Shown piece by piece: positions 1 to 59,291 of a stretch of 59,291 nt of DNA. Position 1 is the stretch's first letter, and each line of letters opens with the position of its first letter. Location of the stretch: positions 1 through 59,291 of IMG/VR virus record IMGVR_UViG_3300020438_000039; one strand, given 5' to 3'. The notes beneath the pieces were generated by a model that saw only the letters and a program-made list of their open reading frames with translations, searched no databases and was not told the origin of the DNA. This DNA comes from a virus. The translations under genes and the position numbers were made by a program.

Positions 1-152
1 TAGTAAATATCTTGCCCGTAAATTTCAATGCTTTCTACAACTAGGTTTTCCATGAACTTCTGCTCTTGAGCAGAACCGTTAATCTTTAATCGACCAGCAT
101 TAGTATAGTCTGACTGAACGTAATCCTGTGCTGGTGTATTTGAATATGCCAT
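1..152 (-). CDS. 14: Neck protein gp14, N-terminal part (runs off the window)
   Basis: The frame opens at an ATG at 152 and stays open to base 1, giving about 50 residues that begin MAYSNTPAQDYVQ and include QKFMENLVVESIEIYGQD. That stretch resembles the start of T4-type gp14, which forms the head-tail neck together with gp13. The start lies 3 bases after the gp13 stop, so the two are very likely translated together, matching the conserved 13-14 order of T4-like phages. The rest of the gene is outside the window, so the call depends on a short stretch plus synteny. Confidence 0.7.
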   Translation of the reverse strand, partial: MAYSNTPAQDYVQSDYTNAGRLKINGSAQEQKFMENLVVESIEIYGQDIY

Positions 153-155
153 ACA

Positions 156-962
156 TTAACCTACTAGATCTAATGGTGGTAACTCATAACGATCACGCAG
201 TTCTTTTTCAAGATCTGTTTTAAACGTAGATGCATCCTCAAGAATCTGACGACCATTAAGTGTAACACCACCTAGCATTTGTATGCCATCATACTTACTT
301 AGGTTACGACCCCACTGTTGTTGGAATAATGCTTCCACATAATCCTTCAACCAGTTATCATTATACATTCCTGTATAAGTTTCTGGGTCTTGACGCATAT
401 TACAATCAACCATAATATAATCACCTGGTGATATATCTTTCCAATCAAAGTCCATATAAAGTCTACCTTGCTGCTCGTTCCATTTAATTCTACGATTTGC
501 TTGAGAGTTGGTTACCCAATCTAAAGTCTCAAGATATTGAGAAGTCATAAAGTAATGTAGAATACGACCATGTGTCATATTGTACATATCATTCAAGAAG
601 AGTTGATATTTAATATTGAATATATTACCACCAGACATTTTCGACATACCAATATTAGTATACACATGATTGATACCTAACATTCCTGGAGGTGTATCAA
701 TATAATTATCTGCACCATACCAATCAGTAGAACCTTCTTGTGAGAATCCTTCTGCCTGATCCAACATAGCCTGTGTAACTTCAACTCTCATGAAAGTTTT
801 ATAACTTCCATTATAATGATATTCCTGATAGTAATCTATTGCTTCTTCAATTAGATCATCTAGTTGCTCAGTAGCAACGTTAATGTCTATCGTAGGGTAT
901 CCTAACCGACGAAGAGCATAGTCTTTTATTTCAGTTTTAGTGGCTGGTCTTGTAGCAGACAT
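156..962 (-). CDS. 13: Neck protein gp13
   Basis: This 268-residue protein is recognised as the T4-type neck protein gp13, which with gp14 closes the filled head and provides the tail docking site. It begins MSATRPATKTEIKDYALRRL, is rich in aromatic residues (YYQEYHYNG near residue 43, WNEQQGRLYMDFDW in the middle) and has no signal peptide or membrane segment, as expected for this family. T4 gp13 is somewhat longer, at about 309 residues. It starts 6 bases after the tail-fibre stop and ends 3 bases before the gp14 start, so it probably depends on the late promoter upstream of the fibre gene. I see no damage to the frame. Confidence 0.85.
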   Translation of the reverse strand: MSATRPATKTEIKDYALRRLGYPTIDINVATEQLDDLIEEAIDYYQEYHYNGSYKTFMRVEVTQAMLDQAEGFSQEGSTDWYGADNYIDTPPGMLGINHVYTNIGMSKMSGGNIFNIKYQLFLNDMYNMTHGRILHYFMTSQYLETLDWVTNSQANRRIKWNEQQGRLYMDFDWKDISPGDYIMVDCNMRQDPETYTGMYNDNWLKDYVEALFQQQWGRNLSKYDGIQMLGGVTLNGRQILEDASTFKTDLEKELRDRYELPPLDLVG

Positions 963-968
963 TTATCT

Positions 969-3900
969 TTAAGCGAATGATTGGATAGTCAAGTTAGTAA
1001 CATCATTAGCACCAACGGTTTCTCCTTTCTTGAAGAATCCATCAACATTATCAACGGTGAGTGAAGTAGCACCAAGAGCAGTGATAACCCCTGTTGAACC
1101 AGAAGTACCACCTGTAACAGTTGCACCAACTTCCATCGTTGTGATGTCAGATAGAGCAAAGGTAGCATTAGTAAAGGTAGTTGATGTGTTGAGTGATGCC
1201 CCTGTACCATGTATAGCAGAAACAGGGATTGTTGCTCCATTACCATGTATAGCAGAAACTGGGATAGTAGCATCCCCACCACCACCTGTAATAGTTATAA
1301 CTTCGGATGCTGCATAACCAGATCCATCAACGTTAATAGCAACAGCAGTAACATTTCCACCAGCATCAGCAGTTACATCAACTGTCAATCCTGTTCCTGA
1401 TCCAGAGGATGTTGTAGCAACTCCAGTTGTAGTTCCTTCAGTATATCCAGTACCAGCAGCAGAGATAGATCCGAGAGTCTTAACTCCAGATGCATTAGCA
1501 TTTGTTAGTGTAATAGTTTCAGCAGCAGCATAGTTCAAACCATCGTTAACGATAGTCGCACCAGTTACAGCACCCGAACCATCAACACTAATAGAAACTG
1601 TTAGTCCAGCACCAGATCCGCTTGCTGTTGTTGCAACAGTTCCTGCAGAATATCCAGTACCAGCAGTAGCAATTGATCCAAGAGTCTTGACACCAGATGC
1701 ATTTGCGTTAGCAATAGTTAATGTCTCACCGTTTGCATATCCAGATCCAGCAGCATTAACTGAGACATTAGTAAGAACACCGTTTGTAGCAGTAATATTA
1801 ACAGTAGCACCTGTTCCTGATCCAGAGGATGTTGTAGCAATTCCAGTTGCTGTGATGTATCCAGTACCACCTACCAAAGTACCAAGGTTAAGTGTAGAAA
1901 CACCACCAAGGTTAGGGTTAGTAATAGTTAATGTATCACCAATTTCATATCCAGAACCAGCAGCATTCAAAGCGATTGCAGTAACCACTCCACCTACTGT
2001 AGTAGTATCAACAGTTAACCCAGAACCAGTACCTCCACTCGTAGCAGCTCCAGTTGCATTACTAAATCCACCAACACCATCAGTAGCAATTGATCCAAGT
2101 GTTACAACAGATCCAGGAGTAGGATCTCCAGATAGATTCAGTACTAATGTAGTTGAAGTTGCAAGGTTATTAAGCATTGCACTCAATTGCTCAAATGCAT
2201 TATCAAGTTTTGCTTGTACTCTTGCCTCTGTATAATATTGATTAGTTCCCTCAGAAAGGTTAGTTGTAGATTTACTTGATAGATCTAAGTTTGCTCCAGT
2301 AGCAGCAGCAACCCTTGTATTTGCTCTAGCATCTGTATAGTATAGATTGCTTGATCCCTCTGCTACATCATCTGTATCATGGTTAGATAGAGATGCAATA
2401 GTAGTTGGAGTGGTATAAGAAATAACACCAGTGCCACTATCATATCCTAGAGATCCACCAACACTGATATGACCACGAGTCCTAGCAGCAGTAGTGAATA
2501 GATTTGTTGATCCCTCTGTTACATTGTCTGTATTAATATCTGCCTGTGTTACAGATAGAGTTCCAGAACTGTGTGTAATACCAGTACCATATGTAAAATG
2601 AGTTCTAGTTCTAGCAGCAGTAGTAAAGAGGTTAGTTGATCCCTCAGTTATGTTGTCAGAATTAACGTCTGCCTGAGTAACAGATAGTGTGTATGTATTA
2701 GCACCATCGTCATAGACCTTAGTAACACCAGTACCAGCAATGATAACAGCATTCAATCTGTCATCTACTCTCTCATCTGTATAGTATAAATTGCTTGATC
2801 CTTCAGTTATATTGTCAGTATCAAACTCAGTAAAGTCTATTGCTATGTCAGCAGTAGCAAGTTTAATACCTGTGCCGTATGTGAAGTGAGTCCTTGTACG
2901 AGCAGCAGTTGTAAAGAGATTGGTTGAACCTTCTGTTACGGTATCTGTATTGATATCTGCCTGTGTTACAGAAAGAGCACCTGAACCATCATGTGTGATA
3001 CCAGTACCATATGTGAAGTGTGTTCTGGTTCTTGCAGCAGTAGTAAAGAGGTTAGTAGAACCTTCTGTTACATTATCAGTATTAACATCTACCTGTGTAA
3101 CTGTAAGAGTATACGTTCCAGCAGCATCATCATAAACCTTAGTGATACCTGTACCAGCAACTATAAGAGCATTAACTCTATCATCAACTCTTTCATCTGT
3201 GTAGTATAGATTTGATCCTTCTGTTAAAGCACCAGTATTATGATTGCTAATATCAGATACTTGACCAGTTACGTTACCAGTTAAAGCACCAGTAATAGCA
3301 GTTATGTTTGCAGCATCTGCAAAGATTCCTTGCCATCTAACAGAAGATGTACCAAGATCGTATGTGCTATCTGCAGCAGGATTAAGATCCTTAGCAGTAG
3401 AAGTAGCACCTGTAAGATTACCAACTAAATCCGAAGTAATCTCATTAGCAGCAAAGTCACCAGATGCGTCACGTATGACTAAGTTATTTGCAGCGTTGGA
3501 TGCTGAAGAAGCAACGTTAATTGTTGTGTTACCTGATACACCATCAGCATTAGTAAGTGTAATACCAGAGGATGCTGTAACACCAAATGTTCTATGAGCA
3601 TAAGTGTTTGCAGCAGTCCTGACCATGTACCCAGTACCAGACTGTGCTGCAAGTGCAGTTATATCAGCATCATCGTAAGTAGTTGTAAGAGTAACAGCAG
3701 CACTACCATCAATGGATATATTACCATTTACAACACCATCAATTGTTAATACTCTAGCAGTCTTCCATATATCAGCAGAAGATGCATTACCTAAGAATCC
3801 AGCACCAGCACCTACAGCACTAGCAGCAGTGATTTGATTGGCAGCAAAGTCTCCAGAAGCATCACGATTAACAACTGTAGATGCTGTATTAGCACTCGCA

Positions 3901-6900
3901 GTTGTCATGTTATCAAGATAATCAACGTTTAGGTTGTTAACTTTAGTAGTAGAAGCAATAGAGAATGGAGCAGTACCAGTAGCAAGATTAGATATAACCT
4001 GACCATCTACTGTTGCTGTGCCATCAACATTTAAGTTGTTGTCAATATCAACTGATGTACCAGCACCAGTTACATTAAGTGATCCAATTCTTAGAGCACC
4101 ATCTGTTCCTGCCATTACTTCAGAAGTATTAGTAACAGATGTTAGGAATGCGAATTGGTTTGCTGATCTGTCGTATCCGAAGAACCCAATTTTAGCAGAG
4201 CCGTCGTAGTAACGGAACTCAACACCACGATCCTTAGCGTCGTTAGACGCTGGTGCTGTGTCACCACCCAAAGTAATAATAGGGTCATCGAGAGTTGTGA
4301 CCGTACTATTGACAGTAGTTGTCGATCCATTGACTATTAAGTTACCTCCAACTGTAAGGTCATTATGGAATTCACCATCACCTGAACTGTTAGTAACAGT
4401 AAAAGCAGAACGTGTATTACCAGAATCATATACTACAAAGTTTCCACCAATGTATGTGTTCTTATCAATCGTTGCACCACCAGAAACCTGAAGAGCAACT
4501 GAATTATCTGCAAGAGATGTTGCTTCATCAGTATTACTAATTACAAAATTACCTGAAACATCAGCATCAGCATTAAGATCTAATGCACTGCTAAGTTCTG
4601 TATTACCATATACTCTTAGACCTTCACCAATCGCAAGATTCTTACCAATAGCAGCACCACCAGTTAATCTAATAGCACCATCAGCAGCATATGATCCTGT
4701 GAGTGTTTGTTGTGAGTTGGCAGTAAATGTATTAACACCAGATGTTTGGAAAGTGTCATTGATCTGAGTTGCATCACCAACAGTTAATGTACCGATTATA
4801 TTTGTGTTACCATTATCAGTATCAATTGAGAACTTAGTAACAGCAGAACCATTTTGAATGTATACATTCTCATTTGCAGCATTGACTACAAGTGAATCAA
4901 TAATATTTGTTTGACCTTGTACAGTTAATGTACCTTGTGTTTCTGTATTACCATTATCTGTATCAACTGTAAACTTATCTACATTACTATTGTTCTGTAT
5001 CTTAAACGCCTTATTGTCAGCATTGATAGTTACGTTGTCTTGTAATGTGGTAGCACCATCAACATTAAGTGTTGTATTAAATTCTACATGTCCATCAGCA
5101 GTTAATGTACCTTCTATATTTGTATTACCAGTACTAGAAGCAACAGTAAATTTATCTGTTGTACTATTACGAACAGCAAAATCTGCATCAACATCAACAG
5201 TACCATTAAATTCAGAATCACCATTTTGTACTAGATCACCTGCAGATGTGATATCTCCTGAAGCACCTAGAACTTGGAACTTAACTGTGTCTCCAGAGTT
5301 CTTCTTACCTACAAATAAACCTTCTCCAGATCCAGTACCACCAACGTGTAGTGAGGTATTAATACCAGCACCACCATAGACTCTTAAGTTAGAAGTGTTA
5401 TGGTTTGAATAACTTGGAGTGTATGCACCAACAGAACCAGTACGGAGTTTGTATCTGATAGATAGGTAGTTCCTTAAACCGTAGTTCTCAGTTGCGTCTT
5501 CTTGCTGGTTAAAGTCACCGTTAAGATATAAGTCACCATTAAAGAGAACGTCCTTATCAAAGTATCCACCACCATCTACTCTTAATGCACCGTAGTCAGA
5601 ATTTCCAATTGTGTGTGGAGCACCAGATACAATATCAGGATTGTCTGTAGATTCAAAATGAACTAGATCAGCAACATTTAATTTACCTTCTGTATTTGTA
5701 TCGCCATTATCCGTATCAACAACAAACTTATCTACTCCAGCAGCAGTTTGAACTTTAAAGGTTTTATTATCTGCTTTAATTATAGTCTCATCTGATACTG
5801 TTAGAGTACCAGCAATAGCAGTATTACCAGATGCTGCTACAACATTAAACTTGGTTGCATTAATATTAAGGTTATTAGTTATATCAACAACACCATAGAA
5901 TGATGCATTACCAGTTGTTGATTGTAGTTCTACTCTAGTAGTTCCACTACCATTGTTTAATTGTAGAACCTTAGAAGCACCTTGGATAACAATATTATCA
6001 TCATGGAGAGTTGTACCATGAACAGTTAGGTTAGTATCAATATCTACTGAACCACCAATATTAACGTCATCTCCAATACCAGCACCACCAGCAACTACTA
6101 AGTCTCCAGTAGTATTTGAGGTTGAATTGGTATTAGTTGTAAGTTTTAAGTTACCAGCATTGATCCCTGCATCTGTTCCAGCGAATACCTCTGAGGTATT
6201 TGTGGCATCGTAGAGGAATGAGAACGTTCCTGAATGGCCTCCAAGATCAGTGGCCGAATCGTCGTAACCAAAGAATCCAACTCTTGCTTCTGTGTCGTAA
6301 TATCTAAATTCAACTCCTCTATCCTTGTTGTCATCTGAACCTGGAGCAGTATCACCGCCAAGAGTAATAATAGGATCATCCAACGTAGTAACGGTTGAAT
6401 TAACTGTTGTAGTCGTTCCATCTACTTGTAAATTACCTCGTATAGTTACTAGTCCAGTAATATCCCTATCATCATTAGGGTCAATTAATATATCACCAGT
6501 ACCACCCATGTAGTTACCTTGGAACCTTAAGTTCTCTACATGAACTTTACCACCAGCATCTGATGCATCTATATCAACTACATCTTCTGCAGAAATAGTT
6601 ACTGTACTTGTACCAGTACCAGAGTTAGTTGCAAGTATACTTAAAGATCTAGCAGATGTTGAGTTCTGTGAAGTCTGGAATGTTAAATTACCATCTCCAG
6701 TCTTATCTAAAGTTTGTGCAACAGCACCATCTAGAGTAATATCTGGATCAGAAATATAAGTTCTTACATTAATATCAACCTCTCCAGCACTACTATCGCC
6801 AGTGTTATTTGCACCAAACAGTAGATTACCACTTGTGTCATTAACCTTGAAATAGTTAAGATAGTTGAATCCACGATATCCTGTAGTAGCAGTTAATTCT

Positions 6901-8072
6901 TGATCAAGATCAAAGTCTTCTTTAGAGTTGCCATCAGCAAAGGAAATTCTACTATTTTGTAATTGATCATTATCAATAGCACCAGCAGCGAATGTAACAT
7001 GACCTGCTGCAGATACATCAAAATCTTCTTGGTCAAATGAAGCAAGTCCTTTCTGAGGTGTTGCACTAGCACCAAGCCATCTCCATGATCCAGCATCAGT
7101 AGCATCAGTATGAGTTGGAGCTCCAGCACCAGCAGTAATTGCTAATATTGCTTGATAAAGATTTGATGCATTAGTAATCTGATCGTTTCTGGAATAGGTC
7201 GCTGCATTGTCATATGCTGCTGCTGTCGTTCCTTGAGTTGCCGTTGCAATTGGTAGAGTTACAGATGCTGTTAGTCTTCCATAGTTATCAACTGTATAGT
7301 TATTAGTGTTAACAGTTTCTGAACCTGCAATTGATGTTAGTGATGCTGCGTTATATTCAGCAGCAGTAACAGCAGTTGTAATAAGATCAATTGATGGGTT
7401 ATCATTAATACCAGCACCTTGAGTAATAGCTATCCTTGTAGCAGTACCAGTAATTGTTCTAGTACTCGTAGCACCAGAACTAGTTCTAGAAATAAATCCA
7501 GTTGTAGTAAGACTTGCTATCGCATTAAGATCATTATCATATGGTTGAGCACCAGTTCCTTCTATACTTGTATCTAATCCATATGCAGCAAGAGTAGTTG
7601 GATTGGTTGCTGTTTTAATTCTTCCTTTAGCATCAACAGTAAGTTTAGTATACGTTCCTTCTGCAGTACCAGTACCATCATAATGCGGTAAAGTTGAAAT
7701 CAGTTCTAAAGATGTAGATAAATTTAAGTTTGTAGAACCATCAAATACACCAGAAGCTTGAATATCATCAGAGAGTTGAATCTGACGAGTTGAAGCAAGT
7801 CTTGTCGAAGTTGAAGCATTACCAATAAGAGTTGATGTAATAGTACCTGCAGCGAAATTACCGTCTGCGTCTCTCTGTACTAACGTATTTGCGGTATTAG
7901 ATGTCGATTCAACTGGACGCTCGTACCTCAAAGAGTTCCACGCTGTAACGCCATCTCCGATTTTAAATCGACCAGTGTCTAATTCTATCCCTAATTCACC
8001 TTGTGCCAATGTAGGGTTTGAGTTTGCCCATTCCTGAGCACCACCTCTTCTTAACTGTATTCTATTTGCCAT
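969..8072 (-). CDS. Giant tail-fibre protein with phage-tail N-terminal domain
   Basis: The product is 2367 residues long. Residues 1-50 (IQLRRGGAQEWANSNP, then GELGIELDTGRFKIGDG and WNSL) match the N-terminal domain shared by many tail fibres and by the major tropism determinant family, thought to attach the fibre to the virion. The middle is beta-rich and repetitive: a module containing TTVNSTVTTLDDPIITLGGD occurs twice (near bases 6400 and 4300), followed by tandem TEGSTNLFTTAARTRTHF / YYTDERVDDR units at about 3240-2220. From about 2100 to 1030 come glycine-rich AGSGY units. The C-terminus ends in a TGGTSGSTG unit, and I see no chaperone or peptidase domain. A terminator and a late promoter precede the gene, so it forms a unit with gp13 and gp14. 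Role inferred: host-recognition fibre or fibre shaft. Confidence 0.75.
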   Translation of the reverse strand: MANRIQLRRGGAQEWANSNPTLAQGELGIELDTGRFKIGDGVTAWNSLRYERPVESTSNTANTLVQRDADGNFAAGTITSTLIGNASTSTRLASTRQIQLSDDIQASGVFDGSTNLNLSTSLELISTLPHYDGTGTAEGTYTKLTVDAKGRIKTATNPTTLAAYGLDTSIEGTGAQPYDNDLNAIASLTTTGFISRTSSGATSTRTITGTATRIAITQGAGINDNPSIDLITTAVTAAEYNAASLTSIAGSETVNTNNYTVDNYGRLTASVTLPIATATQGTTAAAYDNAATYSRNDQITNASNLYQAILAITAGAGAPTHTDATDAGSWRWLGASATPQKGLASFDQEDFDVSAAGHVTFAAGAIDNDQLQNSRISFADGNSKEDFDLDQELTATTGYRGFNYLNYFKVNDTSGNLLFGANNTGDSSAGEVDINVRTYISDPDITLDGAVAQTLDKTGDGNLTFQTSQNSTSARSLSILATNSGTGTSTVTISAEDVVDIDASDAGGKVHVENLRFQGNYMGGTGDILIDPNDDRDITGLVTIRGNLQVDGTTTTVNSTVTTLDDPIITLGGDTAPGSDDNKDRGVEFRYYDTEARVGFFGYDDSATDLGGHSGTFSFLYDATNTSEVFAGTDAGINAGNLKLTTNTNSTSNTTGDLVVAGGAGIGDDVNIGGSVDIDTNLTVHGTTLHDDNIVIQGASKVLQLNNGSGTTRVELQSTTGNASFYGVVDITNNLNINATKFNVVAASGNTAIAGTLTVSDETIIKADNKTFKVQTAAGVDKFVVDTDNGDTNTEGKLNVADLVHFESTDNPDIVSGAPHTIGNSDYGALRVDGGGYFDKDVLFNGDLYLNGDFNQQEDATENYGLRNYLSIRYKLRTGSVGAYTPSYSNHNTSNLRVYGGAGINTSLHVGGTGSGEGLFVGKKNSGDTVKFQVLGASGDITSAGDLVQNGDSEFNGTVDVDADFAVRNSTTDKFTVASSTGNTNIEGTLTADGHVEFNTTLNVDGATTLQDNVTINADNKAFKIQNNSNVDKFTVDTDNGNTETQGTLTVQGQTNIIDSLVVNAANENVYIQNGSAVTKFSIDTDNGNTNIIGTLTVGDATQINDTFQTSGVNTFTANSQQTLTGSYAADGAIRLTGGAAIGKNLAIGEGLRVYGNTELSSALDLNADADVSGNFVISNTDEATSLADNSVALQVSGGATIDKNTYIGGNFVVYDSGNTRSAFTVTNSSGDGEFHNDLTVGGNLIVNGSTTTVNSTVTTLDDPIITLGGDTAPASNDAKDRGVEFRYYDGSAKIGFFGYDRSANQFAFLTSVTNTSEVMAGTDGALRIGSLNVTGAGTSVDIDNNLNVDGTATVDGQVISNLATGTAPFSIASTTKVNNLNVDYLDNMTTASANTASTVVNRDASGDFAANQITAASAVGAGAGFLGNASSADIWKTARVLTIDGVVNGNISIDGSAAVTLTTTYDDADITALAAQSGTGYMVRTAANTYAHRTFGVTASSGITLTNADGVSGNTTINVASSASNAANNLVIRDASGDFAANEITSDLVGNLTGATSTAKDLNPAADSTYDLGTSSVRWQGIFADAANITAITGALTGNVTGQVSDISNHNTGALTEGSNLYYTDERVDDRVNALIVAGTGITKVYDDAAGTYTLTVTQVDVNTDNVTEGSTNLFTTAARTRTHFTYGTGITHDGSGALSVTQADINTDTVTEGSTNLFTTAARTRTHFTYGTGIKLATADIAIDFTEFDTDNITEGSSNLYYTDERVDDRLNAVIIAGTGVTKVYDDGANTYTLSVTQADVNSDNITEGSTNLFTTAARTRTHFTYGTGITHSSGTLSVTQADINTDNVTEGSTNLFTTAARTRGHISVGGSLGYDSGTGVISYTTPTTIASLSNHDTDDVAEGSSNLYYTDARANTRVAAATGANLDLSSKSTTNLSEGTNQYYTEARVQAKLDNAFEQLSAMLNNLATSTTLVLNLSGDPTPGSVVTLGSIATDGVGGFSNATGAATSGGTGSGLTVDTTTVGGVVTAIALNAAGSGYEIGDTLTITNPNLGGVSTLNLGTLVGGTGYITATGIATTSSGSGTGATVNITATNGVLTNVSVNAAGSGYANGETLTIANANASGVKTLGSIATAGTGYSAGTVATTASGSGAGLTVSISVDGSGAVTGATIVNDGLNYAAAETITLTNANASGVKTLGSISAAGTGYTEGTTTGVATTSSGSGTGLTVDVTADAGGNVTAVAINVDGSGYAASEVITITGGGGDATIPVSAIHGNGATIPVSAIHGTGASLNTSTTFTNATFALSDITTMEVGATVTGGTSGSTGVITALGATSLTVDNVDGFFKKGETVGANDVTNLTIQSFA
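1000..2110 (-). repeat. Glycine-rich AGSGY repeat tract in the fibre C-terminus
   Basis: The protein repeats a unit of about 50-60 residues of the form LGSIATAGTGY ... TTSGSGTGLTV ... VNAAGSGYANGETLTI, roughly five times. At DNA level the same phrases (for example the codons for ANASGVKTLGSI) recur nearly exactly. A smaller exact duplication is at 1190-1260, where IPVSAIHGNGAT is followed by IPVSAIHGTGAS. Such tracts can expand or contract by recombination. Confidence 0.75.
2220..3240 (-). repeat. Tandem YYTDERVDDR / TEGSTNLFTTAARTRTHF repeats in the fibre
   Basis: Two alternating motifs recur. YYTDERVDDR (later YYTDARANTR and YYTEARVQAK) marks the start of longer units, and TEGSTNLFTTAARTRTHF followed by TYGTGI and an SVTQADINTD linker marks shorter ones, with at least five copies of the latter. 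The regular spacing fits a repeating beta-structured shaft. Repeats of this style occur in cyanophage tail fibres. Confidence 0.75.
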
Positions 8073-8108
8073 TTTATTGGAACAACTCTATAAAACATGC
8101 TTCCAAGT

Positions 8109-8116
8109 TATTTATG
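8109..8116 (-). promoter_or_regulatory. T4/cyanophage-type late promoter for fibre-gp13-gp14
   Basis: On the minus strand the bases read CATAAATA, an exact match to the NATAAATA late box of T4-like cyanophages (TATAAATA in T4). It lies about 37 bases before the fibre ATG at 8072 and just downstream of the terminator at 8122-8147, so it can restart transcription after that terminator. Confidence 0.7.
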
Positions 8117-8121
8117 TCATT

Positions 8122-8147
8122 AAAAAGGGGGAACTTAATCCCCCCTT
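8122..8147 (-). terminator. Rho-independent terminator at the end of the baseplate block
   Basis: Reading on the minus strand, arms AAGGGGGGA and TTCCCCCTT pair around the loop TTAAG and run into a stretch of T. The structure starts only a few bases after the stop of the 82-residue gene. It separates the baseplate genes from the fibre/neck unit. Confidence 0.85.
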
Positions 8148-8149
8148 AA

Positions 8150-8398
8150 TTATTCTTGGTCGGTGATATCATCACCAGGTATATCTACGTTATCCACTTC
8201 GGTTCCTGTTTCAGGTGTTGGTGGATTCTCTCGATAATATTCCAGTGCCTCAATAGCACCTTGTAGTTTCAAAGCAACTACTTCATTATCTTTAATCTTC
8301 TTTGCAGACTCTTGATTTTCATTAATCAAATTCTGCAAACGTTCTTTAAACTGAGCAAGCATCGCTTCTTGCGATACTTTTTCTACTGGGTCTGTCAT
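8150..8398 (-). CDS. Small acidic coiled-coil protein, function unknown
   Basis: This 82-residue protein begins MTDPVEKVSQEAM. Residues 5-55 look helical and coiled-coil-forming (FKERLQNLINENQESAKKIKD), and the last 25 residues are acidic and proline-containing. Its ATG overlaps the stop of the upstream small gene as ATGA, so the two are translationally coupled. It is the last gene before a strong terminator. Lying between two giant structural genes, it could be a fibre-assembly chaperone or minor tail component, but nothing in the sequence proves that and I do not recognise the family. Confidence 0.7.
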   Translation of the reverse strand: MTDPVEKVSQEAMLAQFKERLQNLINENQESAKKIKDNEVVALKLQGAIEALEYYRENPPTPETGTEVDNVDIPGDDITDQE

Positions 8399-8634
8399 GA
8401 TACGGTTTTGTTAGCTAACGTTTTCAAGAGTGACTTTATCTCACTTATCTCTGATTTTAACTCAGAAACATCGTTTTGTAAAGCCCTTTTCTCTGAAATT
8501 TCTTTTTGACGCTTATTATAAGTCGCCATGTATTTATCATATTCCGATTGATTGGCATTAATTATAGCGTTGGTATTAGGATCCCTAAACCAACCCTCTT
8601 TCCCATCAACAGGTATTAAGTCATCTTCAGTCAT
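8395..8634 (-). CDS. Small protein with C-terminal coiled coil, function unknown
   Basis: The product is 79 residues, MTEDDLIPVDGKEGWFRD followed by a region that becomes a heptad-like helix (ENDVSELKSEISEIKSLLKT type pattern). I chose the ATG at 8634 because it overlaps the stop of the 2450-residue gene as TAATG, the coupling used across this block; the frame extends five codons further only to a TTG. The gene ends in an ATGA overlap with the next small gene. The N-terminal motif GWFRDPNTNAIIN may be a folded contact region. Similar small proteins near tail genes of T4-like cyanophages are unassigned. Confidence 0.7.
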   Translation of the reverse strand: MTEDDLIPVDGKEGWFRDPNTNAIINANQSEYDKYMATYNKRQKEISEKRALQNDVSELKSEISEIKSLLKTLANKTVS

Positions 8635-11600
8635 TATGTTGCAAGGCAAATAGCACGTAAGTCTGCGATTAAAGGTACTCTAGCTTGGTTTGAAGACCTC
8701 ATTACAATCTTAAGTTGGAATGCATTAAAGTTCAATCCGCTAGTTTCATAGTAATAATCCTTCCATAGGATTTCTTCTGATGGTGCATCATCATATTGTA
8801 ATGGTGGAGGCATTAAAGTCCAACCAACTGAATCAACATCATCACCACTTCCTGTCATGAATACTCTATAGTATACTCTAACTTCAGATTGTGGAGGACG
8901 TGACATCTGGAAATCAACTCTTACAGATCTCGATTCTCTTGCTAATCTTGCAAGACGAGTTATGTAAACAGCGTCATTCTGATCACCAAATGGTAATACA
9001 GAAACATCCTGTGATGTATCTATATTGTTTTGCTGACCATATGCTTCAGGACCACCTGGCCACTTATTGATTCTATTCATTGTAGTAATCAATGAACATC
9101 TGTCAAGGTCAACAACAGGAGATAGTGAAGCCTTCTCTGTGGATAATTGAATCCTCATTGTCATTGACTTAGTACCACTTAACTTAGCAAGTTCATTAAC
9201 TTCAGAACAAATCATTCTTGGGTTATCAAAGAAGTTCATGTTGTTAAGAGTGATAGGAACATATGTTCCATCATTAACAAATGAAGCTTGATCAACACTA
9301 GTACTTCCATTACCAATAGAAGTTGCACTTGTTGTATTAACAGTTGTAGTAATATCAGTTTCTGGTAAATCCATTACTGAAACATTTGGTGTCACAGTTT
9401 CAAACTGTGTATTCTGACTAGCCCAAATTAGATCTCCACCACCACGTATACCATTTGATGCTACACCAGTTATATGAAGCATATAAGTATCTAACCAAGG
9501 ACAAGATATACTTGTATGGGTCTTATTGATATCGATAAGTGGAATACCATCTAAGTTATAACACTCTACAATATCACCTGAAGAGTGTGCAACTTCAGTA
9601 GTACTATTAGCACCTCTACCACCAGTAGCTACTGTAATAGATTTACCATCAGATGCAACTGCAGCGTATTGAACAATCTCATCACCGATCTTAAGATATC
9701 CAGGATTACTAGCACTAATTGCTGCACCATTAACAACGGTATGGAAATTAGTTCCATCTTCAACGTTAATGGTAGTAGTTCCTATTGATAACGCACTTGT
9801 TAATGTTGTATTAGCTACCTCTGATACAGCACCTTCAACAGTAACGTTATTTGTTCTGTTGTGCATACAATGATTTCTATGATATATCAATACCTCTTTA
9901 TCATCTGCTGCGAATGTAGGAACACTTGCTAGGTAAGCACCACGAGCATCTCCAGAGTAAGTTACATTACTTACACTACCAGTGAATCCACCAGACTCAC
10001 TAATAGTTTCTGAGGCAGTAAAGCTACCAGTTACATTGGTAAGAATTAGAGTAGCACCAACATAACTCTTAACAAGTCCAGTAATACCTGACGAACCACC
10101 AGTTACAGTTTCACCAACACTTAGGGAACCTGTTCCAGAACCAACAGTTATCGTTGCTTCTGCTTGATATGAAGTTAATATGTATGTGGAACCATCTAAC
10201 CAGTTACCAGTTATATCTGTTACTGTAACAGTATCTGCAAGAGATCCAGACGTTGTAGATGAAACAACAGTTGCCTGTGCATTAGTTCCTGTTTGAGTTA
10301 CCCTAGCACCATCAGTAAATGTATACTGAGTTGTTTGTGGATCTAATGATAATACCTGCTTAGGTTTAATAGTTTGAATTGGGTTATTAATTAATCTATG
10401 AACACCACCGTTACCCTTACCTTGTGGTGTGTTATTAAGAACTACAGTACCTTGATCCTTTGTAAAGTTAGCACGGTATATCGTGAACTTAAGGTCTTCA
10501 TACTGATCAGCAGTCCATGTAGATGCGTTCTGTGACTTGAATAAGACACCAGCATAAGGCTGTTCTGATATAGTTCTAGTTCCTGTTACATCAACATCAC
10601 CCATTCTAGAAATCCAGATCTTATATTCATTAGAGTCTGAAAGAAGAACGAAACAATATTCCGTAGATGACTTAATATATACAGGTGCTTTAAACTTAAA
10701 GTTAGTCTTAACAGATGCAGTCTCAGATATTTCAATATTATCTGGTGTAACTGTTATATCAGAGAATGGTAGAATAGTCTTTGTTGGATAACCATTTTCC
10801 ATTGTTCTAATTTGCATAGAAACTGGAATATTAGTATCCTTAGTATTGAAGAATAAATCAACACTTGAAAGGAATACACCACCTTCTTCCTCAACAATAA
10901 ATGATTGAGCAAGAGGGTCATACCAACCAATCTGTCTAGATTCTGTTCTGGTAGTACTAACAACTCTATCTTCGCTAACTGTATCTCTAACAATCTCTGC
11001 GTTTCTAACTGCCAAGACATTTTCCTGAACAGTCTGTAAAGTACCAGATGCTGAGTATGTAGTATCTGCAGATGAATCAACTGCTCCTAATGCCTTACTA
11101 TTATCTTCAGCAGTTGTGAATCTAAAGGATCTAGTACCTGTAGCCCAACGAGGGTTAGCATCATTCTTAGGAGAAGGTATAAAGAAACATCCTTGGATGT
11201 TACCAACGTTATCTGTTAACAAACGACGATCTCTAACAACTGCTCTAGCACCAGAAGTTTGTCCAACTAGAACCTCACCAACCTGCATATTACCAAAGTA
11301 ATCTGGAGATACAGTTTCTGATATAGCAGTTATATCATGATTTAAATATATTGTTTGTGAAGAATATGAAGTAGGAAGAACTTCTGTACCCTTACCATAA
11401 GGATTAGTTTTATATCCATCATCAGGTGCAGCAACCCTTACTTGCATTCTTGAAGTTTCTCCAATAACTGTTTCACCAACAACAAATGGAGTCTCATTAG
11501 TACGAGCATCAGTTGTAGAGTTTTTAATTATCTCAATTACTTTAGGTGTAATACTAGTTGTAACGTTAACACCATCAAAGAATGCATAGAATCTTGTACG

Positions 11601-14600
11601 TGGCTTCATACGATCAACGTTGAATCCTATATTACGAGATCTAATCCAAGGAATAGTACTTCTAGAAAGAACTGTATCACCTAATGATCTTCTCTCAATC
11701 TTAGGAACAACCCTAGAACGAACACCTTGACGTGCCTGATTATTAACAACACGATAAGTACGACGCTCATGTAAGTAGAATAGACCTTGACGACGCTGAC
11801 CGTGACCTGCACGACCTAACTGACGACCAATACCATATGTACCAGACGTACCTCTTTGTTGTGATGAAGATTGTAATGTTTCACCAGTCCAGTTAGTCTG
11901 CCAAGAACCCCATTGAATAGGTGCGAAACCGTTCTGATCAACCTGCATATCCTTAGATACGGATGAGAAGTCTCCTTCGATGTTTTCAACACGAGCTGGA
12001 AGACGCTCAATATCAACCCAGTCATCAGATGCTGGAGTAAGATCAATACGTCCAATGAATGTGAATACGTTGAATGGGTTGATGTTCTCAGTTCTTGAAG
12101 CATATGGCTGTGTAATAATAGCCTCATCTTCAAAAGGTAGCATAATTACATTACCTTCAGTCTTCTGAACATCAACAGAATCTGTTTCGTTATATACAAG
12201 ACCAACGTTAGTTGTGTAATGCTGAGGTCGTAATTGACCTTCTCTGAAGTCTAGAGAACACTTATAGTCTTGATTTAATACATCACCAATAGTATGATCA
12301 GTAAAGTCATCAACAACATATCCATTCTTCAATCTATCAAATCCGTTCTCATCATATGTCTTAGTATTATCTGCCTGAGATTCAAGCATTGATAATGATG
12401 TATAGTATTCAACGTTAGTTAAACGATTCTCCAAATCACCAATATCTTTCATCGTATAACGACGAATAACTTCTGCAGTTATAAGACAATCTCTTTCTGG
12501 ATTAAAGACGTACGGCTTATATTCTATAGTTGCCAACAACATAGAGTTCTCAACTCTTTCTGGTGGAATAAGGAACTTACCAGAGACACCTTTTTGTACT
12601 CTTAATTTACTATCATGTGAAAGATAGAGGTAATCAATTCTTGGTAGATACCATGTATAGTCTGCCCTGAATGAAGAATTGACCTGCATAATATCAAAGA
12701 CAGTCGCTGCACCAGATCCACTGACCGTAGAGAATACTCTAGATACAAAGTCAAAAGTAGTACAGTTAACATAATATGGAGAACCCATAGTACCTTGACC
12801 GTTACGCAATTCTTTTACGCCTGGACGGAAATCGATTTGATCTCTAATATACTTAATAGAACCATCGAGTTTATAGTTAGGAATCTCTTTATAACTTATA
12901 CCAGTATAAGATTCATTAGAGAAGTAATCACCTGAAGATTCGTGTGATAGATAATCAAATATAATTAACAGTCTTCTTGATGGTGCAATAGTAGATGGTA
13001 ATCTAGTAAGTCTAGAAGAATCATAATAATTAGTTCTTTGACCAGCTTCTAAAGTAAATTGATCGGTAATAACTTTACTACCAAGGAATATTGAATCAGC
13101 ACTATCATCAACAATACCAGCAAGTGCACCACCAGCAGCATCAAATCCATTAATAGTTTCACCTATAATAAATGGTTTTTCATTCAATGCAACAAAATAA
13201 AGTTTTAATGCAGAGTTCTCAAAACTAATAACTCTACCTCTTGCTCCAGATGTTTTACCTTCTATTAGAGTACCTGCAGAAAAGAATACAGATTCAGTTA
13301 ATACAACAAATGGTGAAGATGCGTCGTTATTATCATAAGACTCATATATTGCATGAATATTATATACATCATTAATACCAAATGAGATTGCCTCATCCTG
13401 ACATCTAGTACCAAATAGAGAACTATACTCTAGTCCTGTTGGTTGTGTGTCTAATTTTTGATTAGTTTTAAATACCTTTAATGCTTGCATCTTGGATGCA
13501 GTCTTCAACTTCTTAGTAACAGTATTCTTAGATACTAAAGCAGTTAATGTAACAGATGAAACTGAACCCAATCCACCAATAGAGATTGACTGGTTATTAG
13601 CACCATATGTTGCTGTCAAGTTTCCACCAGTAACCTCAGCATCAAGATCTATATTCTGACCATTAGCCCATGTTCCACTACCACCATTAGCTACAACAGT
13701 AAGAGTAAAGTTCTCTGAAGACATAGCACCAAATGCTTCATTCTCAGGAACTGTAAATGTAATAGAACCAGTGGTTACTGTTTTAGATGCAAAGTTTCTG
13801 TATACAAAGAATGATTCATCAGTAATAGATCTCATTGTATCTTCTGGTAAATCAAAAGATAGTTCTCCATTCTGATAATCCTTTTGGAATATGAAAGGAC
13901 GTAACCTTACGACATCACTATAATCACCATCGGTAATAGCACCTGCATTCATCGATGATGCTACTTCTAGTTCTGCTACCTGTGTAGCATAATCAAAGAT
14001 AACATCAGCATCAGAAACCGTTGCTTTTTTATTTGATGTAGTTACACCAATAGCTGCCTGATTTACTCTTTCAATACGAAGAGTATTCTTACCTTCAAAG
14101 TCAGAAACTGTTGTGGTAATTACATCACCTGGTCTTAGATCATTTTCAAATCTTGTACGGAAACCAGTAATCTCCTGATTACTTCCCTGATCAACAGCGA
14201 CAGTAGTACATTCAATTGGCCAAACATCATTAAGTACCCAGTTACAACCAAATCTTACTGCACCACCACCAGTATATCCAAATGATGATCTTGTATCAGT
14301 TAACTGATAAGTATGTGCTGCTTCTAAAGTACCAACATTAAGACCATCATGCTCTAGAATTTCACCAATTGTGAATTTACCTGAGACATGTTCTAACTGA
14401 ATATAATGAGTTTGGTTACCAGTATCTGCAACATAACCAGTAGCACCAGATGTCTTACCTACAATTCTACGTCCAGCAGCAATACCTGGAGTTGATGCTA
14501 CAGCAGAATGAACTGCATTGTTAATATTAACAGCAGTAAACATTTGAGCATCAAAAAACCACATATCATATACTCCACCACTAGCTGCAGTACCTGATTG

Positions 14601-15986
14601 AGAAGAGTTTGATGCTGCTGTAGAGGCAGCCTGTAACTGAATACATCTACATCTACCAATCTTATTACCACCACTAGGTTCATCATTAGTAGCGTTTAAA
14701 GTCCAAGTATCATATAAATCTATTGTCTGATACCCATCAGTAACACCATCACCAGAAATCTCTGGCCATCCAAAGACATCATAAACTTTTACAAAGTTAC
14801 CTAAGTTGAAATTGACAATTGAGTTATTACTCATGTCAAAATCTCTAGGCTTATCTACATCAACATACTGTGGTGAAATAAATTCTGTACGATATCCTTT
14901 AACATATGCTTTACCTGGAGAAACTTCAATAGCAAGCTTACCTTCATTAGCTGAATTACCATCAGCAGAAGTTTCATTTAAAGCATATACACCATTATTA
15001 AATCCGTCATTAAGATGTTCTCTAACCTTTACATCAAAAGTATCAATTACATAATCTCCAGACTCCTCGTATGTACGACGAGCCATTGATCTTTCTAATT
15101 CACTATATGCAGTTCTGTTAACAAAATTTTCTACTCTACTCTTATTAATCCTTAATAGTTCTATGAAATCTTTATCAGCATCATCACTAATTAATCTTTT
15201 AACAAATTGTGTTTTAATTCTAAATCTATGACCACCTGGTGCGGAATAGTTTGAAGTACCAGCAGCATTATCATTCAAACTCTCATCATCTTCTGGAGTT
15301 ATAATGGATTCTAAAACTTCTAAACCAACCCTATAAGATGGATTATTACCATACTGATCTAATAGTAAATATGCAGTTGGAACATTTATAAAATGCCCTC
15401 TAATATAATAAACACCTTCACTAATATAAGCAGCAGATCCAACCTCAGTAGCATTTACTGGAAGTAACTGTGCGAATGGAGTACCAATTTCAATAAGAGT
15501 TGATCCAAATGTAATCTCTTTATTAGCAATTAACTGCTCATTAATTTGGAAAGTCTTAGATGATGTTGATGATGTAGTATCACCTGAATCAACATACTTA
15601 ACATATAACGTAATATAACCTTTCTCTGATTCAGTTGCAGAAATACTATAAAGTACTTTTGCTCTAACACCTGTTGTCAAACCTTCAATAATAGTTCCGT
15701 CTAACTGTTCTCTATACGTTTCAACTTCACTACCAAGGAATGACTCCTGAATTAATATTGCTTGTACATTTAAGTCATAACCAACCTGCCCTGGAATAAC
15801 CATTGCACCTTCTTTGAAGGTTGCAGTTCCCATAGACTCGATCTGGTTCTGCAGAATACTCTGCATTGTCGTAAGTTCCCTTGCCTGTATAGGAAATCCA
15901 GGACGGAACAGCACTCGATAAAAATTCTTATCTTTATCAAAGTCGTCGTAATACGGTGTTACGTTTAGATTAGTATTTTGTGCCAT
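8634..15986 (-). CDS. Very large virion protein, DUF4815-type tail/baseplate component
   Basis: The 2450-residue product begins MAQNTNLNVTPYYDDFDKD and then has FRPGFPIQARELTTMQSI, the hallmark of the DUF4815-type structural proteins of marine T4-like phages. Other family-like stretches are KYIRDQIDFRPGV (about residue 1045), LENRLTNVEYYTSLSMLE (about 1185-1200) and WYDPLAQSFIVEEEGGVFL (about 1690). Short units of the type GKTSGATGYV, GKTSGARGRV and GQTSGARAVV are scattered through it. There is no signal peptide or membrane span. The gene starts 5 bases after gp8 and ends coupled to a small gene, so it is expressed with the baseplate genes. Probable role: peripheral baseplate or fibre-linking component; it could fill the T4 gp10/gp11 role, but I see no direct homology to those. 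Confidence 0.75.
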   Translation of the reverse strand: MAQNTNLNVTPYYDDFDKDKNFYRVLFRPGFPIQARELTTMQSILQNQIESMGTATFKEGAMVIPGQVGYDLNVQAILIQESFLGSEVETYREQLDGTIIEGLTTGVRAKVLYSISATESEKGYITLYVKYVDSGDTTSSTSSKTFQINEQLIANKEITFGSTLIEIGTPFAQLLPVNATEVGSAAYISEGVYYIRGHFINVPTAYLLLDQYGNNPSYRVGLEVLESIITPEDDESLNDNAAGTSNYSAPGGHRFRIKTQFVKRLISDDADKDFIELLRINKSRVENFVNRTAYSELERSMARRTYEESGDYVIDTFDVKVREHLNDGFNNGVYALNETSADGNSANEGKLAIEVSPGKAYVKGYRTEFISPQYVDVDKPRDFDMSNNSIVNFNLGNFVKVYDVFGWPEISGDGVTDGYQTIDLYDTWTLNATNDEPSGGNKIGRCRCIQLQAASTAASNSSQSGTAASGGVYDMWFFDAQMFTAVNINNAVHSAVASTPGIAAGRRIVGKTSGATGYVADTGNQTHYIQLEHVSGKFTIGEILEHDGLNVGTLEAAHTYQLTDTRSSFGYTGGGAVRFGCNWVLNDVWPIECTTVAVDQGSNQEITGFRTRFENDLRPGDVITTTVSDFEGKNTLRIERVNQAAIGVTTSNKKATVSDADVIFDYATQVAELEVASSMNAGAITDGDYSDVVRLRPFIFQKDYQNGELSFDLPEDTMRSITDESFFVYRNFASKTVTTGSITFTVPENEAFGAMSSENFTLTVVANGGSGTWANGQNIDLDAEVTGGNLTATYGANNQSISIGGLGSVSSVTLTALVSKNTVTKKLKTASKMQALKVFKTNQKLDTQPTGLEYSSLFGTRCQDEAISFGINDVYNIHAIYESYDNNDASSPFVVLTESVFFSAGTLIEGKTSGARGRVISFENSALKLYFVALNEKPFIIGETINGFDAAGGALAGIVDDSADSIFLGSKVITDQFTLEAGQRTNYYDSSRLTRLPSTIAPSRRLLIIFDYLSHESSGDYFSNESYTGISYKEIPNYKLDGSIKYIRDQIDFRPGVKELRNGQGTMGSPYYVNCTTFDFVSRVFSTVSGSGAATVFDIMQVNSSFRADYTWYLPRIDYLYLSHDSKLRVQKGVSGKFLIPPERVENSMLLATIEYKPYVFNPERDCLITAEVIRRYTMKDIGDLENRLTNVEYYTSLSMLESQADNTKTYDENGFDRLKNGYVVDDFTDHTIGDVLNQDYKCSLDFREGQLRPQHYTTNVGLVYNETDSVDVQKTEGNVIMLPFEDEAIITQPYASRTENINPFNVFTFIGRIDLTPASDDWVDIERLPARVENIEGDFSSVSKDMQVDQNGFAPIQWGSWQTNWTGETLQSSSQQRGTSGTYGIGRQLGRAGHGQRRQGLFYLHERRTYRVVNNQARQGVRSRVVPKIERRSLGDTVLSRSTIPWIRSRNIGFNVDRMKPRTRFYAFFDGVNVTTSITPKVIEIIKNSTTDARTNETPFVVGETVIGETSRMQVRVAAPDDGYKTNPYGKGTEVLPTSYSSQTIYLNHDITAISETVSPDYFGNMQVGEVLVGQTSGARAVVRDRRLLTDNVGNIQGCFFIPSPKNDANPRWATGTRSFRFTTAEDNSKALGAVDSSADTTYSASGTLQTVQENVLAVRNAEIVRDTVSEDRVVSTTRTESRQIGWYDPLAQSFIVEEEGGVFLSSVDLFFNTKDTNIPVSMQIRTMENGYPTKTILPFSDITVTPDNIEISETASVKTNFKFKAPVYIKSSTEYCFVLLSDSNEYKIWISRMGDVDVTGTRTISEQPYAGVLFKSQNASTWTADQYEDLKFTIYRANFTKDQGTVVLNNTPQGKGNGGVHRLINNPIQTIKPKQVLSLDPQTTQYTFTDGARVTQTGTNAQATVVSSTTSGSLADTVTVTDITGNWLDGSTYILTSYQAEATITVGSGTGSLSVGETVTGGSSGITGLVKSYVGATLILTNVTGSFTASETISESGGFTGSVSNVTYSGDARGAYLASVPTFAADDKEVLIYHRNHCMHNRTNNVTVEGAVSEVANTTLTSALSIGTTTINVEDGTNFHTVVNGAAISASNPGYLKIGDEIVQYAAVASDGKSITVATGGRGANSTTEVAHSSGDIVECYNLDGIPLIDINKTHTSISCPWLDTYMLHITGVASNGIRGGGDLIWASQNTQFETVTPNVSVMDLPETDITTTVNTTSATSIGNGSTSVDQASFVNDGTYVPITLNNMNFFDNPRMICSEVNELAKLSGTKSMTMRIQLSTEKASLSPVVDLDRCSLITTMNRINKWPGGPEAYGQQNNIDTSQDVSVLPFGDQNDAVYITRLARLARESRSVRVDFQMSRPPQSEVRVYYRVFMTGSGDDVDSVGWTLMPPPLQYDDAPSEEILWKDYYYETSGLNFNAFQLKIVMRSSNQARVPLIADLRAICLAT

Positions 15987-15991
15987 TCGGG

Positions 15992-17524
15992 TTAGAACTC
16001 GATTACGATTTTAATGTCTTCTACTTGGTCGTTTGCACGACTGATTGATCTCCTATTATCTATGTATACAACCTGACCACTATTTGACTTAATCTCTGGT
16101 TTAGCATATCCAGAGTTAAATTTCATACCAAGATCATATTCAGTGTTGTTAATAGTTCTAGAAGAAGTATTTGGTACAGCAGGGAAGTTAACGTCTGGTT
16201 GTCCAGCAGCACCCGAAGTTGATCCACTAATAACATTAGATCCATCAAATTCGTTTTGAGTACCTGTAACTTCAGGGAAAATACCATCAACAGCATTCTG
16301 ATAATATTTCAGAACTTTTGTTGTAGCATTCCATGAAATAACTCTTGCACGAGAGGTAACGTTTGTACCACCAACAACACGTGTCTGAGTGATAATTTCA
16401 TCAGGAACATAGTTACCTTGGAATGTTGGTGCAAAGATAACTGCTTTAGTAGCAGAAACTGTTAAATCAGCAATCAACTCAGTTGTACCAAACTTAAGTG
16501 GATTTGTGATTAAACCAATACGACGATAATCATTATCAATAGGGAAGTCACCAGCACCCTCATCATAAGAGAGTTTGGCGTTGATCATAACTCGGAATGC
16601 ACCAAGTTCAACAATAGTATCATGTCCATGACCACCTGGAGGTGGAATAATTACATCGACTTGACCGCCTTGACCAGTACCAATACCAGTAATATTATCA
16701 ACAGAAATTTTACCAAAGGTATATCCAGTACCACCAGAAGTAACGGTAGCAGAAATGATCTTACCACCATCAACAACAATACTAACCCTACCGCCAGTTC
16801 CATCACCATTAATGGCGACGTTATCGTAAGTGCCGTTGTTGTAACCAGCACCAGCAGCAGTAATAACAATAGTGTCAATTTCACCCTCAACTGCGTTAGT
16901 TTTCACTGCGTCATTAGTAAAGACTGGCATATAGTCATTACTAAAGAACTTAAGAACAGATGCAACTGGAATAGTATACATATACTTCCAACGATAACCA
17001 TCACCAGTTGTAACAATAGAGGTACTAGTACCAGTAGGTTCAACTGTAGAGGGTTTTCCGTTAGGATCGCTAGGAGATGTTCCGTTATAGATGCACTTAT
17101 AAACTTGATACTGAGAATTTACAACATAAAAATCAGAGTCATATAGTTTAGTAGCACCAGAGGCAGCAGTTCTACTAGGAGAATAGTCATGTCTGTACAT
17201 GTCATAGGTAAAACCTAATCCACCAGTAGTTTGTTCTGGGGAAACCCAGTCAATCCTACGAGCAACCTGTACTGTATCAGCAGCAAGAACTCTTTTCAGA
17301 GAGATCATATCATCATATGATCCAGAAAATTCTGCGAAAGAATCTACTGCTTGCGGTGGTGAGTTTTCATTGTCCCAACTTTGCGGTCTTCCAATGAATA
17401 AGTATATGCGATCACGAGAAGTTCCAGCAGCATCATCACTTTGAGTCGCATCTGGACCTTCAAGAGCTTTTATGAATTTCTGTGCCGAAAATATTCTAAA
17501 TTGATCAGTTAATAGAGCTGCCAT
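15992..17524 (-). CDS. 8: Baseplate wedge protein gp8, enlarged
   Basis: T4 gp8 landmarks appear in order over 510 residues: TDQFRIFSAQKFI near the start, IYLFIGRPQSW (T4: FITFGRSEPW), RRIDW, VYKCIYNG, GDGYRWKYMYTIP, YRRIGLITNPL and a C-terminus VVYIDNRRSISRANDQVED that parallels the T4 gp8 end. gp8 is a wedge component of the contractile-tail baseplate. T4 gp8 is about 334 residues; the excess here includes residues about 210-305, which hold two AGAGY/GGTGY units and a Gly/Pro linker (IIPPPGGHGHD), and a later TRVVGGTNVTSRARV unit. It has its own late promoter at 17551 and lies 5 bases before the next gene. Confidence 0.85.
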   Translation of the reverse strand: MAALLTDQFRIFSAQKFIKALEGPDATQSDDAAGTSRDRIYLFIGRPQSWDNENSPPQAVDSFAEFSGSYDDMISLKRVLAADTVQVARRIDWVSPEQTTGGLGFTYDMYRHDYSPSRTAASGATKLYDSDFYVVNSQYQVYKCIYNGTSPSDPNGKPSTVEPTGTSTSIVTTGDGYRWKYMYTIPVASVLKFFSNDYMPVFTNDAVKTNAVEGEIDTIVITAAGAGYNNGTYDNVAINGDGTGGRVSIVVDGGKIISATVTSGGTGYTFGKISVDNITGIGTGQGGQVDVIIPPPGGHGHDTIVELGAFRVMINAKLSYDEGAGDFPIDNDYRRIGLITNPLKFGTTELIADLTVSATKAVIFAPTFQGNYVPDEIITQTRVVGGTNVTSRARVISWNATTKVLKYYQNAVDGIFPEVTGTQNEFDGSNVISGSTSGAAGQPDVNFPAVPNTSSRTINNTEYDLGMKFNSGYAKPEIKSNSGQVVYIDNRRSISRANDQVEDIKIVIEF

Positions 17525-17550
17525 TTCCTAGTGACTATTGTCCTCTTGTT

Positions 17551-17558
17551 TATTTATG
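17551..17558 (-). promoter_or_regulatory. Late promoter box upstream of gp8
   Basis: The minus strand reads CATAAATA in the 38-base gap between the 1499-residue gene and gp8, about 27 bases before the gp8 ATG. This is an exact NATAAATA match at the spacing seen for T4-type late promoters. A purine-rich AAGAGGA follows in the leader. Confidence 0.7.
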
Positions 17559-17562
17559 TGTA

Positions 17563-20500
17563 TTACGAACGGAGTTGTGCAGAATACTCAATTCTCATGA
17601 GTCTGTAAGTAGCACCACTATTCCCCATGATGTCTTCTCCACCCAAAATTACTGCAGCTGCTGCTCCATTTCCAGTAGAATCTCCTACAGCATTAACAAA
17701 AGTTACTGTTGGGTGTGTGTTATATGTATTATCAACCGATGCAACGATTCCATAACCACCATTAGTAATGGTGCATGAAGCAACTTGGTCTTGAGCAGAT
17801 GTTAAATTAACAGTTGCTTGACATTGTATATCACCAATATTCTCAACTGTTACTGTTGGAACTGCTGTATAGTTAGTACCTGGACTTTGAATTACAAAAT
17901 CAACTACAGTACTATCATGTGAAAACTCATACAAATATCCACCTATACCTACATTAACATTACCAGTATTAAATGGAGTTATATCCTGAACTGTAAGTAC
18001 AGAATTAACTGGATCCCAAGAAACTACATTTGCTCTAACACCAGAAACAGATCCAGTAACAATTTCGTTAACACCGAAACTCAATCCATTAGAGAGATTT
18101 GGATCTAGATATAAAATTATAAGTGCAGCATGTGGAACACCATCAGTTAAAGTACCTGCATCACTAACTGTAGCATACTTAAATGGCAAACTACCATCTT
18201 TAACCTGATCACCAACTTGGAATAGAGTTGTATTCTGACCACCTTGAGTTTCTTCAATACCATATAATGAAGTATGAATACCACCATCAAGATTTATTTG
18301 ATTTTCATAATCAGTTCCTGAGTTAACAAGATCTATAATTCCATCTCCAGCACCATCCAATTCATCATCATCTTCAAATTCTTTATCTATTACTTGAGAT
18401 ATTGGTTCTGTCAAAGCTACAATAAATACACCTTCAGTAGAATCTACATCTAAGAGAACATGTGGATTAAATCCACCTGGAGCAGATCCTGCAAGACCAG
18501 CATCAAATTGAACAATAGCATCTTCAGTTGATGGTATTCCAGCATCAATAAATGCCAATTCATCAACTTCAAATGTTACTAACAATTCTCTAGTTGTTGG
18601 ATCCCAGTCATATACCTTCGCAACTTTATTAGCTTCACTTTCTATTTTTCTAATAACTCTATCATTAACATTAAACTTATAAGTTGAATTGCCATCACCA
18701 TCAATCTGTCCAGCATCAAGGATAATTCTCTGATCAAAATTGAAATTAACTCCTCTAGTTAAACCAGAGAATTTACCTTTAGATTTAGCTGTATATGCAA
18801 TAGTTTCTTTATTGAGTATTAACTCACCAGAACCAGGGAAAGCATCAGTAGAATCAACATACAATTCAGTATCAGACTTTTGTACATTCTTAACAAGACC
18901 AGTAAGGAAACCAGCAATAGAATTGTATGCCTGTCTAGCTCTAGATTTACGTTTTAAGTTAACTAATTTTGTGAATATTACTTTAGGTTGATCAATATAT
19001 CCACTACCTGGATCTGATATATTAACCTCTGTTACAACACCTTGAGCAACTTTTGCAGTAGCCTTAGCACCAATTCCACCACCACCAGTAATAAGAATAT
19101 AAGGAGGTTCTTGATAATACTCACCCTCATCAACAATATTAATACTAGTAACTCTACCAAGTGTATCAATCTCAGCAGCACCTTGAGCATTAGCACCTCC
19201 ACCACCTTCAAAGATAAGTGTTGGGGGTGTGGCATAATCTCTTCCACCTTGTAATAATGATAAACCTGTAATTGTCTGTACAGTAGGTGTTCCTGTAGCA
19301 CCAAGACCTTCTCCACCTAATATTCTTGCTGTTGCTGAACCAAAATAGTTATCACCTTTTTTGGTCATCTTAACATAACTGACAGTACCATCAGTATTCA
19401 ATACAATATCTCCTGCTGCACCAGCTGGGAATGTATCTGGTTGAGTAGGAACAACATCACCCTCAAACAAAGGAGTACCATACATTGTTGGTCCAATTGC
19501 ATAAGGATAAGTTGGAACCCCACTACCATTCTCTGTTAAGAAATATGCATAGGTTCCATTTGGATATTCAGGAGTAACAGCGAATTTACCATTATGTTCA
19601 TCCAAAGTACCAACACTAGTATCCCAAATATAATCCTGAACCAAATCTCCAATTGCATATCCATCTTGAACTGTTCTTATACCAATACCAGAAGTTGTAT
19701 AACCAAAGGTATACAAAGCAAGAGGAGCATTTACAGGTACTTCAAATCTTATCTCTCTTGCAGTAGCAGCATTAAACCCACTAATATAAGCATTATAAGT
19801 TACTTCAGATCCTTCCAACCAATAGGTAATACCTGGTCCTTCAAAAAGATATGTTGTATCTGGTGGAGTACCAGCATGCCATCCATCATCAGTAGTAGAT
19901 ATTAATAACTGTTCATTATCATTACTAGAATCATTCTGTTGGAATACATATGTTTTTCCTCTCCATAAACTTAAGAAAGGAACTGTACTACCACCAATAT
20001 TAAACTCACCATTAGCAACTGTTACAACATATGTTATAGTTTCTAGAGTAACTACATCAGGTCTAGCACCAGCTAATTCATCACCTGTTCTAGTTCTAAA
20101 TCCAGTAACTTCTCTAGCAATATTATTACTAACATCATATCCATAAGGTCCGTAAATAGGATATCCATCAAATGCCATTCCTAATATTTTAGAATGACCA
20201 TTAGTATGTCGTGAATAATCTATCGTAGCAGGATCATTAGCATCACTCTGATAAAAATTTGTGATATAATAATCATTAGGTAAGGGATCATCATCTATTT
20301 CTAGATCCAAAGTCATATATCCTTCATGATTTTCATACCCAGACATATATCTGTGATACTTACAGTAATAATAAATTCTACTATTCTCATCACCATTCAT
20401 TATGAATAGAGGTTTAAACTCATTTTCGTAATCTGTAGATGGTGCTTCTGTTATTCCCGTACTCTTATAATATAAACTACCATCATTTAACAAACCATCC

Positions 20501-22062
20501 TGTGTGGTACTAAACTGCATAGGATGTCCATGAGGATGATTTCCAGAAGGTTGATTAGATGAATCAGACTGATTCCAAATAATTAAATAATTTCTCTGTA
20601 CCTTAATATTTTCTGGTGCAAAATAATATTGTCCCTCAACAAAAGGACCAAACTCTGTAGAATCTTCACCAAACTCAATATAAAAAATACCGTTAGTTAA
20701 CGCTGTTGGTGGTTCTAATATTTTAAAACTAAATCCAGTAGATCCCAAAACAACATTATTCTCAGCAAACTCATCAGACCCATTTATATTTCTAACATAG
20801 ATGTGAGTTATAGTTCCTAAATTATTTCTTACAATCTTCGCAATTTCTGCTTTAGCACTGGTAGCTATAGCATCTATAGTCCTACCAATCTCAACTACAC
20901 CTAAAGTTTCATCAACACTACCAACCTCAAACATCAAGTTGTCAAATTCTGTTTTTATATTCCAAACAAAAGGTCTAATTAGACCCCATTCAAACACACC
21001 ATTGTCTTGAGCAAATTCATTAATTAATCTAGACGATTGATAATAATAAGTATTACCCTCTATTACTGCATCATCAGAAGTATTACTTTTAATATGTGAA
21101 TGTTTAATTGTATCAATCGAAAATCCAGGAGTAGGATTGCCAGCTTGACCCCATTCTGGAGTATGGAGTTGAACTCCATTTGCCATTACACCTAATGCCT
21201 TATTAAGTTGCTCTTCTCTAGCATCAGGATTCGGAGCATCTTTACCACCCCTATAAATGTAAGTTTGATCAAATGAACGATCTACTAATGATCCACCACT
21301 AGTAACTGCACCAAAAGCAGCAGTCTTAAAGGTATGAGCACTGGTATTAGTCGCAGGAGCAACACCCAATACTTGTACTGTAATAGTTGTAGATGTTGTA
21401 GAAAGAATTGGTATAGCAACACCTGCTACTGGATCAGTAGCACGAGGATATGTATGATCTGTACCATGATCATCTAAGGCACAAGTAAATGTTAATGAAT
21501 CTGTTGCAATCTTAATGCTATCACCTGTAGTATAACTATGACTACCAATGGTTATTTCCATTAAACCAGTAGTAGGATTATAGTTAATTGCTGAAGGTGT
21601 ATACTGAGCAAGAGTACCACCAGATCCACCACCAGGAGCTCTTTCTGCTAACAGTGGTGTTGGTTTTGGATGATTATCACTTTGTATTCTCAGTCTGTCA
21701 CTATTAGTAGTGAATAAACCAGATGTGGGTGAATTGGGATGTGACTGCCATATCTTATTAATATCAAAAGAACGAATGACAGTTGGTGTGTCTTGTGTAG
21801 GTATTATCTGTAATCTAAGAGGGTCATATCCAAGACCTCTTTCTAAAACTCTAACATGAACTATCCTTCCAGATAACTCATCTATAATTGGATATAAAAG
21901 TGCTTCCTGAGTTGGAGTACCGCATCCAGAAACAGTTAATCGTGGAGGATTGGTTATATCATAACCTATACCACCATCAACTACTTGTATTGCACGAACA
22001 CCAAATTTTTCGTCAAATATAGGTTCAATTACAGCACCAGATCCAGGAACAGTTCTTGCCAT
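17563..22062 (-). CDS. Virion protein with cupredoxin-like, YHYH and YPR modules
   Basis: This 1499-residue protein sits between the gp9/10-like gene and gp8. Domains in order: GGIGY/GLGY units (1-110); one YPR repeat (about 155-250; FTCALDDHGTDHTYPRATDP); a cupredoxin-like domain (about 450-590) with a full type-1 copper-like set H513, C567, H570 and M573 (CKYHRYM); a YHYH-type domain starting ILGMAFDGYPIYGPYGY (about 620) and finishing near residue 860 (KFAVTPEYPNGTYAYFLT, then YPYAIGP), split by a second cupredoxin-like segment (about 676-794) without copper ligands; GGxGY units (about 915-1025); and a TGSVSGVRANVVSWDP unit near the end. It is presumably an outer baseplate component; copper binding is inferred from ligand pattern only. 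Confidence 0.75.
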   Translation of the reverse strand: MARTVPGSGAVIEPIFDEKFGVRAIQVVDGGIGYDITNPPRLTVSGCGTPTQEALLYPIIDELSGRIVHVRVLERGLGYDPLRLQIIPTQDTPTVIRSFDINKIWQSHPNSPTSGLFTTNSDRLRIQSDNHPKPTPLLAERAPGGGSGGTLAQYTPSAINYNPTTGLMEITIGSHSYTTGDSIKIATDSLTFTCALDDHGTDHTYPRATDPVAGVAIPILSTTSTTITVQVLGVAPATNTSAHTFKTAAFGAVTSGGSLVDRSFDQTYIYRGGKDAPNPDAREEQLNKALGVMANGVQLHTPEWGQAGNPTPGFSIDTIKHSHIKSNTSDDAVIEGNTYYYQSSRLINEFAQDNGVFEWGLIRPFVWNIKTEFDNLMFEVGSVDETLGVVEIGRTIDAIATSAKAEIAKIVRNNLGTITHIYVRNINGSDEFAENNVVLGSTGFSFKILEPPTALTNGIFYIEFGEDSTEFGPFVEGQYYFAPENIKVQRNYLIIWNQSDSSNQPSGNHPHGHPMQFSTTQDGLLNDGSLYYKSTGITEAPSTDYENEFKPLFIMNGDENSRIYYYCKYHRYMSGYENHEGYMTLDLEIDDDPLPNDYYITNFYQSDANDPATIDYSRHTNGHSKILGMAFDGYPIYGPYGYDVSNNIAREVTGFRTRTGDELAGARPDVVTLETITYVVTVANGEFNIGGSTVPFLSLWRGKTYVFQQNDSSNDNEQLLISTTDDGWHAGTPPDTTYLFEGPGITYWLEGSEVTYNAYISGFNAATAREIRFEVPVNAPLALYTFGYTTSGIGIRTVQDGYAIGDLVQDYIWDTSVGTLDEHNGKFAVTPEYPNGTYAYFLTENGSGVPTYPYAIGPTMYGTPLFEGDVVPTQPDTFPAGAAGDIVLNTDGTVSYVKMTKKGDNYFGSATARILGGEGLGATGTPTVQTITGLSLLQGGRDYATPPTLIFEGGGGANAQGAAEIDTLGRVTSINIVDEGEYYQEPPYILITGGGGIGAKATAKVAQGVVTEVNISDPGSGYIDQPKVIFTKLVNLKRKSRARQAYNSIAGFLTGLVKNVQKSDTELYVDSTDAFPGSGELILNKETIAYTAKSKGKFSGLTRGVNFNFDQRIILDAGQIDGDGNSTYKFNVNDRVIRKIESEANKVAKVYDWDPTTRELLVTFEVDELAFIDAGIPSTEDAIVQFDAGLAGSAPGGFNPHVLLDVDSTEGVFIVALTEPISQVIDKEFEDDDELDGAGDGIIDLVNSGTDYENQINLDGGIHTSLYGIEETQGGQNTTLFQVGDQVKDGSLPFKYATVSDAGTLTDGVPHAALIILYLDPNLSNGLSFGVNEIVTGSVSGVRANVVSWDPVNSVLTVQDITPFNTGNVNVGIGGYLYEFSHDSTVVDFVIQSPGTNYTAVPTVTVENIGDIQCQATVNLTSAQDQVASCTITNGGYGIVASVDNTYNTHPTVTFVNAVGDSTGNGAAAAVILGGEDIMGNSGATYRLMRIEYSAQLRS

Positions 22063-22068
22063 ATCTTA

Positions 22069-23295
22069 CTAACCAACTACATTAATAGTTCCTTGCATCG
22101 CTGCATGGAGTGTACATTGATAATAAAGAGTACTAGGTGAACCCATAGGAACTGTCCAATAAAGAACAGCAGTTCCACTACCAGTCTGACCTGTAGTATA
22201 AGGAGTTCCAGTTAAACCTTGAGTACTTTGAATTCTAAATGGGTGTGCAGTTGCTTGAACAGTATTGTCGAAAGCATATGTTTGACCCCTCATAACATAA
22301 AGAGTTGCGTCAGCAGTAGCAGATGCAAATCCAGGTCCATTAAATGTATAGTCTGATGCACCATTAGCATTCAATTCCCACCAAGTAATCGGACTCCTAG
22401 TAGAAATCCAATTACTACCATTATAGAATAATGAATCCCCTTGAACTACTCCAGTCAAATCAGTATCAGTCAATGCTGATAAGGTAGTAGTTAAAGTACC
22501 ACTAAAATCTACTGTTAATGTATCACCAACAACTGTCGTTGTTATATTAGTTCCACCAGCAATAGTTAACGTATCTGCTTGTGCATTTGCTGTTGTAGAT
22601 CCAGTATCACCATCAATAACTGCCCATGTGTTCAATGATGAAAGACCAGATTCATCATCTTGAGGAGTCCATTTACTTGCAGATGAACTCCACTTTAAAA
22701 CTTGTAAGTTTGTAGGAGCTGCAGTTGTAGTATCTACATCCCCTAATAAATCAATACTAGAATATTCAGTTGCTATCTTTGCTCTAACATCCCCAACACC
22801 ACCAGTAGTAATATTAATATTTACATAAGGATTATCATCACCATCAACAGTGAAAAAATAACCTCCATAAGATGCAGCAGAAGGTGCATTACCTAATGCG
22901 GAAAATTCATTCTTATACTTAACTTTGGTTGGCATATCAATAACACCATCCGTACCACTAAAAGTATTATTAATACCACCAACACCAAGTGTCAGGTTAC
23001 CAGTACCATTACATGCAATATTGATATTTCCACTACTAGAAGAAACTATAGAGTTCCCATTAACATCTAATGATGATGTTAAATTAGCATAATCAGATGG
23101 AGCGAATAAAGATCCATTGTACCTTAATACCTGCCCCACTGCAGGGTTAGTTACATCAACAGTTATATTAGTACCATTACCAATAGCAGAATATACTTCA
23201 TTAAAATTATCGTTTATCTTGTCGCCTCCACCACGCAGGGTATCCCCTGTGTTATCATTAGCTACCGTACCAAGATTTAGTGATTGTTTGGCCAT
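22069..23295 (-). CDS. gp9/gp10-like baseplate protein with C-terminal cupredoxin-like domain
   Basis: This 408-residue protein has three parts. Residues 5-42 (LNLGTVANDNTGDTLRGGG, then KINDNFNEVYSAIG) match the N-terminal segment shared by T4 gp9 and gp10 (gp10: INIGNVVDDGTGDYLRKGG), which anchors those proteins to the baseplate. The middle is beta-rich and fibre-like (TLTIAGGTNITTTVVGDTL). The C-terminal 120 residues resemble a small blue-copper domain with H351 (in AHPFRI), C394, H397 and M400 (CTLHAAM), the same C-x2-H-x2-M spacing as amicyanin. It begins just after a late promoter and ends 6 bases before the 1499-residue gene. It is shorter than T4 gp10 (about 600 residues) and replaces the usual tip with the cupredoxin-like fold. 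Probable role: baseplate-to-fibre connector or pin. Confidence 0.75.
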   Translation of the reverse strand: MAKQSLNLGTVANDNTGDTLRGGGDKINDNFNEVYSAIGNGTNITVDVTNPAVGQVLRYNGSLFAPSDYANLTSSLDVNGNSIVSSSSGNINIACNGTGNLTLGVGGINNTFSGTDGVIDMPTKVKYKNEFSALGNAPSAASYGGYFFTVDGDDNPYVNINITTGGVGDVRAKIATEYSSIDLLGDVDTTTAAPTNLQVLKWSSSASKWTPQDDESGLSSLNTWAVIDGDTGSTTANAQADTLTIAGGTNITTTVVGDTLTVDFSGTLTTTLSALTDTDLTGVVQGDSLFYNGSNWISTRSPITWWELNANGASDYTFNGPGFASATADATLYVMRGQTYAFDNTVQATAHPFRIQSTQGLTGTPYTTGQTGSGTAVLYWTVPMGSPSTLYYQCTLHAAMQGTINVVG

Positions 23296-23314
23296 TACTC
23301 GCTACATTTTTAGT

Positions 23315-23322
23315 TATTTATG
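23315..23322 (-). promoter_or_regulatory. Late promoter box inside the end of the giant gene
   Basis: The minus strand reads CATAAATA, an exact late-box match. It overlaps the stop region of the 8396-residue gene and lies about 20 bases before the ATG of the gp9/10-like gene. It would let the downstream genes be transcribed without crossing the 25 kb gene. Confidence 0.65.
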
Positions 23323-26300
23323 GTGTTTCGGGATCTACTTCTTCTTCACCATAATCTGCAAGATTAGGTGCATTCCAATCAAGAGGAACAGTTGTTTCAA
23401 CTGTAACGGTTGGATCCTTATATCCACTTCCAGCAGCATTCATTTCAACACCAGCAACTCCAACCAATGCTCTGATGTTTCCATCAAATCCAGAAATAGA
23501 GTCAATTCTGACATTTGGTCTAGTTGTATATCCAGAACCACCAGATGTTACCTGAACGTCATTGATAAACCCTGAAGTTAGATTTGCAGATGCCTTAGCA
23601 TTTTGCCCGAATACAGAACCAAGATAGTCGAAAGTAATTAGAGAGTTAGAAGACTCAATAACAGCAACTTCTCTGTCTGCAGTCTCACCTTGGATGTCAA
23701 TAAAGTCACCAGGTTCGATAGGTGGTACGACCTCAGCAGCATCAACGTCTGCCTCAGAACCAACGTAGGAGAAAGCAACGAATGTTGATCCAACACGAGG
23801 AATCTCAGAGAAGATTATTCTAGAACCAACAATCTCAAAACCAACGCCTGGTTCCTGTATAACACCGTTAAGTGAAACGATGATATTATTTTCTGGACGT
23901 ATTGTGGAAGACTGGACACCTTCTGTTAGCGTTAGTGAGTAGAATACATCATTACGCTTAAGGTTAAATGACTGACGTAAGGAGTCGAACTCGAAGGATA
24001 TATCATCCAACTGTCTCAACTTACCAACGTAGAATCCTGTGAATGATGCACCTATCTCTGGTGGTTCTGAGAATTGAATCTGATTAGAGAACGCTGTATA
24101 TGCGTTAGTACCACCTGGAGGTTGTAGAATACCATTGATGTATACAAGAAGATGTCCTTCAGGATCTGGGAGATAATTATTACCATTATCAATCGTTAGA
24201 TTGAATGTATCTTGTGTTCCATCAAATCCTTTGAATGCTCTCTTAACACGTGCATTAAGATCAACTTTAGCTTGAACTGCTGCCCTATAATCTCCAGGTC
24301 CAATAACAGAATCCTTAAGATCAAATGTTCCTATAATATCACTTAAATACAATCTCTTGTACTGACCATCTGGACGTATGTCTTGTACTAATGCAGCACC
24401 AGCACCAGGAGTTTCAACTCTAGTAATTACTGATGCGTAACCTACAGGGAAGTTACCACCAAGACCATAATCACCTACGAGATCACCATTTGTAATATTA
24501 TCTCCTTGGTAATCAGCGATATAAAGGAAGTTATTGTCTACATCAACCTCAGTAATAATTGCATAATTATTTTGATCAGCAACACCACCAATAACTTTAT
24601 AAAGTCTGTTACCAACACTAAATTGACTTAGATCACTAATAATAGAAATACCAATTCTAACATATCCATTTGATGCAATTCTGTCACCAACACCAATATC
24701 TAAACCATTATATTTACTTACAGTAACAAATTGTCTAGAAGTTTCTGGATAAACAACAGAAGTTTTTTCAAATGAACCAACAAGAGTCTCAGTATCAACC
24801 GTTAAAGTACCACCAGTATTATCAAGTATAGCAGCCTCATTTCTAAGGAAGTTAGTAGGAGTAGCAGTACCACCACTGGTATATCCTTTAAATGGTACTG
24901 TTGCATCAAACTCACCATCAAGATCGATGATTTGTATACGATCCTCTATCAAACTAATTTGTGCTGTTGTGTTATTTGTAGAACCAACAACGTAATCAGT
25001 GATAGACCAAGGATTACCAGTAATTTCAAGATCTAAGTAACTAAAGTTCTCATCCTCATGAATTCCGTATATAACACCAGTAACGGTTGCGTCACCATTC
25101 TTAGCGACTGTCTCGTTCATGACCCAAGGACCATCAACCACATCACCATCAAAACGGAATCTCTGATAGATCTTAACAATCTCACCTTTGTTAGGAACAA
25201 TAGTTTCTAATTCAGCGTAACTATCACTATTAGTACCATATAAGTAATCCGAAGGTTTTAATCCACCACCTAATCCAACTGGCAATTCTCTAGTACCATA
25301 TGTGTAGGTAGGAATTGTAATTCCATTATTAACTGTAATAGTAGTATAATAAGTATCGACTGCTAATTGCTCACTAAGCAATTTAAGATTGTCACGTACA
25401 ACTCTGCTTACAGATCTAATATCATAGTATCCAGCAGCATCAGCAGAGAAGAATTTCAAATATCCAGCCTCAGGAGATGGACTTGTAAGACTATCAGTCA
25501 TTGCAGCAATGATATATTCTTCCAATCTATCTAATGCATATCTCTTAATATTAAACTCACCATCAGCATAGAATATTCCATCACTAGCAGAAGTATATGG
25601 ATCTAATGTACCCTTAGAAAGTTTTGTACCCCAAGCATAAACACCCTTAGTCCCATCTCCAGTATATGATAACTGATTATTTTCATTTGATACATTAATT
25701 CTAGCCTTAAGTTCTGTGAATCCAAATGAGAATGTTGTTGTAACATATGCTCTATACCAACCACCACCATAAGGAACAGCACCATAAGCATCACCTGATA
25801 TACCACCTTGAGGTATAAACAGAGTACCTGTGTTACCTGTATTCATATTAAGATCAAAGAATACACTTTGTTCTCCAGCAGTTCCATCATCAAGTATGAT
25901 ATGGAATCTTACTTGCTCATATTCTGCCTTCTTAAAGAAGCATGAGAATGTATATTGTTGATCATCACCAGTACCAGAACCACCTTCATCAAAACTATTT
26001 GTAATATCGTCAAACGTGATATTACCATCATCCCATGTATCAAATGCAGTTAAGTCATATGTTCTATCAACAGTATGCTCACCACCAGCATTACTAGAAA
26101 TTAATTTAGTTGCAGTACGAGTATTGTCTGGTGCATCTGTAAAGTTATCACTAAATCCAACTCCAGTACCTGTCCAATTAGGTACAAACAATTCTGGATT
26201 TGAGAATAAGTTAAGACCAGAAACCTGACCAGAAATATTTGATGTAATATTTTTAGCGAAATTTATTGTCCTTACATTACCTGGTGAATTAAACCAAGTG

Positions 26301-29300
26301 TAACTACTACCAACACCATTTACAGAAACAATTGCCTGTGCATTAGATTTAGTTCCAGTTAATGAAGTATTAGATGTCCAAGGAGTTCCTACAAATTCAC
26401 CAATGATTAAATCCCAAGTTTCTGAATTATATTCTAAAACTTTAGCAGATCCCTTATCCGAAGTGATTAATTCACCAACTTCAAATCTTCCAACAACACT
26501 CTCAATAGTTATGTTATGAGCAATAGAAGAATCACTGATATCTGTAGTTAACAAATCATGACTCATGTTAGTAATAATACTATCAACCCAATCATTGTAT
26601 AACCAAGTATTAGTACCAAACTGTGCATTAACTAGAGTTGTAATTTCCTCCTTATAGTATCCTCTATTATAAATGAGATTCTTAGCAGCACCTCTCATAG
26701 GTCTCTTACCTGGAACAAGAAGATTGATTGCAGTATTAACTAATTCTTTAATCCTAGTTCCAACTACTGACATATCAGTAGGTGTTTCACTATCAGTATA
26801 TGGATCATCAAATGAATGCACGTAAGCATAAAGAGGATCAACTCCTGAACCACCTCTAATTCTTAACTCACCTTTAACAGCATGCTCACATAAGAATCCT
26901 AATTGCTCTATAGCATAAACTGTTGCTAGAAGTTCATCTTCAACATTAATGATTTGCATCGCAGAAGACAAGTAGTATTCCATTGCAGCAATGGTACTAT
27001 TATTACCACCAGTCTGTAAGTCAGAAATAATACCAAGAATGATTAATTTAATATCTCTCTGACATGTAGTTTCTCCACCTGGTTCTGGATAAGAGAAAGC
27101 AAACTGTTGAGAAGTATCCAACATGTAAGTAAACTCTGCAGATGTTAAACCAGTAATCTCAGATGCAATACCATCTCTATTAAAGTAAAGTCTATCAGCA
27201 GCAATTGCGAAATCAGCATTTGTAGGAGCAATAATATCATTTGCAATAGTTACTAAGTTATCAATAGCAGTAGTAACGTTTGTACAATCTGCTGGTGCAG
27301 TTACCGCATCAGTAACAGCAGACTGGAATGTATGTAATGTGGTGTTAGAAGAGATTCCAACATTAACAGTTACTGTGGTAGCTGTTACATCAGTAATTTC
27401 AATATTACTTTCAAATACAGGGTCTGTAGTTCTAGGATATGTGTGATCACTACCATTACTATCTTCAAGACAACGGAACGTTAATCCATTCGTTGCAATT
27501 CTTATCATCCTACCCTTAACCAGACTATGAGAACCAATAGTTAACACTAACTCACCTGTTGTTGGTTCATAAGTTGCTCCAGTAGGTGTGAATGATGCAG
27601 AAACAGATTCTGTAATTCCCCAAGCACCAACAATAATCTTATCAGTATTACCTGTTGTTAGATCACCATTAACTGCTTGCTTCATATAGAATGCAAGACG
27701 TTCGTGGGCATAAGCAGACTGGAATGCCTGTAAGCGAATATGTAGTAGAATATCATTAGTACCAAGATATCTCTTAGCAACATTTACAGTATTGAAGTTA
27801 CCACCATCTCTAAGATCTTTAATAAACTCTTGGAGGATTAATGCTAGGTCAGTCTTACACTGTAATGTACCAGCACCACTTCCATCAAAGTTTCTAGGCA
27901 TATCCAAAGCAAGGTCTGGATATAAAGTAAGCATATCGTTTGATGCTTTATCAACAATAGGACCAGCATTCAACTGAACTAAATTAGCAGCATCTATAAA
28001 TCTATACTTACCTGCAGCACCAATCTGATTAGTAAACATGATATCTTCTGTACCATCATGCCAATTAATTGGGAACTCTTCTTCATAGTAAGAGTATATT
28101 CTACCACCAAGGAATTCATGTGGAGGTGAATATCTAACAAGACTACCGAGATAATCAACAGGTGGATTCTGTAATGCAGAATCTAATGTATCTGTAACAA
28201 TACTAATTAAGTTCTCTATAGTTGTTTGTACATCAGTACAATCAGATGTATTATAATTAAGAACTTTAATTCCATTTGCAGTTGTTTGTGCAAAATTGTG
28301 TATTGTTAATTGGTGCTTAACTGCTCCAGGATCACAAGATACGAATGTGTGTGTTGCCTGTGGAGTGTATGAAACAGTATTAGAACCTTGGTTACCTACA
28401 AAGGTATGTGTATAATCACCACCAGTAGTAATAACTGATCTAGTAAGACAATTAGCAACTACAGAATGGAAAGTATGTGCGGTTATATTAGTAGAAGGAA
28501 CTACATCTAATACCTGTATATCAAATGTATTAGTTTGTACATTAGAAATTGGGATCCACTTATTACTTACAGGGTCAGTAGAACGTGGATATGCATGAGT
28601 TGTCTCATAATTATCATGAGCACAAGTAAATTTCAATCCACCATCAGAAATCTTAACATGCTCACCATTAACAAATCCGTGGTTAGCAAGGGTTAATGTC
28701 ATAACACCTGTACTTGGATTGTAAGAAGCATTAGTAGGTGAATACCTATTATTTGCATTCTGGAATACATGAGTTGTTGTATTACTTGAAGTTCCTACAT
28801 CAAGAGTAATTGATGTGGGAGTTACACCAGTAATATTGACTGCGGTATTCCATGCAGGATCGTTACCAGATGCACCACTTTGACCATTTGCACGAGGATA
28901 TGAGTGATCAGAACCTTGTCCATCTTGATCGCAACGGAATACAAGTGAATTATTAGCAATTCTAATTGCTGTACCAGTACTTAAACTATGGTTACCAATA
29001 GTAACAGTAAGAAGTCCAGTTCCAGGAACGAAAGATGCATCAGTTACATCATATCCCTTAACAGGTGACTTACCAACATTGACTGTTATTACACCACTCT
29101 GTCTTCTAATACCCTTAGTAGCAGCTTTCTGGAATATATGAGTTGTAGTATCTGAAGAAGATCCAACATTAACTTCAAATGTATCATTAGTTTTGTTGGA
29201 AATTTGTAACCATCTACCACTAGCATAGTCTGTAGATCTTGGATATGCGTGATCAGTACTGTTACCATCAAGCAAACATCTTAGAGTTAATGATTCATCA

Positions 29301-32300
29301 GCAATCTGAATATAATCTCCATTAGAGTATCCGTGTGCAGGTACTGTTAGAACCATCAAACCAGATCCAGGAGTATACACAGCATTTGTTACTGTTCCAT
29401 GTGTATGACCTACATGAGTAATTGGAATAGACTTAAGATCTCCATATGGATCTGTTGCACGAGGATAATCCTTATTAGAACCATTACCATCCATTCCACA
29501 TGTGAATCTTAAACTCTCATTTGCAATAGTAACATTTGCTCCAACTCTCATACCATGCTGACCAATTGTTAGAGTCATCTCACCAGACTCAGCATCATAA
29601 GATGCATCAGAAGGTGTGAATGTTTGGTTTGCTTGTGCAACACCTACATTAAGACTTATTGTATTAACCGTGGTTCCAAGAATCTTAAGTTTCTTTCTTG
29701 CTGCACGAACATCATGTCCTGGACGTGGATAAGACTTAGTAGTCTGATTATTATCCATTAAACATGTAAATTTCAATGCATTATCATCTAAGATGACATA
29801 ATCATCTGAAGTTAAACTATGACCCTCTAAAGTTAATATCAATACACCTGTAGAAGGATCATATGCAGCAAAGGAAGGTGTATATGAAGTATAATTTCTA
29901 TTATCACCAAAAGTAGTACTACCCACATTTACAGTAAATGTATCAGCAGTGTAATGAGTAATAGGTAATGCAGACTTGTATGCTGGATCTGTCTTACGAG
30001 GATATGGATGATTAGTTTCAGCACCATCCATATCGCAAGTAAACTTAAGTGCATCAGGTAGAATTTCTATTGACTGACCCTGATTGTATATTCCATTAAT
30101 AGTAGCAGACTTAAATGTATGATTATAAACACCACCTGTATGAAGTACTGCTCTATGAACACCACCAATAGATGCAGATACAAATGTATGAGCATCAGTA
30201 TTAGTGGAAGGTGTAGAATCTAATACCTGAATAGTAAATGTATCAGTAGTTACATTACCGATAGGTACATACTTACCGCTAATTGGGTCAAATGATCTTG
30301 GATATGACTTATCTGTTGCACTACCACCAAAACTACAATTAAAGACTATGGAATCATCATCCATCATAATATGATCACCAGATTCAAATCCATGATTAGG
30401 AATTGTAAGTGTCATAACACCTGTAGTTGGATTGTAAGCACCATCAGTTACTGTATAAGCACTAGGAGAAACAAACTCATGTCTATAGATACCACCAGCG
30501 ATTACAGCATTCTTTCTTGCCTTAGCAAATGTATGACTGTGATTACCACCAGTTCTTAAGATACCTCTAGTAATACTATTAGAAACAGCAGATACAAATG
30601 AATGTGTATCAGTATTTGTGGAAGGAACTACATCCAATACCTGTACATCAAATGAATTGGTAGAAACATTAGAAACAGATAACCATCTACCACTAGCAGG
30701 GTCAGATGATCTTGGGTAATCCTTCTGTGCAGCACCACCAGATGCACCACCAAATGCACAACTTAACTTAATAGCACCGTCATCAATCATAACTTGCTCA
30801 CCATTTGCCATATTGTGATCATTGACAGTGATAGTCATGACACCTGTAGTTGGGTTGTAAGCAGCATTAGTAGGTGTTAACTTAGTTGCAGCAACATAAT
30901 TATGAGTAGTTGTGTCAGTTGATATACCAACATTCAAATTAATAGTACCAGTTTGACTATGAAGACTACTATCTGCAGCAGATACAAATGTATGAGTCGA
31001 TGTATCACTAGCTTTACCAATATAAACATCGAATGAATCTGCTAGAACATTACTTAATGGTAACCATTCATTGAATGATGGATCACTTCTTCTTGGATAT
31101 GAATGCTCACTAGCACCATTATCCTTACCGCATGTAAATGTTAATGCATTCTCTGCAAGTTTAATGCAAGAATTTGCTTTAGTTAATCCATTAGCAACAG
31201 CAGATACAAATGCATGTGTAGTTGTATGTGAAATTGGTGCTGGACCAAACATATTACCAACATTAACATAGAAGAAGTTCTTACTTGTGTTGAATATTGG
31301 TAACCATCTATTACTTGCAAAATCAGATGTTCTAGGATAGTCATGATTGCTTGCATTACTGTCCTTATTACATGTAAATCTTAAAGATCCATCAGCAAGT
31401 TTAATTCTATCTCCATCTTGGAAACCATGACCAGCAACAGTAAGTTTCATTACACCAGTAGTAGGTGTAAATGTAGCAGCAGTTACTGTATGATTAGTTG
31501 ATAATGCAAATCCATGATTTACCAACTGAATGTTCATAACACCAGTAGCAGGAACATAAGTTGCTAAAGTTGGTGTATGTGCATTAGTTCCTACAGATGT
31601 AATAGGAACAGGTTTGTTATATGCATAATCAGCACCACCAGGAGCGTTAGAACCTGATGCTCTAGGGTATTTCTTCTGAGTACTATTACCATCACCATTA
31701 AAGTCGCATGTGAAGGTCATAGACTCTTCACCAATCATCACGGTTTCATTAGTTCTGTATACTCCATTAGTAGAAGCAGTTACGAATGTGTGGTTATAAT
31801 CACCACCAGAAATTATTGCTTCTGAAGATGTACCACCAGTCCAGTTATGAGCAGTTACATCGGATGAAGTACCAACATTAAATGTAATTGTTGTTGCACT
31901 CTTAGCAGTAATTACTACAGGAGTTCTCCATGCAGGGTCAGCAACACCAGCATTCTGTATAAATCCTGTTTCTCTAGGATATAACTTAGAAACTGTATCT
32001 CCATCAAGACCACAACTAAATGAGAATCCATAATCCTTAAGCATTATTGGCTCACCAACTTCAAGAGAGTGAGATCCGATAGTTGCTTCAATAAGACCAG
32101 TTGCAGGATCAAATGTTGCAGTTGTTACATTATGTTTTACAAGAGGTGAAGCACCAACATTAACTTTAAATGTGTCAGTTGTTATTCCTACAACTGCCAA
32201 CCACTTATTAAATGATGGGTCTGTAGATCTTGGATATTGCTTATTAGTTGCATTACCATTCATTGTACATGTAAATGTAATGCTATTTTCTGCAAACTTA

Positions 32301-35300
32301 ATGTAATCACCAACAGAGAATCCATGATTAGCAACAGTAATAGTCATAATACCTGTTGATGCCTCATATGATGCAGTTGATGCTGTATGCTGAGATCCAC
32401 CACGAAGGTAATGATTTCCAATACTCATTGCCATAGAACCAGTACCAGGGTTATATGTTACTGATGATGGGTTGTGAGAAACGGTAGGTGTCTTACCAAC
32501 ATTAACTGTAACATAACCAGTTTGTACTTTTAGACCACCAGAAGTTGCAGTTTGATATGCATGTGTTGATGTATCAGAAGACTTACCAACATTAAGAACA
32601 ATAGTATTAACATCTAGTGATTCTGTAACAGGAATCCACTGCTGATGAACAGGGTCACTTACTCTTGGATATGTGTGGTCAGTTGCCTGTGCATCTTTAT
32701 CACATCTAAATGTAATTGAATCATCATCAAATTTAACTGAATCTTTTGCTCTCTTCAAACAAGTTGAAGTAGCAGAAATAAATCTATGATCACTTAAATC
32801 TTGTGATTTACCAATATTAACTGTAAATCTATCTACATGTATATTCTGTACAGACAACCACTTCATACTAGATGGATCACTCGCTCTAGGATATGTGTGT
32901 TGTGATTGATGATTATCCTTACCACATGTAAATGTTAAGCAGTCATCATCAAGTAGAATCCTATCACCATTAACAAAACTATGACCAACAATAGTTAACT
33001 CCAATTCACCAGTAGCAGGATTATAAGTCGCATCAGTTGGTGTATGTGTTGTAGCAGGATTAAGATTATGTCCATTAACAGTAAGAGTCATTCTTCCTGT
33101 ACTTGGAGTATAACCTGCTCCAGTTATAGTCTTACTTGTCTCACCAACATCAGTAATATTAAGTGCATGCTTACGAGATGGATCAGTTAATCTAGGATAA
33201 CTATGAGTTGTTGCATTACCATCCATAGAACATGTAAATGATAATCCATTATCTGCAATTTGTATTGTTTGATTCTCTAGAAGATTATGAATTCCAACAT
33301 TAAGAACCATATCACCAGTAAGAGGATCATATGTCGCACCAGCAACATCATATCCAACTCTAGGTGACTTACCAACATCAAGAGTTATACTTCCATCCCT
33401 CTTAGTAATTCCATTTAAATAAGCTGATTTGAATATATGTGATGAAGTATCAGGAGAAATTCCAACATTAACATCAAATGTATTAGCACCTACATTAGAT
33501 ACTGCCATCCATCTTCCATTATAAGGATCTGTTGCTCTAGGATATGAATGTTCAGTTATTTGATTATCTAACTGACATACAAATGTCAATGAATCTGTAG
33601 CAAGTTTAATTCTATCTCCGTTAATAAGTCCATGCTTATTAGCAACAACACCATTAGTAAGAGCACTATAGAAGATATGCTCATAATCACCACCAGTGTG
33701 TATACATCCAGTTGTAGCACCAACCCAAGTATGAGTATCAGTGTTAGTTGAAGGAACGTTCTCTAGAATCTTAATAGTAATAGCATTAGTAGTTGCTGAT
33801 TCAATCTTTACTGCAGTATCATAGAATGGGTCAGTTGATCTTGGATAAGACTTCTTAGCAGCATCGCCACTAGCACCACCAAATCCACAACTAAATGTCA
33901 ATGATTCTTTTGCAATCTTGATACTTGTACCAGCAGTTAATCCATGAGCAGTATTAAATTCCAACGTCATCATACCTGTTGTTGGATTGTAAATACCATT
34001 ATTAGGTGTTAACTGAACTTTAGGTGAGATACCAACATTAACTGAGAATGAATGAGTCTGAACATTAGTAATAGATAACTGAAGTCCTCTCTTAGGATCA
34101 GTAGTTCTAGGATATGCATGAGTACTATAATGATCATCCATACCACATGTGAATGTTATAGCACCATCTTCCAATCTCACAGTATCACCAGCAACCATTC
34201 CATGATCAGGGATGGTCAAATTCATCATTCCATTAACAGCATTATATGTTGCATCAAGAGGAGTAAATGTCTTACCAGCAGTAATCTTCATTACACCTGT
34301 TGTAGGTGTATAGTTAGCAAATGATGCACTTAGTTGTTCACCATCATATGCAATTGGAGTTGGCTTACCTGCAATTGGATCTGTAGTTCTAGGATATTTC
34401 TTAACAGCCTGTAATCCATCACTTGTACATCTGAAGTAAATTGAATTAGGTGCAACCTTAATATTAGTTCCTGGAGTTAATATATTATTACCTATTTGCA
34501 ACTTCATATGACCAGTAGATGCATCATAAGATCCACCAGTAGGATTAAAGACTAATAGAGGTGATTTACCAACATCAAGATCAAAAGTATTTGTTTGTGA
34601 ATTGCTAACAGTTAACCAACCAGCAAGTGCTGGATCTGATGCTCTTGGATACTTATGCTCAGTCTTATGACCATCCATATCGCAAGTAAAGGTCAATGAC
34701 TCTTTTTCAAGCATTACCTTATCACCATTCTGGAATAAATGACTTGCAGATGTTACAGAAAGGATTCCAGTCTCAGCATTATATGTTGTACCATTTTGTA
34801 CTGTTACTGATCTTCTACCAACTAATCCATGACCTACATCAGTCATTGTTAAATTTCCAGTGTCTGCATCATAAGTTGCACCAGTAGGTGTCTTATAAGT
34901 GAATGAAGTTGTGGAAGAATCAGTAATAGATGTGTCAGTGTATTGTTTTAATCCATGATCACCAACTGGTTTCCACTCACTGTTAGTAACAATAAACTCT
35001 AACATTAGATCAAGTTTATTATAAGCCCAGATAGTTTCTCTAACCTCTGTCTCAATATTAAGTAGTTTTACATTCGCTGTGTCAGTTCTATCGATATAGT
35101 ATGAAGTAGCAAGCCAAGTTTTATCATTACCACCATTACGCATATCTGCTACAATTGATCTACAGATATCTTTAACATCATCTTCACAATTAGCATCTCC
35201 TCCAATAACAGTAAAGTTAGGGAATCTATGATTAATCATGTATACAACTTCTTTAGCAATAAATTCTAAGTTCTTAAGAATTAATTGACCAGCATTATTA

Positions 35301-38300
35301 TATCTGTGACTATTCTTAGCAAATCCTTGTTGAATTGCTACACCAACATTAACTGTAATTGTAGTAGCAGTTACTGCAGTAATTGCAATTGCAGTATCAT
35401 ATACAGGGTCAGTTACACGTGGATAAGTATGCTGAGTAGCATTACTATCCATATCACAAGTAAATGTTAATGAATTGTGAGCAATCTTAACAGTATTTGA
35501 TGTTGTATAACTATGAGATCCTATGGTCAATACCAAGTCTCCAGTCAATCCATTATAGGTAGCATCAGTTACATCCTTTGGTACTATACCTTGCTGGATA
35601 ATAACAGCACCAGATACAGTACCACCAACATAAGTATGATCGCCAATATAACGTCTAGAAGCCACAATAGGATCATTATTAAAGTATTCTGCATTACTAA
35701 ATGATTCTCCACCAGACCAATCATCAACAAATTTATCTCCAGCAGCACTGTCAAAGTGTAATAATACCTTAGTATCAACATCACCTTGATGAATACCTGC
35801 AGGAGCATTAAATGCCCCAGTATATCTTGCTACACTAGAAATTCTAAACTCATCAATATATCCAGCAAATGCATTAGTTGCTGAATAAGTAGCTCCAATT
35901 CTAATCGGTCTAGCAACATATGTACTACTATCTGTGGCAGATCCTACTTCAACTCCATCAAGGAATAACTTAACTGTTGTTCCAGTTCTACTTACAGCGA
36001 TGTGATACCAAGTATTGTTGGTTGGAATAACAGTAGCACCAGAAGTTACGATATCAGAACCATTAACATTATAACGAATCTGAGCACCATTTAAGTAAAT
36101 CCTTCCAGAAATTTCAGGATCAGATGTTCTAGTGTCATAAATTTCAGCAAGACCTGCTAATGCAGCAGTATCTGGTCTGCACCAGAATTCAATAGTATAC
36201 TCACCTGTACCAAAAGCAATTTCACTTGTAGATGCAACACTAATATAATCTCCAGCACCATCTAATGATAATGAAGTAGATCCAAATTTCTTATGAGTAC
36301 TAGAAATTACAGCATCATTAGCAAAATCAAACTCATAGTAATCTTGACCATCTTGAAGACTTCTACCAATCTTACCTAAGTATACAATTCCACGTGCTTG
36401 GTTATATCCAATAACTTCAGCTTTAGTATCACGAGTTCTAATTATTTGACCTGCATTGAAGAATCCATCACCTTCCTTATCATACATTGAAATCTTTCTA
36501 ACCCTACCATCTTCTCCAGCAGTAAATTCTCCAGTATTATTACCATACTCTATCTTATAGTTACGAATATCTTCTCCAATCTGCAATGTTCCTACTTCAT
36601 TAGAGTAAGGAATAATATAGTTACTAACTATCTCGTTTGATGGGAAGTTAGTGTTGTATGCAGTTGCATTATCATCAAAATCAACAATACTAATTTGAGA
36701 CTTAGAAATATCATCTATAACTACGTTTGGATAAGATGTAGATGTAATTCTGTTGAATAGTAGTCCAAAGAATGAAGATCCAGGAGAAATATCAACCTGA
36801 CCAATAAACTCTCCAGTAACAGGATCTTGATACACACTAGCAGTCGTAATTCTAGATACAGTGCCAGATTTAGCACCAATAATAACATCATTCAATTGAA
36901 TATTATAAAGACCTGGTGTAGACTGATATGTACCAGCAGTCTTACTTAATGTAAGAGCCTCAGTAACATTAATATCAGTACTATACATTGGAGAACCCTC
37001 TTGTTGGGCAGTTGCCTGAGTTCCTAATACACCCCTAACTACGGTTATTGTTGTAGATTCGGATCCATCAACAACTGTGAGTACTTCCATAATTTCAGAA
37101 CCGATTCTGAATCCATCATTCTCTACTACATCTATTGTTCCAGCAGGAAGTGGTCCAGTACTATCGACAGGAACTACTTCAAATTCAGTAGTAGAAGGTC
37201 CAATAGCATAACGTAAATCACAAACTGGACTTTCTGCACCAGTTTCTAAGTTAATTTGTTCGACTTTAGCAGTATCACCTTGAAGGTTAGTAACTGTTTC
37301 TCCATAAGTATACAATCCAATATTAGAAACGGCTGTAATATCAACTAAATTACCAGAGAATCCTGTTGCAGAGACTGTACATAATTCACCAAGAATGAAT
37401 GTACCTTCATCCATATATCCACTAATAACATCTCCAGTAACTGAAGTTACAATCAATCTAGCCTGTGAACTAGTACCAATAAGACTATTACCAATAAGAG
37501 GATAGATACCACTCTGATTATTCCATGTTAAATTATAAGTTTGGATCTGACTAATAGTAAGATTAGCATATTTAACACTAGCAGGTGGTGAAGGTGGCTC
37601 AGAGAATACTATAGAATCACCTTGTATTTGGAATGATGTATTTGGATTCTGTACAACACCATTAAGAACGATCATTAACTGGTTTGCGTTAGCAACAACA
37701 GTTCCACCCTCAACTGTTAATGGGAATGCTATTCTCTCACCATCAAATAAATGATCAATATTATCAACACGTTGAACAACAGAAGTCAAAATGTTCTCAG
37801 AAGATGTTAATCTCTTCTGTCTGAATAGTACTTCTGTATTATTAAACTCAGAGTAGATTGGTTCAACTAGAGCAAAACTCTGAATATTAGGTACAACTGC
37901 TTCTTGAGCAAGTTCAACTGATTTAGTTAACTGGAAGAATGTCTCCTTATTAGGAATTTGACCATATTCATTCAAGTTCAACTCACCAAACACCTTAAAT
38001 GATGCAGGGTGAACGTTTCTAATTAGAATCTCTTTCCACTCACTAATAGAAACAGCAGACTTAACAGCATAAGAGAAGTCCTGATAGTAGTAAGAGTCTT
38101 GGATCTTCTGAATAATTTCAGATGGCTTACCAACATCATCAATGAATTGACCAGTCGTTTTAGTAATAGAACCAATGTCTAGAACACCACGAGCAACTTT
38201 AAGATCACTAATGATACCAGAAGACTTAGAAATAACACCAGTTATTCTCTCATTTTCTGAAAATACACCATCGTGATTAACAATCTTAAGAATTCTAGGT

Positions 38301-41300
38301 CCAACTTGCCAACCAGAGTTTGTAGAAACATATCCAGTCGCAGTAGCAATATCTAAAGATTCTCCTTGATAAACTAATTCACCTTCTAAGAAAGTAGATG
38401 TAATAACATTAGCTTCAGCAGCACCACCAAAAGATTCAGTTAATACACTTTGACGACCATCACCAGCATTGACAAATGTAAGACCATCACCAAGTTCTGC
38501 GTTAGCCTCAGTGATAGCAATTTTTAATTGATCATCTTCTAGTGAATTTGCTGAACCAGAAATAGCATAGTAAGTAGTAACTCCATTAAGACGACCAGTA
38601 GCACCAGCAGATAGTGGGAAATCAGCCCCATCTCCAGTGTCAGTCACTGCCAATGAAAGTTCAGCACCATTAGGTATTCCATGAGGATAAGCAAATTGTA
38701 ATAAACCTAAGTCTAAGTTAACAACATAGTTGAAAGAAGATCTTAAACTAACTTGTGGTGTGGAAGAATATCCAGCACCAGGATCTTTAACAACAATGTT
38801 ATCTAATCTACCATTCTTAATAGATGCTTCTGCCTGAGCACCAAATCCACCACCACCTTGAACTATTACAGCAGGTGCTAATGAATATCCAGAACCTGGA
38901 TTGGTTACTGTAATACTTTCAAGAATACTTGTAGAAGTTAATTGAGCATTTATTGGGAATGTAATCTCAGGACGTAAAGTATAGTCATGAGGATAATCAT
39001 AACCAAAGTTATTATTCTTAAGTTTCTTAATCTTACCAACCTTATCCCCTCTAGTGAAGATAGATGCTTCAGTACCAAAAGGAGGAATAACAACAGTCAA
39101 TACTGCACCAGATCCTTGTAACCCTGGTCCAAGAATACCTGGAATTCCTTCGATATCAACATAAGCAGTAGTATATGCCTTACCTGGAGAAGTAACAACT
39201 ACCTCTTGTATTTGACCAGGAATTGTAATACCATCATCATCACTTCCATCATTAACTAGAATACTAACTAAACCACCTTCTCCATCACCTTGTATAGGAA
39301 CAGAGTTATAAACACCAATAGCATATTCAGTACCTGGTTCATTAATTTGAACCCTTTCAATATTTCTTGTTGATTGAATATCTGTAACAATAGGTAATTT
39401 AGTGTAGAATCCACCAGCATTAACTATACGAACATCTGCAATAGCACCAACTGCTTTCAGAGAACTTGTGCTATAAGATGTTTGACTGACATTTGCATTT
39501 CCTTCTGGTTCATTAGCAAGAAGGAACTTAAATATATCTGCACCTTCAGTAATAGTTGCACCAGCAGTACTTGAAATAGTAAAGATGCCCTTATAAGGAG
39601 AATCTGTAACATCTAGATAACTACCATCAATTACAGGAGAATCGGCCCCAGTTCTAGATGGATCGAAATAATATGAGATATTAGTAACAATATCCTCATC
39701 AATCTTCACCTTAACTGTAGGTGTAGGTTGTCCTTGACCAGTTATACCAGGAGTACCAATTCTTTCAATAGAGTTGAATGAATATTCCAACTTATAAAGA
39801 TTATCCTTAGCAAAGGATAAGTTTCCACCAACCATTGAAGAATGACTTAGGTCAAACAAATACTGGTGACCATAATACATTTTTAGAACAGGAGACTTAA
39901 CATATACACTAACACTACCTGCTGATGTAGAAGGTGAAGTTACAGCAGCTTGATTTAACTTGTATGTAAATTCTAATGGACTGATAACACTATCAACTGG
40001 GAAAGCACCATCATATTCATCGTAAGTAGTGCCACCAGATTCTTGTGCTGGATTACCATCGATATAAACCATCTCACCATTACTTAAGTAATGACTTGTG
40101 GAAGTAATAACGTATACTTCATCAGTATTGGCAACAGCACTAACTTGAACAATCTTTGTTAGATTTGATGTTAAAGTAATCTTAAGAACACCAGCCAAGT
40201 TAGTAATTTGACAAGTACTATAAGCAGCATTAAATGTTATATCACTGGATGTGATATCAACAACAGATCCAGGAATATATGTCGATCCACCTGAAACCTC
40301 ATCTATTCTAATTGAATAATCATTTACATCAAATGACTTTAATTTTGCAAAATCATCTAAATTATTAGTTCCACCAATATCTGAAGGTGCATCAAAAGTA
40401 GCAAGATCTATATCAAATGTTCCTGGAGTTGTGTTATTAATCTCAGTAAATACATAATTTTTAATTTCATTGATATCATTTGGAAGAGGACCAATAATAC
40501 CATAACTATTTTGCTCACTGAATTGTTGTGTAATTAATTCACCATTATCCAAATCATCAGTCCAAGGATTGTGAATAATAGCAAGATATATTTTATTAAC
40601 AGAATTATCCTTTTTAATAATATAACCACTATTAATAAACGTACCGTTAGCATTTTGAAGTACTAATTTAGAACCAACTGTAAAATCAAATGACTGATTT
40701 AACGTAAGTTCTTGTATATTATTAATGACAGTTGTTGATGTAGGTTTAATGTAGTACCTATCTTTAACAACAGCAGATACCCTTAACTTTTGAGATCCTG
40801 GAGAAGGAACAGTTGAAGTTCTAGCACTCCAAACATCAGCAGCATAAGTTAGTGTCTCTGTGTCCTGAGACATAGTTGTTGTAGCATCATCAAAGTCTAA
40901 TGATTGGAAACCTGCTTCTGCTAATTCAAAACCAGTACTACCAATAGTTAACTGTGATCCAGAAACAACATCAATATTAGTTCTTGCAAATCCAATCTGA
41001 GTATTTGTTTGTAATCCTTGATCACCTAAACGATCTGAATCAGCATTCTTATCAATCTTTAAACCAAAACCAATATAATCATCATACTCATATCTTCTTA
41101 TTTGAGCAGCAAACCAAGCAGTATCTGTCCAAGCATATCCAAAACCAAATTGAGATGCTTGTGGAAGTCCATTAATATCAGATGGTGAAGTTGGAGTTAC
41201 TGCCCTATTCTTTAATTTAATATCATCAAGGAAGAATTGTCCTTGTGTATCCTTATCAAAATCGTTAACACCAGCACCAAATCCAGGTCCAACACCAAAG

Positions 41301-44300
41301 TATAGATCCTTACCAGCAAATGTTGTATTTGATATAGTTCCACTAGCTACTAGAACACCATTAACATATGATGAGAATAGATTTCCAGCCTTAGTTATTG
41401 CAACTGAAATCCAAGTATTATTAAGCATTACAGAAGAGGCACTTGAAATAGCAGAAGCATTAACAATTTGAGTTGAACTATTAGCAATTGTTAAATCTAA
41501 ACCACGACCTGTACCAAATCCTAACCAAAGACCACCAGTAGCATCCTGAGAACTACCAATCTGACATAAAGTCATTAAGTTTTGACTTAAACTAAATGGA
41601 AGACCAGAATCTCCATCAATGTATACCATCATCTGAATGGTAAAGTCACCATCCAATGTAGTACCTAATTCAGAAGAAGATGCTTTAATATGACCATTTT
41701 CCCAAGTAGTTTGAGTATTAGCTGGTACATTACATCCATCAATCTTTGCTACACCACTCACATATCGTATAGAATTATTAGCACTTTGATCTGTAATAGT
41801 ATAATGAGCAGAGAGATCAGTAAGAGGAGCTCCACCATCATCAAAATCTAAAATAAACTCATTTCTATTCCATTGAGTTTGACCATAAACATATACATCA
41901 CCAGATACATCCACATCCATCGCATTTACGGTAATACCTTCAATTTGATTCTTATTAAATTCATTTGTACTATGCTTCTTCATAGTACCGTCATAACCAA
42001 TCTTAACAGTTCCTACAGTTGTTTTTCTAGTAACTTGATCATCTTTTGTGTATGCAACGTTAAGATCACCAAATATATCAATAACAGCATTATCAACTAA
42101 AGTTAATTCTCTACCAGTAGCAAGATAACGATAATTCCAAATTATATTACCTTCTGAATTTAATTTACCTACCCAGAAACTATCTTTAGTAGTATCATCA
42201 GACTTAAGTCTGCAAGTTGCAGTAATATAAAACTCATTAAATTCGTCTATAGTTAAGCTAGTGTTTAAGAAGGAATAAACTGTATTACTTAATTCCTTTA
42301 TCCAATCTATTGATATTGCATTAATACCAATAGTAGCCTTACCAAAAGCTAAGTTAATATCTTTAGAGTCAGGACCAGAAGCAGTTTCCATAGTGAAATA
42401 TACACTATCACCAATGATTAACATATCTGTTAATCTTTCAGATAAAGTTCCAGATGCAATCTTTCTCTTAACAGCAAAATTACCTGTAGTATCAATAGAT
42501 GCTATAAAGGCATCATCAGGATTTAATGAGTTTGTATTTGTATATCCACCAATAACATAACGAATATCTGAATATTTCTCAATACAAGTAACATAATCTG
42601 CACGATTAGCACCAGATATACCAGCATATCCTTTTTGGAAATCTAAAGTAGCATCCAATCCATCTATAGATTGAGTATACTTACATAAGATAATATCTGG
42701 ATTATAAACATCCAACATGTTTGCATTAGGTCTATTATTACCTACAACCCAAATTTCATCATTCGTATATGCATTTTTATTAACATATAATTTCTGGAAT
42801 TCTGTATAGAATTGACCATCTGTACTTTCTAGAGTTCTTTCCCACTCTTTAACACCTAGAGCAGAATACTTGGATATAAATGCAACGGTATTTCCAGTAG
42901 TATCTTTTGTTTTACCACAATAGAATGTCTCTTTTTCATCATTAACATAGACATCATTAACACAAACATAATTGTTATTTGATATCGTTGTTACATAATA
43001 ATCTGCCTTCTTAAAAATTTGTGGATGACTTAATATAACACGAGGACTTGTAGTATAATTTGATCCAGAATTGATAATATTAACTGTATCAATAGATCCA
43101 ACAGAACTAACTACTGCTTCTAATTTACCAGCAGTACCATCACCATCAATAATAATTGTTGGTGGAATCTCCTCATCATATCCAGAACCAGCCTGATCAA
43201 TTACAATAGATTCTATACCCTTAATTTGACGAACTTTAAAAGATTTGTTCGTATTATTCATTATAGGAGTATAATCTACAAATACTTCATCACCAGTAAC
43301 CAAATTATGTGGAACATTAGTATCTAAAACACCGTAATTCAATCCATTAACGTTCTCAAAACTATAAGAATCTACAGATTCACCCTTAATTCTAGAAATA
43401 CGGGCAGAAACACCAGCTCCGTCAGTACCTGAATTATCAAATGTAAGTATATCATCAACCTGATAGTTCTTTCCTGGGTTTTCAATAGTAAATCCAGTTA
43501 CAGAAGCATCTTCAAATTTGGTTATAGTCTCAACTTCAATATCAACTTTAGAGTCAAACTTAACTTTAGGGAAATAATCAAATAACTGTAGAGGTGACTC
43601 TTCATACATCTGAGCAGGATCTGCAGTCTCATCAGCAGTAATAATACCATCACGGTTAACATCCTCAACCTCAAACATTAAGACATTACCATCTTCAGTG
43701 GTTAATGCAGAAGTAGAAGCATTTGGTGTTCTTGATACATCAATATCAACATTTTCGTAAGGATCCCTATATCTTACAACACCAGAAGGAATATTTTGTT
43801 GTACCGCACTAGTTGAAAGGTTCCAAGTATCAACAACTGAGTTGTAACTTGGTCCAATAACATATGGGAATAATGCATTACCATCTTCTGTAGCATCAAT
43901 AGTTACAAAATAACAATATCTACCCTCTGGATAATCTGGAGTCTTACAAAAACGACCATTATATTGGTCTAGATCTCCTAATCCAAAGACATATTCATAA
44001 TCTTCAACAAATTTACCTGCAGGATATAGATAATCACCATCTGAATCTACATCTGTAAGAAGAGGTCCATCACTTCTTACAGGATATGGATTGGTTGTTG
44101 AATCAAATACAAGACTCTCTTGTAATCTAAACGAAGTGTTAAGTCTAATTACAGCAGATCCTTGGTCAGTTGGATCAGTATAACCATAAGGACCATAAAT
44201 TGGATTACCATCAAATGCCCAACCAATAATAGGAGAGTGTCCCAACTGATCTTCTTTTTCTAAAGTTTTGCCATAAGCATCTTTATAAAGGTTATCACCT

Positions 44301-47300
44301 AAAATATACCTCATTCTCTGAGGATTGGATAAATGAGCATATTCACCACCATACTCATTATTATAACCAGTATATACACCACCTCTTGCATCATCAAATA
44401 TAGAAGTGGATTCTAAATTATAAGTCCATTCAAATACATCTGACTCAAATAAAGCATCTTGACCAACAGAAGTTAGATTAATAACTGTAGTACCTTGAAG
44501 ATAGTTAATACCTCTGTTAACAATCTCAATTCCAGTTACCCTACCAGCATTTTCACCATCAACATCAATTGTTGCTCTTGCAATAGCACCGAAACCATCA
44601 CCTTGAATGGTAATTTCAGGTGCAGTAGTATAACCTTGACCAGCAGAAATTATAGCAATAGATATAATTCTTCCATTATTAACGATAGCCTGTGCAACAG
44701 CACCACTACCAGAACTTAATGATATGGTAGGTTTTGAAGTATAAGAATTACCACCATCAGTAACATCAATTGATTTAATAGGACCACGTACAGAAGCTGT
44801 ACCTTGTGCTCCAGTACCTTCACCACCAACAATAGTAATAGAAGGTTGTGAAGTATATCCAGTACCTCCAGTATTGATTAGAATACGTGAAACTTCACCT
44901 TTAGTAATAATTGCCGTAGCAGCAGCTCCAGACCCATCACCACCGACTATAGAGACCAATGGTGAGGTTGTATAACCAGAACCACCATTTGTAACTGTAA
45001 TTTCATTAATAGAACCATCAACAGTTACTGCTGCTGTTGCTCCAGTACCTCCACCACCAGATACGGTAATTGCTGGAGGAGAAGCAGCATCATAGTCTTT
45101 ACCAGAGTTTAATATATTAATACCAGTTACAGCACCAAATGTCTTGCTTAAATCTGACTTATAAGACCATACAGAGACACCATTAACCCATGTACCAATA
45201 GGACCAGGATTAATAAGGTCTTTAGTTGAAATTGTTTGTGCAACTTTAGGGAACCTGTTTAATTTACGCTGGTTGCCTGGAAGAAGTGCAGATCCTGGGA
45301 AAGGACCAATTTCATAGTTTGGAATACCTGTAGCAGCAACATAAACGTATTGATCATTAAAAAATGAGTTTTGTACGTTTGTAGTATAGGGGCTAATAGC
45401 ATTAAAGATAGCAGTGTTAAGTGACTTACCTTTATTAAGGTCAATAGATACTAAAATATTACCTTGTGGTTCAACTGTAGCAGGTTGTGGTAAATTATAT
45501 TGGAAAATATACTCACCATCTCTAGATGTTACAAGAGAAGATCCGTTATAGATGATTGGGTTAGCACCATATATTGTGACTTGATCTCCAACCAATAGTC
45601 CATGAGGGTTAGCACAAGTTACAGTAGCAGATTGATTGTTAACACCACCATAAGTGATACTTGTAACCTCAATTAGTTTTTTGACGTTATATAACCAAGT
45701 TGTTAAATCTGGATTAACACCAGTACCACCTAACTTAGAAACTGTTAATTTATCACCAGGAAGATAGTAAGATCCAGTATCTGTTAAAGTTGTTTGTTGA
45801 GCATCAACAATACCAACAATATTCATTACAACTTCTTGAAGAGTACCCTTATTGATATAAATTCTAAAATTAGACTTTACTTCAGTAGCAGAATCCCAAT
45901 CTTCAACTATACCATTAACAGAACGAGTACATTCAATAAACTGGTTTAATGATTTCTCCTTATATTGTACAACTTCAGTACCACCAATAACAAATTCACC
46001 GTTTCTTTCTGGCCAACCAATAGTGGAGTCAACTGTAATAATACTATCAGTTGTAGATAAAGGCTCACCCAATCTTGTTTTATATGGTACTGTAAACGTT
46101 CCTGTAATAGTCTCTTCTGATAATACAAGTTCAAAAATCTCTAATTCGGAGGTTTTAATTGATATAAAGTTTTCTACAAGTGCACTTGCATTTTGAACAT
46201 TAGGATCAGCAATATCAGCTTCTTGAGTTATAAGACCATCCTTAATATTAACAGGATCACCACTCTCCAAAGATGCACGAAGAATAGTATCAATAGACCA
46301 AGTAGCGTTAGATGGCTTAATAATTTGATCTTTTGGATAAGAAATACTTACAGTTTCACCATATAATAACTTAAAGAGATACGCAATACTAAAAGATGTA
46401 CCCTTAGATGAATAAAAATCTTTAATTGATTTTATAGCATTTCTTACATCAATCTTTGTATAATCTAGACTTGGAACATCTGGAAGGAATTGTTCTGTAT
46501 ATTTGTCAAGAAGTCTCTTAACAAAGAGTTGATCCAAGCATTTTACTGCAGTATCAACCTCTGCAGATGTTGCAGTAGTGTTATTCGTGAAAACTGCGTT
46601 ACCATCTTCAGTATATGCAGTAATACCACTTGCTGCTCTAGCACAACCTTCAAATTGTGCTTTTGTATATTTACTACCATTCTGATTTACAATAAATCCA
46701 GTAACTTGGTTTAATCCCACAGTTGCAGATGCTTCTGCAGATGGTGGATCTTGAATGAATATTGTTGGAGGTTTAGCAGCACTATAGTCTCTACCAAAAT
46801 TAACAATATTAATATCAATTATTCTACCATTGAATATTGATGCTACTGCAGTAGCTCCAGTACCACCAGCATATGCTCCAGTCCCATCTGTTCTATCATC
46901 TAAGATGTATACAGAAGGAACATCATCATATCCACTACCACCACTTAAAAGTTCAATAGAAACAACTCTTCCGTCACCATCAACCCTTGTTTCTAATACT
47001 TGAGCACCTACAGGATCCTTAATCATCACTCTAGGTACAGATTCATATCCCTGACCAGAATTTAAAACATTAATACTTTGAACTTGACCATCTACTAATA
47101 CTGCTTGTAATGAAGCCTTGATACCATCTTCACCTGTTGGTTCATCAACATAAATTTCAGGAACTGTTGTATATCCAAATCCCTTATTTAAAACTTCGAC
47201 AGTTCCACTAATAGAACCACCAACAATGTATGGAACTCCAATTTTTGCACCACCAGGCTGTTGGAAAGTCAATCTGGGTGTAAAGGTATAACCATTACCA

Positions 47301-48508
47301 GAATTAAGTATTTCTAAATTACTAACCTGTCCATTAGTAACTGTTGCCTTAATTTCTGAAGTTTTTGCACCAGGTTTTGTTGGATCTTGAACAACAACAG
47401 TTGGTGGGTTTGTATCACTATATCCCTTACCACCATCCAATAATTGTACTTCCTTAACACCGTTAACAAGTGCTGTTGCAGAAGCACCACTACCAGTTAA
47501 ACTATTGACAGATACTTTTGGTGGATACTCATATCGATAGTTATCACCATTAACACTTGTAGAAATTCCTGTAAGGCTTCCATCATCATCAATACGAGCA
47601 TATCCTACAGCATCAGAACCAAAAGAAGGAATTGGTGCTTCAACAGCAAATAATTCCAAATATCTACCATTTAAAGGTGGATTTTTAAATATAAATTGAT
47701 CATGATCAATATAAAATTCTTCTTTTGGGATTAAAAGTTGATTATCATATATTGCATAAACGTATTCGTCAATAACTGGTTCATATCTCTCATTATTCCT
47801 AGTAATAGTGAATTGTCTCTTATCATCACCAAAACTATTGGATATATTATCAATTTGTACTATAGGACTCTCAACAAAACCACTCATGTATGTTATAGTA
47901 GTGGAAGATGTGTCATCAGCATCCAATTTTGCTCTAGGAGGCTCAGTAAAGACAATATCAGTACCATCTACAGCAAAATCCAAAACAGGTACTTGTAATT
48001 CACCATATACTTTAACAATTAGATGCTGTGCAGATGGTGGAGCAATAGGATTATCCTGTGATGTTAACGGAAATCTCTGCTTAGAACCATCAAAAAGTGA
48101 TAATGGACTTGCAAGACCAGTCCATTTTAACTGAACCTGCTCATATGAAATACCTGGACTTAACGCAATGTTAGGTGAAGGAGTTGTTTTCTCGTAATAT
48201 ATTACTTCGTCGCCAATTAATAATGAACCATTCTTCTCTAAAAAATCATCAACAGACTCTACAATTATCTTATCATCAGTGGCAGTTATTGGCTCTACAA
48301 TCTTTGTCGTACCATCAAGAATCCCAACATCCAGTTTATCAATATCCAGATATTGTAAGAAATTATTAACTATATTCTGTCCTAGACCAGTTTTTTCCTG
48401 AGATCTATAATAGTACTCAATAAATTTATTAAACAGTGGATAATCCTGTTCAACAAAATCAGGAGTTAATGATTTAACTGACTGAGAGACCTTATTCGTA
48501 TTTGACAT
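23318..48508 (-). CDS. Giant 8396-residue baseplate/tail protein in the gp7 position
   Basis: One unbroken 25.2 kb frame (roughly 0.9 MDa product). It follows gp6 by 6 bases, the place of gp7, the wedge initiator, in T4-like phages; direct homology to T4 gp7 is not visible to me. Parts in order: N-terminal core (DFVEQDYPLFNKFIEYYYRS, residues 15-60); GGxGY cluster (about 300-610); helical core (about 650-720); second GGxGY cluster (1120-1335); YHYH domain (about 1390-1550, IIGWAFDGNPIYGPYGY); beta-propeller-like region (about 1840-2215); LamG-like domain (2220-2440); third GGxGY cluster (3050-3260); SYYYQDFSYAVKSAVSISEW motif (about 3467); second LamG-like domain (4055-4240); YPR repeat array (about 4305-6705); helical GGN domains; a carbohydrate-binding-like jelly roll (about 7410-7650); 'NGILQPPG ... 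FSEPP' units (about 8090-8280). Likely role: wedge anchor carrying long peripheral appendages. Confidence 0.8.
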   Translation of the reverse strand: MSNTNKVSQSVKSLTPDFVEQDYPLFNKFIEYYYRSQEKTGLGQNIVNNFLQYLDIDKLDVGILDGTTKIVEPITATDDKIIVESVDDFLEKNGSLLIGDEVIYYEKTTPSPNIALSPGISYEQVQLKWTGLASPLSLFDGSKQRFPLTSQDNPIAPPSAQHLIVKVYGELQVPVLDFAVDGTDIVFTEPPRAKLDADDTSSTTITYMSGFVESPIVQIDNISNSFGDDKRQFTITRNNERYEPVIDEYVYAIYDNQLLIPKEEFYIDHDQFIFKNPPLNGRYLELFAVEAPIPSFGSDAVGYARIDDDGSLTGISTSVNGDNYRYEYPPKVSVNSLTGSGASATALVNGVKEVQLLDGGKGYSDTNPPTVVVQDPTKPGAKTSEIKATVTNGQVSNLEILNSGNGYTFTPRLTFQQPGGAKIGVPYIVGGSISGTVEVLNKGFGYTTVPEIYVDEPTGEDGIKASLQAVLVDGQVQSINVLNSGQGYESVPRVMIKDPVGAQVLETRVDGDGRVVSIELLSGGSGYDDVPSVYILDDRTDGTGAYAGGTGATAVASIFNGRIIDINIVNFGRDYSAAKPPTIFIQDPPSAEASATVGLNQVTGFIVNQNGSKYTKAQFEGCARAASGITAYTEDGNAVFTNNTTATSAEVDTAVKCLDQLFVKRLLDKYTEQFLPDVPSLDYTKIDVRNAIKSIKDFYSSKGTSFSIAYLFKLLYGETVSISYPKDQIIKPSNATWSIDTILRASLESGDPVNIKDGLITQEADIADPNVQNASALVENFISIKTSELEIFELVLSEETITGTFTVPYKTRLGEPLSTTDSIITVDSTIGWPERNGEFVIGGTEVVQYKEKSLNQFIECTRSVNGIVEDWDSATEVKSNFRIYINKGTLQEVVMNIVGIVDAQQTTLTDTGSYYLPGDKLTVSKLGGTGVNPDLTTWLYNVKKLIEVTSITYGGVNNQSATVTCANPHGLLVGDQVTIYGANPIIYNGSSLVTSRDGEYIFQYNLPQPATVEPQGNILVSIDLNKGKSLNTAIFNAISPYTTNVQNSFFNDQYVYVAATGIPNYEIGPFPGSALLPGNQRKLNRFPKVAQTISTKDLINPGPIGTWVNGVSVWSYKSDLSKTFGAVTGINILNSGKDYDAASPPAITVSGGGGTGATAAVTVDGSINEITVTNGGSGYTTSPLVSIVGGDGSGAAATAIITKGEVSRILINTGGTGYTSQPSITIVGGEGTGAQGTASVRGPIKSIDVTDGGNSYTSKPTISLSSGSGAVAQAIVNNGRIISIAIISAGQGYTTAPEITIQGDGFGAIARATIDVDGENAGRVTGIEIVNRGINYLQGTTVINLTSVGQDALFESDVFEWTYNLESTSIFDDARGGVYTGYNNEYGGEYAHLSNPQRMRYILGDNLYKDAYGKTLEKEDQLGHSPIIGWAFDGNPIYGPYGYTDPTDQGSAVIRLNTSFRLQESLVFDSTTNPYPVRSDGPLLTDVDSDGDYLYPAGKFVEDYEYVFGLGDLDQYNGRFCKTPDYPEGRYCYFVTIDATEDGNALFPYVIGPSYNSVVDTWNLSTSAVQQNIPSGVVRYRDPYENVDIDVSRTPNASTSALTTEDGNVLMFEVEDVNRDGIITADETADPAQMYEESPLQLFDYFPKVKFDSKVDIEVETITKFEDASVTGFTIENPGKNYQVDDILTFDNSGTDGAGVSARISRIKGESVDSYSFENVNGLNYGVLDTNVPHNLVTGDEVFVDYTPIMNNTNKSFKVRQIKGIESIVIDQAGSGYDEEIPPTIIIDGDGTAGKLEAVVSSVGSIDTVNIINSGSNYTTSPRVILSHPQIFKKADYYVTTISNNNYVCVNDVYVNDEKETFYCGKTKDTTGNTVAFISKYSALGVKEWERTLESTDGQFYTEFQKLYVNKNAYTNDEIWVVGNNRPNANMLDVYNPDIILCKYTQSIDGLDATLDFQKGYAGISGANRADYVTCIEKYSDIRYVIGGYTNTNSLNPDDAFIASIDTTGNFAVKRKIASGTLSERLTDMLIIGDSVYFTMETASGPDSKDINLAFGKATIGINAISIDWIKELSNTVYSFLNTSLTIDEFNEFYITATCRLKSDDTTKDSFWVGKLNSEGNIIWNYRYLATGRELTLVDNAVIDIFGDLNVAYTKDDQVTRKTTVGTVKIGYDGTMKKHSTNEFNKNQIEGITVNAMDVDVSGDVYVYGQTQWNRNEFILDFDDGGAPLTDLSAHYTITDQSANNSIRYVSGVAKIDGCNVPANTQTTWENGHIKASSSELGTTLDGDFTIQMMVYIDGDSGLPFSLSQNLMTLCQIGSSQDATGGLWLGFGTGRGLDLTIANSSTQIVNASAISSASSVMLNNTWISVAITKAGNLFSSYVNGVLVASGTISNTTFAGKDLYFGVGPGFGAGVNDFDKDTQGQFFLDDIKLKNRAVTPTSPSDINGLPQASQFGFGYAWTDTAWFAAQIRRYEYDDYIGFGLKIDKNADSDRLGDQGLQTNTQIGFARTNIDVVSGSQLTIGSTGFELAEAGFQSLDFDDATTTMSQDTETLTYAADVWSARTSTVPSPGSQKLRVSAVVKDRYYIKPTSTTVINNIQELTLNQSFDFTVGSKLVLQNANGTFINSGYIIKKDNSVNKIYLAIIHNPWTDDLDNGELITQQFSEQNSYGIIGPLPNDINEIKNYVFTEINNTTPGTFDIDLATFDAPSDIGGTNNLDDFAKLKSFDVNDYSIRIDEVSGGSTYIPGSVVDITSSDITFNAAYSTCQITNLAGVLKITLTSNLTKIVQVSAVANTDEVYVITSTSHYLSNGEMVYIDGNPAQESGGTTYDEYDGAFPVDSVISPLEFTYKLNQAAVTSPSTSAGSVSVYVKSPVLKMYYGHQYLFDLSHSSMVGGNLSFAKDNLYKLEYSFNSIERIGTPGITGQGQPTPTVKVKIDEDIVTNISYYFDPSRTGADSPVIDGSYLDVTDSPYKGIFTISSTAGATITEGADIFKFLLANEPEGNANVSQTSYSTSSLKAVGAIADVRIVNAGGFYTKLPIVTDIQSTRNIERVQINEPGTEYAIGVYNSVPIQGDGEGGLVSILVNDGSDDDGITIPGQIQEVVVTSPGKAYTTAYVDIEGIPGILGPGLQGSGAVLTVVIPPFGTEASIFTRGDKVGKIKKLKNNNFGYDYPHDYTLRPEITFPINAQLTSTSILESITVTNPGSGYSLAPAVIVQGGGGFGAQAEASIKNGRLDNIVVKDPGAGYSSTPQVSLRSSFNYVVNLDLGLLQFAYPHGIPNGAELSLAVTDTGDGADFPLSAGATGRLNGVTTYYAISGSANSLEDDQLKIAITEANAELGDGLTFVNAGDGRQSVLTESFGGAAEANVITSTFLEGELVYQGESLDIATATGYVSTNSGWQVGPRILKIVNHDGVFSENERITGVISKSSGIISDLKVARGVLDIGSITKTTGQFIDDVGKPSEIIQKIQDSYYYQDFSYAVKSAVSISEWKEILIRNVHPASFKVFGELNLNEYGQIPNKETFFQLTKSVELAQEAVVPNIQSFALVEPIYSEFNNTEVLFRQKRLTSSENILTSVVQRVDNIDHLFDGERIAFPLTVEGGTVVANANQLMIVLNGVVQNPNTSFQIQGDSIVFSEPPSPPASVKYANLTISQIQTYNLTWNNQSGIYPLIGNSLIGTSSQARLIVTSVTGDVISGYMDEGTFILGELCTVSATGFSGNLVDITAVSNIGLYTYGETVTNLQGDTAKVEQINLETGAESPVCDLRYAIGPSTTEFEVVPVDSTGPLPAGTIDVVENDGFRIGSEIMEVLTVVDGSESTTITVVRGVLGTQATAQQEGSPMYSTDINVTEALTLSKTAGTYQSTPGLYNIQLNDVIIGAKSGTVSRITTASVYQDPVTGEFIGQVDISPGSSFFGLLFNRITSTSYPNVVIDDISKSQISIVDFDDNATAYNTNFPSNEIVSNYIIPYSNEVGTLQIGEDIRNYKIEYGNNTGEFTAGEDGRVRKISMYDKEGDGFFNAGQIIRTRDTKAEVIGYNQARGIVYLGKIGRSLQDGQDYYEFDFANDAVISSTHKKFGSTSLSLDGAGDYISVASTSEIAFGTGEYTIEFWCRPDTAALAGLAEIYDTRTSDPEISGRIYLNGAQIRYNVNGSDIVTSGATVIPTNNTWYHIAVSRTGTTVKLFLDGVEVGSATDSSTYVARPIRIGATYSATNAFAGYIDEFRISSVARYTGAFNAPAGIHQGDVDTKVLLHFDSAAGDKFVDDWSGGESFSNAEYFNNDPIVASRRYIGDHTYVGGTVSGAVIIQQGIVPKDVTDATYNGLTGDLVLTIGSHSYTTSNTVKIAHNSLTFTCDMDSNATQHTYPRVTDPVYDTAIAITAVTATTITVNVGVAIQQGFAKNSHRYNNAGQLILKNLEFIAKEVVYMINHRFPNFTVIGGDANCEDDVKDICRSIVADMRNGGNDKTWLATSYYIDRTDTANVKLLNIETEVRETIWAYNKLDLMLEFIVTNSEWKPVGDHGLKQYTDTSITDSSTTSFTYKTPTGATYDADTGNLTMTDVGHGLVGRRSVTVQNGTTYNAETGILSVTSASHLFQNGDKVMLEKESLTFTCDMDGHKTEHKYPRASDPALAGWLTVSNSQTNTFDLDVGKSPLLVFNPTGGSYDASTGHMKLQIGNNILTPGTNIKVAPNSIYFRCTSDGLQAVKKYPRTTDPIAGKPTPIAYDGEQLSASFANYTPTTGVMKITAGKTFTPLDATYNAVNGMMNLTIPDHGMVAGDTVRLEDGAITFTCGMDDHYSTHAYPRTTDPKRGLQLSITNVQTHSFSVNVGISPKVQLTPNNGIYNPTTGMMTLEFNTAHGLTAGTSIKIAKESLTFSCGFGGASGDAAKKSYPRSTDPFYDTAVKIESATTNAITIKILENVPSTNTDTHTWVGATTGCIHTGGDYEHIFYSALTNGVVANKHGLINGDRIKLATDSLTFVCQLDNQITEHSYPRATDPYNGRWMAVSNVGANTFDVNVGISPDTSSHIFKSAYLNGITKRDGSITLDVGKSPRVGYDVAGATYDPLTGDMVLNVGIHNLLENQTIQIADNGLSFTCSMDGNATTHSYPRLTDPSRKHALNITDVGETSKTITGAGYTPSTGRMTLTVNGHNLNPATTHTPTDATYNPATGELELTIVGHSFVNGDRILLDDDCLTFTCGKDNHQSQHTYPRASDPSSMKWLSVQNIHVDRFTVNIGKSQDLSDHRFISATSTCLKRAKDSVKFDDDSITFRCDKDAQATDHTYPRVSDPVHQQWIPVTESLDVNTIVLNVGKSSDTSTHAYQTATSGGLKVQTGYVTVNVGKTPTVSHNPSSVTYNPGTGSMAMSIGNHYLRGGSQHTASTASYEASTGIMTITVANHGFSVGDYIKFAENSITFTCTMNGNATNKQYPRSTDPSFNKWLAVVGITTDTFKVNVGASPLVKHNVTTATFDPATGLIEATIGSHSLEVGEPIMLKDYGFSFSCGLDGDTVSKLYPRETGFIQNAGVADPAWRTPVVITAKSATTITFNVGTSSDVTAHNWTGGTSSEAIISGGDYNHTFVTASTNGVYRTNETVMIGEESMTFTCDFNGDGNSTQKKYPRASGSNAPGGADYAYNKPVPITSVGTNAHTPTLATYVPATGVMNIQLVNHGFALSTNHTVTAATFTPTTGVMKLTVAGHGFQDGDRIKLADGSLRFTCNKDSNASNHDYPRTSDFASNRWLPIFNTSKNFFYVNVGNMFGPAPISHTTTHAFVSAVANGLTKANSCIKLAENALTFTCGKDNGASEHSYPRRSDPSFNEWLPLSNVLADSFDVYIGKASDTSTHTFVSAADSSLHSQTGTINLNVGISTDTTTHNYVAATKLTPTNAAYNPTTGVMTITVNDHNMANGEQVMIDDGAIKLSCAFGGASGGAAQKDYPRSSDPASGRWLSVSNVSTNSFDVQVLDVVPSTNTDTHSFVSAVSNSITRGILRTGGNHSHTFAKARKNAVIAGGIYRHEFVSPSAYTVTDGAYNPTTGVMTLTIPNHGFESGDHIMMDDDSIVFNCSFGGSATDKSYPRSFDPISGKYVPIGNVTTDTFTIQVLDSTPSTNTDAHTFVSASIGGVHRAVLHTGGVYNHTFKSATINGIYNQGQSIEILPDALKFTCDMDGAETNHPYPRKTDPAYKSALPITHYTADTFTVNVGSTTFGDNRNYTSYTPSFAAYDPSTGVLILTLEGHSLTSDDYVILDDNALKFTCLMDNNQTTKSYPRPGHDVRAARKKLKILGTTVNTISLNVGVAQANQTFTPSDASYDAESGEMTLTIGQHGMRVGANVTIANESLRFTCGMDGNGSNKDYPRATDPYGDLKSIPITHVGHTHGTVTNAVYTPGSGLMVLTVPAHGYSNGDYIQIADESLTLRCLLDGNSTDHAYPRSTDYASGRWLQISNKTNDTFEVNVGSSSDTTTHIFQKAATKGIRRQSGVITVNVGKSPVKGYDVTDASFVPGTGLLTVTIGNHSLSTGTAIRIANNSLVFRCDQDGQGSDHSYPRANGQSGASGNDPAWNTAVNITGVTPTSITLDVGTSSNTTTHVFQNANNRYSPTNASYNPSTGVMTLTLANHGFVNGEHVKISDGGLKFTCAHDNYETTHAYPRSTDPVSNKWIPISNVQTNTFDIQVLDVVPSTNITAHTFHSVVANCLTRSVITTGGDYTHTFVGNQGSNTVSYTPQATHTFVSCDPGAVKHQLTIHNFAQTTANGIKVLNYNTSDCTDVQTTIENLISIVTDTLDSALQNPPVDYLGSLVRYSPPHEFLGGRIYSYYEEEFPINWHDGTEDIMFTNQIGAAGKYRFIDAANLVQLNAGPIVDKASNDMLTLYPDLALDMPRNFDGSGAGTLQCKTDLALILQEFIKDLRDGGNFNTVNVAKRYLGTNDILLHIRLQAFQSAYAHERLAFYMKQAVNGDLTTGNTDKIIVGAWGITESVSASFTPTGATYEPTTGELVLTIGSHSLVKGRMIRIATNGLTFRCLEDSNGSDHTYPRTTDPVFESNIEITDVTATTVTVNVGISSNTTLHTFQSAVTDAVTAPADCTNVTTAIDNLVTIANDIIAPTNADFAIAADRLYFNRDGIASEITGLTSAEFTYMLDTSQQFAFSYPEPGGETTCQRDIKLIILGIISDLQTGGNNSTIAAMEYYLSSAMQIINVEDELLATVYAIEQLGFLCEHAVKGELRIRGGSGVDPLYAYVHSFDDPYTDSETPTDMSVVGTRIKELVNTAINLLVPGKRPMRGAAKNLIYNRGYYKEEITTLVNAQFGTNTWLYNDWVDSIITNMSHDLLTTDISDSSIAHNITIESVVGRFEVGELITSDKGSAKVLEYNSETWDLIIGEFVGTPWTSNTSLTGTKSNAQAIVSVNGVGSSYTWFNSPGNVRTINFAKNITSNISGQVSGLNLFSNPELFVPNWTGTGVGFSDNFTDAPDNTRTATKLISSNAGGEHTVDRTYDLTAFDTWDDGNITFDDITNSFDEGGSGTGDDQQYTFSCFFKKAEYEQVRFHIILDDGTAGEQSVFFDLNMNTGNTGTLFIPQGGISGDAYGAVPYGGGWYRAYVTTTFSFGFTELKARINVSNENNQLSYTGDGTKGVYAWGTKLSKGTLDPYTSASDGIFYADGEFNIKRYALDRLEEYIIAAMTDSLTSPSPEAGYLKFFSADAAGYYDIRSVSRVVRDNLKLLSEQLAVDTYYTTITVNNGITIPTYTYGTRELPVGLGGGLKPSDYLYGTNSDSYAELETIVPNKGEIVKIYQRFRFDGDVVDGPWVMNETVAKNGDATVTGVIYGIHEDENFSYLDLEITGNPWSITDYVVGSTNNTTAQISLIEDRIQIIDLDGEFDATVPFKGYTSGGTATPTNFLRNEAAILDNTGGTLTVDTETLVGSFEKTSVVYPETSRQFVTVSKYNGLDIGVGDRIASNGYVRIGISIISDLSQFSVGNRLYKVIGGVADQNNYAIITEVDVDNNFLYIADYQGDNITNGDLVGDYGLGGNFPVGYASVITRVETPGAGAALVQDIRPDGQYKRLYLSDIIGTFDLKDSVIGPGDYRAAVQAKVDLNARVKRAFKGFDGTQDTFNLTIDNGNNYLPDPEGHLLVYINGILQPPGGTNAYTAFSNQIQFSEPPEIGASFTGFYVGKLRQLDDISFEFDSLRQSFNLKRNDVFYSLTLTEGVQSSTIRPENNIIVSLNGVIQEPGVGFEIVGSRIIFSEIPRVGSTFVAFSYVGSEADVDAAEVVPPIEPGDFIDIQGETADREVAVIESSNSLITFDYLGSVFGQNAKASANLTSGFINDVQVTSGGSGYTTRPNVRIDSISGFDGNIRALVGVAGVEMNAAGSGYKDPTVTVETTVPLDWNAPNLADYGEEEVDPETP
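25570..26270 (-). other. Carbohydrate-binding-like jelly-roll domain in the giant protein
   Basis: Within the giant protein, about residues 7410-7650 show the pattern common to sugar-binding jelly rolls of phage tail proteins: LNLFSNPELFVPNWTGTG, later YTFSCFFKKAE, then GGGWYRAYVTTTF and finally GVYAWGTKLSKGTLDPY. This suggests contact with host surface glycans, but the ligand cannot be read from sequence. Confidence 0.55.
26850..27290 (-). other. Helical CxxD ... GGN domain, copy 3, in the giant protein
   Basis: Residues CQRDIKLIILGIISDLQTGG followed by NNSTIAAMEYYLS, and further E-x-x-L and AVKGEL phrases, form a helical segment of roughly 120 residues. Copies at about 27620-28260 (CKTDLALILQEFIKDLRDGG) and about 34940-35310 (CEDDVKDICRSIVADMRNGG) share the same Cys, Asp, GGN and helical spacing. 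These three bracket the YPR array. I do not recognise the family. Confidence 0.6.
28400..35590 (-). repeat. YPR repeat array (22 copies here, a 23rd at about 27300-27600)
   Basis: The encoded unit averages about 100 residues: GVMTLTIxxHGxxxGDxIKI, then xxSLxFTCxxDGNxTxHxYPRxTDP, then xxWLPIxNVxTxTFxVNVGxSxDTxTHxF. The YPR codons fall near bases 35416, 34643, 34385, 34107, 33836, 33535, 33190, 32885, 32660, 32227, 31975, 31660, 31328, 31089, 30709, 30296, 29996, 29722, 29458, 29237, 28890, 28582 and 27431. Each unit has one invariant Cys in the FTC-type position and usually a His two residues before YPR. Copies have diverged clearly, so the array is old and under selection rather than a recent slippage product. 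Confidence 0.85.
35790..36340 (-). other. LamG / concanavalin-like domain in the giant protein
   Basis: Residues about 4057-4240 show the LamG-like pattern: GSTSLSLDGAGDYISV, then YTIEFWCRP, NNTWYHIAVSRTGTTVKLFL and GYIDEFRISSVARY. Such domains bind glycans or protein surfaces. A more diverged example lies at about 41190-41850 (DFTIQMMVYIDGD, then NTWISVAITKAG and FLDDIKL). Confidence 0.7.
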
Positions 48509-48514
48509 CTAATT

Positions 48515-50539
48515 TTAGAAACAAGTCGAGCTGTTTGGATCACCTGTATTAGTAATCGGAGTTACCTCAACCAAACTTGGTGTTTGGTTAAATGTTTGTG
48601 GTGTCAAACTATTTAGAGGTATAGTGGTAGGTGGAATAGTTCCAATTGGCATTACCGTCACTTCTGGATTAACTACATTGATAATAGTACCAGGTGTAGA
48701 CGCTGGAATCGTTGTATTATTACCTGGAATAAAGAGTACTGGAAGTTTCAAAGTAGTAGGTAATTTAGTAGGATCAATAACAGTACCTGATCCTGTTACA
48801 GGATCAGTTAAATCTAGATTTGTGCTATCAGGAACATCATCACCTGCACCAACAATATTAATAGGACCTATGCATATTTCTCCAGTATCATAATTGATAC
48901 TACCAGCAGAATTATTAGTATAAACCTTCTTATTTCCAGTATTATAGTATGTTTTTAGTTTACCAAATCCATCATCTTCAAATAATTGATCAATACCTGG
49001 TCTATCAGCAGTCCTAAAGTTTCCAGAAAGTATAACTGGTTCTTTATTACATGCCCCATCTGTATTACTAGGAGCACTATTATAAAGAGCACCACCAGTA
49101 GAAATACAATAAGTATTTGTCTGGTCTGCATCAGCTCTAATATACTTTAAAAGAGAGGTTTGAACAGAAACGTCACTAACTGCCTTATCTGCTAAAGCAA
49201 TTGCTTTTTGGAACTGTTGGTTTCTAAATGTAGAGTTAAAGTTATTAATTTGAGTTTGTGTAGCCCAATCATTAATAGCATTTTGAATATTAGTCTTAAT
49301 ATCAGATGTATTGCTTGTTACACCAGTATCATAAAGAACAAAGACTTTAGGATAGATATAAAGCTCATCTGGATCAATAACAACAGGATCTATAGATGCC
49401 ATTGAGTATGATCTTAATTTTTTCTGCAAATCTTTCTTAGACTGGTCATTCAAAAGAGATCCAGTCTTAGTTTTAACAGCAACGTATACTTTACCGTATA
49501 TTGGAGGTGTTAAAGAATCTCCACCATAAGCAACAACAGACTCAGCATTAGAATAAAGATTTTTAGTAATAACAGAGTAATCCTGTGCTGTTACTGCTCT
49601 ATATTGAGAAGCATAGAATCTTGGAGCCATATACTTAATAGATTCTACTGATTCTGGATTATCACCCATTTGAGAACGTTCTTCAGTAGAAAGAATAATA
49701 TTAGAGTTAGAAATTGTTATATTATTACTATCTTCCATACTTCCAATATAACCAAAACCCGTCACTTCATTTGCTTCTTTCCCAGAACAGGTCAAATACT
49801 CAAAATTAATAACTTCACCATCTTTTAATTTTCTACCAATACTATCATCACCAAATCTCACTCGATACCTCATATCTTCACCTTCAGAGATGAAATAACT
49901 ACGTGTATTACCAGTTAGATTGGTAACAGTTTCTACAGCGTTATAGAGGTCTGAAGTGGTAGAAGATTCGTTTGCTTTAACTGTAACCTTTAAAGTCTCT
50001 ATATCAGCGTCTTCTGAAGGAATTTTATATTCTTGAGTCTGGAAAGTATTAACAGTATATGAAAAATTAATTACAGATCCTTCATTGATAGTAACACAAT
50101 TAAAAATTGCTTTACCAGTTACAGTATCAACTTCTGCAGTAATATCTTGTAAAGTATTCCAAATATAATTACTACCTCTTGCAACTGGACCCTTTTTCAA
50201 AGTAACTGAACTAGGATATGCCTGATTAGTCTGCTCTGTTTGTACTTCTAATTTTACTGCTGCTTTAGAACATGTAATTGATCTAGGAACATAATTTAGT
50301 AGTTTAGCAATATTAACAACATTATCTCTAATTGTAGCTGATGGTAAAAATACCTCATTCATTGCCATATTAGACATAAATGCTGAATAATAACTATTAT
50401 ACGCTAAAACATCAACAAGATATGATAGTGTAGATCCATTAAAATCATAATCTGTGAACTCATCTCTAGTCCTCAAATATGAATTTATAGAAGCTTTGAT
50501 ATCTTCAAAGTCTAATGCTGTTAACTTATTCGGTTGCAT
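48515..50539 (-). CDS. 6: Baseplate wedge protein gp6
   Basis: This 674-residue protein is close in length to T4 gp6 (about 660) and shows its typical N-terminus: LTALDFEDIKASINSYLR, DYDFNGSTLSYLVDVLAYNS and MAMNEVFLPSATIRDNVVNI, followed by a central RYRVRFGDDSIGRKL and YRAVTAQDYSVI. gp6 belongs to the baseplate J-like family and dimerises to link the six wedges into a ring around the hub. The last 90 residues are Pro/Thr-rich and low in complexity (ending near PITNTGDPNSSTCF), which looks like an extension of the core protein. It begins one base after gp25 ends, in the conserved 25-6 order, and stops 6 bases before the giant gene. Confidence 0.9.
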   Translation of the reverse strand: MQPNKLTALDFEDIKASINSYLRTRDEFTDYDFNGSTLSYLVDVLAYNSYYSAFMSNMAMNEVFLPSATIRDNVVNIAKLLNYVPRSITCSKAAVKLEVQTEQTNQAYPSSVTLKKGPVARGSNYIWNTLQDITAEVDTVTGKAIFNCVTINEGSVINFSYTVNTFQTQEYKIPSEDADIETLKVTVKANESSTTSDLYNAVETVTNLTGNTRSYFISEGEDMRYRVRFGDDSIGRKLKDGEVINFEYLTCSGKEANEVTGFGYIGSMEDSNNITISNSNIILSTEERSQMGDNPESVESIKYMAPRFYASQYRAVTAQDYSVITKNLYSNAESVVAYGGDSLTPPIYGKVYVAVKTKTGSLLNDQSKKDLQKKLRSYSMASIDPVVIDPDELYIYPKVFVLYDTGVTSNTSDIKTNIQNAINDWATQTQINNFNSTFRNQQFQKAIALADKAVSDVSVQTSLLKYIRADADQTNTYCISTGGALYNSAPSNTDGACNKEPVILSGNFRTADRPGIDQLFEDDGFGKLKTYYNTGNKKVYTNNSAGSINYDTGEICIGPINIVGAGDDVPDSTNLDLTDPVTGSGTVIDPTKLPTTLKLPVLFIPGNNTTIPASTPGTIINVVNPEVTVMPIGTIPPTTIPLNSLTPQTFNQTPSLVEVTPITNTGDPNSSTCF

Positions 50540-50540
50540 T

Positions 50541-50966
50541 TTAAGTAGGTCTCTGTAATACGAATGCTATAGATTCCACAATAGGTAAGCCAACAACCTT
50601 ATATCTAACGGATACTGATACTTTACCTGAACTATAATATGGAGTTAAATTACAAGATAATAATTGTACTCGACTTTCATACTGATTAATGGTATTTATG
50701 ATGTCACTTTGTATTGAATCGACTGAGAATGCATCCAACTGTTCAAAAAGTCTTTGATATATTCCACAACCAACATTACTTCTAAATAATTTTTCTCCTG
50801 GTCTAGTTAAGACTAGATTTTTGATAGATTGTTTAATTGAATTTTCATTTGATACCTTTGAACAATCATCAGTAAACCTATTTTTAGAAAATGCAATATT
50901 AATATCAGCAAACCGCCTGGATTTACCTTTAGTTAAATCTGCTCCTGTTATTGGTTTTAATGCCAC
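50541..50966 (-). CDS. 25: Baseplate wedge protein gp25
   Basis: This 141-residue protein matches the gp25-like (lysozyme-like fold) baseplate family: RRFADINIAFSKNRFTDD near the N-terminus, then IKQSIKNLVLTRPGEKLFRS with the family Pro-Gly-Glu-Lys motif, then NVGCGIYQRLFEQLD and a C-terminal SVSVRYKVVGLPIVESIAFVL strand region. T4 gp25 is 132 residues. gp25 contacts gp6 and the sheath base and helps start sheath assembly. The start is a GTG at 50966 overlapping the previous stop as TAGTG, with GAAGGTGA upstream as ribosome-binding site; no ATG fits better. Confidence 0.9.
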   Translation of the reverse strand: MALKPITGADLTKGKSRRFADINIAFSKNRFTDDCSKVSNENSIKQSIKNLVLTRPGEKLFRSNVGCGIYQRLFEQLDAFSVDSIQSDIINTINQYESRVQLLSCNLTPYYSSGKVSVSVRYKVVGLPIVESIAFVLQRPT

Positions 50967-51190
50967 TATTCACCTTCCCTATTTTTAAGATATTGATCAC
51001 TCCTTGGGTCTGTAATTAGATATTTACAGTGCTCCCAACCATTCTTACGAAATTCTTCAGACATATCAACAGGTCTATTTGCTACACCCTTTCCATATAC
51101 TTTATTATAAGCTGCATCCATTTCATCTTCAGTAGGACCTTCAGAACTACCTCTTGGTACAATACTTTTGAATATAATGGGTTCGCTCAT
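50966..51190 (-). CDS. Small protein upstream of gp25, function unknown
   Basis: The product is 74 residues, beginning MSEPIIFKSIVPRGSSEGPT and ending in a charged tail. I placed the start at the ATG at 51190; a TTG lies one codon earlier. It is the first gene after a late promoter box at 51215 and is coupled to gp25 by a TAGTG overlap, so it is very probably made with the baseplate. I see no catalytic motif, membrane segment or clear domain. A minor baseplate role is possible but unproven. Confidence 0.7.
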   Translation of the reverse strand: MSEPIIFKSIVPRGSSEGPTEDEMDAAYNKVYGKGVANRPVDMSEEFRKNGWEHCKYLITDPRSDQYLKNREGE

Positions 51191-51214
51191 CAATAAAGAC
51201 GTAATTGTCCTTAT

Positions 51215-51222
51215 TATTTATC
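51215..51222 (-). promoter_or_regulatory. Late promoter box opening the gp25-gp6 block
   Basis: The minus strand reads GATAAATA, matching NATAAATA. It overlaps the stop region of the upstream 2OG-oxygenase gene and is about 25 bases before the ATG at 51190. It marks the point where the oxygenase cassette ends and baseplate expression can be set separately. Confidence 0.65.
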
Positions 51223-51928
51223 TATTAAAGAGAACACTTTTTACATCTTCATCTATTTGCTCCTTTCTCACTCGCATTTTTTCTATATCATTTCTCTCTT
51301 TTGATGATTCTATGTCGCACATTGACTTAGAATCTAAAAATTGTGTCATACACCATCTACCCATATTTTGATCTGTAAATTTTGGATCTAAGTATACTTC
51401 CATAACCTGATGTTTAATGAATGATGGGAACAATAACAGTCTATTGTTAGCTACTTCAATATCAATCTTATAATCAGGGAATAAAAACTCCCCTCCACGA
51501 AACTCTTTAGGCTCTTTATAGAACCAATATAGTCCAGTAACCATTGCTGCATCTGAATGTGCTCTATAATAATTGTCACCTTCGTAATATGATAATAATG
51601 TGGAATCATAGTCGCAAGTTTTGATAAAATTCTTAAAAAACCAATTTTCTGACCTTTCTAAGAGGTTTTCCTGAAAAATTTTGCGATTTATGTGTAAAAT
51701 ATCGCTTTTTTGTCGTTTTTTAGCATAATATTCGTCTAAATGGATGCATTTATTGTTTTTTAGGAATCCATTCGCATCATAAGCACTATAAGAGTCGACT
51801 GGATCCAAGAAAATGTCCTCTTTATACAGATTATCAACCTCATTCCATAATAATTTGAACTCTTCTTCATCAAAATAGTCATCTACAATGATGAATGGAA
51901 ACCCATGATCGTATGCTTGAAATTTCAT
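51218..51928 (-). CDS. 2OG-Fe(II) oxygenase, prolyl-4-hydroxylase-like
   Basis: This 236-residue protein has the double-stranded beta-helix pattern of prolyl-4-hydroxylase-type dioxygenases: H124-S-D126 (YYRAHSDAAMVTGLYW), a FRGGEFLFPDY strand pair, distal H173 (FPSFIKHQV) and R191 (MGRWCMTQF) placed to bind 2-oxoglutarate. These enzymes couple decarboxylation of 2OG to hydroxylation of a protein or small molecule; the substrate is unknown. The first 25 residues (PFIIVDDYFDEEEFKLLW) fit the family start, and residues 205-236 form a charged helical tail. It starts 2 bases after the preceding oxygenase and is the last gene of the cassette. Such enzymes are frequent in T4-like cyanophages. Confidence 0.85.
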   Translation of the reverse strand: MKFQAYDHGFPFIIVDDYFDEEEFKLLWNEVDNLYKEDIFLDPVDSYSAYDANGFLKNNKCIHLDEYYAKKRQKSDILHINRKIFQENLLERSENWFFKNFIKTCDYDSTLLSYYEGDNYYRAHSDAAMVTGLYWFYKEPKEFRGGEFLFPDYKIDIEVANNRLLLFPSFIKHQVMEVYLDPKFTDQNMGRWCMTQFLDSKSMCDIESSKERNDIEKMRVRKEQIDEDVKSVLFNR

Positions 51929-51930
51929 AA

Positions 51931-52527
51931 TTAATAATTACTCTCGTTTCTATCAAACACTATGTTAAATGATAAACTCATTCTATCATGATTTGTCTGA
52001 TTTGTCGTTATACCATGCATCAACCAACCAGGAAATAAAGCAAGCATACCTTCACTAGGAACTATTTGTTCTCTTTCACACAAAGCTTTGTAACAAAATG
52101 ATGAGGTCATAGCAGGAGTAGGATTTTCAAAATATATGCTGCCATCAGATCCATCAGTTTTATAATAGTATACTCCAGACACATCAGTAGTACCATGATG
52201 ATGGCAATGCCCATAATTTCCTTTTTTGAATAAGGAAATCCATGAACTTCCAATATATCCATTAGTATGAGGAAATTGAATACTTTTCATATAATGATTT
52301 AAATGATATACAATTTGATCTTTCAAATGATCTAAACTGTTTGAAATGATAAAATTCTCTTTGAAAGTAGGATCTGAAAGATAATGAGTTGCACCCCAAT
52401 CTCCTTTCATTTCAAATTCAACGCTTTTTACGGCTTCATCAATTTCATTCTGAATTTGATCAAAATTATCCAACTTCTCCACCCAATATATTGGAGTTGG
52501 ATATAAATTAGCTATATTCCCTTTCAT
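51931..52527 (-). CDS. 2OG-Fe(II) oxygenase of the TIGR02466 / Oxy_5 type
   Basis: The product is 198 residues from the ATG at 52527, chosen because it overlaps the heme oxygenase stop as ATGA; an upstream in-frame start would add seven residues and deepen the overlap. The N-terminal NLYPTPIYWVEKL, SWISLFKKGNYGHCHHHG, then DVSGVYYYK, LALFPGWLMHGI and RMSLSFNIVF follow the family pattern. Likely metal ligands are a His of the HCHHH cluster (107-111), D115 and H171; R182 would bind 2OG. The run of four histidines is unusually dense. It is translationally coupled to ho1 on one side and the P4H-like oxygenase on the other. The substrate cannot be deduced. Confidence 0.85.
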   Translation of the reverse strand: MKGNIANLYPTPIYWVEKLDNFDQIQNEIDEAVKSVEFEMKGDWGATHYLSDPTFKENFIISNSLDHLKDQIVYHLNHYMKSIQFPHTNGYIGSSWISLFKKGNYGHCHHHGTTDVSGVYYYKTDGSDGSIYFENPTPAMTSSFCYKALCEREQIVPSEGMLALFPGWLMHGITTNQTNHDRMSLSFNIVFDRNESNY

Positions 52528-53201
52528 TTTCCAGTAATCGCTCCCCAAAGAACTTTAAGTAGTCCTTTTTTCGCATCTCCTTGAAGTTCATCAAACATAT
52601 ACATGTTAAGTTTAAATGCGTAATTTGCTTCAATAATTATTGCATCAATCTGATTTTGATTAATTTCCAGACCGTCTAGAACTGCTTTATAATCGGTTTT
52701 AAACGCCTTTGCATCATCTATGTAAGGAAAGTCGTAAAAGTGTAATCCCTCTCCTTCAGGGGGATTTAACGCCTTCTGAGCAATACCCTTAAGGATTTGA
52801 CCACCTGATAAATCACCAATGTACCTAGTATAATGATGTGCTATAAGAAGGTGTGGCCATTTCTCTGCTATTTCATTAATTCTATGGCAATAATTATTAC
52901 ATGCTTCTGATGGTATCATATTCTCCCTAAACATAGGACCATAATAATACCTAAGATCTCTTTGTAGAAAAGCTGTACGGAATAGTTTTACATTCCACTG
53001 TTGAAGTACTCTTGCTAGAGGATCCTTAGTTTCTTGTATCCTCTGCTCCATTGTGTCATAGACATAATAAAAGTCCGTAATTAGTTTACGGTACTCTTCT
53101 GGGTTTAGTACTCCTCTGAGGAAACCAGCAACAAATTTAGTATTCTCTGCCGCATTATGTGATTTTTTAGTACCTTCTTTTAATTGAGTTGATAAAGTCA
53201 T
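52524..53201 (-). CDS. ho1: Heme oxygenase (biliverdin-forming), cyanobacterial type
   Basis: This 225-residue protein is a full-length heme oxygenase. The proximal heme ligand is H15 (KKSHNAAENTKFV), followed by FLRGVLNPEEY; the distal helix is HHYTRYIGDLSGGQIL with G129, D130, G133 and G134. The enzyme opens heme to biliverdin, releasing Fe(II) and CO, with electrons usually from ferredoxin. Biliverdin is the precursor of phycobilins, and cyanophages carry ho1 as an auxiliary metabolic gene. No pebS, pcyA or ferredoxin gene is seen in the window. It is coupled by ATGA overlaps to the two-domain oxygenase upstream and the 2OG oxygenase downstream. All key residues are intact, so it is probably active. 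Confidence 0.95.
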   Translation of the reverse strand: MTLSTQLKEGTKKSHNAAENTKFVAGFLRGVLNPEEYRKLITDFYYVYDTMEQRIQETKDPLARVLQQWNVKLFRTAFLQRDLRYYYGPMFRENMIPSEACNNYCHRINEIAEKWPHLLIAHHYTRYIGDLSGGQILKGIAQKALNPPEGEGLHFYDFPYIDDAKAFKTDYKAVLDGLEINQNQIDAIIIEANYAFKLNMYMFDELQGDAKKGLLKVLWGAITGK

Positions 53202-54631
53202 AATTCTCTATGTTTTTTTAGAAAAATGTTGCCTGATATAGCACACCTACCTTCGCACTTATTAGGTGGAACCATGTGCTTCATTCTACTCTCAAAAATA
53301 ACTACCTTACCTGGTCTTGGATCTATTATACCTTCTGGATTCTGAAATAGCAATGGAGATGATCCTTCGGGAACATTAACATAATAAACAAAGGAATAAC
53401 AACTAATTCCATGACTATGCCATTCTATATCTTCACCTTCCTTATATGTAACTGCCCATGTCTCTACTGTCTTAAAATCATGCTCTGGAGGATTAAACTG
53501 GTCATCAATAATTCGTTGAACCCAATCAACCATAGTTTTAACATGTTCTTGACTTGTATACAAGTCCCAATCAGTCATCGTGCAATGTGCTTCTGGAGGA
53601 TTTACTCCTGTAGTACCAGATCCCAAATCTTGTATGATATAAAATAATTTCTCATTAATATCATTAAATGGTGGATAATGATATTCACCGATCTTCTTAT
53701 CTGTATGTTCTGGTAAAGATACTATACTAGTTGCAGTACCCTGATGATTTTTTTCTAATTTACCTGGTTCTATAAAGTCAGGTAGATCCGTATTCATTTC
53801 TACAGGTATTCTTGTATTAGTATTAAGAACTATATTACCAGATATAGAAATTCTATATTCGTCATTATTAAAAAATGGATATACCTGATGCTTTAAACTA
53901 GAAGGGAATAGAAGCATAGTACCTTCTAATGGTTTTCCCATATCATACCAAAACGTATTAGGTTGTCCGAGAATGTCACTATAATGGAATTCAAATGCTC
54001 CATTTGAAGCATGTCCTTTATTCAGATCTGCTCTTTTAGCAATTTCAGCTTTCTCTCCCCCTGTTACGTTTTGCTCTTCATAAGTATACGGAATTTTCAT
54101 CCATATAACAAAACTAAAGCATCCAGTATGATCATGAGTAGGGTTATATTCAGTTTGACGCTGATAATTTACCCACCAATGGTGTAAACAATACGGATGT
54201 AAATTATTAACCGCAATGTTATCTCCTGGATTACCAAAGTTGTGTATAAACTCTTGGATCAATGGATCTACCACATTCAAGTAAAAATAATCTCCCTCAT
54301 CTTCAAGATCGTAACTATCCATTACATGTCCAGCAAGCCTATAACCGCAACTTTGCTTCTTATTGTCAATCGCATTCCAAAGGAACTTCATTTGCTCCTC
54401 ACTTAGTTTCTTCTCCATCCACCCACTAGTAAAAGGTACGACAGGTCTAGAAGACTCTTCTTTACTATTGTAATGTGTTACTCTATCTACTTTGGGATCT
54501 ACGTATACATCCTTCTCCCCTTGATCATTTCTTGGTACTGGTGGAACACCTGCAGGGATTTTATAATCAACAATACCAGAATTACCTTCTCTCTGTATAA
54601 CAGAAGTTTCTTTCTGATTAATAATACCCAT
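53198..54631 (-). CDS. Two-domain 2OG-Fe(II) oxygenase-like protein
   Basis: This 477-residue protein seems to carry two beta-helix oxygenase domains in tandem. Domain 1 (about 70-270) has VNYQRQTEYNPTHDHTG with H166 and H168, LLFPSSLKHQV with H248, and R260 in YRISISGNIVL. Domain 2 (about 320-477) repeats this with TWAVTYKEGEDIEWHSHG (H405, H407), VVIFESRMKHMVP (H452) and R462 in RCAISGNIFL. Both use H-x-H rather than the commoner H-x-D at the first metal position. Residues 1-65 are Pro-rich and probably flexible. It begins in a TAATG overlap with a 50-residue gene and ends in ATGA with ho1. Substrate unknown. Confidence 0.75.
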   Translation of the reverse strand: MGIINQKETSVIQREGNSGIVDYKIPAGVPPVPRNDQGEKDVYVDPKVDRVTHYNSKEESSRPVVPFTSGWMEKKLSEEQMKFLWNAIDNKKQSCGYRLAGHVMDSYDLEDEGDYFYLNVVDPLIQEFIHNFGNPGDNIAVNNLHPYCLHHWWVNYQRQTEYNPTHDHTGCFSFVIWMKIPYTYEEQNVTGGEKAEIAKRADLNKGHASNGAFEFHYSDILGQPNTFWYDMGKPLEGTMLLFPSSLKHQVYPFFNNDEYRISISGNIVLNTNTRIPVEMNTDLPDFIEPGKLEKNHQGTATSIVSLPEHTDKKIGEYHYPPFNDINEKLFYIIQDLGSGTTGVNPPEAHCTMTDWDLYTSQEHVKTMVDWVQRIIDDQFNPPEHDFKTVETWAVTYKEGEDIEWHSHGISCYSFVYYVNVPEGSSPLLFQNPEGIIDPRPGKVVIFESRMKHMVPPNKCEGRCAISGNIFLKKHREL

Positions 54632-54783
54632 TACTTACCTTGACCCCTATACGCTTTTTTCTTTTTGTTACGGGAAGTAGCACTTAATTTAGTAAACTTA
54701 CCCTGTCCTTGACGGGTCTTCTTTGGTACTGGAAGAATGTAGTCACTACTTCCCCATGCACCACCACTTGCGAACTTTGGCAT
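54631..54783 (-). CDS. 50-residue strongly basic protein
   Basis: A short frame begins at the ATG at 54783 with MPKFASGGAWGSSDYILPVP and continues KKTRQGQGKFTKLS, ending in SRNKKKKAYRGQGK. The C-terminal half is packed with Lys and Arg, which suggests nucleic-acid binding or a small virion-associated peptide. Short basic proteins ending in RGQGK-like tails recur in marine T4-like phages, but their role is unknown. The stop overlaps the start of the two-domain oxygenase as TAATG, and it begins 3 bases after the PAAR-like gene stop. The tight fit on both sides supports it as a real gene. Confidence 0.7.
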   Translation of the reverse strand: MPKFASGGAWGSSDYILPVPKKTRQGQGKFTKLSATSRNKKKKAYRGQGK

Positions 54784-54786
54784 AAT

Positions 54787-55326
54787 TTAGTCTCCAATAA
54801 AAACGTCTTTACTCCCACCTGAGATAGTTGATAGGCAAGGCCACGTTGTTGTGTTCTCACCTAGATCATCACCTATTCTACCAGCAAGTTCTCCTGTAAT
54901 CCAAACTGTTTTGGTACTGGAGTAACATCTACGCTGATGTCCCTCTGAAGATTCTCTGCCACCTGATATACCCTCCGTGCAATGCCACGCAGGGCTTGAT
55001 CTGACAGTAAAACACTTTCTACCAACGGAAGTAGTAGTGTGTTTTGTTTTCGTAGGGTGTAGAACAAGCTCATCTCTATCTATAATAGGGATCTTATTGT
55101 TTATTATAACACTTCTTTCTAGCTTTTGTCTAGGTTTTTGTTCCGTAGGCTTCCAAGTTGTAACAGCATCCATCTGTGCTACGGGTTTTGGGTTAATCGA
55201 ACCTGCGGTTGGTGAGTGAGGACATCCACCAAGTACGCCTCCACCTAGTCCTGGATGGTGTGAAGATCCACTACCAGTGCCATGACCACTACAATTACCT
55301 TTAAATAACGCTGCTCCTATTGCCAT
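54787..55326 (-). CDS. PAAR-like spike-tip protein
   Basis: The product is 179 residues from the ATG at 55326, which overlaps the preceding stop as TAATG. It starts MAIGAALFKGNCSGHGTGSG and is rich in Gly, His and Cys (six Cys, eight His), including GGCPHSPTAGSI. The C-terminal phrases TVWITGELAGRIGDDLG and ISGGSKDVFIGD resemble the repeated beta-hairpins of PAAR proteins, which cap the central spike of contractile tails and bind one zinc or iron ion (T4 gp5.4). The middle (KHTTTSVGRKCFTVRSSPAW) is atypical and makes it longer than a minimal PAAR protein (about 95 residues). Probable role: membrane-piercing spike tip. A gp5-type spike gene is not seen here. Confidence 0.6.
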   Translation of the reverse strand: MAIGAALFKGNCSGHGTGSGSSHHPGLGGGVLGGCPHSPTAGSINPKPVAQMDAVTTWKPTEQKPRQKLERSVIINNKIPIIDRDELVLHPTKTKHTTTSVGRKCFTVRSSPAWHCTEGISGGRESSEGHQRRCYSSTKTVWITGELAGRIGDDLGENTTTWPCLSTISGGSKDVFIGD

Positions 55327-57743
55327 TATGGTAAATACATTCCTGTATCGTAAGGGTTTCCGTATGCTGCTATTGCAGCTGACCATGCTGCATTAGCTCT
55401 GGTCAAATCATTCCATATTTTCATGGATCCACTTGCAGTCCACGGTTTGCATCCATCCCCAAGTAACCCAGACATAGAAAATGACTGGTATGGACCAGGA
55501 GATGAACCTGCAGGTGCAGTACATGATATATGCCCACACCCACTTTCCACGGTACTACATGATAATGTTATATTAATATCTATACTATCTTGGGGATCGG
55601 GTCTATATTGCTTCATCATGTACTTAGTATACTCTGATGCTTGAGGTAATTCACTAATTCTACCCTGTATAGTAGTAACATAACGCTCATCGTGGTTACT
55701 ATACTCAGGAATAATCTTTTGTGTTATGTCATCTATATGCTGCATTCTACTTCTATGACTCTCATCACGGAGAAATTGCTTAAGAGTATCCTTTAATTCC
55801 GTAGGTATTACAGTACTATTCTCTACTATACTCATATCTAAGTCATCAATTGCGTTAGATTTCTTTAATGGGTTTGTAGCACTGTCACTATACATCCTTT
55901 GAGCCTTTTGTCTAACACGTTGAACATCAGGATCACCCTTAACACTGAAATCCGCTACCTTATATTGATCAAAAAAGTTCTGAGGTAGGTTTTCAAGTGC
56001 TCTTAATGTAGCAGCACTGGATTCAGAGTCACCTTCTGGTAAGGAAAGTAGGTATGATCTTATGTCATCTGCATATGTTGATCTATATGAACCGTTATCT
56101 ATAGTACGATCTACTACCTTATGCACATTTCTTATCTGTAAGCTCGGAGGTCTTGTAGAAGAATACCCAGATCCTCCGTCTGCTACTGTAATACCAGTCA
56201 TCGCACCGCCTACAAACGTAGCTCTTACTTCTGCTCTCTTACCTGTGGTGGTTAGGGGGGCGGTAATATACACATCTGGCACAGCATCTAGCGTTTGCCA
56301 ACCAGATCCACCATCAACTATACTAATATTATCCACCTGTCCATTAACAATAGACATAGTAACCTGTGGTACTCTTAGGTCATGGAACCTATTTGGTGCT
56401 TCTTGATCTACATCAGCAGTAACATACTGTATAGACTTATTCATAAACTCATAGAAACCTACAAGATGTGCTCGGTCTGGAATACCCCAACCTGCTTTTG
56501 CTGTAATTACGTGGTTCCTGTCCGATGTATACTGTGTCTCTTTAGCAAAATTACTACCACAAGCATCAAGGTATGCTATATGGTATGGAAAATTATCTAT
56601 ATCGGTATGAAATACACGAGTTACTATATGACCATTAACTGTATCACCTGATCTTAGTACATCAAACCCTTCTTGACCCTCTGTTGCTTGTACTGGACCT
56701 ACTGTTTTGATCTTTATATTATTAGTAAGAACAACTGTACTATTATCTGGAAGAGTATGGGTATAACTTAGAGAGAATGTGGTTCCCACGGTGTATCCTG
56801 TACCAGGTGATAAGACCTCTGTAATACGCCAGGACGTGCCTGAAAAGACAGATGGGTCTGGATCATCATCAAATACAGGTTTAACCTCTAATTTAACCCT
56901 AAGACCTTGTGCAAGACCAGAATCTAACTCAAATATCTTGAAGTCGCTGAACGCCTCGTCGCCACTCTGGTAGGGGTTCTGTGCTGTAATATACTCAGTA
57001 CCAGTCGTTTCATTCTCATTCCAACTATCAGTATAGGTTACACCATCATATGACAACTCAAAGTCTAGACATCCATCAGGTAACGTGGTTGAAAGCGAGT
57101 CATAACTGAACGTTAGTTTAGGACTTTGGGTATCTACTGCAAATAAGGTAGAATGTGGGCAGTCGGGGTCGTCTGAATCTTTCCCTTCATTTGGGACAGT
57201 ATAAGAGATTGTGGTCGAAGCGGGGGTACAGTCAAAGGAACTACAAGGAAAACAAGAAGATGATGAAGAATAACTACCATCACCTGCACCAGGAGATGAC
57301 TCAGGTACATTAGTTTCTTCTGTTTCTATATGATAGCAAGGTGTTCCTAATATACCTGCCTTATCAGTAGTATCAAATAAGTATGAAAACCATGTATCAG
57401 AGTATCCAAAGTCAAAGGAAAGACCTGAAGGATAGTAATCATATACAAATAAACAATCTCCACTACTCTCTCCTTCTTCTAATGACTCAACGTTTAAGCG
57501 ATTTGCCTTACCACACATACCATCAGTTAACATGTCTGCTGGATTGCCACCTTCGTTGCATACTAGATCAGATTGATACTGAACAGTTGTGCCATCTCTC
57601 GCAGGTACATTATAAGGTAAATTGCCTTGTCTGATAGTTGCACCAGGATGTTCTAAAAATTCTATACTAACACCATCAGCAGTTCCTGGATGTTGCCTCA
57701 CACAGGAATTTGTATATCTTTCTCCAACAGGTTTACAACCCAT
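55326..57743 (-). CDS. Cys-rich 805-residue virion protein, function unknown
   Basis: The protein starts MGCKPVGERYTNSCVRQHPG and has 16 cysteines, most in the first 210 residues (for example SSCFPCSSFDC) and the last 80 (LSCSTVESGCGHISC). The centre has a beta-rich section and two GGxGY-type units (IVDGGSGWQTL and VADGGSGYSS, about 485-545), the module used by the other virion proteins here. Residues about 560-720 look helical (TLRALENLPQNFFDQYKVAD; HIDDITQKIIPEYSNHDE). There is no signal peptide or membrane span. Its stop is coupled to the PAAR-like gene, so it may form part of the tail tip or hub. I do not recognise a T4 counterpart. Confidence 0.7.
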   Translation of the reverse strand: MGCKPVGERYTNSCVRQHPGTADGVSIEFLEHPGATIRQGNLPYNVPARDGTTVQYQSDLVCNEGGNPADMLTDGMCGKANRLNVESLEEGESSGDCLFVYDYYPSGLSFDFGYSDTWFSYLFDTTDKAGILGTPCYHIETEETNVPESSPGAGDGSYSSSSSCFPCSSFDCTPASTTISYTVPNEGKDSDDPDCPHSTLFAVDTQSPKLTFSYDSLSTTLPDGCLDFELSYDGVTYTDSWNENETTGTEYITAQNPYQSGDEAFSDFKIFELDSGLAQGLRVKLEVKPVFDDDPDPSVFSGTSWRITEVLSPGTGYTVGTTFSLSYTHTLPDNSTVVLTNNIKIKTVGPVQATEGQEGFDVLRSGDTVNGHIVTRVFHTDIDNFPYHIAYLDACGSNFAKETQYTSDRNHVITAKAGWGIPDRAHLVGFYEFMNKSIQYVTADVDQEAPNRFHDLRVPQVTMSIVNGQVDNISIVDGGSGWQTLDAVPDVYITAPLTTTGKRAEVRATFVGGAMTGITVADGGSGYSSTRPPSLQIRNVHKVVDRTIDNGSYRSTYADDIRSYLLSLPEGDSESSAATLRALENLPQNFFDQYKVADFSVKGDPDVQRVRQKAQRMYSDSATNPLKKSNAIDDLDMSIVENSTVIPTELKDTLKQFLRDESHRSRMQHIDDITQKIIPEYSNHDERYVTTIQGRISELPQASEYTKYMMKQYRPDPQDSIDINITLSCSTVESGCGHISCTAPAGSSPGPYQSFSMSGLLGDGCKPWTASGSMKIWNDLTRANAAWSAAIAAYGNPYDTGMYLP

Positions 57744-57990
57744 TTACTTTTTCCTCTAATTCTTCTAACCTACGATATATTTCGTCGTAGTTCTCCTTAA
57801 TATTTAGATACTCCTCTGCTCCTTTTGGTTTATATAATATCTTCTCAGGGGTAGTTAGATCATTAACATACTTTGTGACCTGTCCTAACCTCTCTGCTAA
57901 TTCATGTACGCATGTATTCAGTACTTCATGTGCCTCAGCATTATCTTGCCAAGGATCATATTCTGTAATATTCTGATCAGGATCGCTCAT
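57733..57990 (-). CDS. Small helical protein, function unknown
   Basis: The product is 85 residues from the ATG at 57990 (MSDPDQNITEYDPWQDNAEA); a TTG four codons earlier is a weaker candidate. Residues 20-45 (AHEVLNTCVHELAERLGQVT) and 60-85 (NYDEIYRRLEELEEKVNGL) look like amphipathic helices, the second a short coiled coil. It overlaps the preceding gene's end by 14 bases and the start of the 805-residue gene by 11, so it belongs to the same operon. The function cannot be read. Confidence 0.7.
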   Translation of the reverse strand: MSDPDQNITEYDPWQDNAEAHEVLNTCVHELAERLGQVTKYVNDLTTPEKILYKPKGAEEYLNIKENYDEIYRRLEELEEKVNGL

Positions 57991-58144
57991 CGCTTTTTTC
58001 AAATGTTAGTTTAGGTTCTTCCAAGGTGTATTGTAGCACATCATCTATATTCCAGTCCAGTGCCTCGGCAACTTCTTCTGGAATTGATATGTATGTATCA
58101 CCAAAATCATCCTCTTGTAGGGTAAGTGTGAATCTCTTTGACAT
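57977..58144 (-). CDS. Small AbrB/MazE-like protein
   Basis: This 55-residue frame begins MSKRFTLTLQEDDFGDTYIS and continues IPEEVAEALDWNIDDVLQYT. The pattern 'T-Y-I-x-I-P-E-x-V-x-x-x-L-x-W-x-x-x-D-V-L' is that of swapped-hairpin AbrB/MazE-type DNA-binding domains, here with the usual Gly of the GD turn replaced by Asp. Such proteins bind promoters or act as antitoxins; no toxin partner is visible. It overlaps the next gene by 14 bases and starts 10 bases after the 70-residue gene. Regulation of the neighbouring late genes is a possibility, not shown. Confidence 0.65.
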   Translation of the reverse strand: MSKRFTLTLQEDDFGDTYISIPEEVAEALDWNIDDVLQYTLEEPKLTFEKSDERS

Positions 58145-58153
58145 ATTCAGTTT

Positions 58154-58366
58154 TCATAAACGGTTAACTGATGAAGTAGATGGTGTTCTTTGCTTAAAAT
58201 CTTCCCAAGTCTTAACTACATCTTCAACATCATTTATACAATCTGTACTTACACAAAAATCAGCACAGGCATACATTCTACTATCAAGACAACCCTCATG
58301 CCTTATAAGGGTTTCGAGTACCCATGTGCGTGTGTCTTGGAAATCTTGTGAAAACTCTGGTGGCAT
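58154..58366 (-). CDS. Small Cys-containing protein, function unknown
   Basis: The product is 70 residues starting at an ATG (MPPEFSQDFQDTRTWVLETL). It has four cysteines (EGCLD, YACAD, DFCVS, TDCIN) in the middle, a spacing that could hold a metal or disulfides, and a charged tail. It is the first gene after the intergenic stretch 58367-58597, so it opens the cassette that runs through the tail-tip and oxygenase genes. No family is recognised. Confidence 0.6.
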   Translation of the reverse strand: MPPEFSQDFQDTRTWVLETLIRHEGCLDSRMYACADFCVSTDCINDVEDVVKTWEDFKQRTPSTSSVNRL

Positions 58367-58395
58367 GTTTTTTTACTGAGAAATTTTTTTAAATA

Positions 58396-58403
58396 ATTTT
58401 ATA
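58396..58403 (-). promoter_or_regulatory. Possible degenerate late promoter
   Basis: The minus strand reads TATAAAAT about 30 bases before the ATG at 58366. It matches only six of eight positions of TATAAATA but has the right distance and lies in an A/T-rich tract. The weaker match means it could be chance. Confidence 0.25.
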
Positions 58404-58561
58404 TATCACTTGCTCTTGGGAACCTTTGTAGGTTAGGGTCTCTACCTTTTTTATATTAACGGCCCCATCGATCACCGAGAACCCTTACAATGACTGTCAT
58501 CTGGGCGGAGTTCTTTACATTTAGTAGGTCAGTTTAACTGTCTGAGTGTTACATAGGCATG

Positions 58562-58588
58562 AAAAAGGGGCAACTAATTGTTACCCCC
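58562..58588 (-). terminator. Rho-independent terminator after the 76-residue gene
   Basis: On the minus strand, GGGGTAAC pairs with GTTGCCCC (one G-T wobble) around the loop AATTA, followed by TTTTTC. It begins about 10 bases after the stop of the 76-residue gene and isolates that gene from the operon downstream. Confidence 0.85.
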
Positions 58589-58597
58589 AGTATAGCA

Positions 58598-58828
58598 TTA
58601 TGCTGCTAGATTGTCAAGAACTGTCTGGTCAATTGTACCAACTTCGTTAACACCTTTCAACCATTTGTTTATGTGGCGAGATGTAGTAACTGACCAAAAC
58701 TTCTCTGTTCTAACATAACCTTTCTCTGGTAAATATGCTGCAACTGGTGTTCTATAACTGAAGAAGATTTGTGTTCCGTCGTTAATAGTAACTTCGTTCT
58801 GATTAGCAGCAATTGGAGTAAGTTTCAT
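58598..58828 (-). CDS. Conserved small protein of unknown function, own transcription unit
   Basis: This 76-residue protein begins MKLTPIAANQNEVTINDGTQ and continues FFSYRTPVAAYLP, then KFWSVTTSRHINKWLKG. It looks like a compact mixed fold and resembles small proteins common in cyanophages; I cannot give a function. It is isolated, with two sigma70-like promoters upstream (58860-58887 and 58979-59008) and a strong terminator immediately after it. That layout suggests early or constitutive transcription by the host polymerase rather than late control. The leader has AGGAT-CA-ATCCT just before the ATG, which contains the likely ribosome-binding AGGA and could fold into a tiny hairpin. Confidence 0.75.
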   Translation of the reverse strand: MKLTPIAANQNEVTINDGTQIFFSYRTPVAAYLPEKGYVRTEKFWSVTTSRHINKWLKGVNEVGTIDQTVLDNLAA

Positions 58829-58859
58829 TTAGGATTGATCCTTTGTTTGTTACTCTCTT

Positions 58860-58887
58860 ATTATAACCCCTCAGAGGGTGCTTACAA
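58860..58887 (-). promoter_or_regulatory. Sigma70-like promoter, proximal, with internal palindrome
   Basis: On the minus strand TTGTAA (58887-58882) and TATAAT (58865-58860) are 16 bases apart, about 30 bases before the ATG at 58828. The spacer contains the palindrome CCCTC-T-GAGGG (58868-58878), a possible operator position. The -10 box is perfect and the -35 box is a good match. Confidence 0.6.
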
Positions 58888-58978
58888 CAACCTCTGTGCC
58901 ACTTTGTTTACTGTCACACACTAAGTGTTAACAATAGGGGGCAAATACTCCAAGGGTTTCTGAACCTCTCACAAGGTA

Positions 58979-59008
58979 ATTATACCATAATTTGTGATAA
59001 TCTGTCAA
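58979..59008 (-). promoter_or_regulatory. Near-consensus sigma70 promoter, distal
   Basis: On the minus strand a perfect TTGACA (59008-59003) and a perfect TATAAT (58984-58979) are separated by 18 bases, with TGG directly before the -10, giving an extended -10 element. Transcription would start near 58972 and give a leader of about 140 bases to the 76-residue gene. This is typical of strong host-recognised early phage promoters. Confidence 0.75.
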
Positions 59009-59040
59009 GAATATTGTGATATCCTCGTTAACATTGACAG
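59002..59040. repeat. Inverted repeat of two -35-like heptamers
   Basis: CTGTCAA at 59002-59008 and TTGACAG at 59034-59040 are perfect inverted copies separated by 25 bases. One arm is the -35 box of the minus-strand promoter. The other could be a -35 facing right, but only a poor -10 (TGC then TAAGAG) follows it. Confidence 0.5.
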
Positions 59041-59070
59041 TCGGTAGATTGTATGCTAAGAGTGTATTAG

Positions 59071-59158
59071 TTTTCCACATTTCCACAGGTAAGTAACACT
59101 CAACCTAGTTTAATTAACCATTTAATTGTTTTACACAATTTAGTCAATCTTTTCCACA
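59071..59158 (+). other. Cluster of cyanobacterial DnaA-box-like sequences
   Basis: The 9-mer TTTTCCACA, matching the relaxed DnaA box TTWTNCACA and the form used in many cyanobacteria, occurs exactly at 59071-59079 and at 59150-59158. A near copy ATTTCCACA is at 59079-59087. A strongly A/T-rich stretch (TTTAATTAACCATTTAATTG) lies between them. This is suggestive of an origin-like element but could be coincidence; the last copy is inside the 3' end of a gene. Confidence 0.4.
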
Positions 59159-59291
59159 GGGGTGTTAATTAGTGTCCATAATCTGTTCTCTCTGATATAC
59201 TCCCACTGCATAACGATTAACTCCTTTAAAGTAATAAACACATAATGCAATTGTTCTCCGTGGGTAACATCGTAGTGACTGTAATCCTTCT
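59140..59291 (-). CDS. C-terminal part of an unrecognised gene (runs off the window)
   Basis: The minus-strand frame is open from base 59291 to a TAA at 59140, giving at least 49 residues that include HYDVTHGEQLHYVFITLKEL and end RLWTLINTPVEKID. The start is outside the window. An internal ATG preceded by AAAGGAG (near 59216) could start a 23-residue peptide instead, but the longer frame is more likely. No family is recognised, and no hairpin terminator follows it that I can see. Confidence 0.5.
   Translation of the reverse strand, partial: KDYSHYDVTHGEQLHYVFITLKELIVMQWEYIRENRLWTLINTPVEKID

Follow-up and report, generated by a model that had tools for sequence, protein, structure and literature searches.

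The question raised by this locus is whether a single gene of 25.2 kb, lying where a T4-like phage keeps its baseplate wedge gene 7, is real, and, if so, what protein it encodes and how that protein came to be so long. The window, by which we mean the whole stretch of DNA analysed, comprises 59,291 bases of an IMG/VR virus record. A preliminary description had claimed one unbroken gene of 8396 residues, filling more than 40% of the window and encoding a protein of roughly 0.9 MDa, and these figures hold: the gene is one ATG-started open frame of 8396 codons on the minus strand with 0 internal stops, it takes up 42% of the window, and the computed mass of its product is 904 kDa. The features of the locus are collected in Table 1.

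The giant gene is real and is under purifying selection along its full length, and this was confirmed with two related records. Against G002, which is 95.0% identical over 8394 aligned residues, the dN/dS of the gene is 0.214 (8394 codons), and against G007, which is 88.2% identical, it is 0.199 (8388 codons), with dN/dS below 0.45 in both comparisons in 24/24 segments that we defined along the gene. Given these low values in both comparisons and in all segments, an open frame of this length is far beyond chance. The reading that fused genes or mis-assembled repeats make up the giant frame is of negligible probability; repeat arrays are easily mis-assembled, and one relative (G018) shows an in-gene frame break, but G002 aligns to 8394 of the 8396 residues, and repeat collapse or false joining is unlikely because the 23 YPR repeats of the protein share a mean pairwise identity of only 36%. 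Both gene ends moreover lie in one open frame in 33/33 distinct related records that hold both ends, four of them GenBank isolate records.

These records were chosen, non-randomly, as the closest by C-terminal similarity. The first set held 45 records (41 of 80 loci, mostly longer contigs, and four phage records), which were probed with the C-terminal 400 and the N-terminal 300 residues of the giant; all 45 hold the C-terminus, and all 27 with a strong N-terminal match (E < 1e-130) keep both ends in one frame. The second set held eight loci, and after one (G047) was dropped from the count, 7/7 showed one frame, with one of these (G043) being S-SM1 again, as judged from its identical record and frame lengths, and therefore counted once. 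The records left out of the 33, namely G047 and the 18 of the first set with no strong N-terminal match, all reach a contig edge except G018. Frame lengths in the 33 distinct records run from 6157 to 8458 residues and exceed 8000 in 9 of them. Furthermore, 123/123 fetched loci, several of them from the same contig, are stop-free from the C-terminus upstream to the locus edge (at most ~10 kb). Taken together, the 27/27 and 7/7 one-frame records and the 123 stop-free loci lead to the conclusion that the giant frame is conserved. A second assembly of the same phage with a stop or frameshift was not found: G002, the closest full record, stays open over 8394 residues, but the more distant G018 is broken. 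The latter is a 32-kb contig with its 5' end missing, where 1234 open codons run off the contig and 5048 follow in another frame; given that the other records have no break there, the likeliest reading is an assembly error or a mutant. The break site lies at contig bases about 28544-28587 (locus L171).

Table 1. Features of the window, listed in the direction of transcription of the giant gene (residue numbers are those of the giant protein unless stated otherwise).
Feature	Position in window	Strand	Evidence or remark
gp25 baseplate wedge	50541..50966	-	Pfam GPW_gp25
gp6 baseplate wedge	48515..50539	-	Pfam Gp6-like_1st
Giant gp7-family gene, 8396 aa	23318..48508	-	Open frame, dN/dS, orthologues, phrog_701 and phrog_18802 on both halves
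Putative gp7 core segment 1, residues 1-60	48329..48508	-	Aligned to residues 1-59 of Ochrobactrum phage OC gp7 (631 aa)
GGxGYxxxP-type repeats, residues about 310-615	46664..47581	-	Self-comparison
Putative gp7 core segment 2, residues about 665-810	46079..46516	-	Motif FYSSKGT...LLYGE; Pfam Baseplate_wedge 682-729
YHYH domain, residues 1387-1539	43892..44350	-	Pfam PF14240, E 7.5e-28
First LamG-like domain, residues about 2236-2440 (approximate)	41189..41803	-	Laminin_G_3, match between two copies
Putative gp7 core segment 3, residues about 3400-3512	37973..38311	-	DSYYYQDFSY...HPASFKVFGEL; profile matches
Second LamG-like domain, residues 4083-4196	35921..36262	-	Pfam PF13385, E 1.4e-22 for protein half
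Main YPR repeat array, residues 4537-6685	28454..34900	-	phrog_1276 with 21 stretches
Conserved C-terminal segment, residues 8095-8396	23321..24226	-	84% identical, nine more distant orthologues
gp9-like tail-fibre connector	22069..23295	-	Pfam T4_gp9_10_N; slot of annotated gp9 in S-SM1
1499-aa baseplate protein (T4-GC399 slot)	17563..22062	-	One YPR unit (its residues 152-249) and YHYH
gp8 baseplate wedge	15992..17524	-	Pfam Phage-Gp8

The relatives are overwhelmingly cyanophages. The first 6000 bases of the gene match 351 phage records at the DNA level, all with Synechococcus, Prochlorococcus or cyanophage names except two named 'Marine', and the protein matches to residues 1-800 also include a few phages of other hosts. 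The cyanophage records that were opened are filed under Kyanoviridae, except P-HM2, which is filed as Eurybiavirus.

The order of genes, assigned with Pfam, is gp25, gp6, giant, gp9-like, 1499-aa protein and gp8, and it is likewise in S-SM1, in keeping with the arrangement of annotated cyanophages; the claimed place after gp25 and gp6, in the gp7 slot, is thus borne out upstream, and gp9 and gp8 follow downstream. The cluster also holds two more very large frames, at 969-8072 and 8634-15986 (2367 and 2450 aa), the second of which occupies the slot of the 'VrlC protein' in S-SM1, and just outside it there is a heme oxygenase gene (52524-53201, Pfam E 1.2e-66) surrounded by three 2OG-Fe(II) oxygenase-like genes.

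The identity of the giant protein was approached through the proteins that fill the same slot elsewhere, with lengths of 503 (YB07), 631 (OC), 896 (Melnitz-2), 1007 (phiM12), 1016 (HTVC008M) and 1032 residues (T4). A giant-family profile, made from the first 4000 residues of 12 giants and searched against seven proteins, to which number its E-values apply, matches small gp7-slot proteins at three places in the same order, at residues ~1-60, ~665-810 and ~3400-3512 of the giant. All three pieces are clear in OC (1-59, 81-191 and 234-280) and in Melnitz-2 (10-140, 161-298 and 571-673); piece 1 in HTVC008M and YB07, as well as piece 3 in YB07, match at noise level only, and phiM12 has no piece 1 in this search. 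Profile-profile comparison gave a probability of 98.7 and E 2.7e-16 for core 2, and 98.5 and E 2.8e-15 for core 3, and core 3 is also matched inside the S-CREM2 protein ORF122. T4 gp7 itself is matched weakly by the giant profile (piece 2 at E 1.1e-4 and piece 3 at E 0.093, among the seven proteins). When a profile of the five small gp7s (Ochrobactrum OC, Stenotrophomonas YB07, Melnitz-2, Pelagibacter HTVC008M and Sinorhizobium phiM12) was searched against all PDB, only T4-type gp7 appeared at E up to 0.1 (E 9.6e-8 and 4.1e-5). The core 2 profile of the giants also placed T4-type gp7 first, but with E 0.013, just ahead of an unrelated transporter (0.025); their core 3 profile found no gp7 in the PDB at E up to 1, and a single-sequence PDB search with residues 1-800 gave nothing credible. 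Since the direct PDB and T4 matches are weak, the link of the giant to T4 gp7 runs via the small gp7s. On this reading, which is well supported by the chaining and weakly by direct comparison, the giant would be a gp7 with ~600 and ~2600 residues inserted between its core pieces and ~4900 more added after the last of them. The gp7 likeness that the preliminary description had placed in residues 1-60 and 620-1000 was recovered there with profiles, together with the third piece further along.

It is distinctly improbable that a tail-fibre-type adhesin has taken over the gp7 slot while gp7 function passed to another protein. Most of the length is indeed adhesin-like or repetitive, and direct similarity to T4 gp7 is weak, but the conserved small-gp7 pieces are present in order and the core pieces rank with the best conserved stretches of the whole chain (80-85% identical among nine more distant orthologues, with dN/dS of 0.03-0.14 vs G002). 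Some database labels point instead to a head, neck or head-closure component, with phrog_701 being called 'head and packaging' and both phrog_460 and the Pelagibacter phage HTVC008M protein 'head closure Hc2'; we consider this highly improbable, given that gene order and gp7-core homology point to the baseplate wedge, that other PHROG matches (phrog_2885, 708 and 438) are labelled baseplate wedge, that T4 gp14, which bears the name head closure Hc2, is a separate gene, and that homology to T4-type gp7 of known structure, traced by way of the small gp7s, contradicts the label. These two readings, like that of an artefact, were each considered and are rejected on the evidence set out with them. 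These head labels (phrog_701, phrog_18802, phrog_460, and HTVC008M at L109 8506-11556) are attached to proteins that gene order and profiles identify as gp7 of the wedge, an error that could propagate.

Between and after the core pieces lie the modules that make up most of the length. Within residues 1-4200, Pfam recognises YHYH, Laminin_G_3 (two stretches) and Baseplate_wedge (one stretch), and it names no domain in residues 4201-8396, whereas PHROG matches span both halves; the earlier statement that the frame codes throughout for recognisable modules therefore stands for Pfam in the first half and for PHROG in both, and does not stand for Pfam in the second half. Self-comparison showed further stretches like the GGxGYxxxP repeats near residues 1111-1350, 1760-1830, 3020-3260 and 8300-8375. 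A profile of the conserved C-terminus of the giants found nothing credible in the PDB, and its fold prediction, from an 8-row alignment, has a mean pLDDT of 32. A very long modular chain with conserved ends might also be a polyprotein that, once translated, a protease of the phage or of the host would cleave into individual structural proteins. We regard this as improbable, since the core spans 3500 residues and cutting between modules would break it; in addition, the available part of a study of T4 gp7 describes it as a monomer of 119 kDa, close to the mass expected of the full 1032-aa gene product, and as present in six copies in the wedge, where it binds gp6 with one copy per wedge and six per baseplate (PMC3004832).

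The most conspicuous of these modules is the YPR unit, of roughly 100 residues with an invariant Cys and a YPR motif. Besides the main array, single copies occur at residues 4311-4406 and 6971-7066, giving 23 in the giant. The invariant cysteine stands shortly before the YPR motif in each aligned unit, and 33/54 cysteines of the giant fall in residues 4301-7066. The large alignment gaps among 12 giants are mainly at window-protein residues about 4200-6970, and across 18 giant homologues, from 2 copies in S-SM1 to 23 here, length follows 6247 + 102 x YPR units (r = 0.95), three other proteins from S-PM2 and S-SSM7 being left out of the fit and the copy count depending on the criterion (G033 has 18 units by that of the fit and 23 YPR motifs). 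Residues outside the repeat hits number 6551-6946 in P-RSM6, P-TIM40 and S-SSM4 vs 5988-6249 in the other 15 giants, an excess of 300-700 residues in these three. Judged from these alignments, the size of the giants appears to differ between phages mainly by the number of YPR repeats, with other sources of length as well. In S-SSM7, 12 YPR units are found in SSSM7_103 (locus L157 17651-26656), two places after gp7, and the S-SSM7 gp7 (3007 aa) has no YPR unit; the N-terminus of SSSM7_103 matches the 1499-aa protein of the window (41% over 80 aa). Since S-SSM7 places its units in that gene, the array is found in one or the other of two baseplate genes that lie close together, a distribution that suggests a mobile and length-variable element that seems to move or expand in either one.

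As to the fold of the repeat, an AlphaFold2 model of two units (from 55 repeat pairs) has a mean pLDDT of 85 and consists of beta strands with short helical turns. Foldseek against BFVD gave 37 matches at E <= 0.001, which are other cyanophage proteins, several named baseplate, structural or tail and many nameless; against the PDB, neither Foldseek with this model (at E <= 0.001) nor a single-sequence search with the array gave a match. With VIA-align, the best match of a YPR unit was to residues 425-501 of the K1F endosialidase (Z 6.7, rmsd 2.1 over 75), and a phi92 endosialidase domain also lies near single units (Z 6.7 and rmsd 2.1-2.2 over 75, with K1F), both of which possibly reflect a common arrangement; region 182-291 of Uba1, which we take to be the FCCH domain, reached Z up to 6.3. 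The endosialidase barrel binds polysialic acid. The repeat is predicted as a small beta domain, and its weak likeness to the endosialidase and Uba1 barrels is suggestive only.

Conservation along the chain is uneven. In the same nine more distant orthologues, the last 300 residues match the core pieces in conservation (80-85% identical), in contrast to the LamG segments (43-49%) and the main array where present (45%); overall, LamG and array segments are 43-52% identical, except for the first YPR unit (65%), and conservation at the level of the core extends to the stretches that directly follow core 2 and precede core 3. The ~1400 residues that precede the conserved C-terminal 300 are merely 49-59% identical. 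A conserved core and C-terminus set against variable LamG and array segments fits a fixed anchor with variable exposed parts. Very likely, then, the giant is the baseplate wedge gp7 of a marine cyanophage of the T4-like type (Kyanoviridae), ~eight times as large as T4 gp7, and we hold this jointly with the following architecture. The three core pieces would come together and join gp6 in the wedge, as T4 gp7 does, with one chain per wedge and six per virion, while the inserted beta-rich modules (YHYH, LamG, GGxGY and YPR) would protrude at the rim as looped side arms and may touch host-surface glycans. The YPR array would be a stalk or a multivalent arm whose reach or avidity depends on the number of repeats; alternatively, the C-terminus, being conserved, may also be anchored, making the array an arch and not a free arm. 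The T4 capsid shell has a mass of roughly 45 MDa, and the 'heavy cost' ascribed earlier to such a protein looks overstated, given that six copies would amount to ~5.4 MDa, which is small beside that shell.

More tentatively, and as a proposal that we think somewhat more apt to be wrong than right, the side arms might be length-tunable, with a beta-domain array (2-23 copies in the 18 giants) grafted into gp7 or an adjacent gene, its repeat number serving to set a rapidly evolving reach or avidity toward the surface of picocyanobacteria, and the split core and C-terminus acting as anchors. In the accessible portions of two studies, an evolution study reports 20 mutated genes, mostly structural, for S-TIM4 (PMC6224464), and mutations in structural genes of S-PM2d are reported (PMC9910659); the giant gene of S-TIM4, ORF_101, is not named in those portions, and no conclusion is based on them here.

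The giant protein of the gp7 slot belongs to a known cyanophage family that is already annotated in GenBank isolates. From annotated GenBank coordinates, the slot holds 8573 residues in the isolate P-RSM6 (CPXG_00128, 'virion structural protein', adjoining gp6), 7351 in P-TIM40, 7312 in P-SSM3, 7124 in P-SSM7, 7041 in S-E7, 6932 in S-SSM4, 6603 in P-RSM4, 6483 in Syn19, 6180 in S-SM1, 6171 in S-SSM5, 4454 in P-HM2, 3048 in S-PM2 and 3007 in S-SSM7. P-RSM6 and the relative G033 (8458 residues) thus exceed the window protein, and the suggestion that the latter is exceptional is not supported. Membership in the family of cyanophage giant virion proteins (T4-GC969/643, phrog_701) is indicated by full-length homology and shared module order, and the phrog_701 match scores 7239 bits on the first half of the giant, where it forms a single stretch from residue 3 to 4197, and 3051 bits on the second half. 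GenBank labels the P-SSM3 and P-SSM4 members 'similar to gp7' or 'gp7', and the S-SM1 orthologue (SSM1_102) T4-LIKE GC 969. That the giant is a virion protein, as had been claimed, agrees with the work of Sullivan et al. (2010), where, in the part available, T4-GC969 is among 41 proteins detected by peptides in purified S-SM1 virions (PMC3037559), and the accessible text on S-CREM2 lists 91 unique peptides in the virion proteome for its gp7-slot protein ORF122, of 1937 aa (PMC10665884).

In full-text searches, judged from titles and the abstracts shown, no description of the protein's size or repeat array was found, and as far as these searches go, none of the titles and abstracts found appears to describe the division of the core, the dependence of length on repeat number, or the occurrence of the array in one or other of two genes. 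The novelty is nevertheless modest, because GenBank isolates already have annotated giants in the gp7 slot, and a report of 2010 found one of them in virions; the useful additions here are the split gp7 core and the repeat-number variation, in an otherwise known kind of protein. Such giants are very large single chains from phages of abundant ocean photosynthesisers, and databases name them 'hypothetical' or 'virion structural', and related families even 'head closure'. A split, inflated gp7, together with one array in either of two baseplate genes, offers a testable hypothesis, namely that the extra mass works in attachment.

Compared with known systems, the closest are the T4-GC969/T4-GC643 'virion structural proteins' (S-SM1 SSM1_102, S-SSM5, Syn19, P-RSM4 and P-SSM7), which occupy the same slot as in the window. 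The orthologues of S-SM1, S-SSM5 and P-RSM4 are 62-66% identical to the window protein over 6045-6447 aligned residues with the order kept, whereas the members of this group are shorter than the 8396-aa window protein (6171-7124 aa) and have 2-10 repeat copies where it has 23. The P-RSM6 member, from a cultured cyanophage, shares the gp6-adjacent slot and the giant size (18 YPR units), but it is more divergent (53% identity over window residues 601-996) and longer outside the repeats. SSSM7_103 of S-SSM7 likewise carries the array, with 12 units vs 23, but in a different gene. The small gp7s and T4 gp7 share with the giant the slot after gp6 and the core pieces in order; in contrast, they have hardly any of the insertions, and the YPR array of the giant by itself far exceeds them in length. 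Finally, the ice-binding MpAFP (1.5 MDa, with about 120 copies of a 104-residue repeat), as described in the part of its literature available, is also a large repeat adhesin built as a long chain of beta domains, and by an analogy that claims no homology, the chain of the giant could similarly hold a binding part at a distance from its anchor, although MpAFP is a bacterial surface protein and the giant a phage wedge protein.
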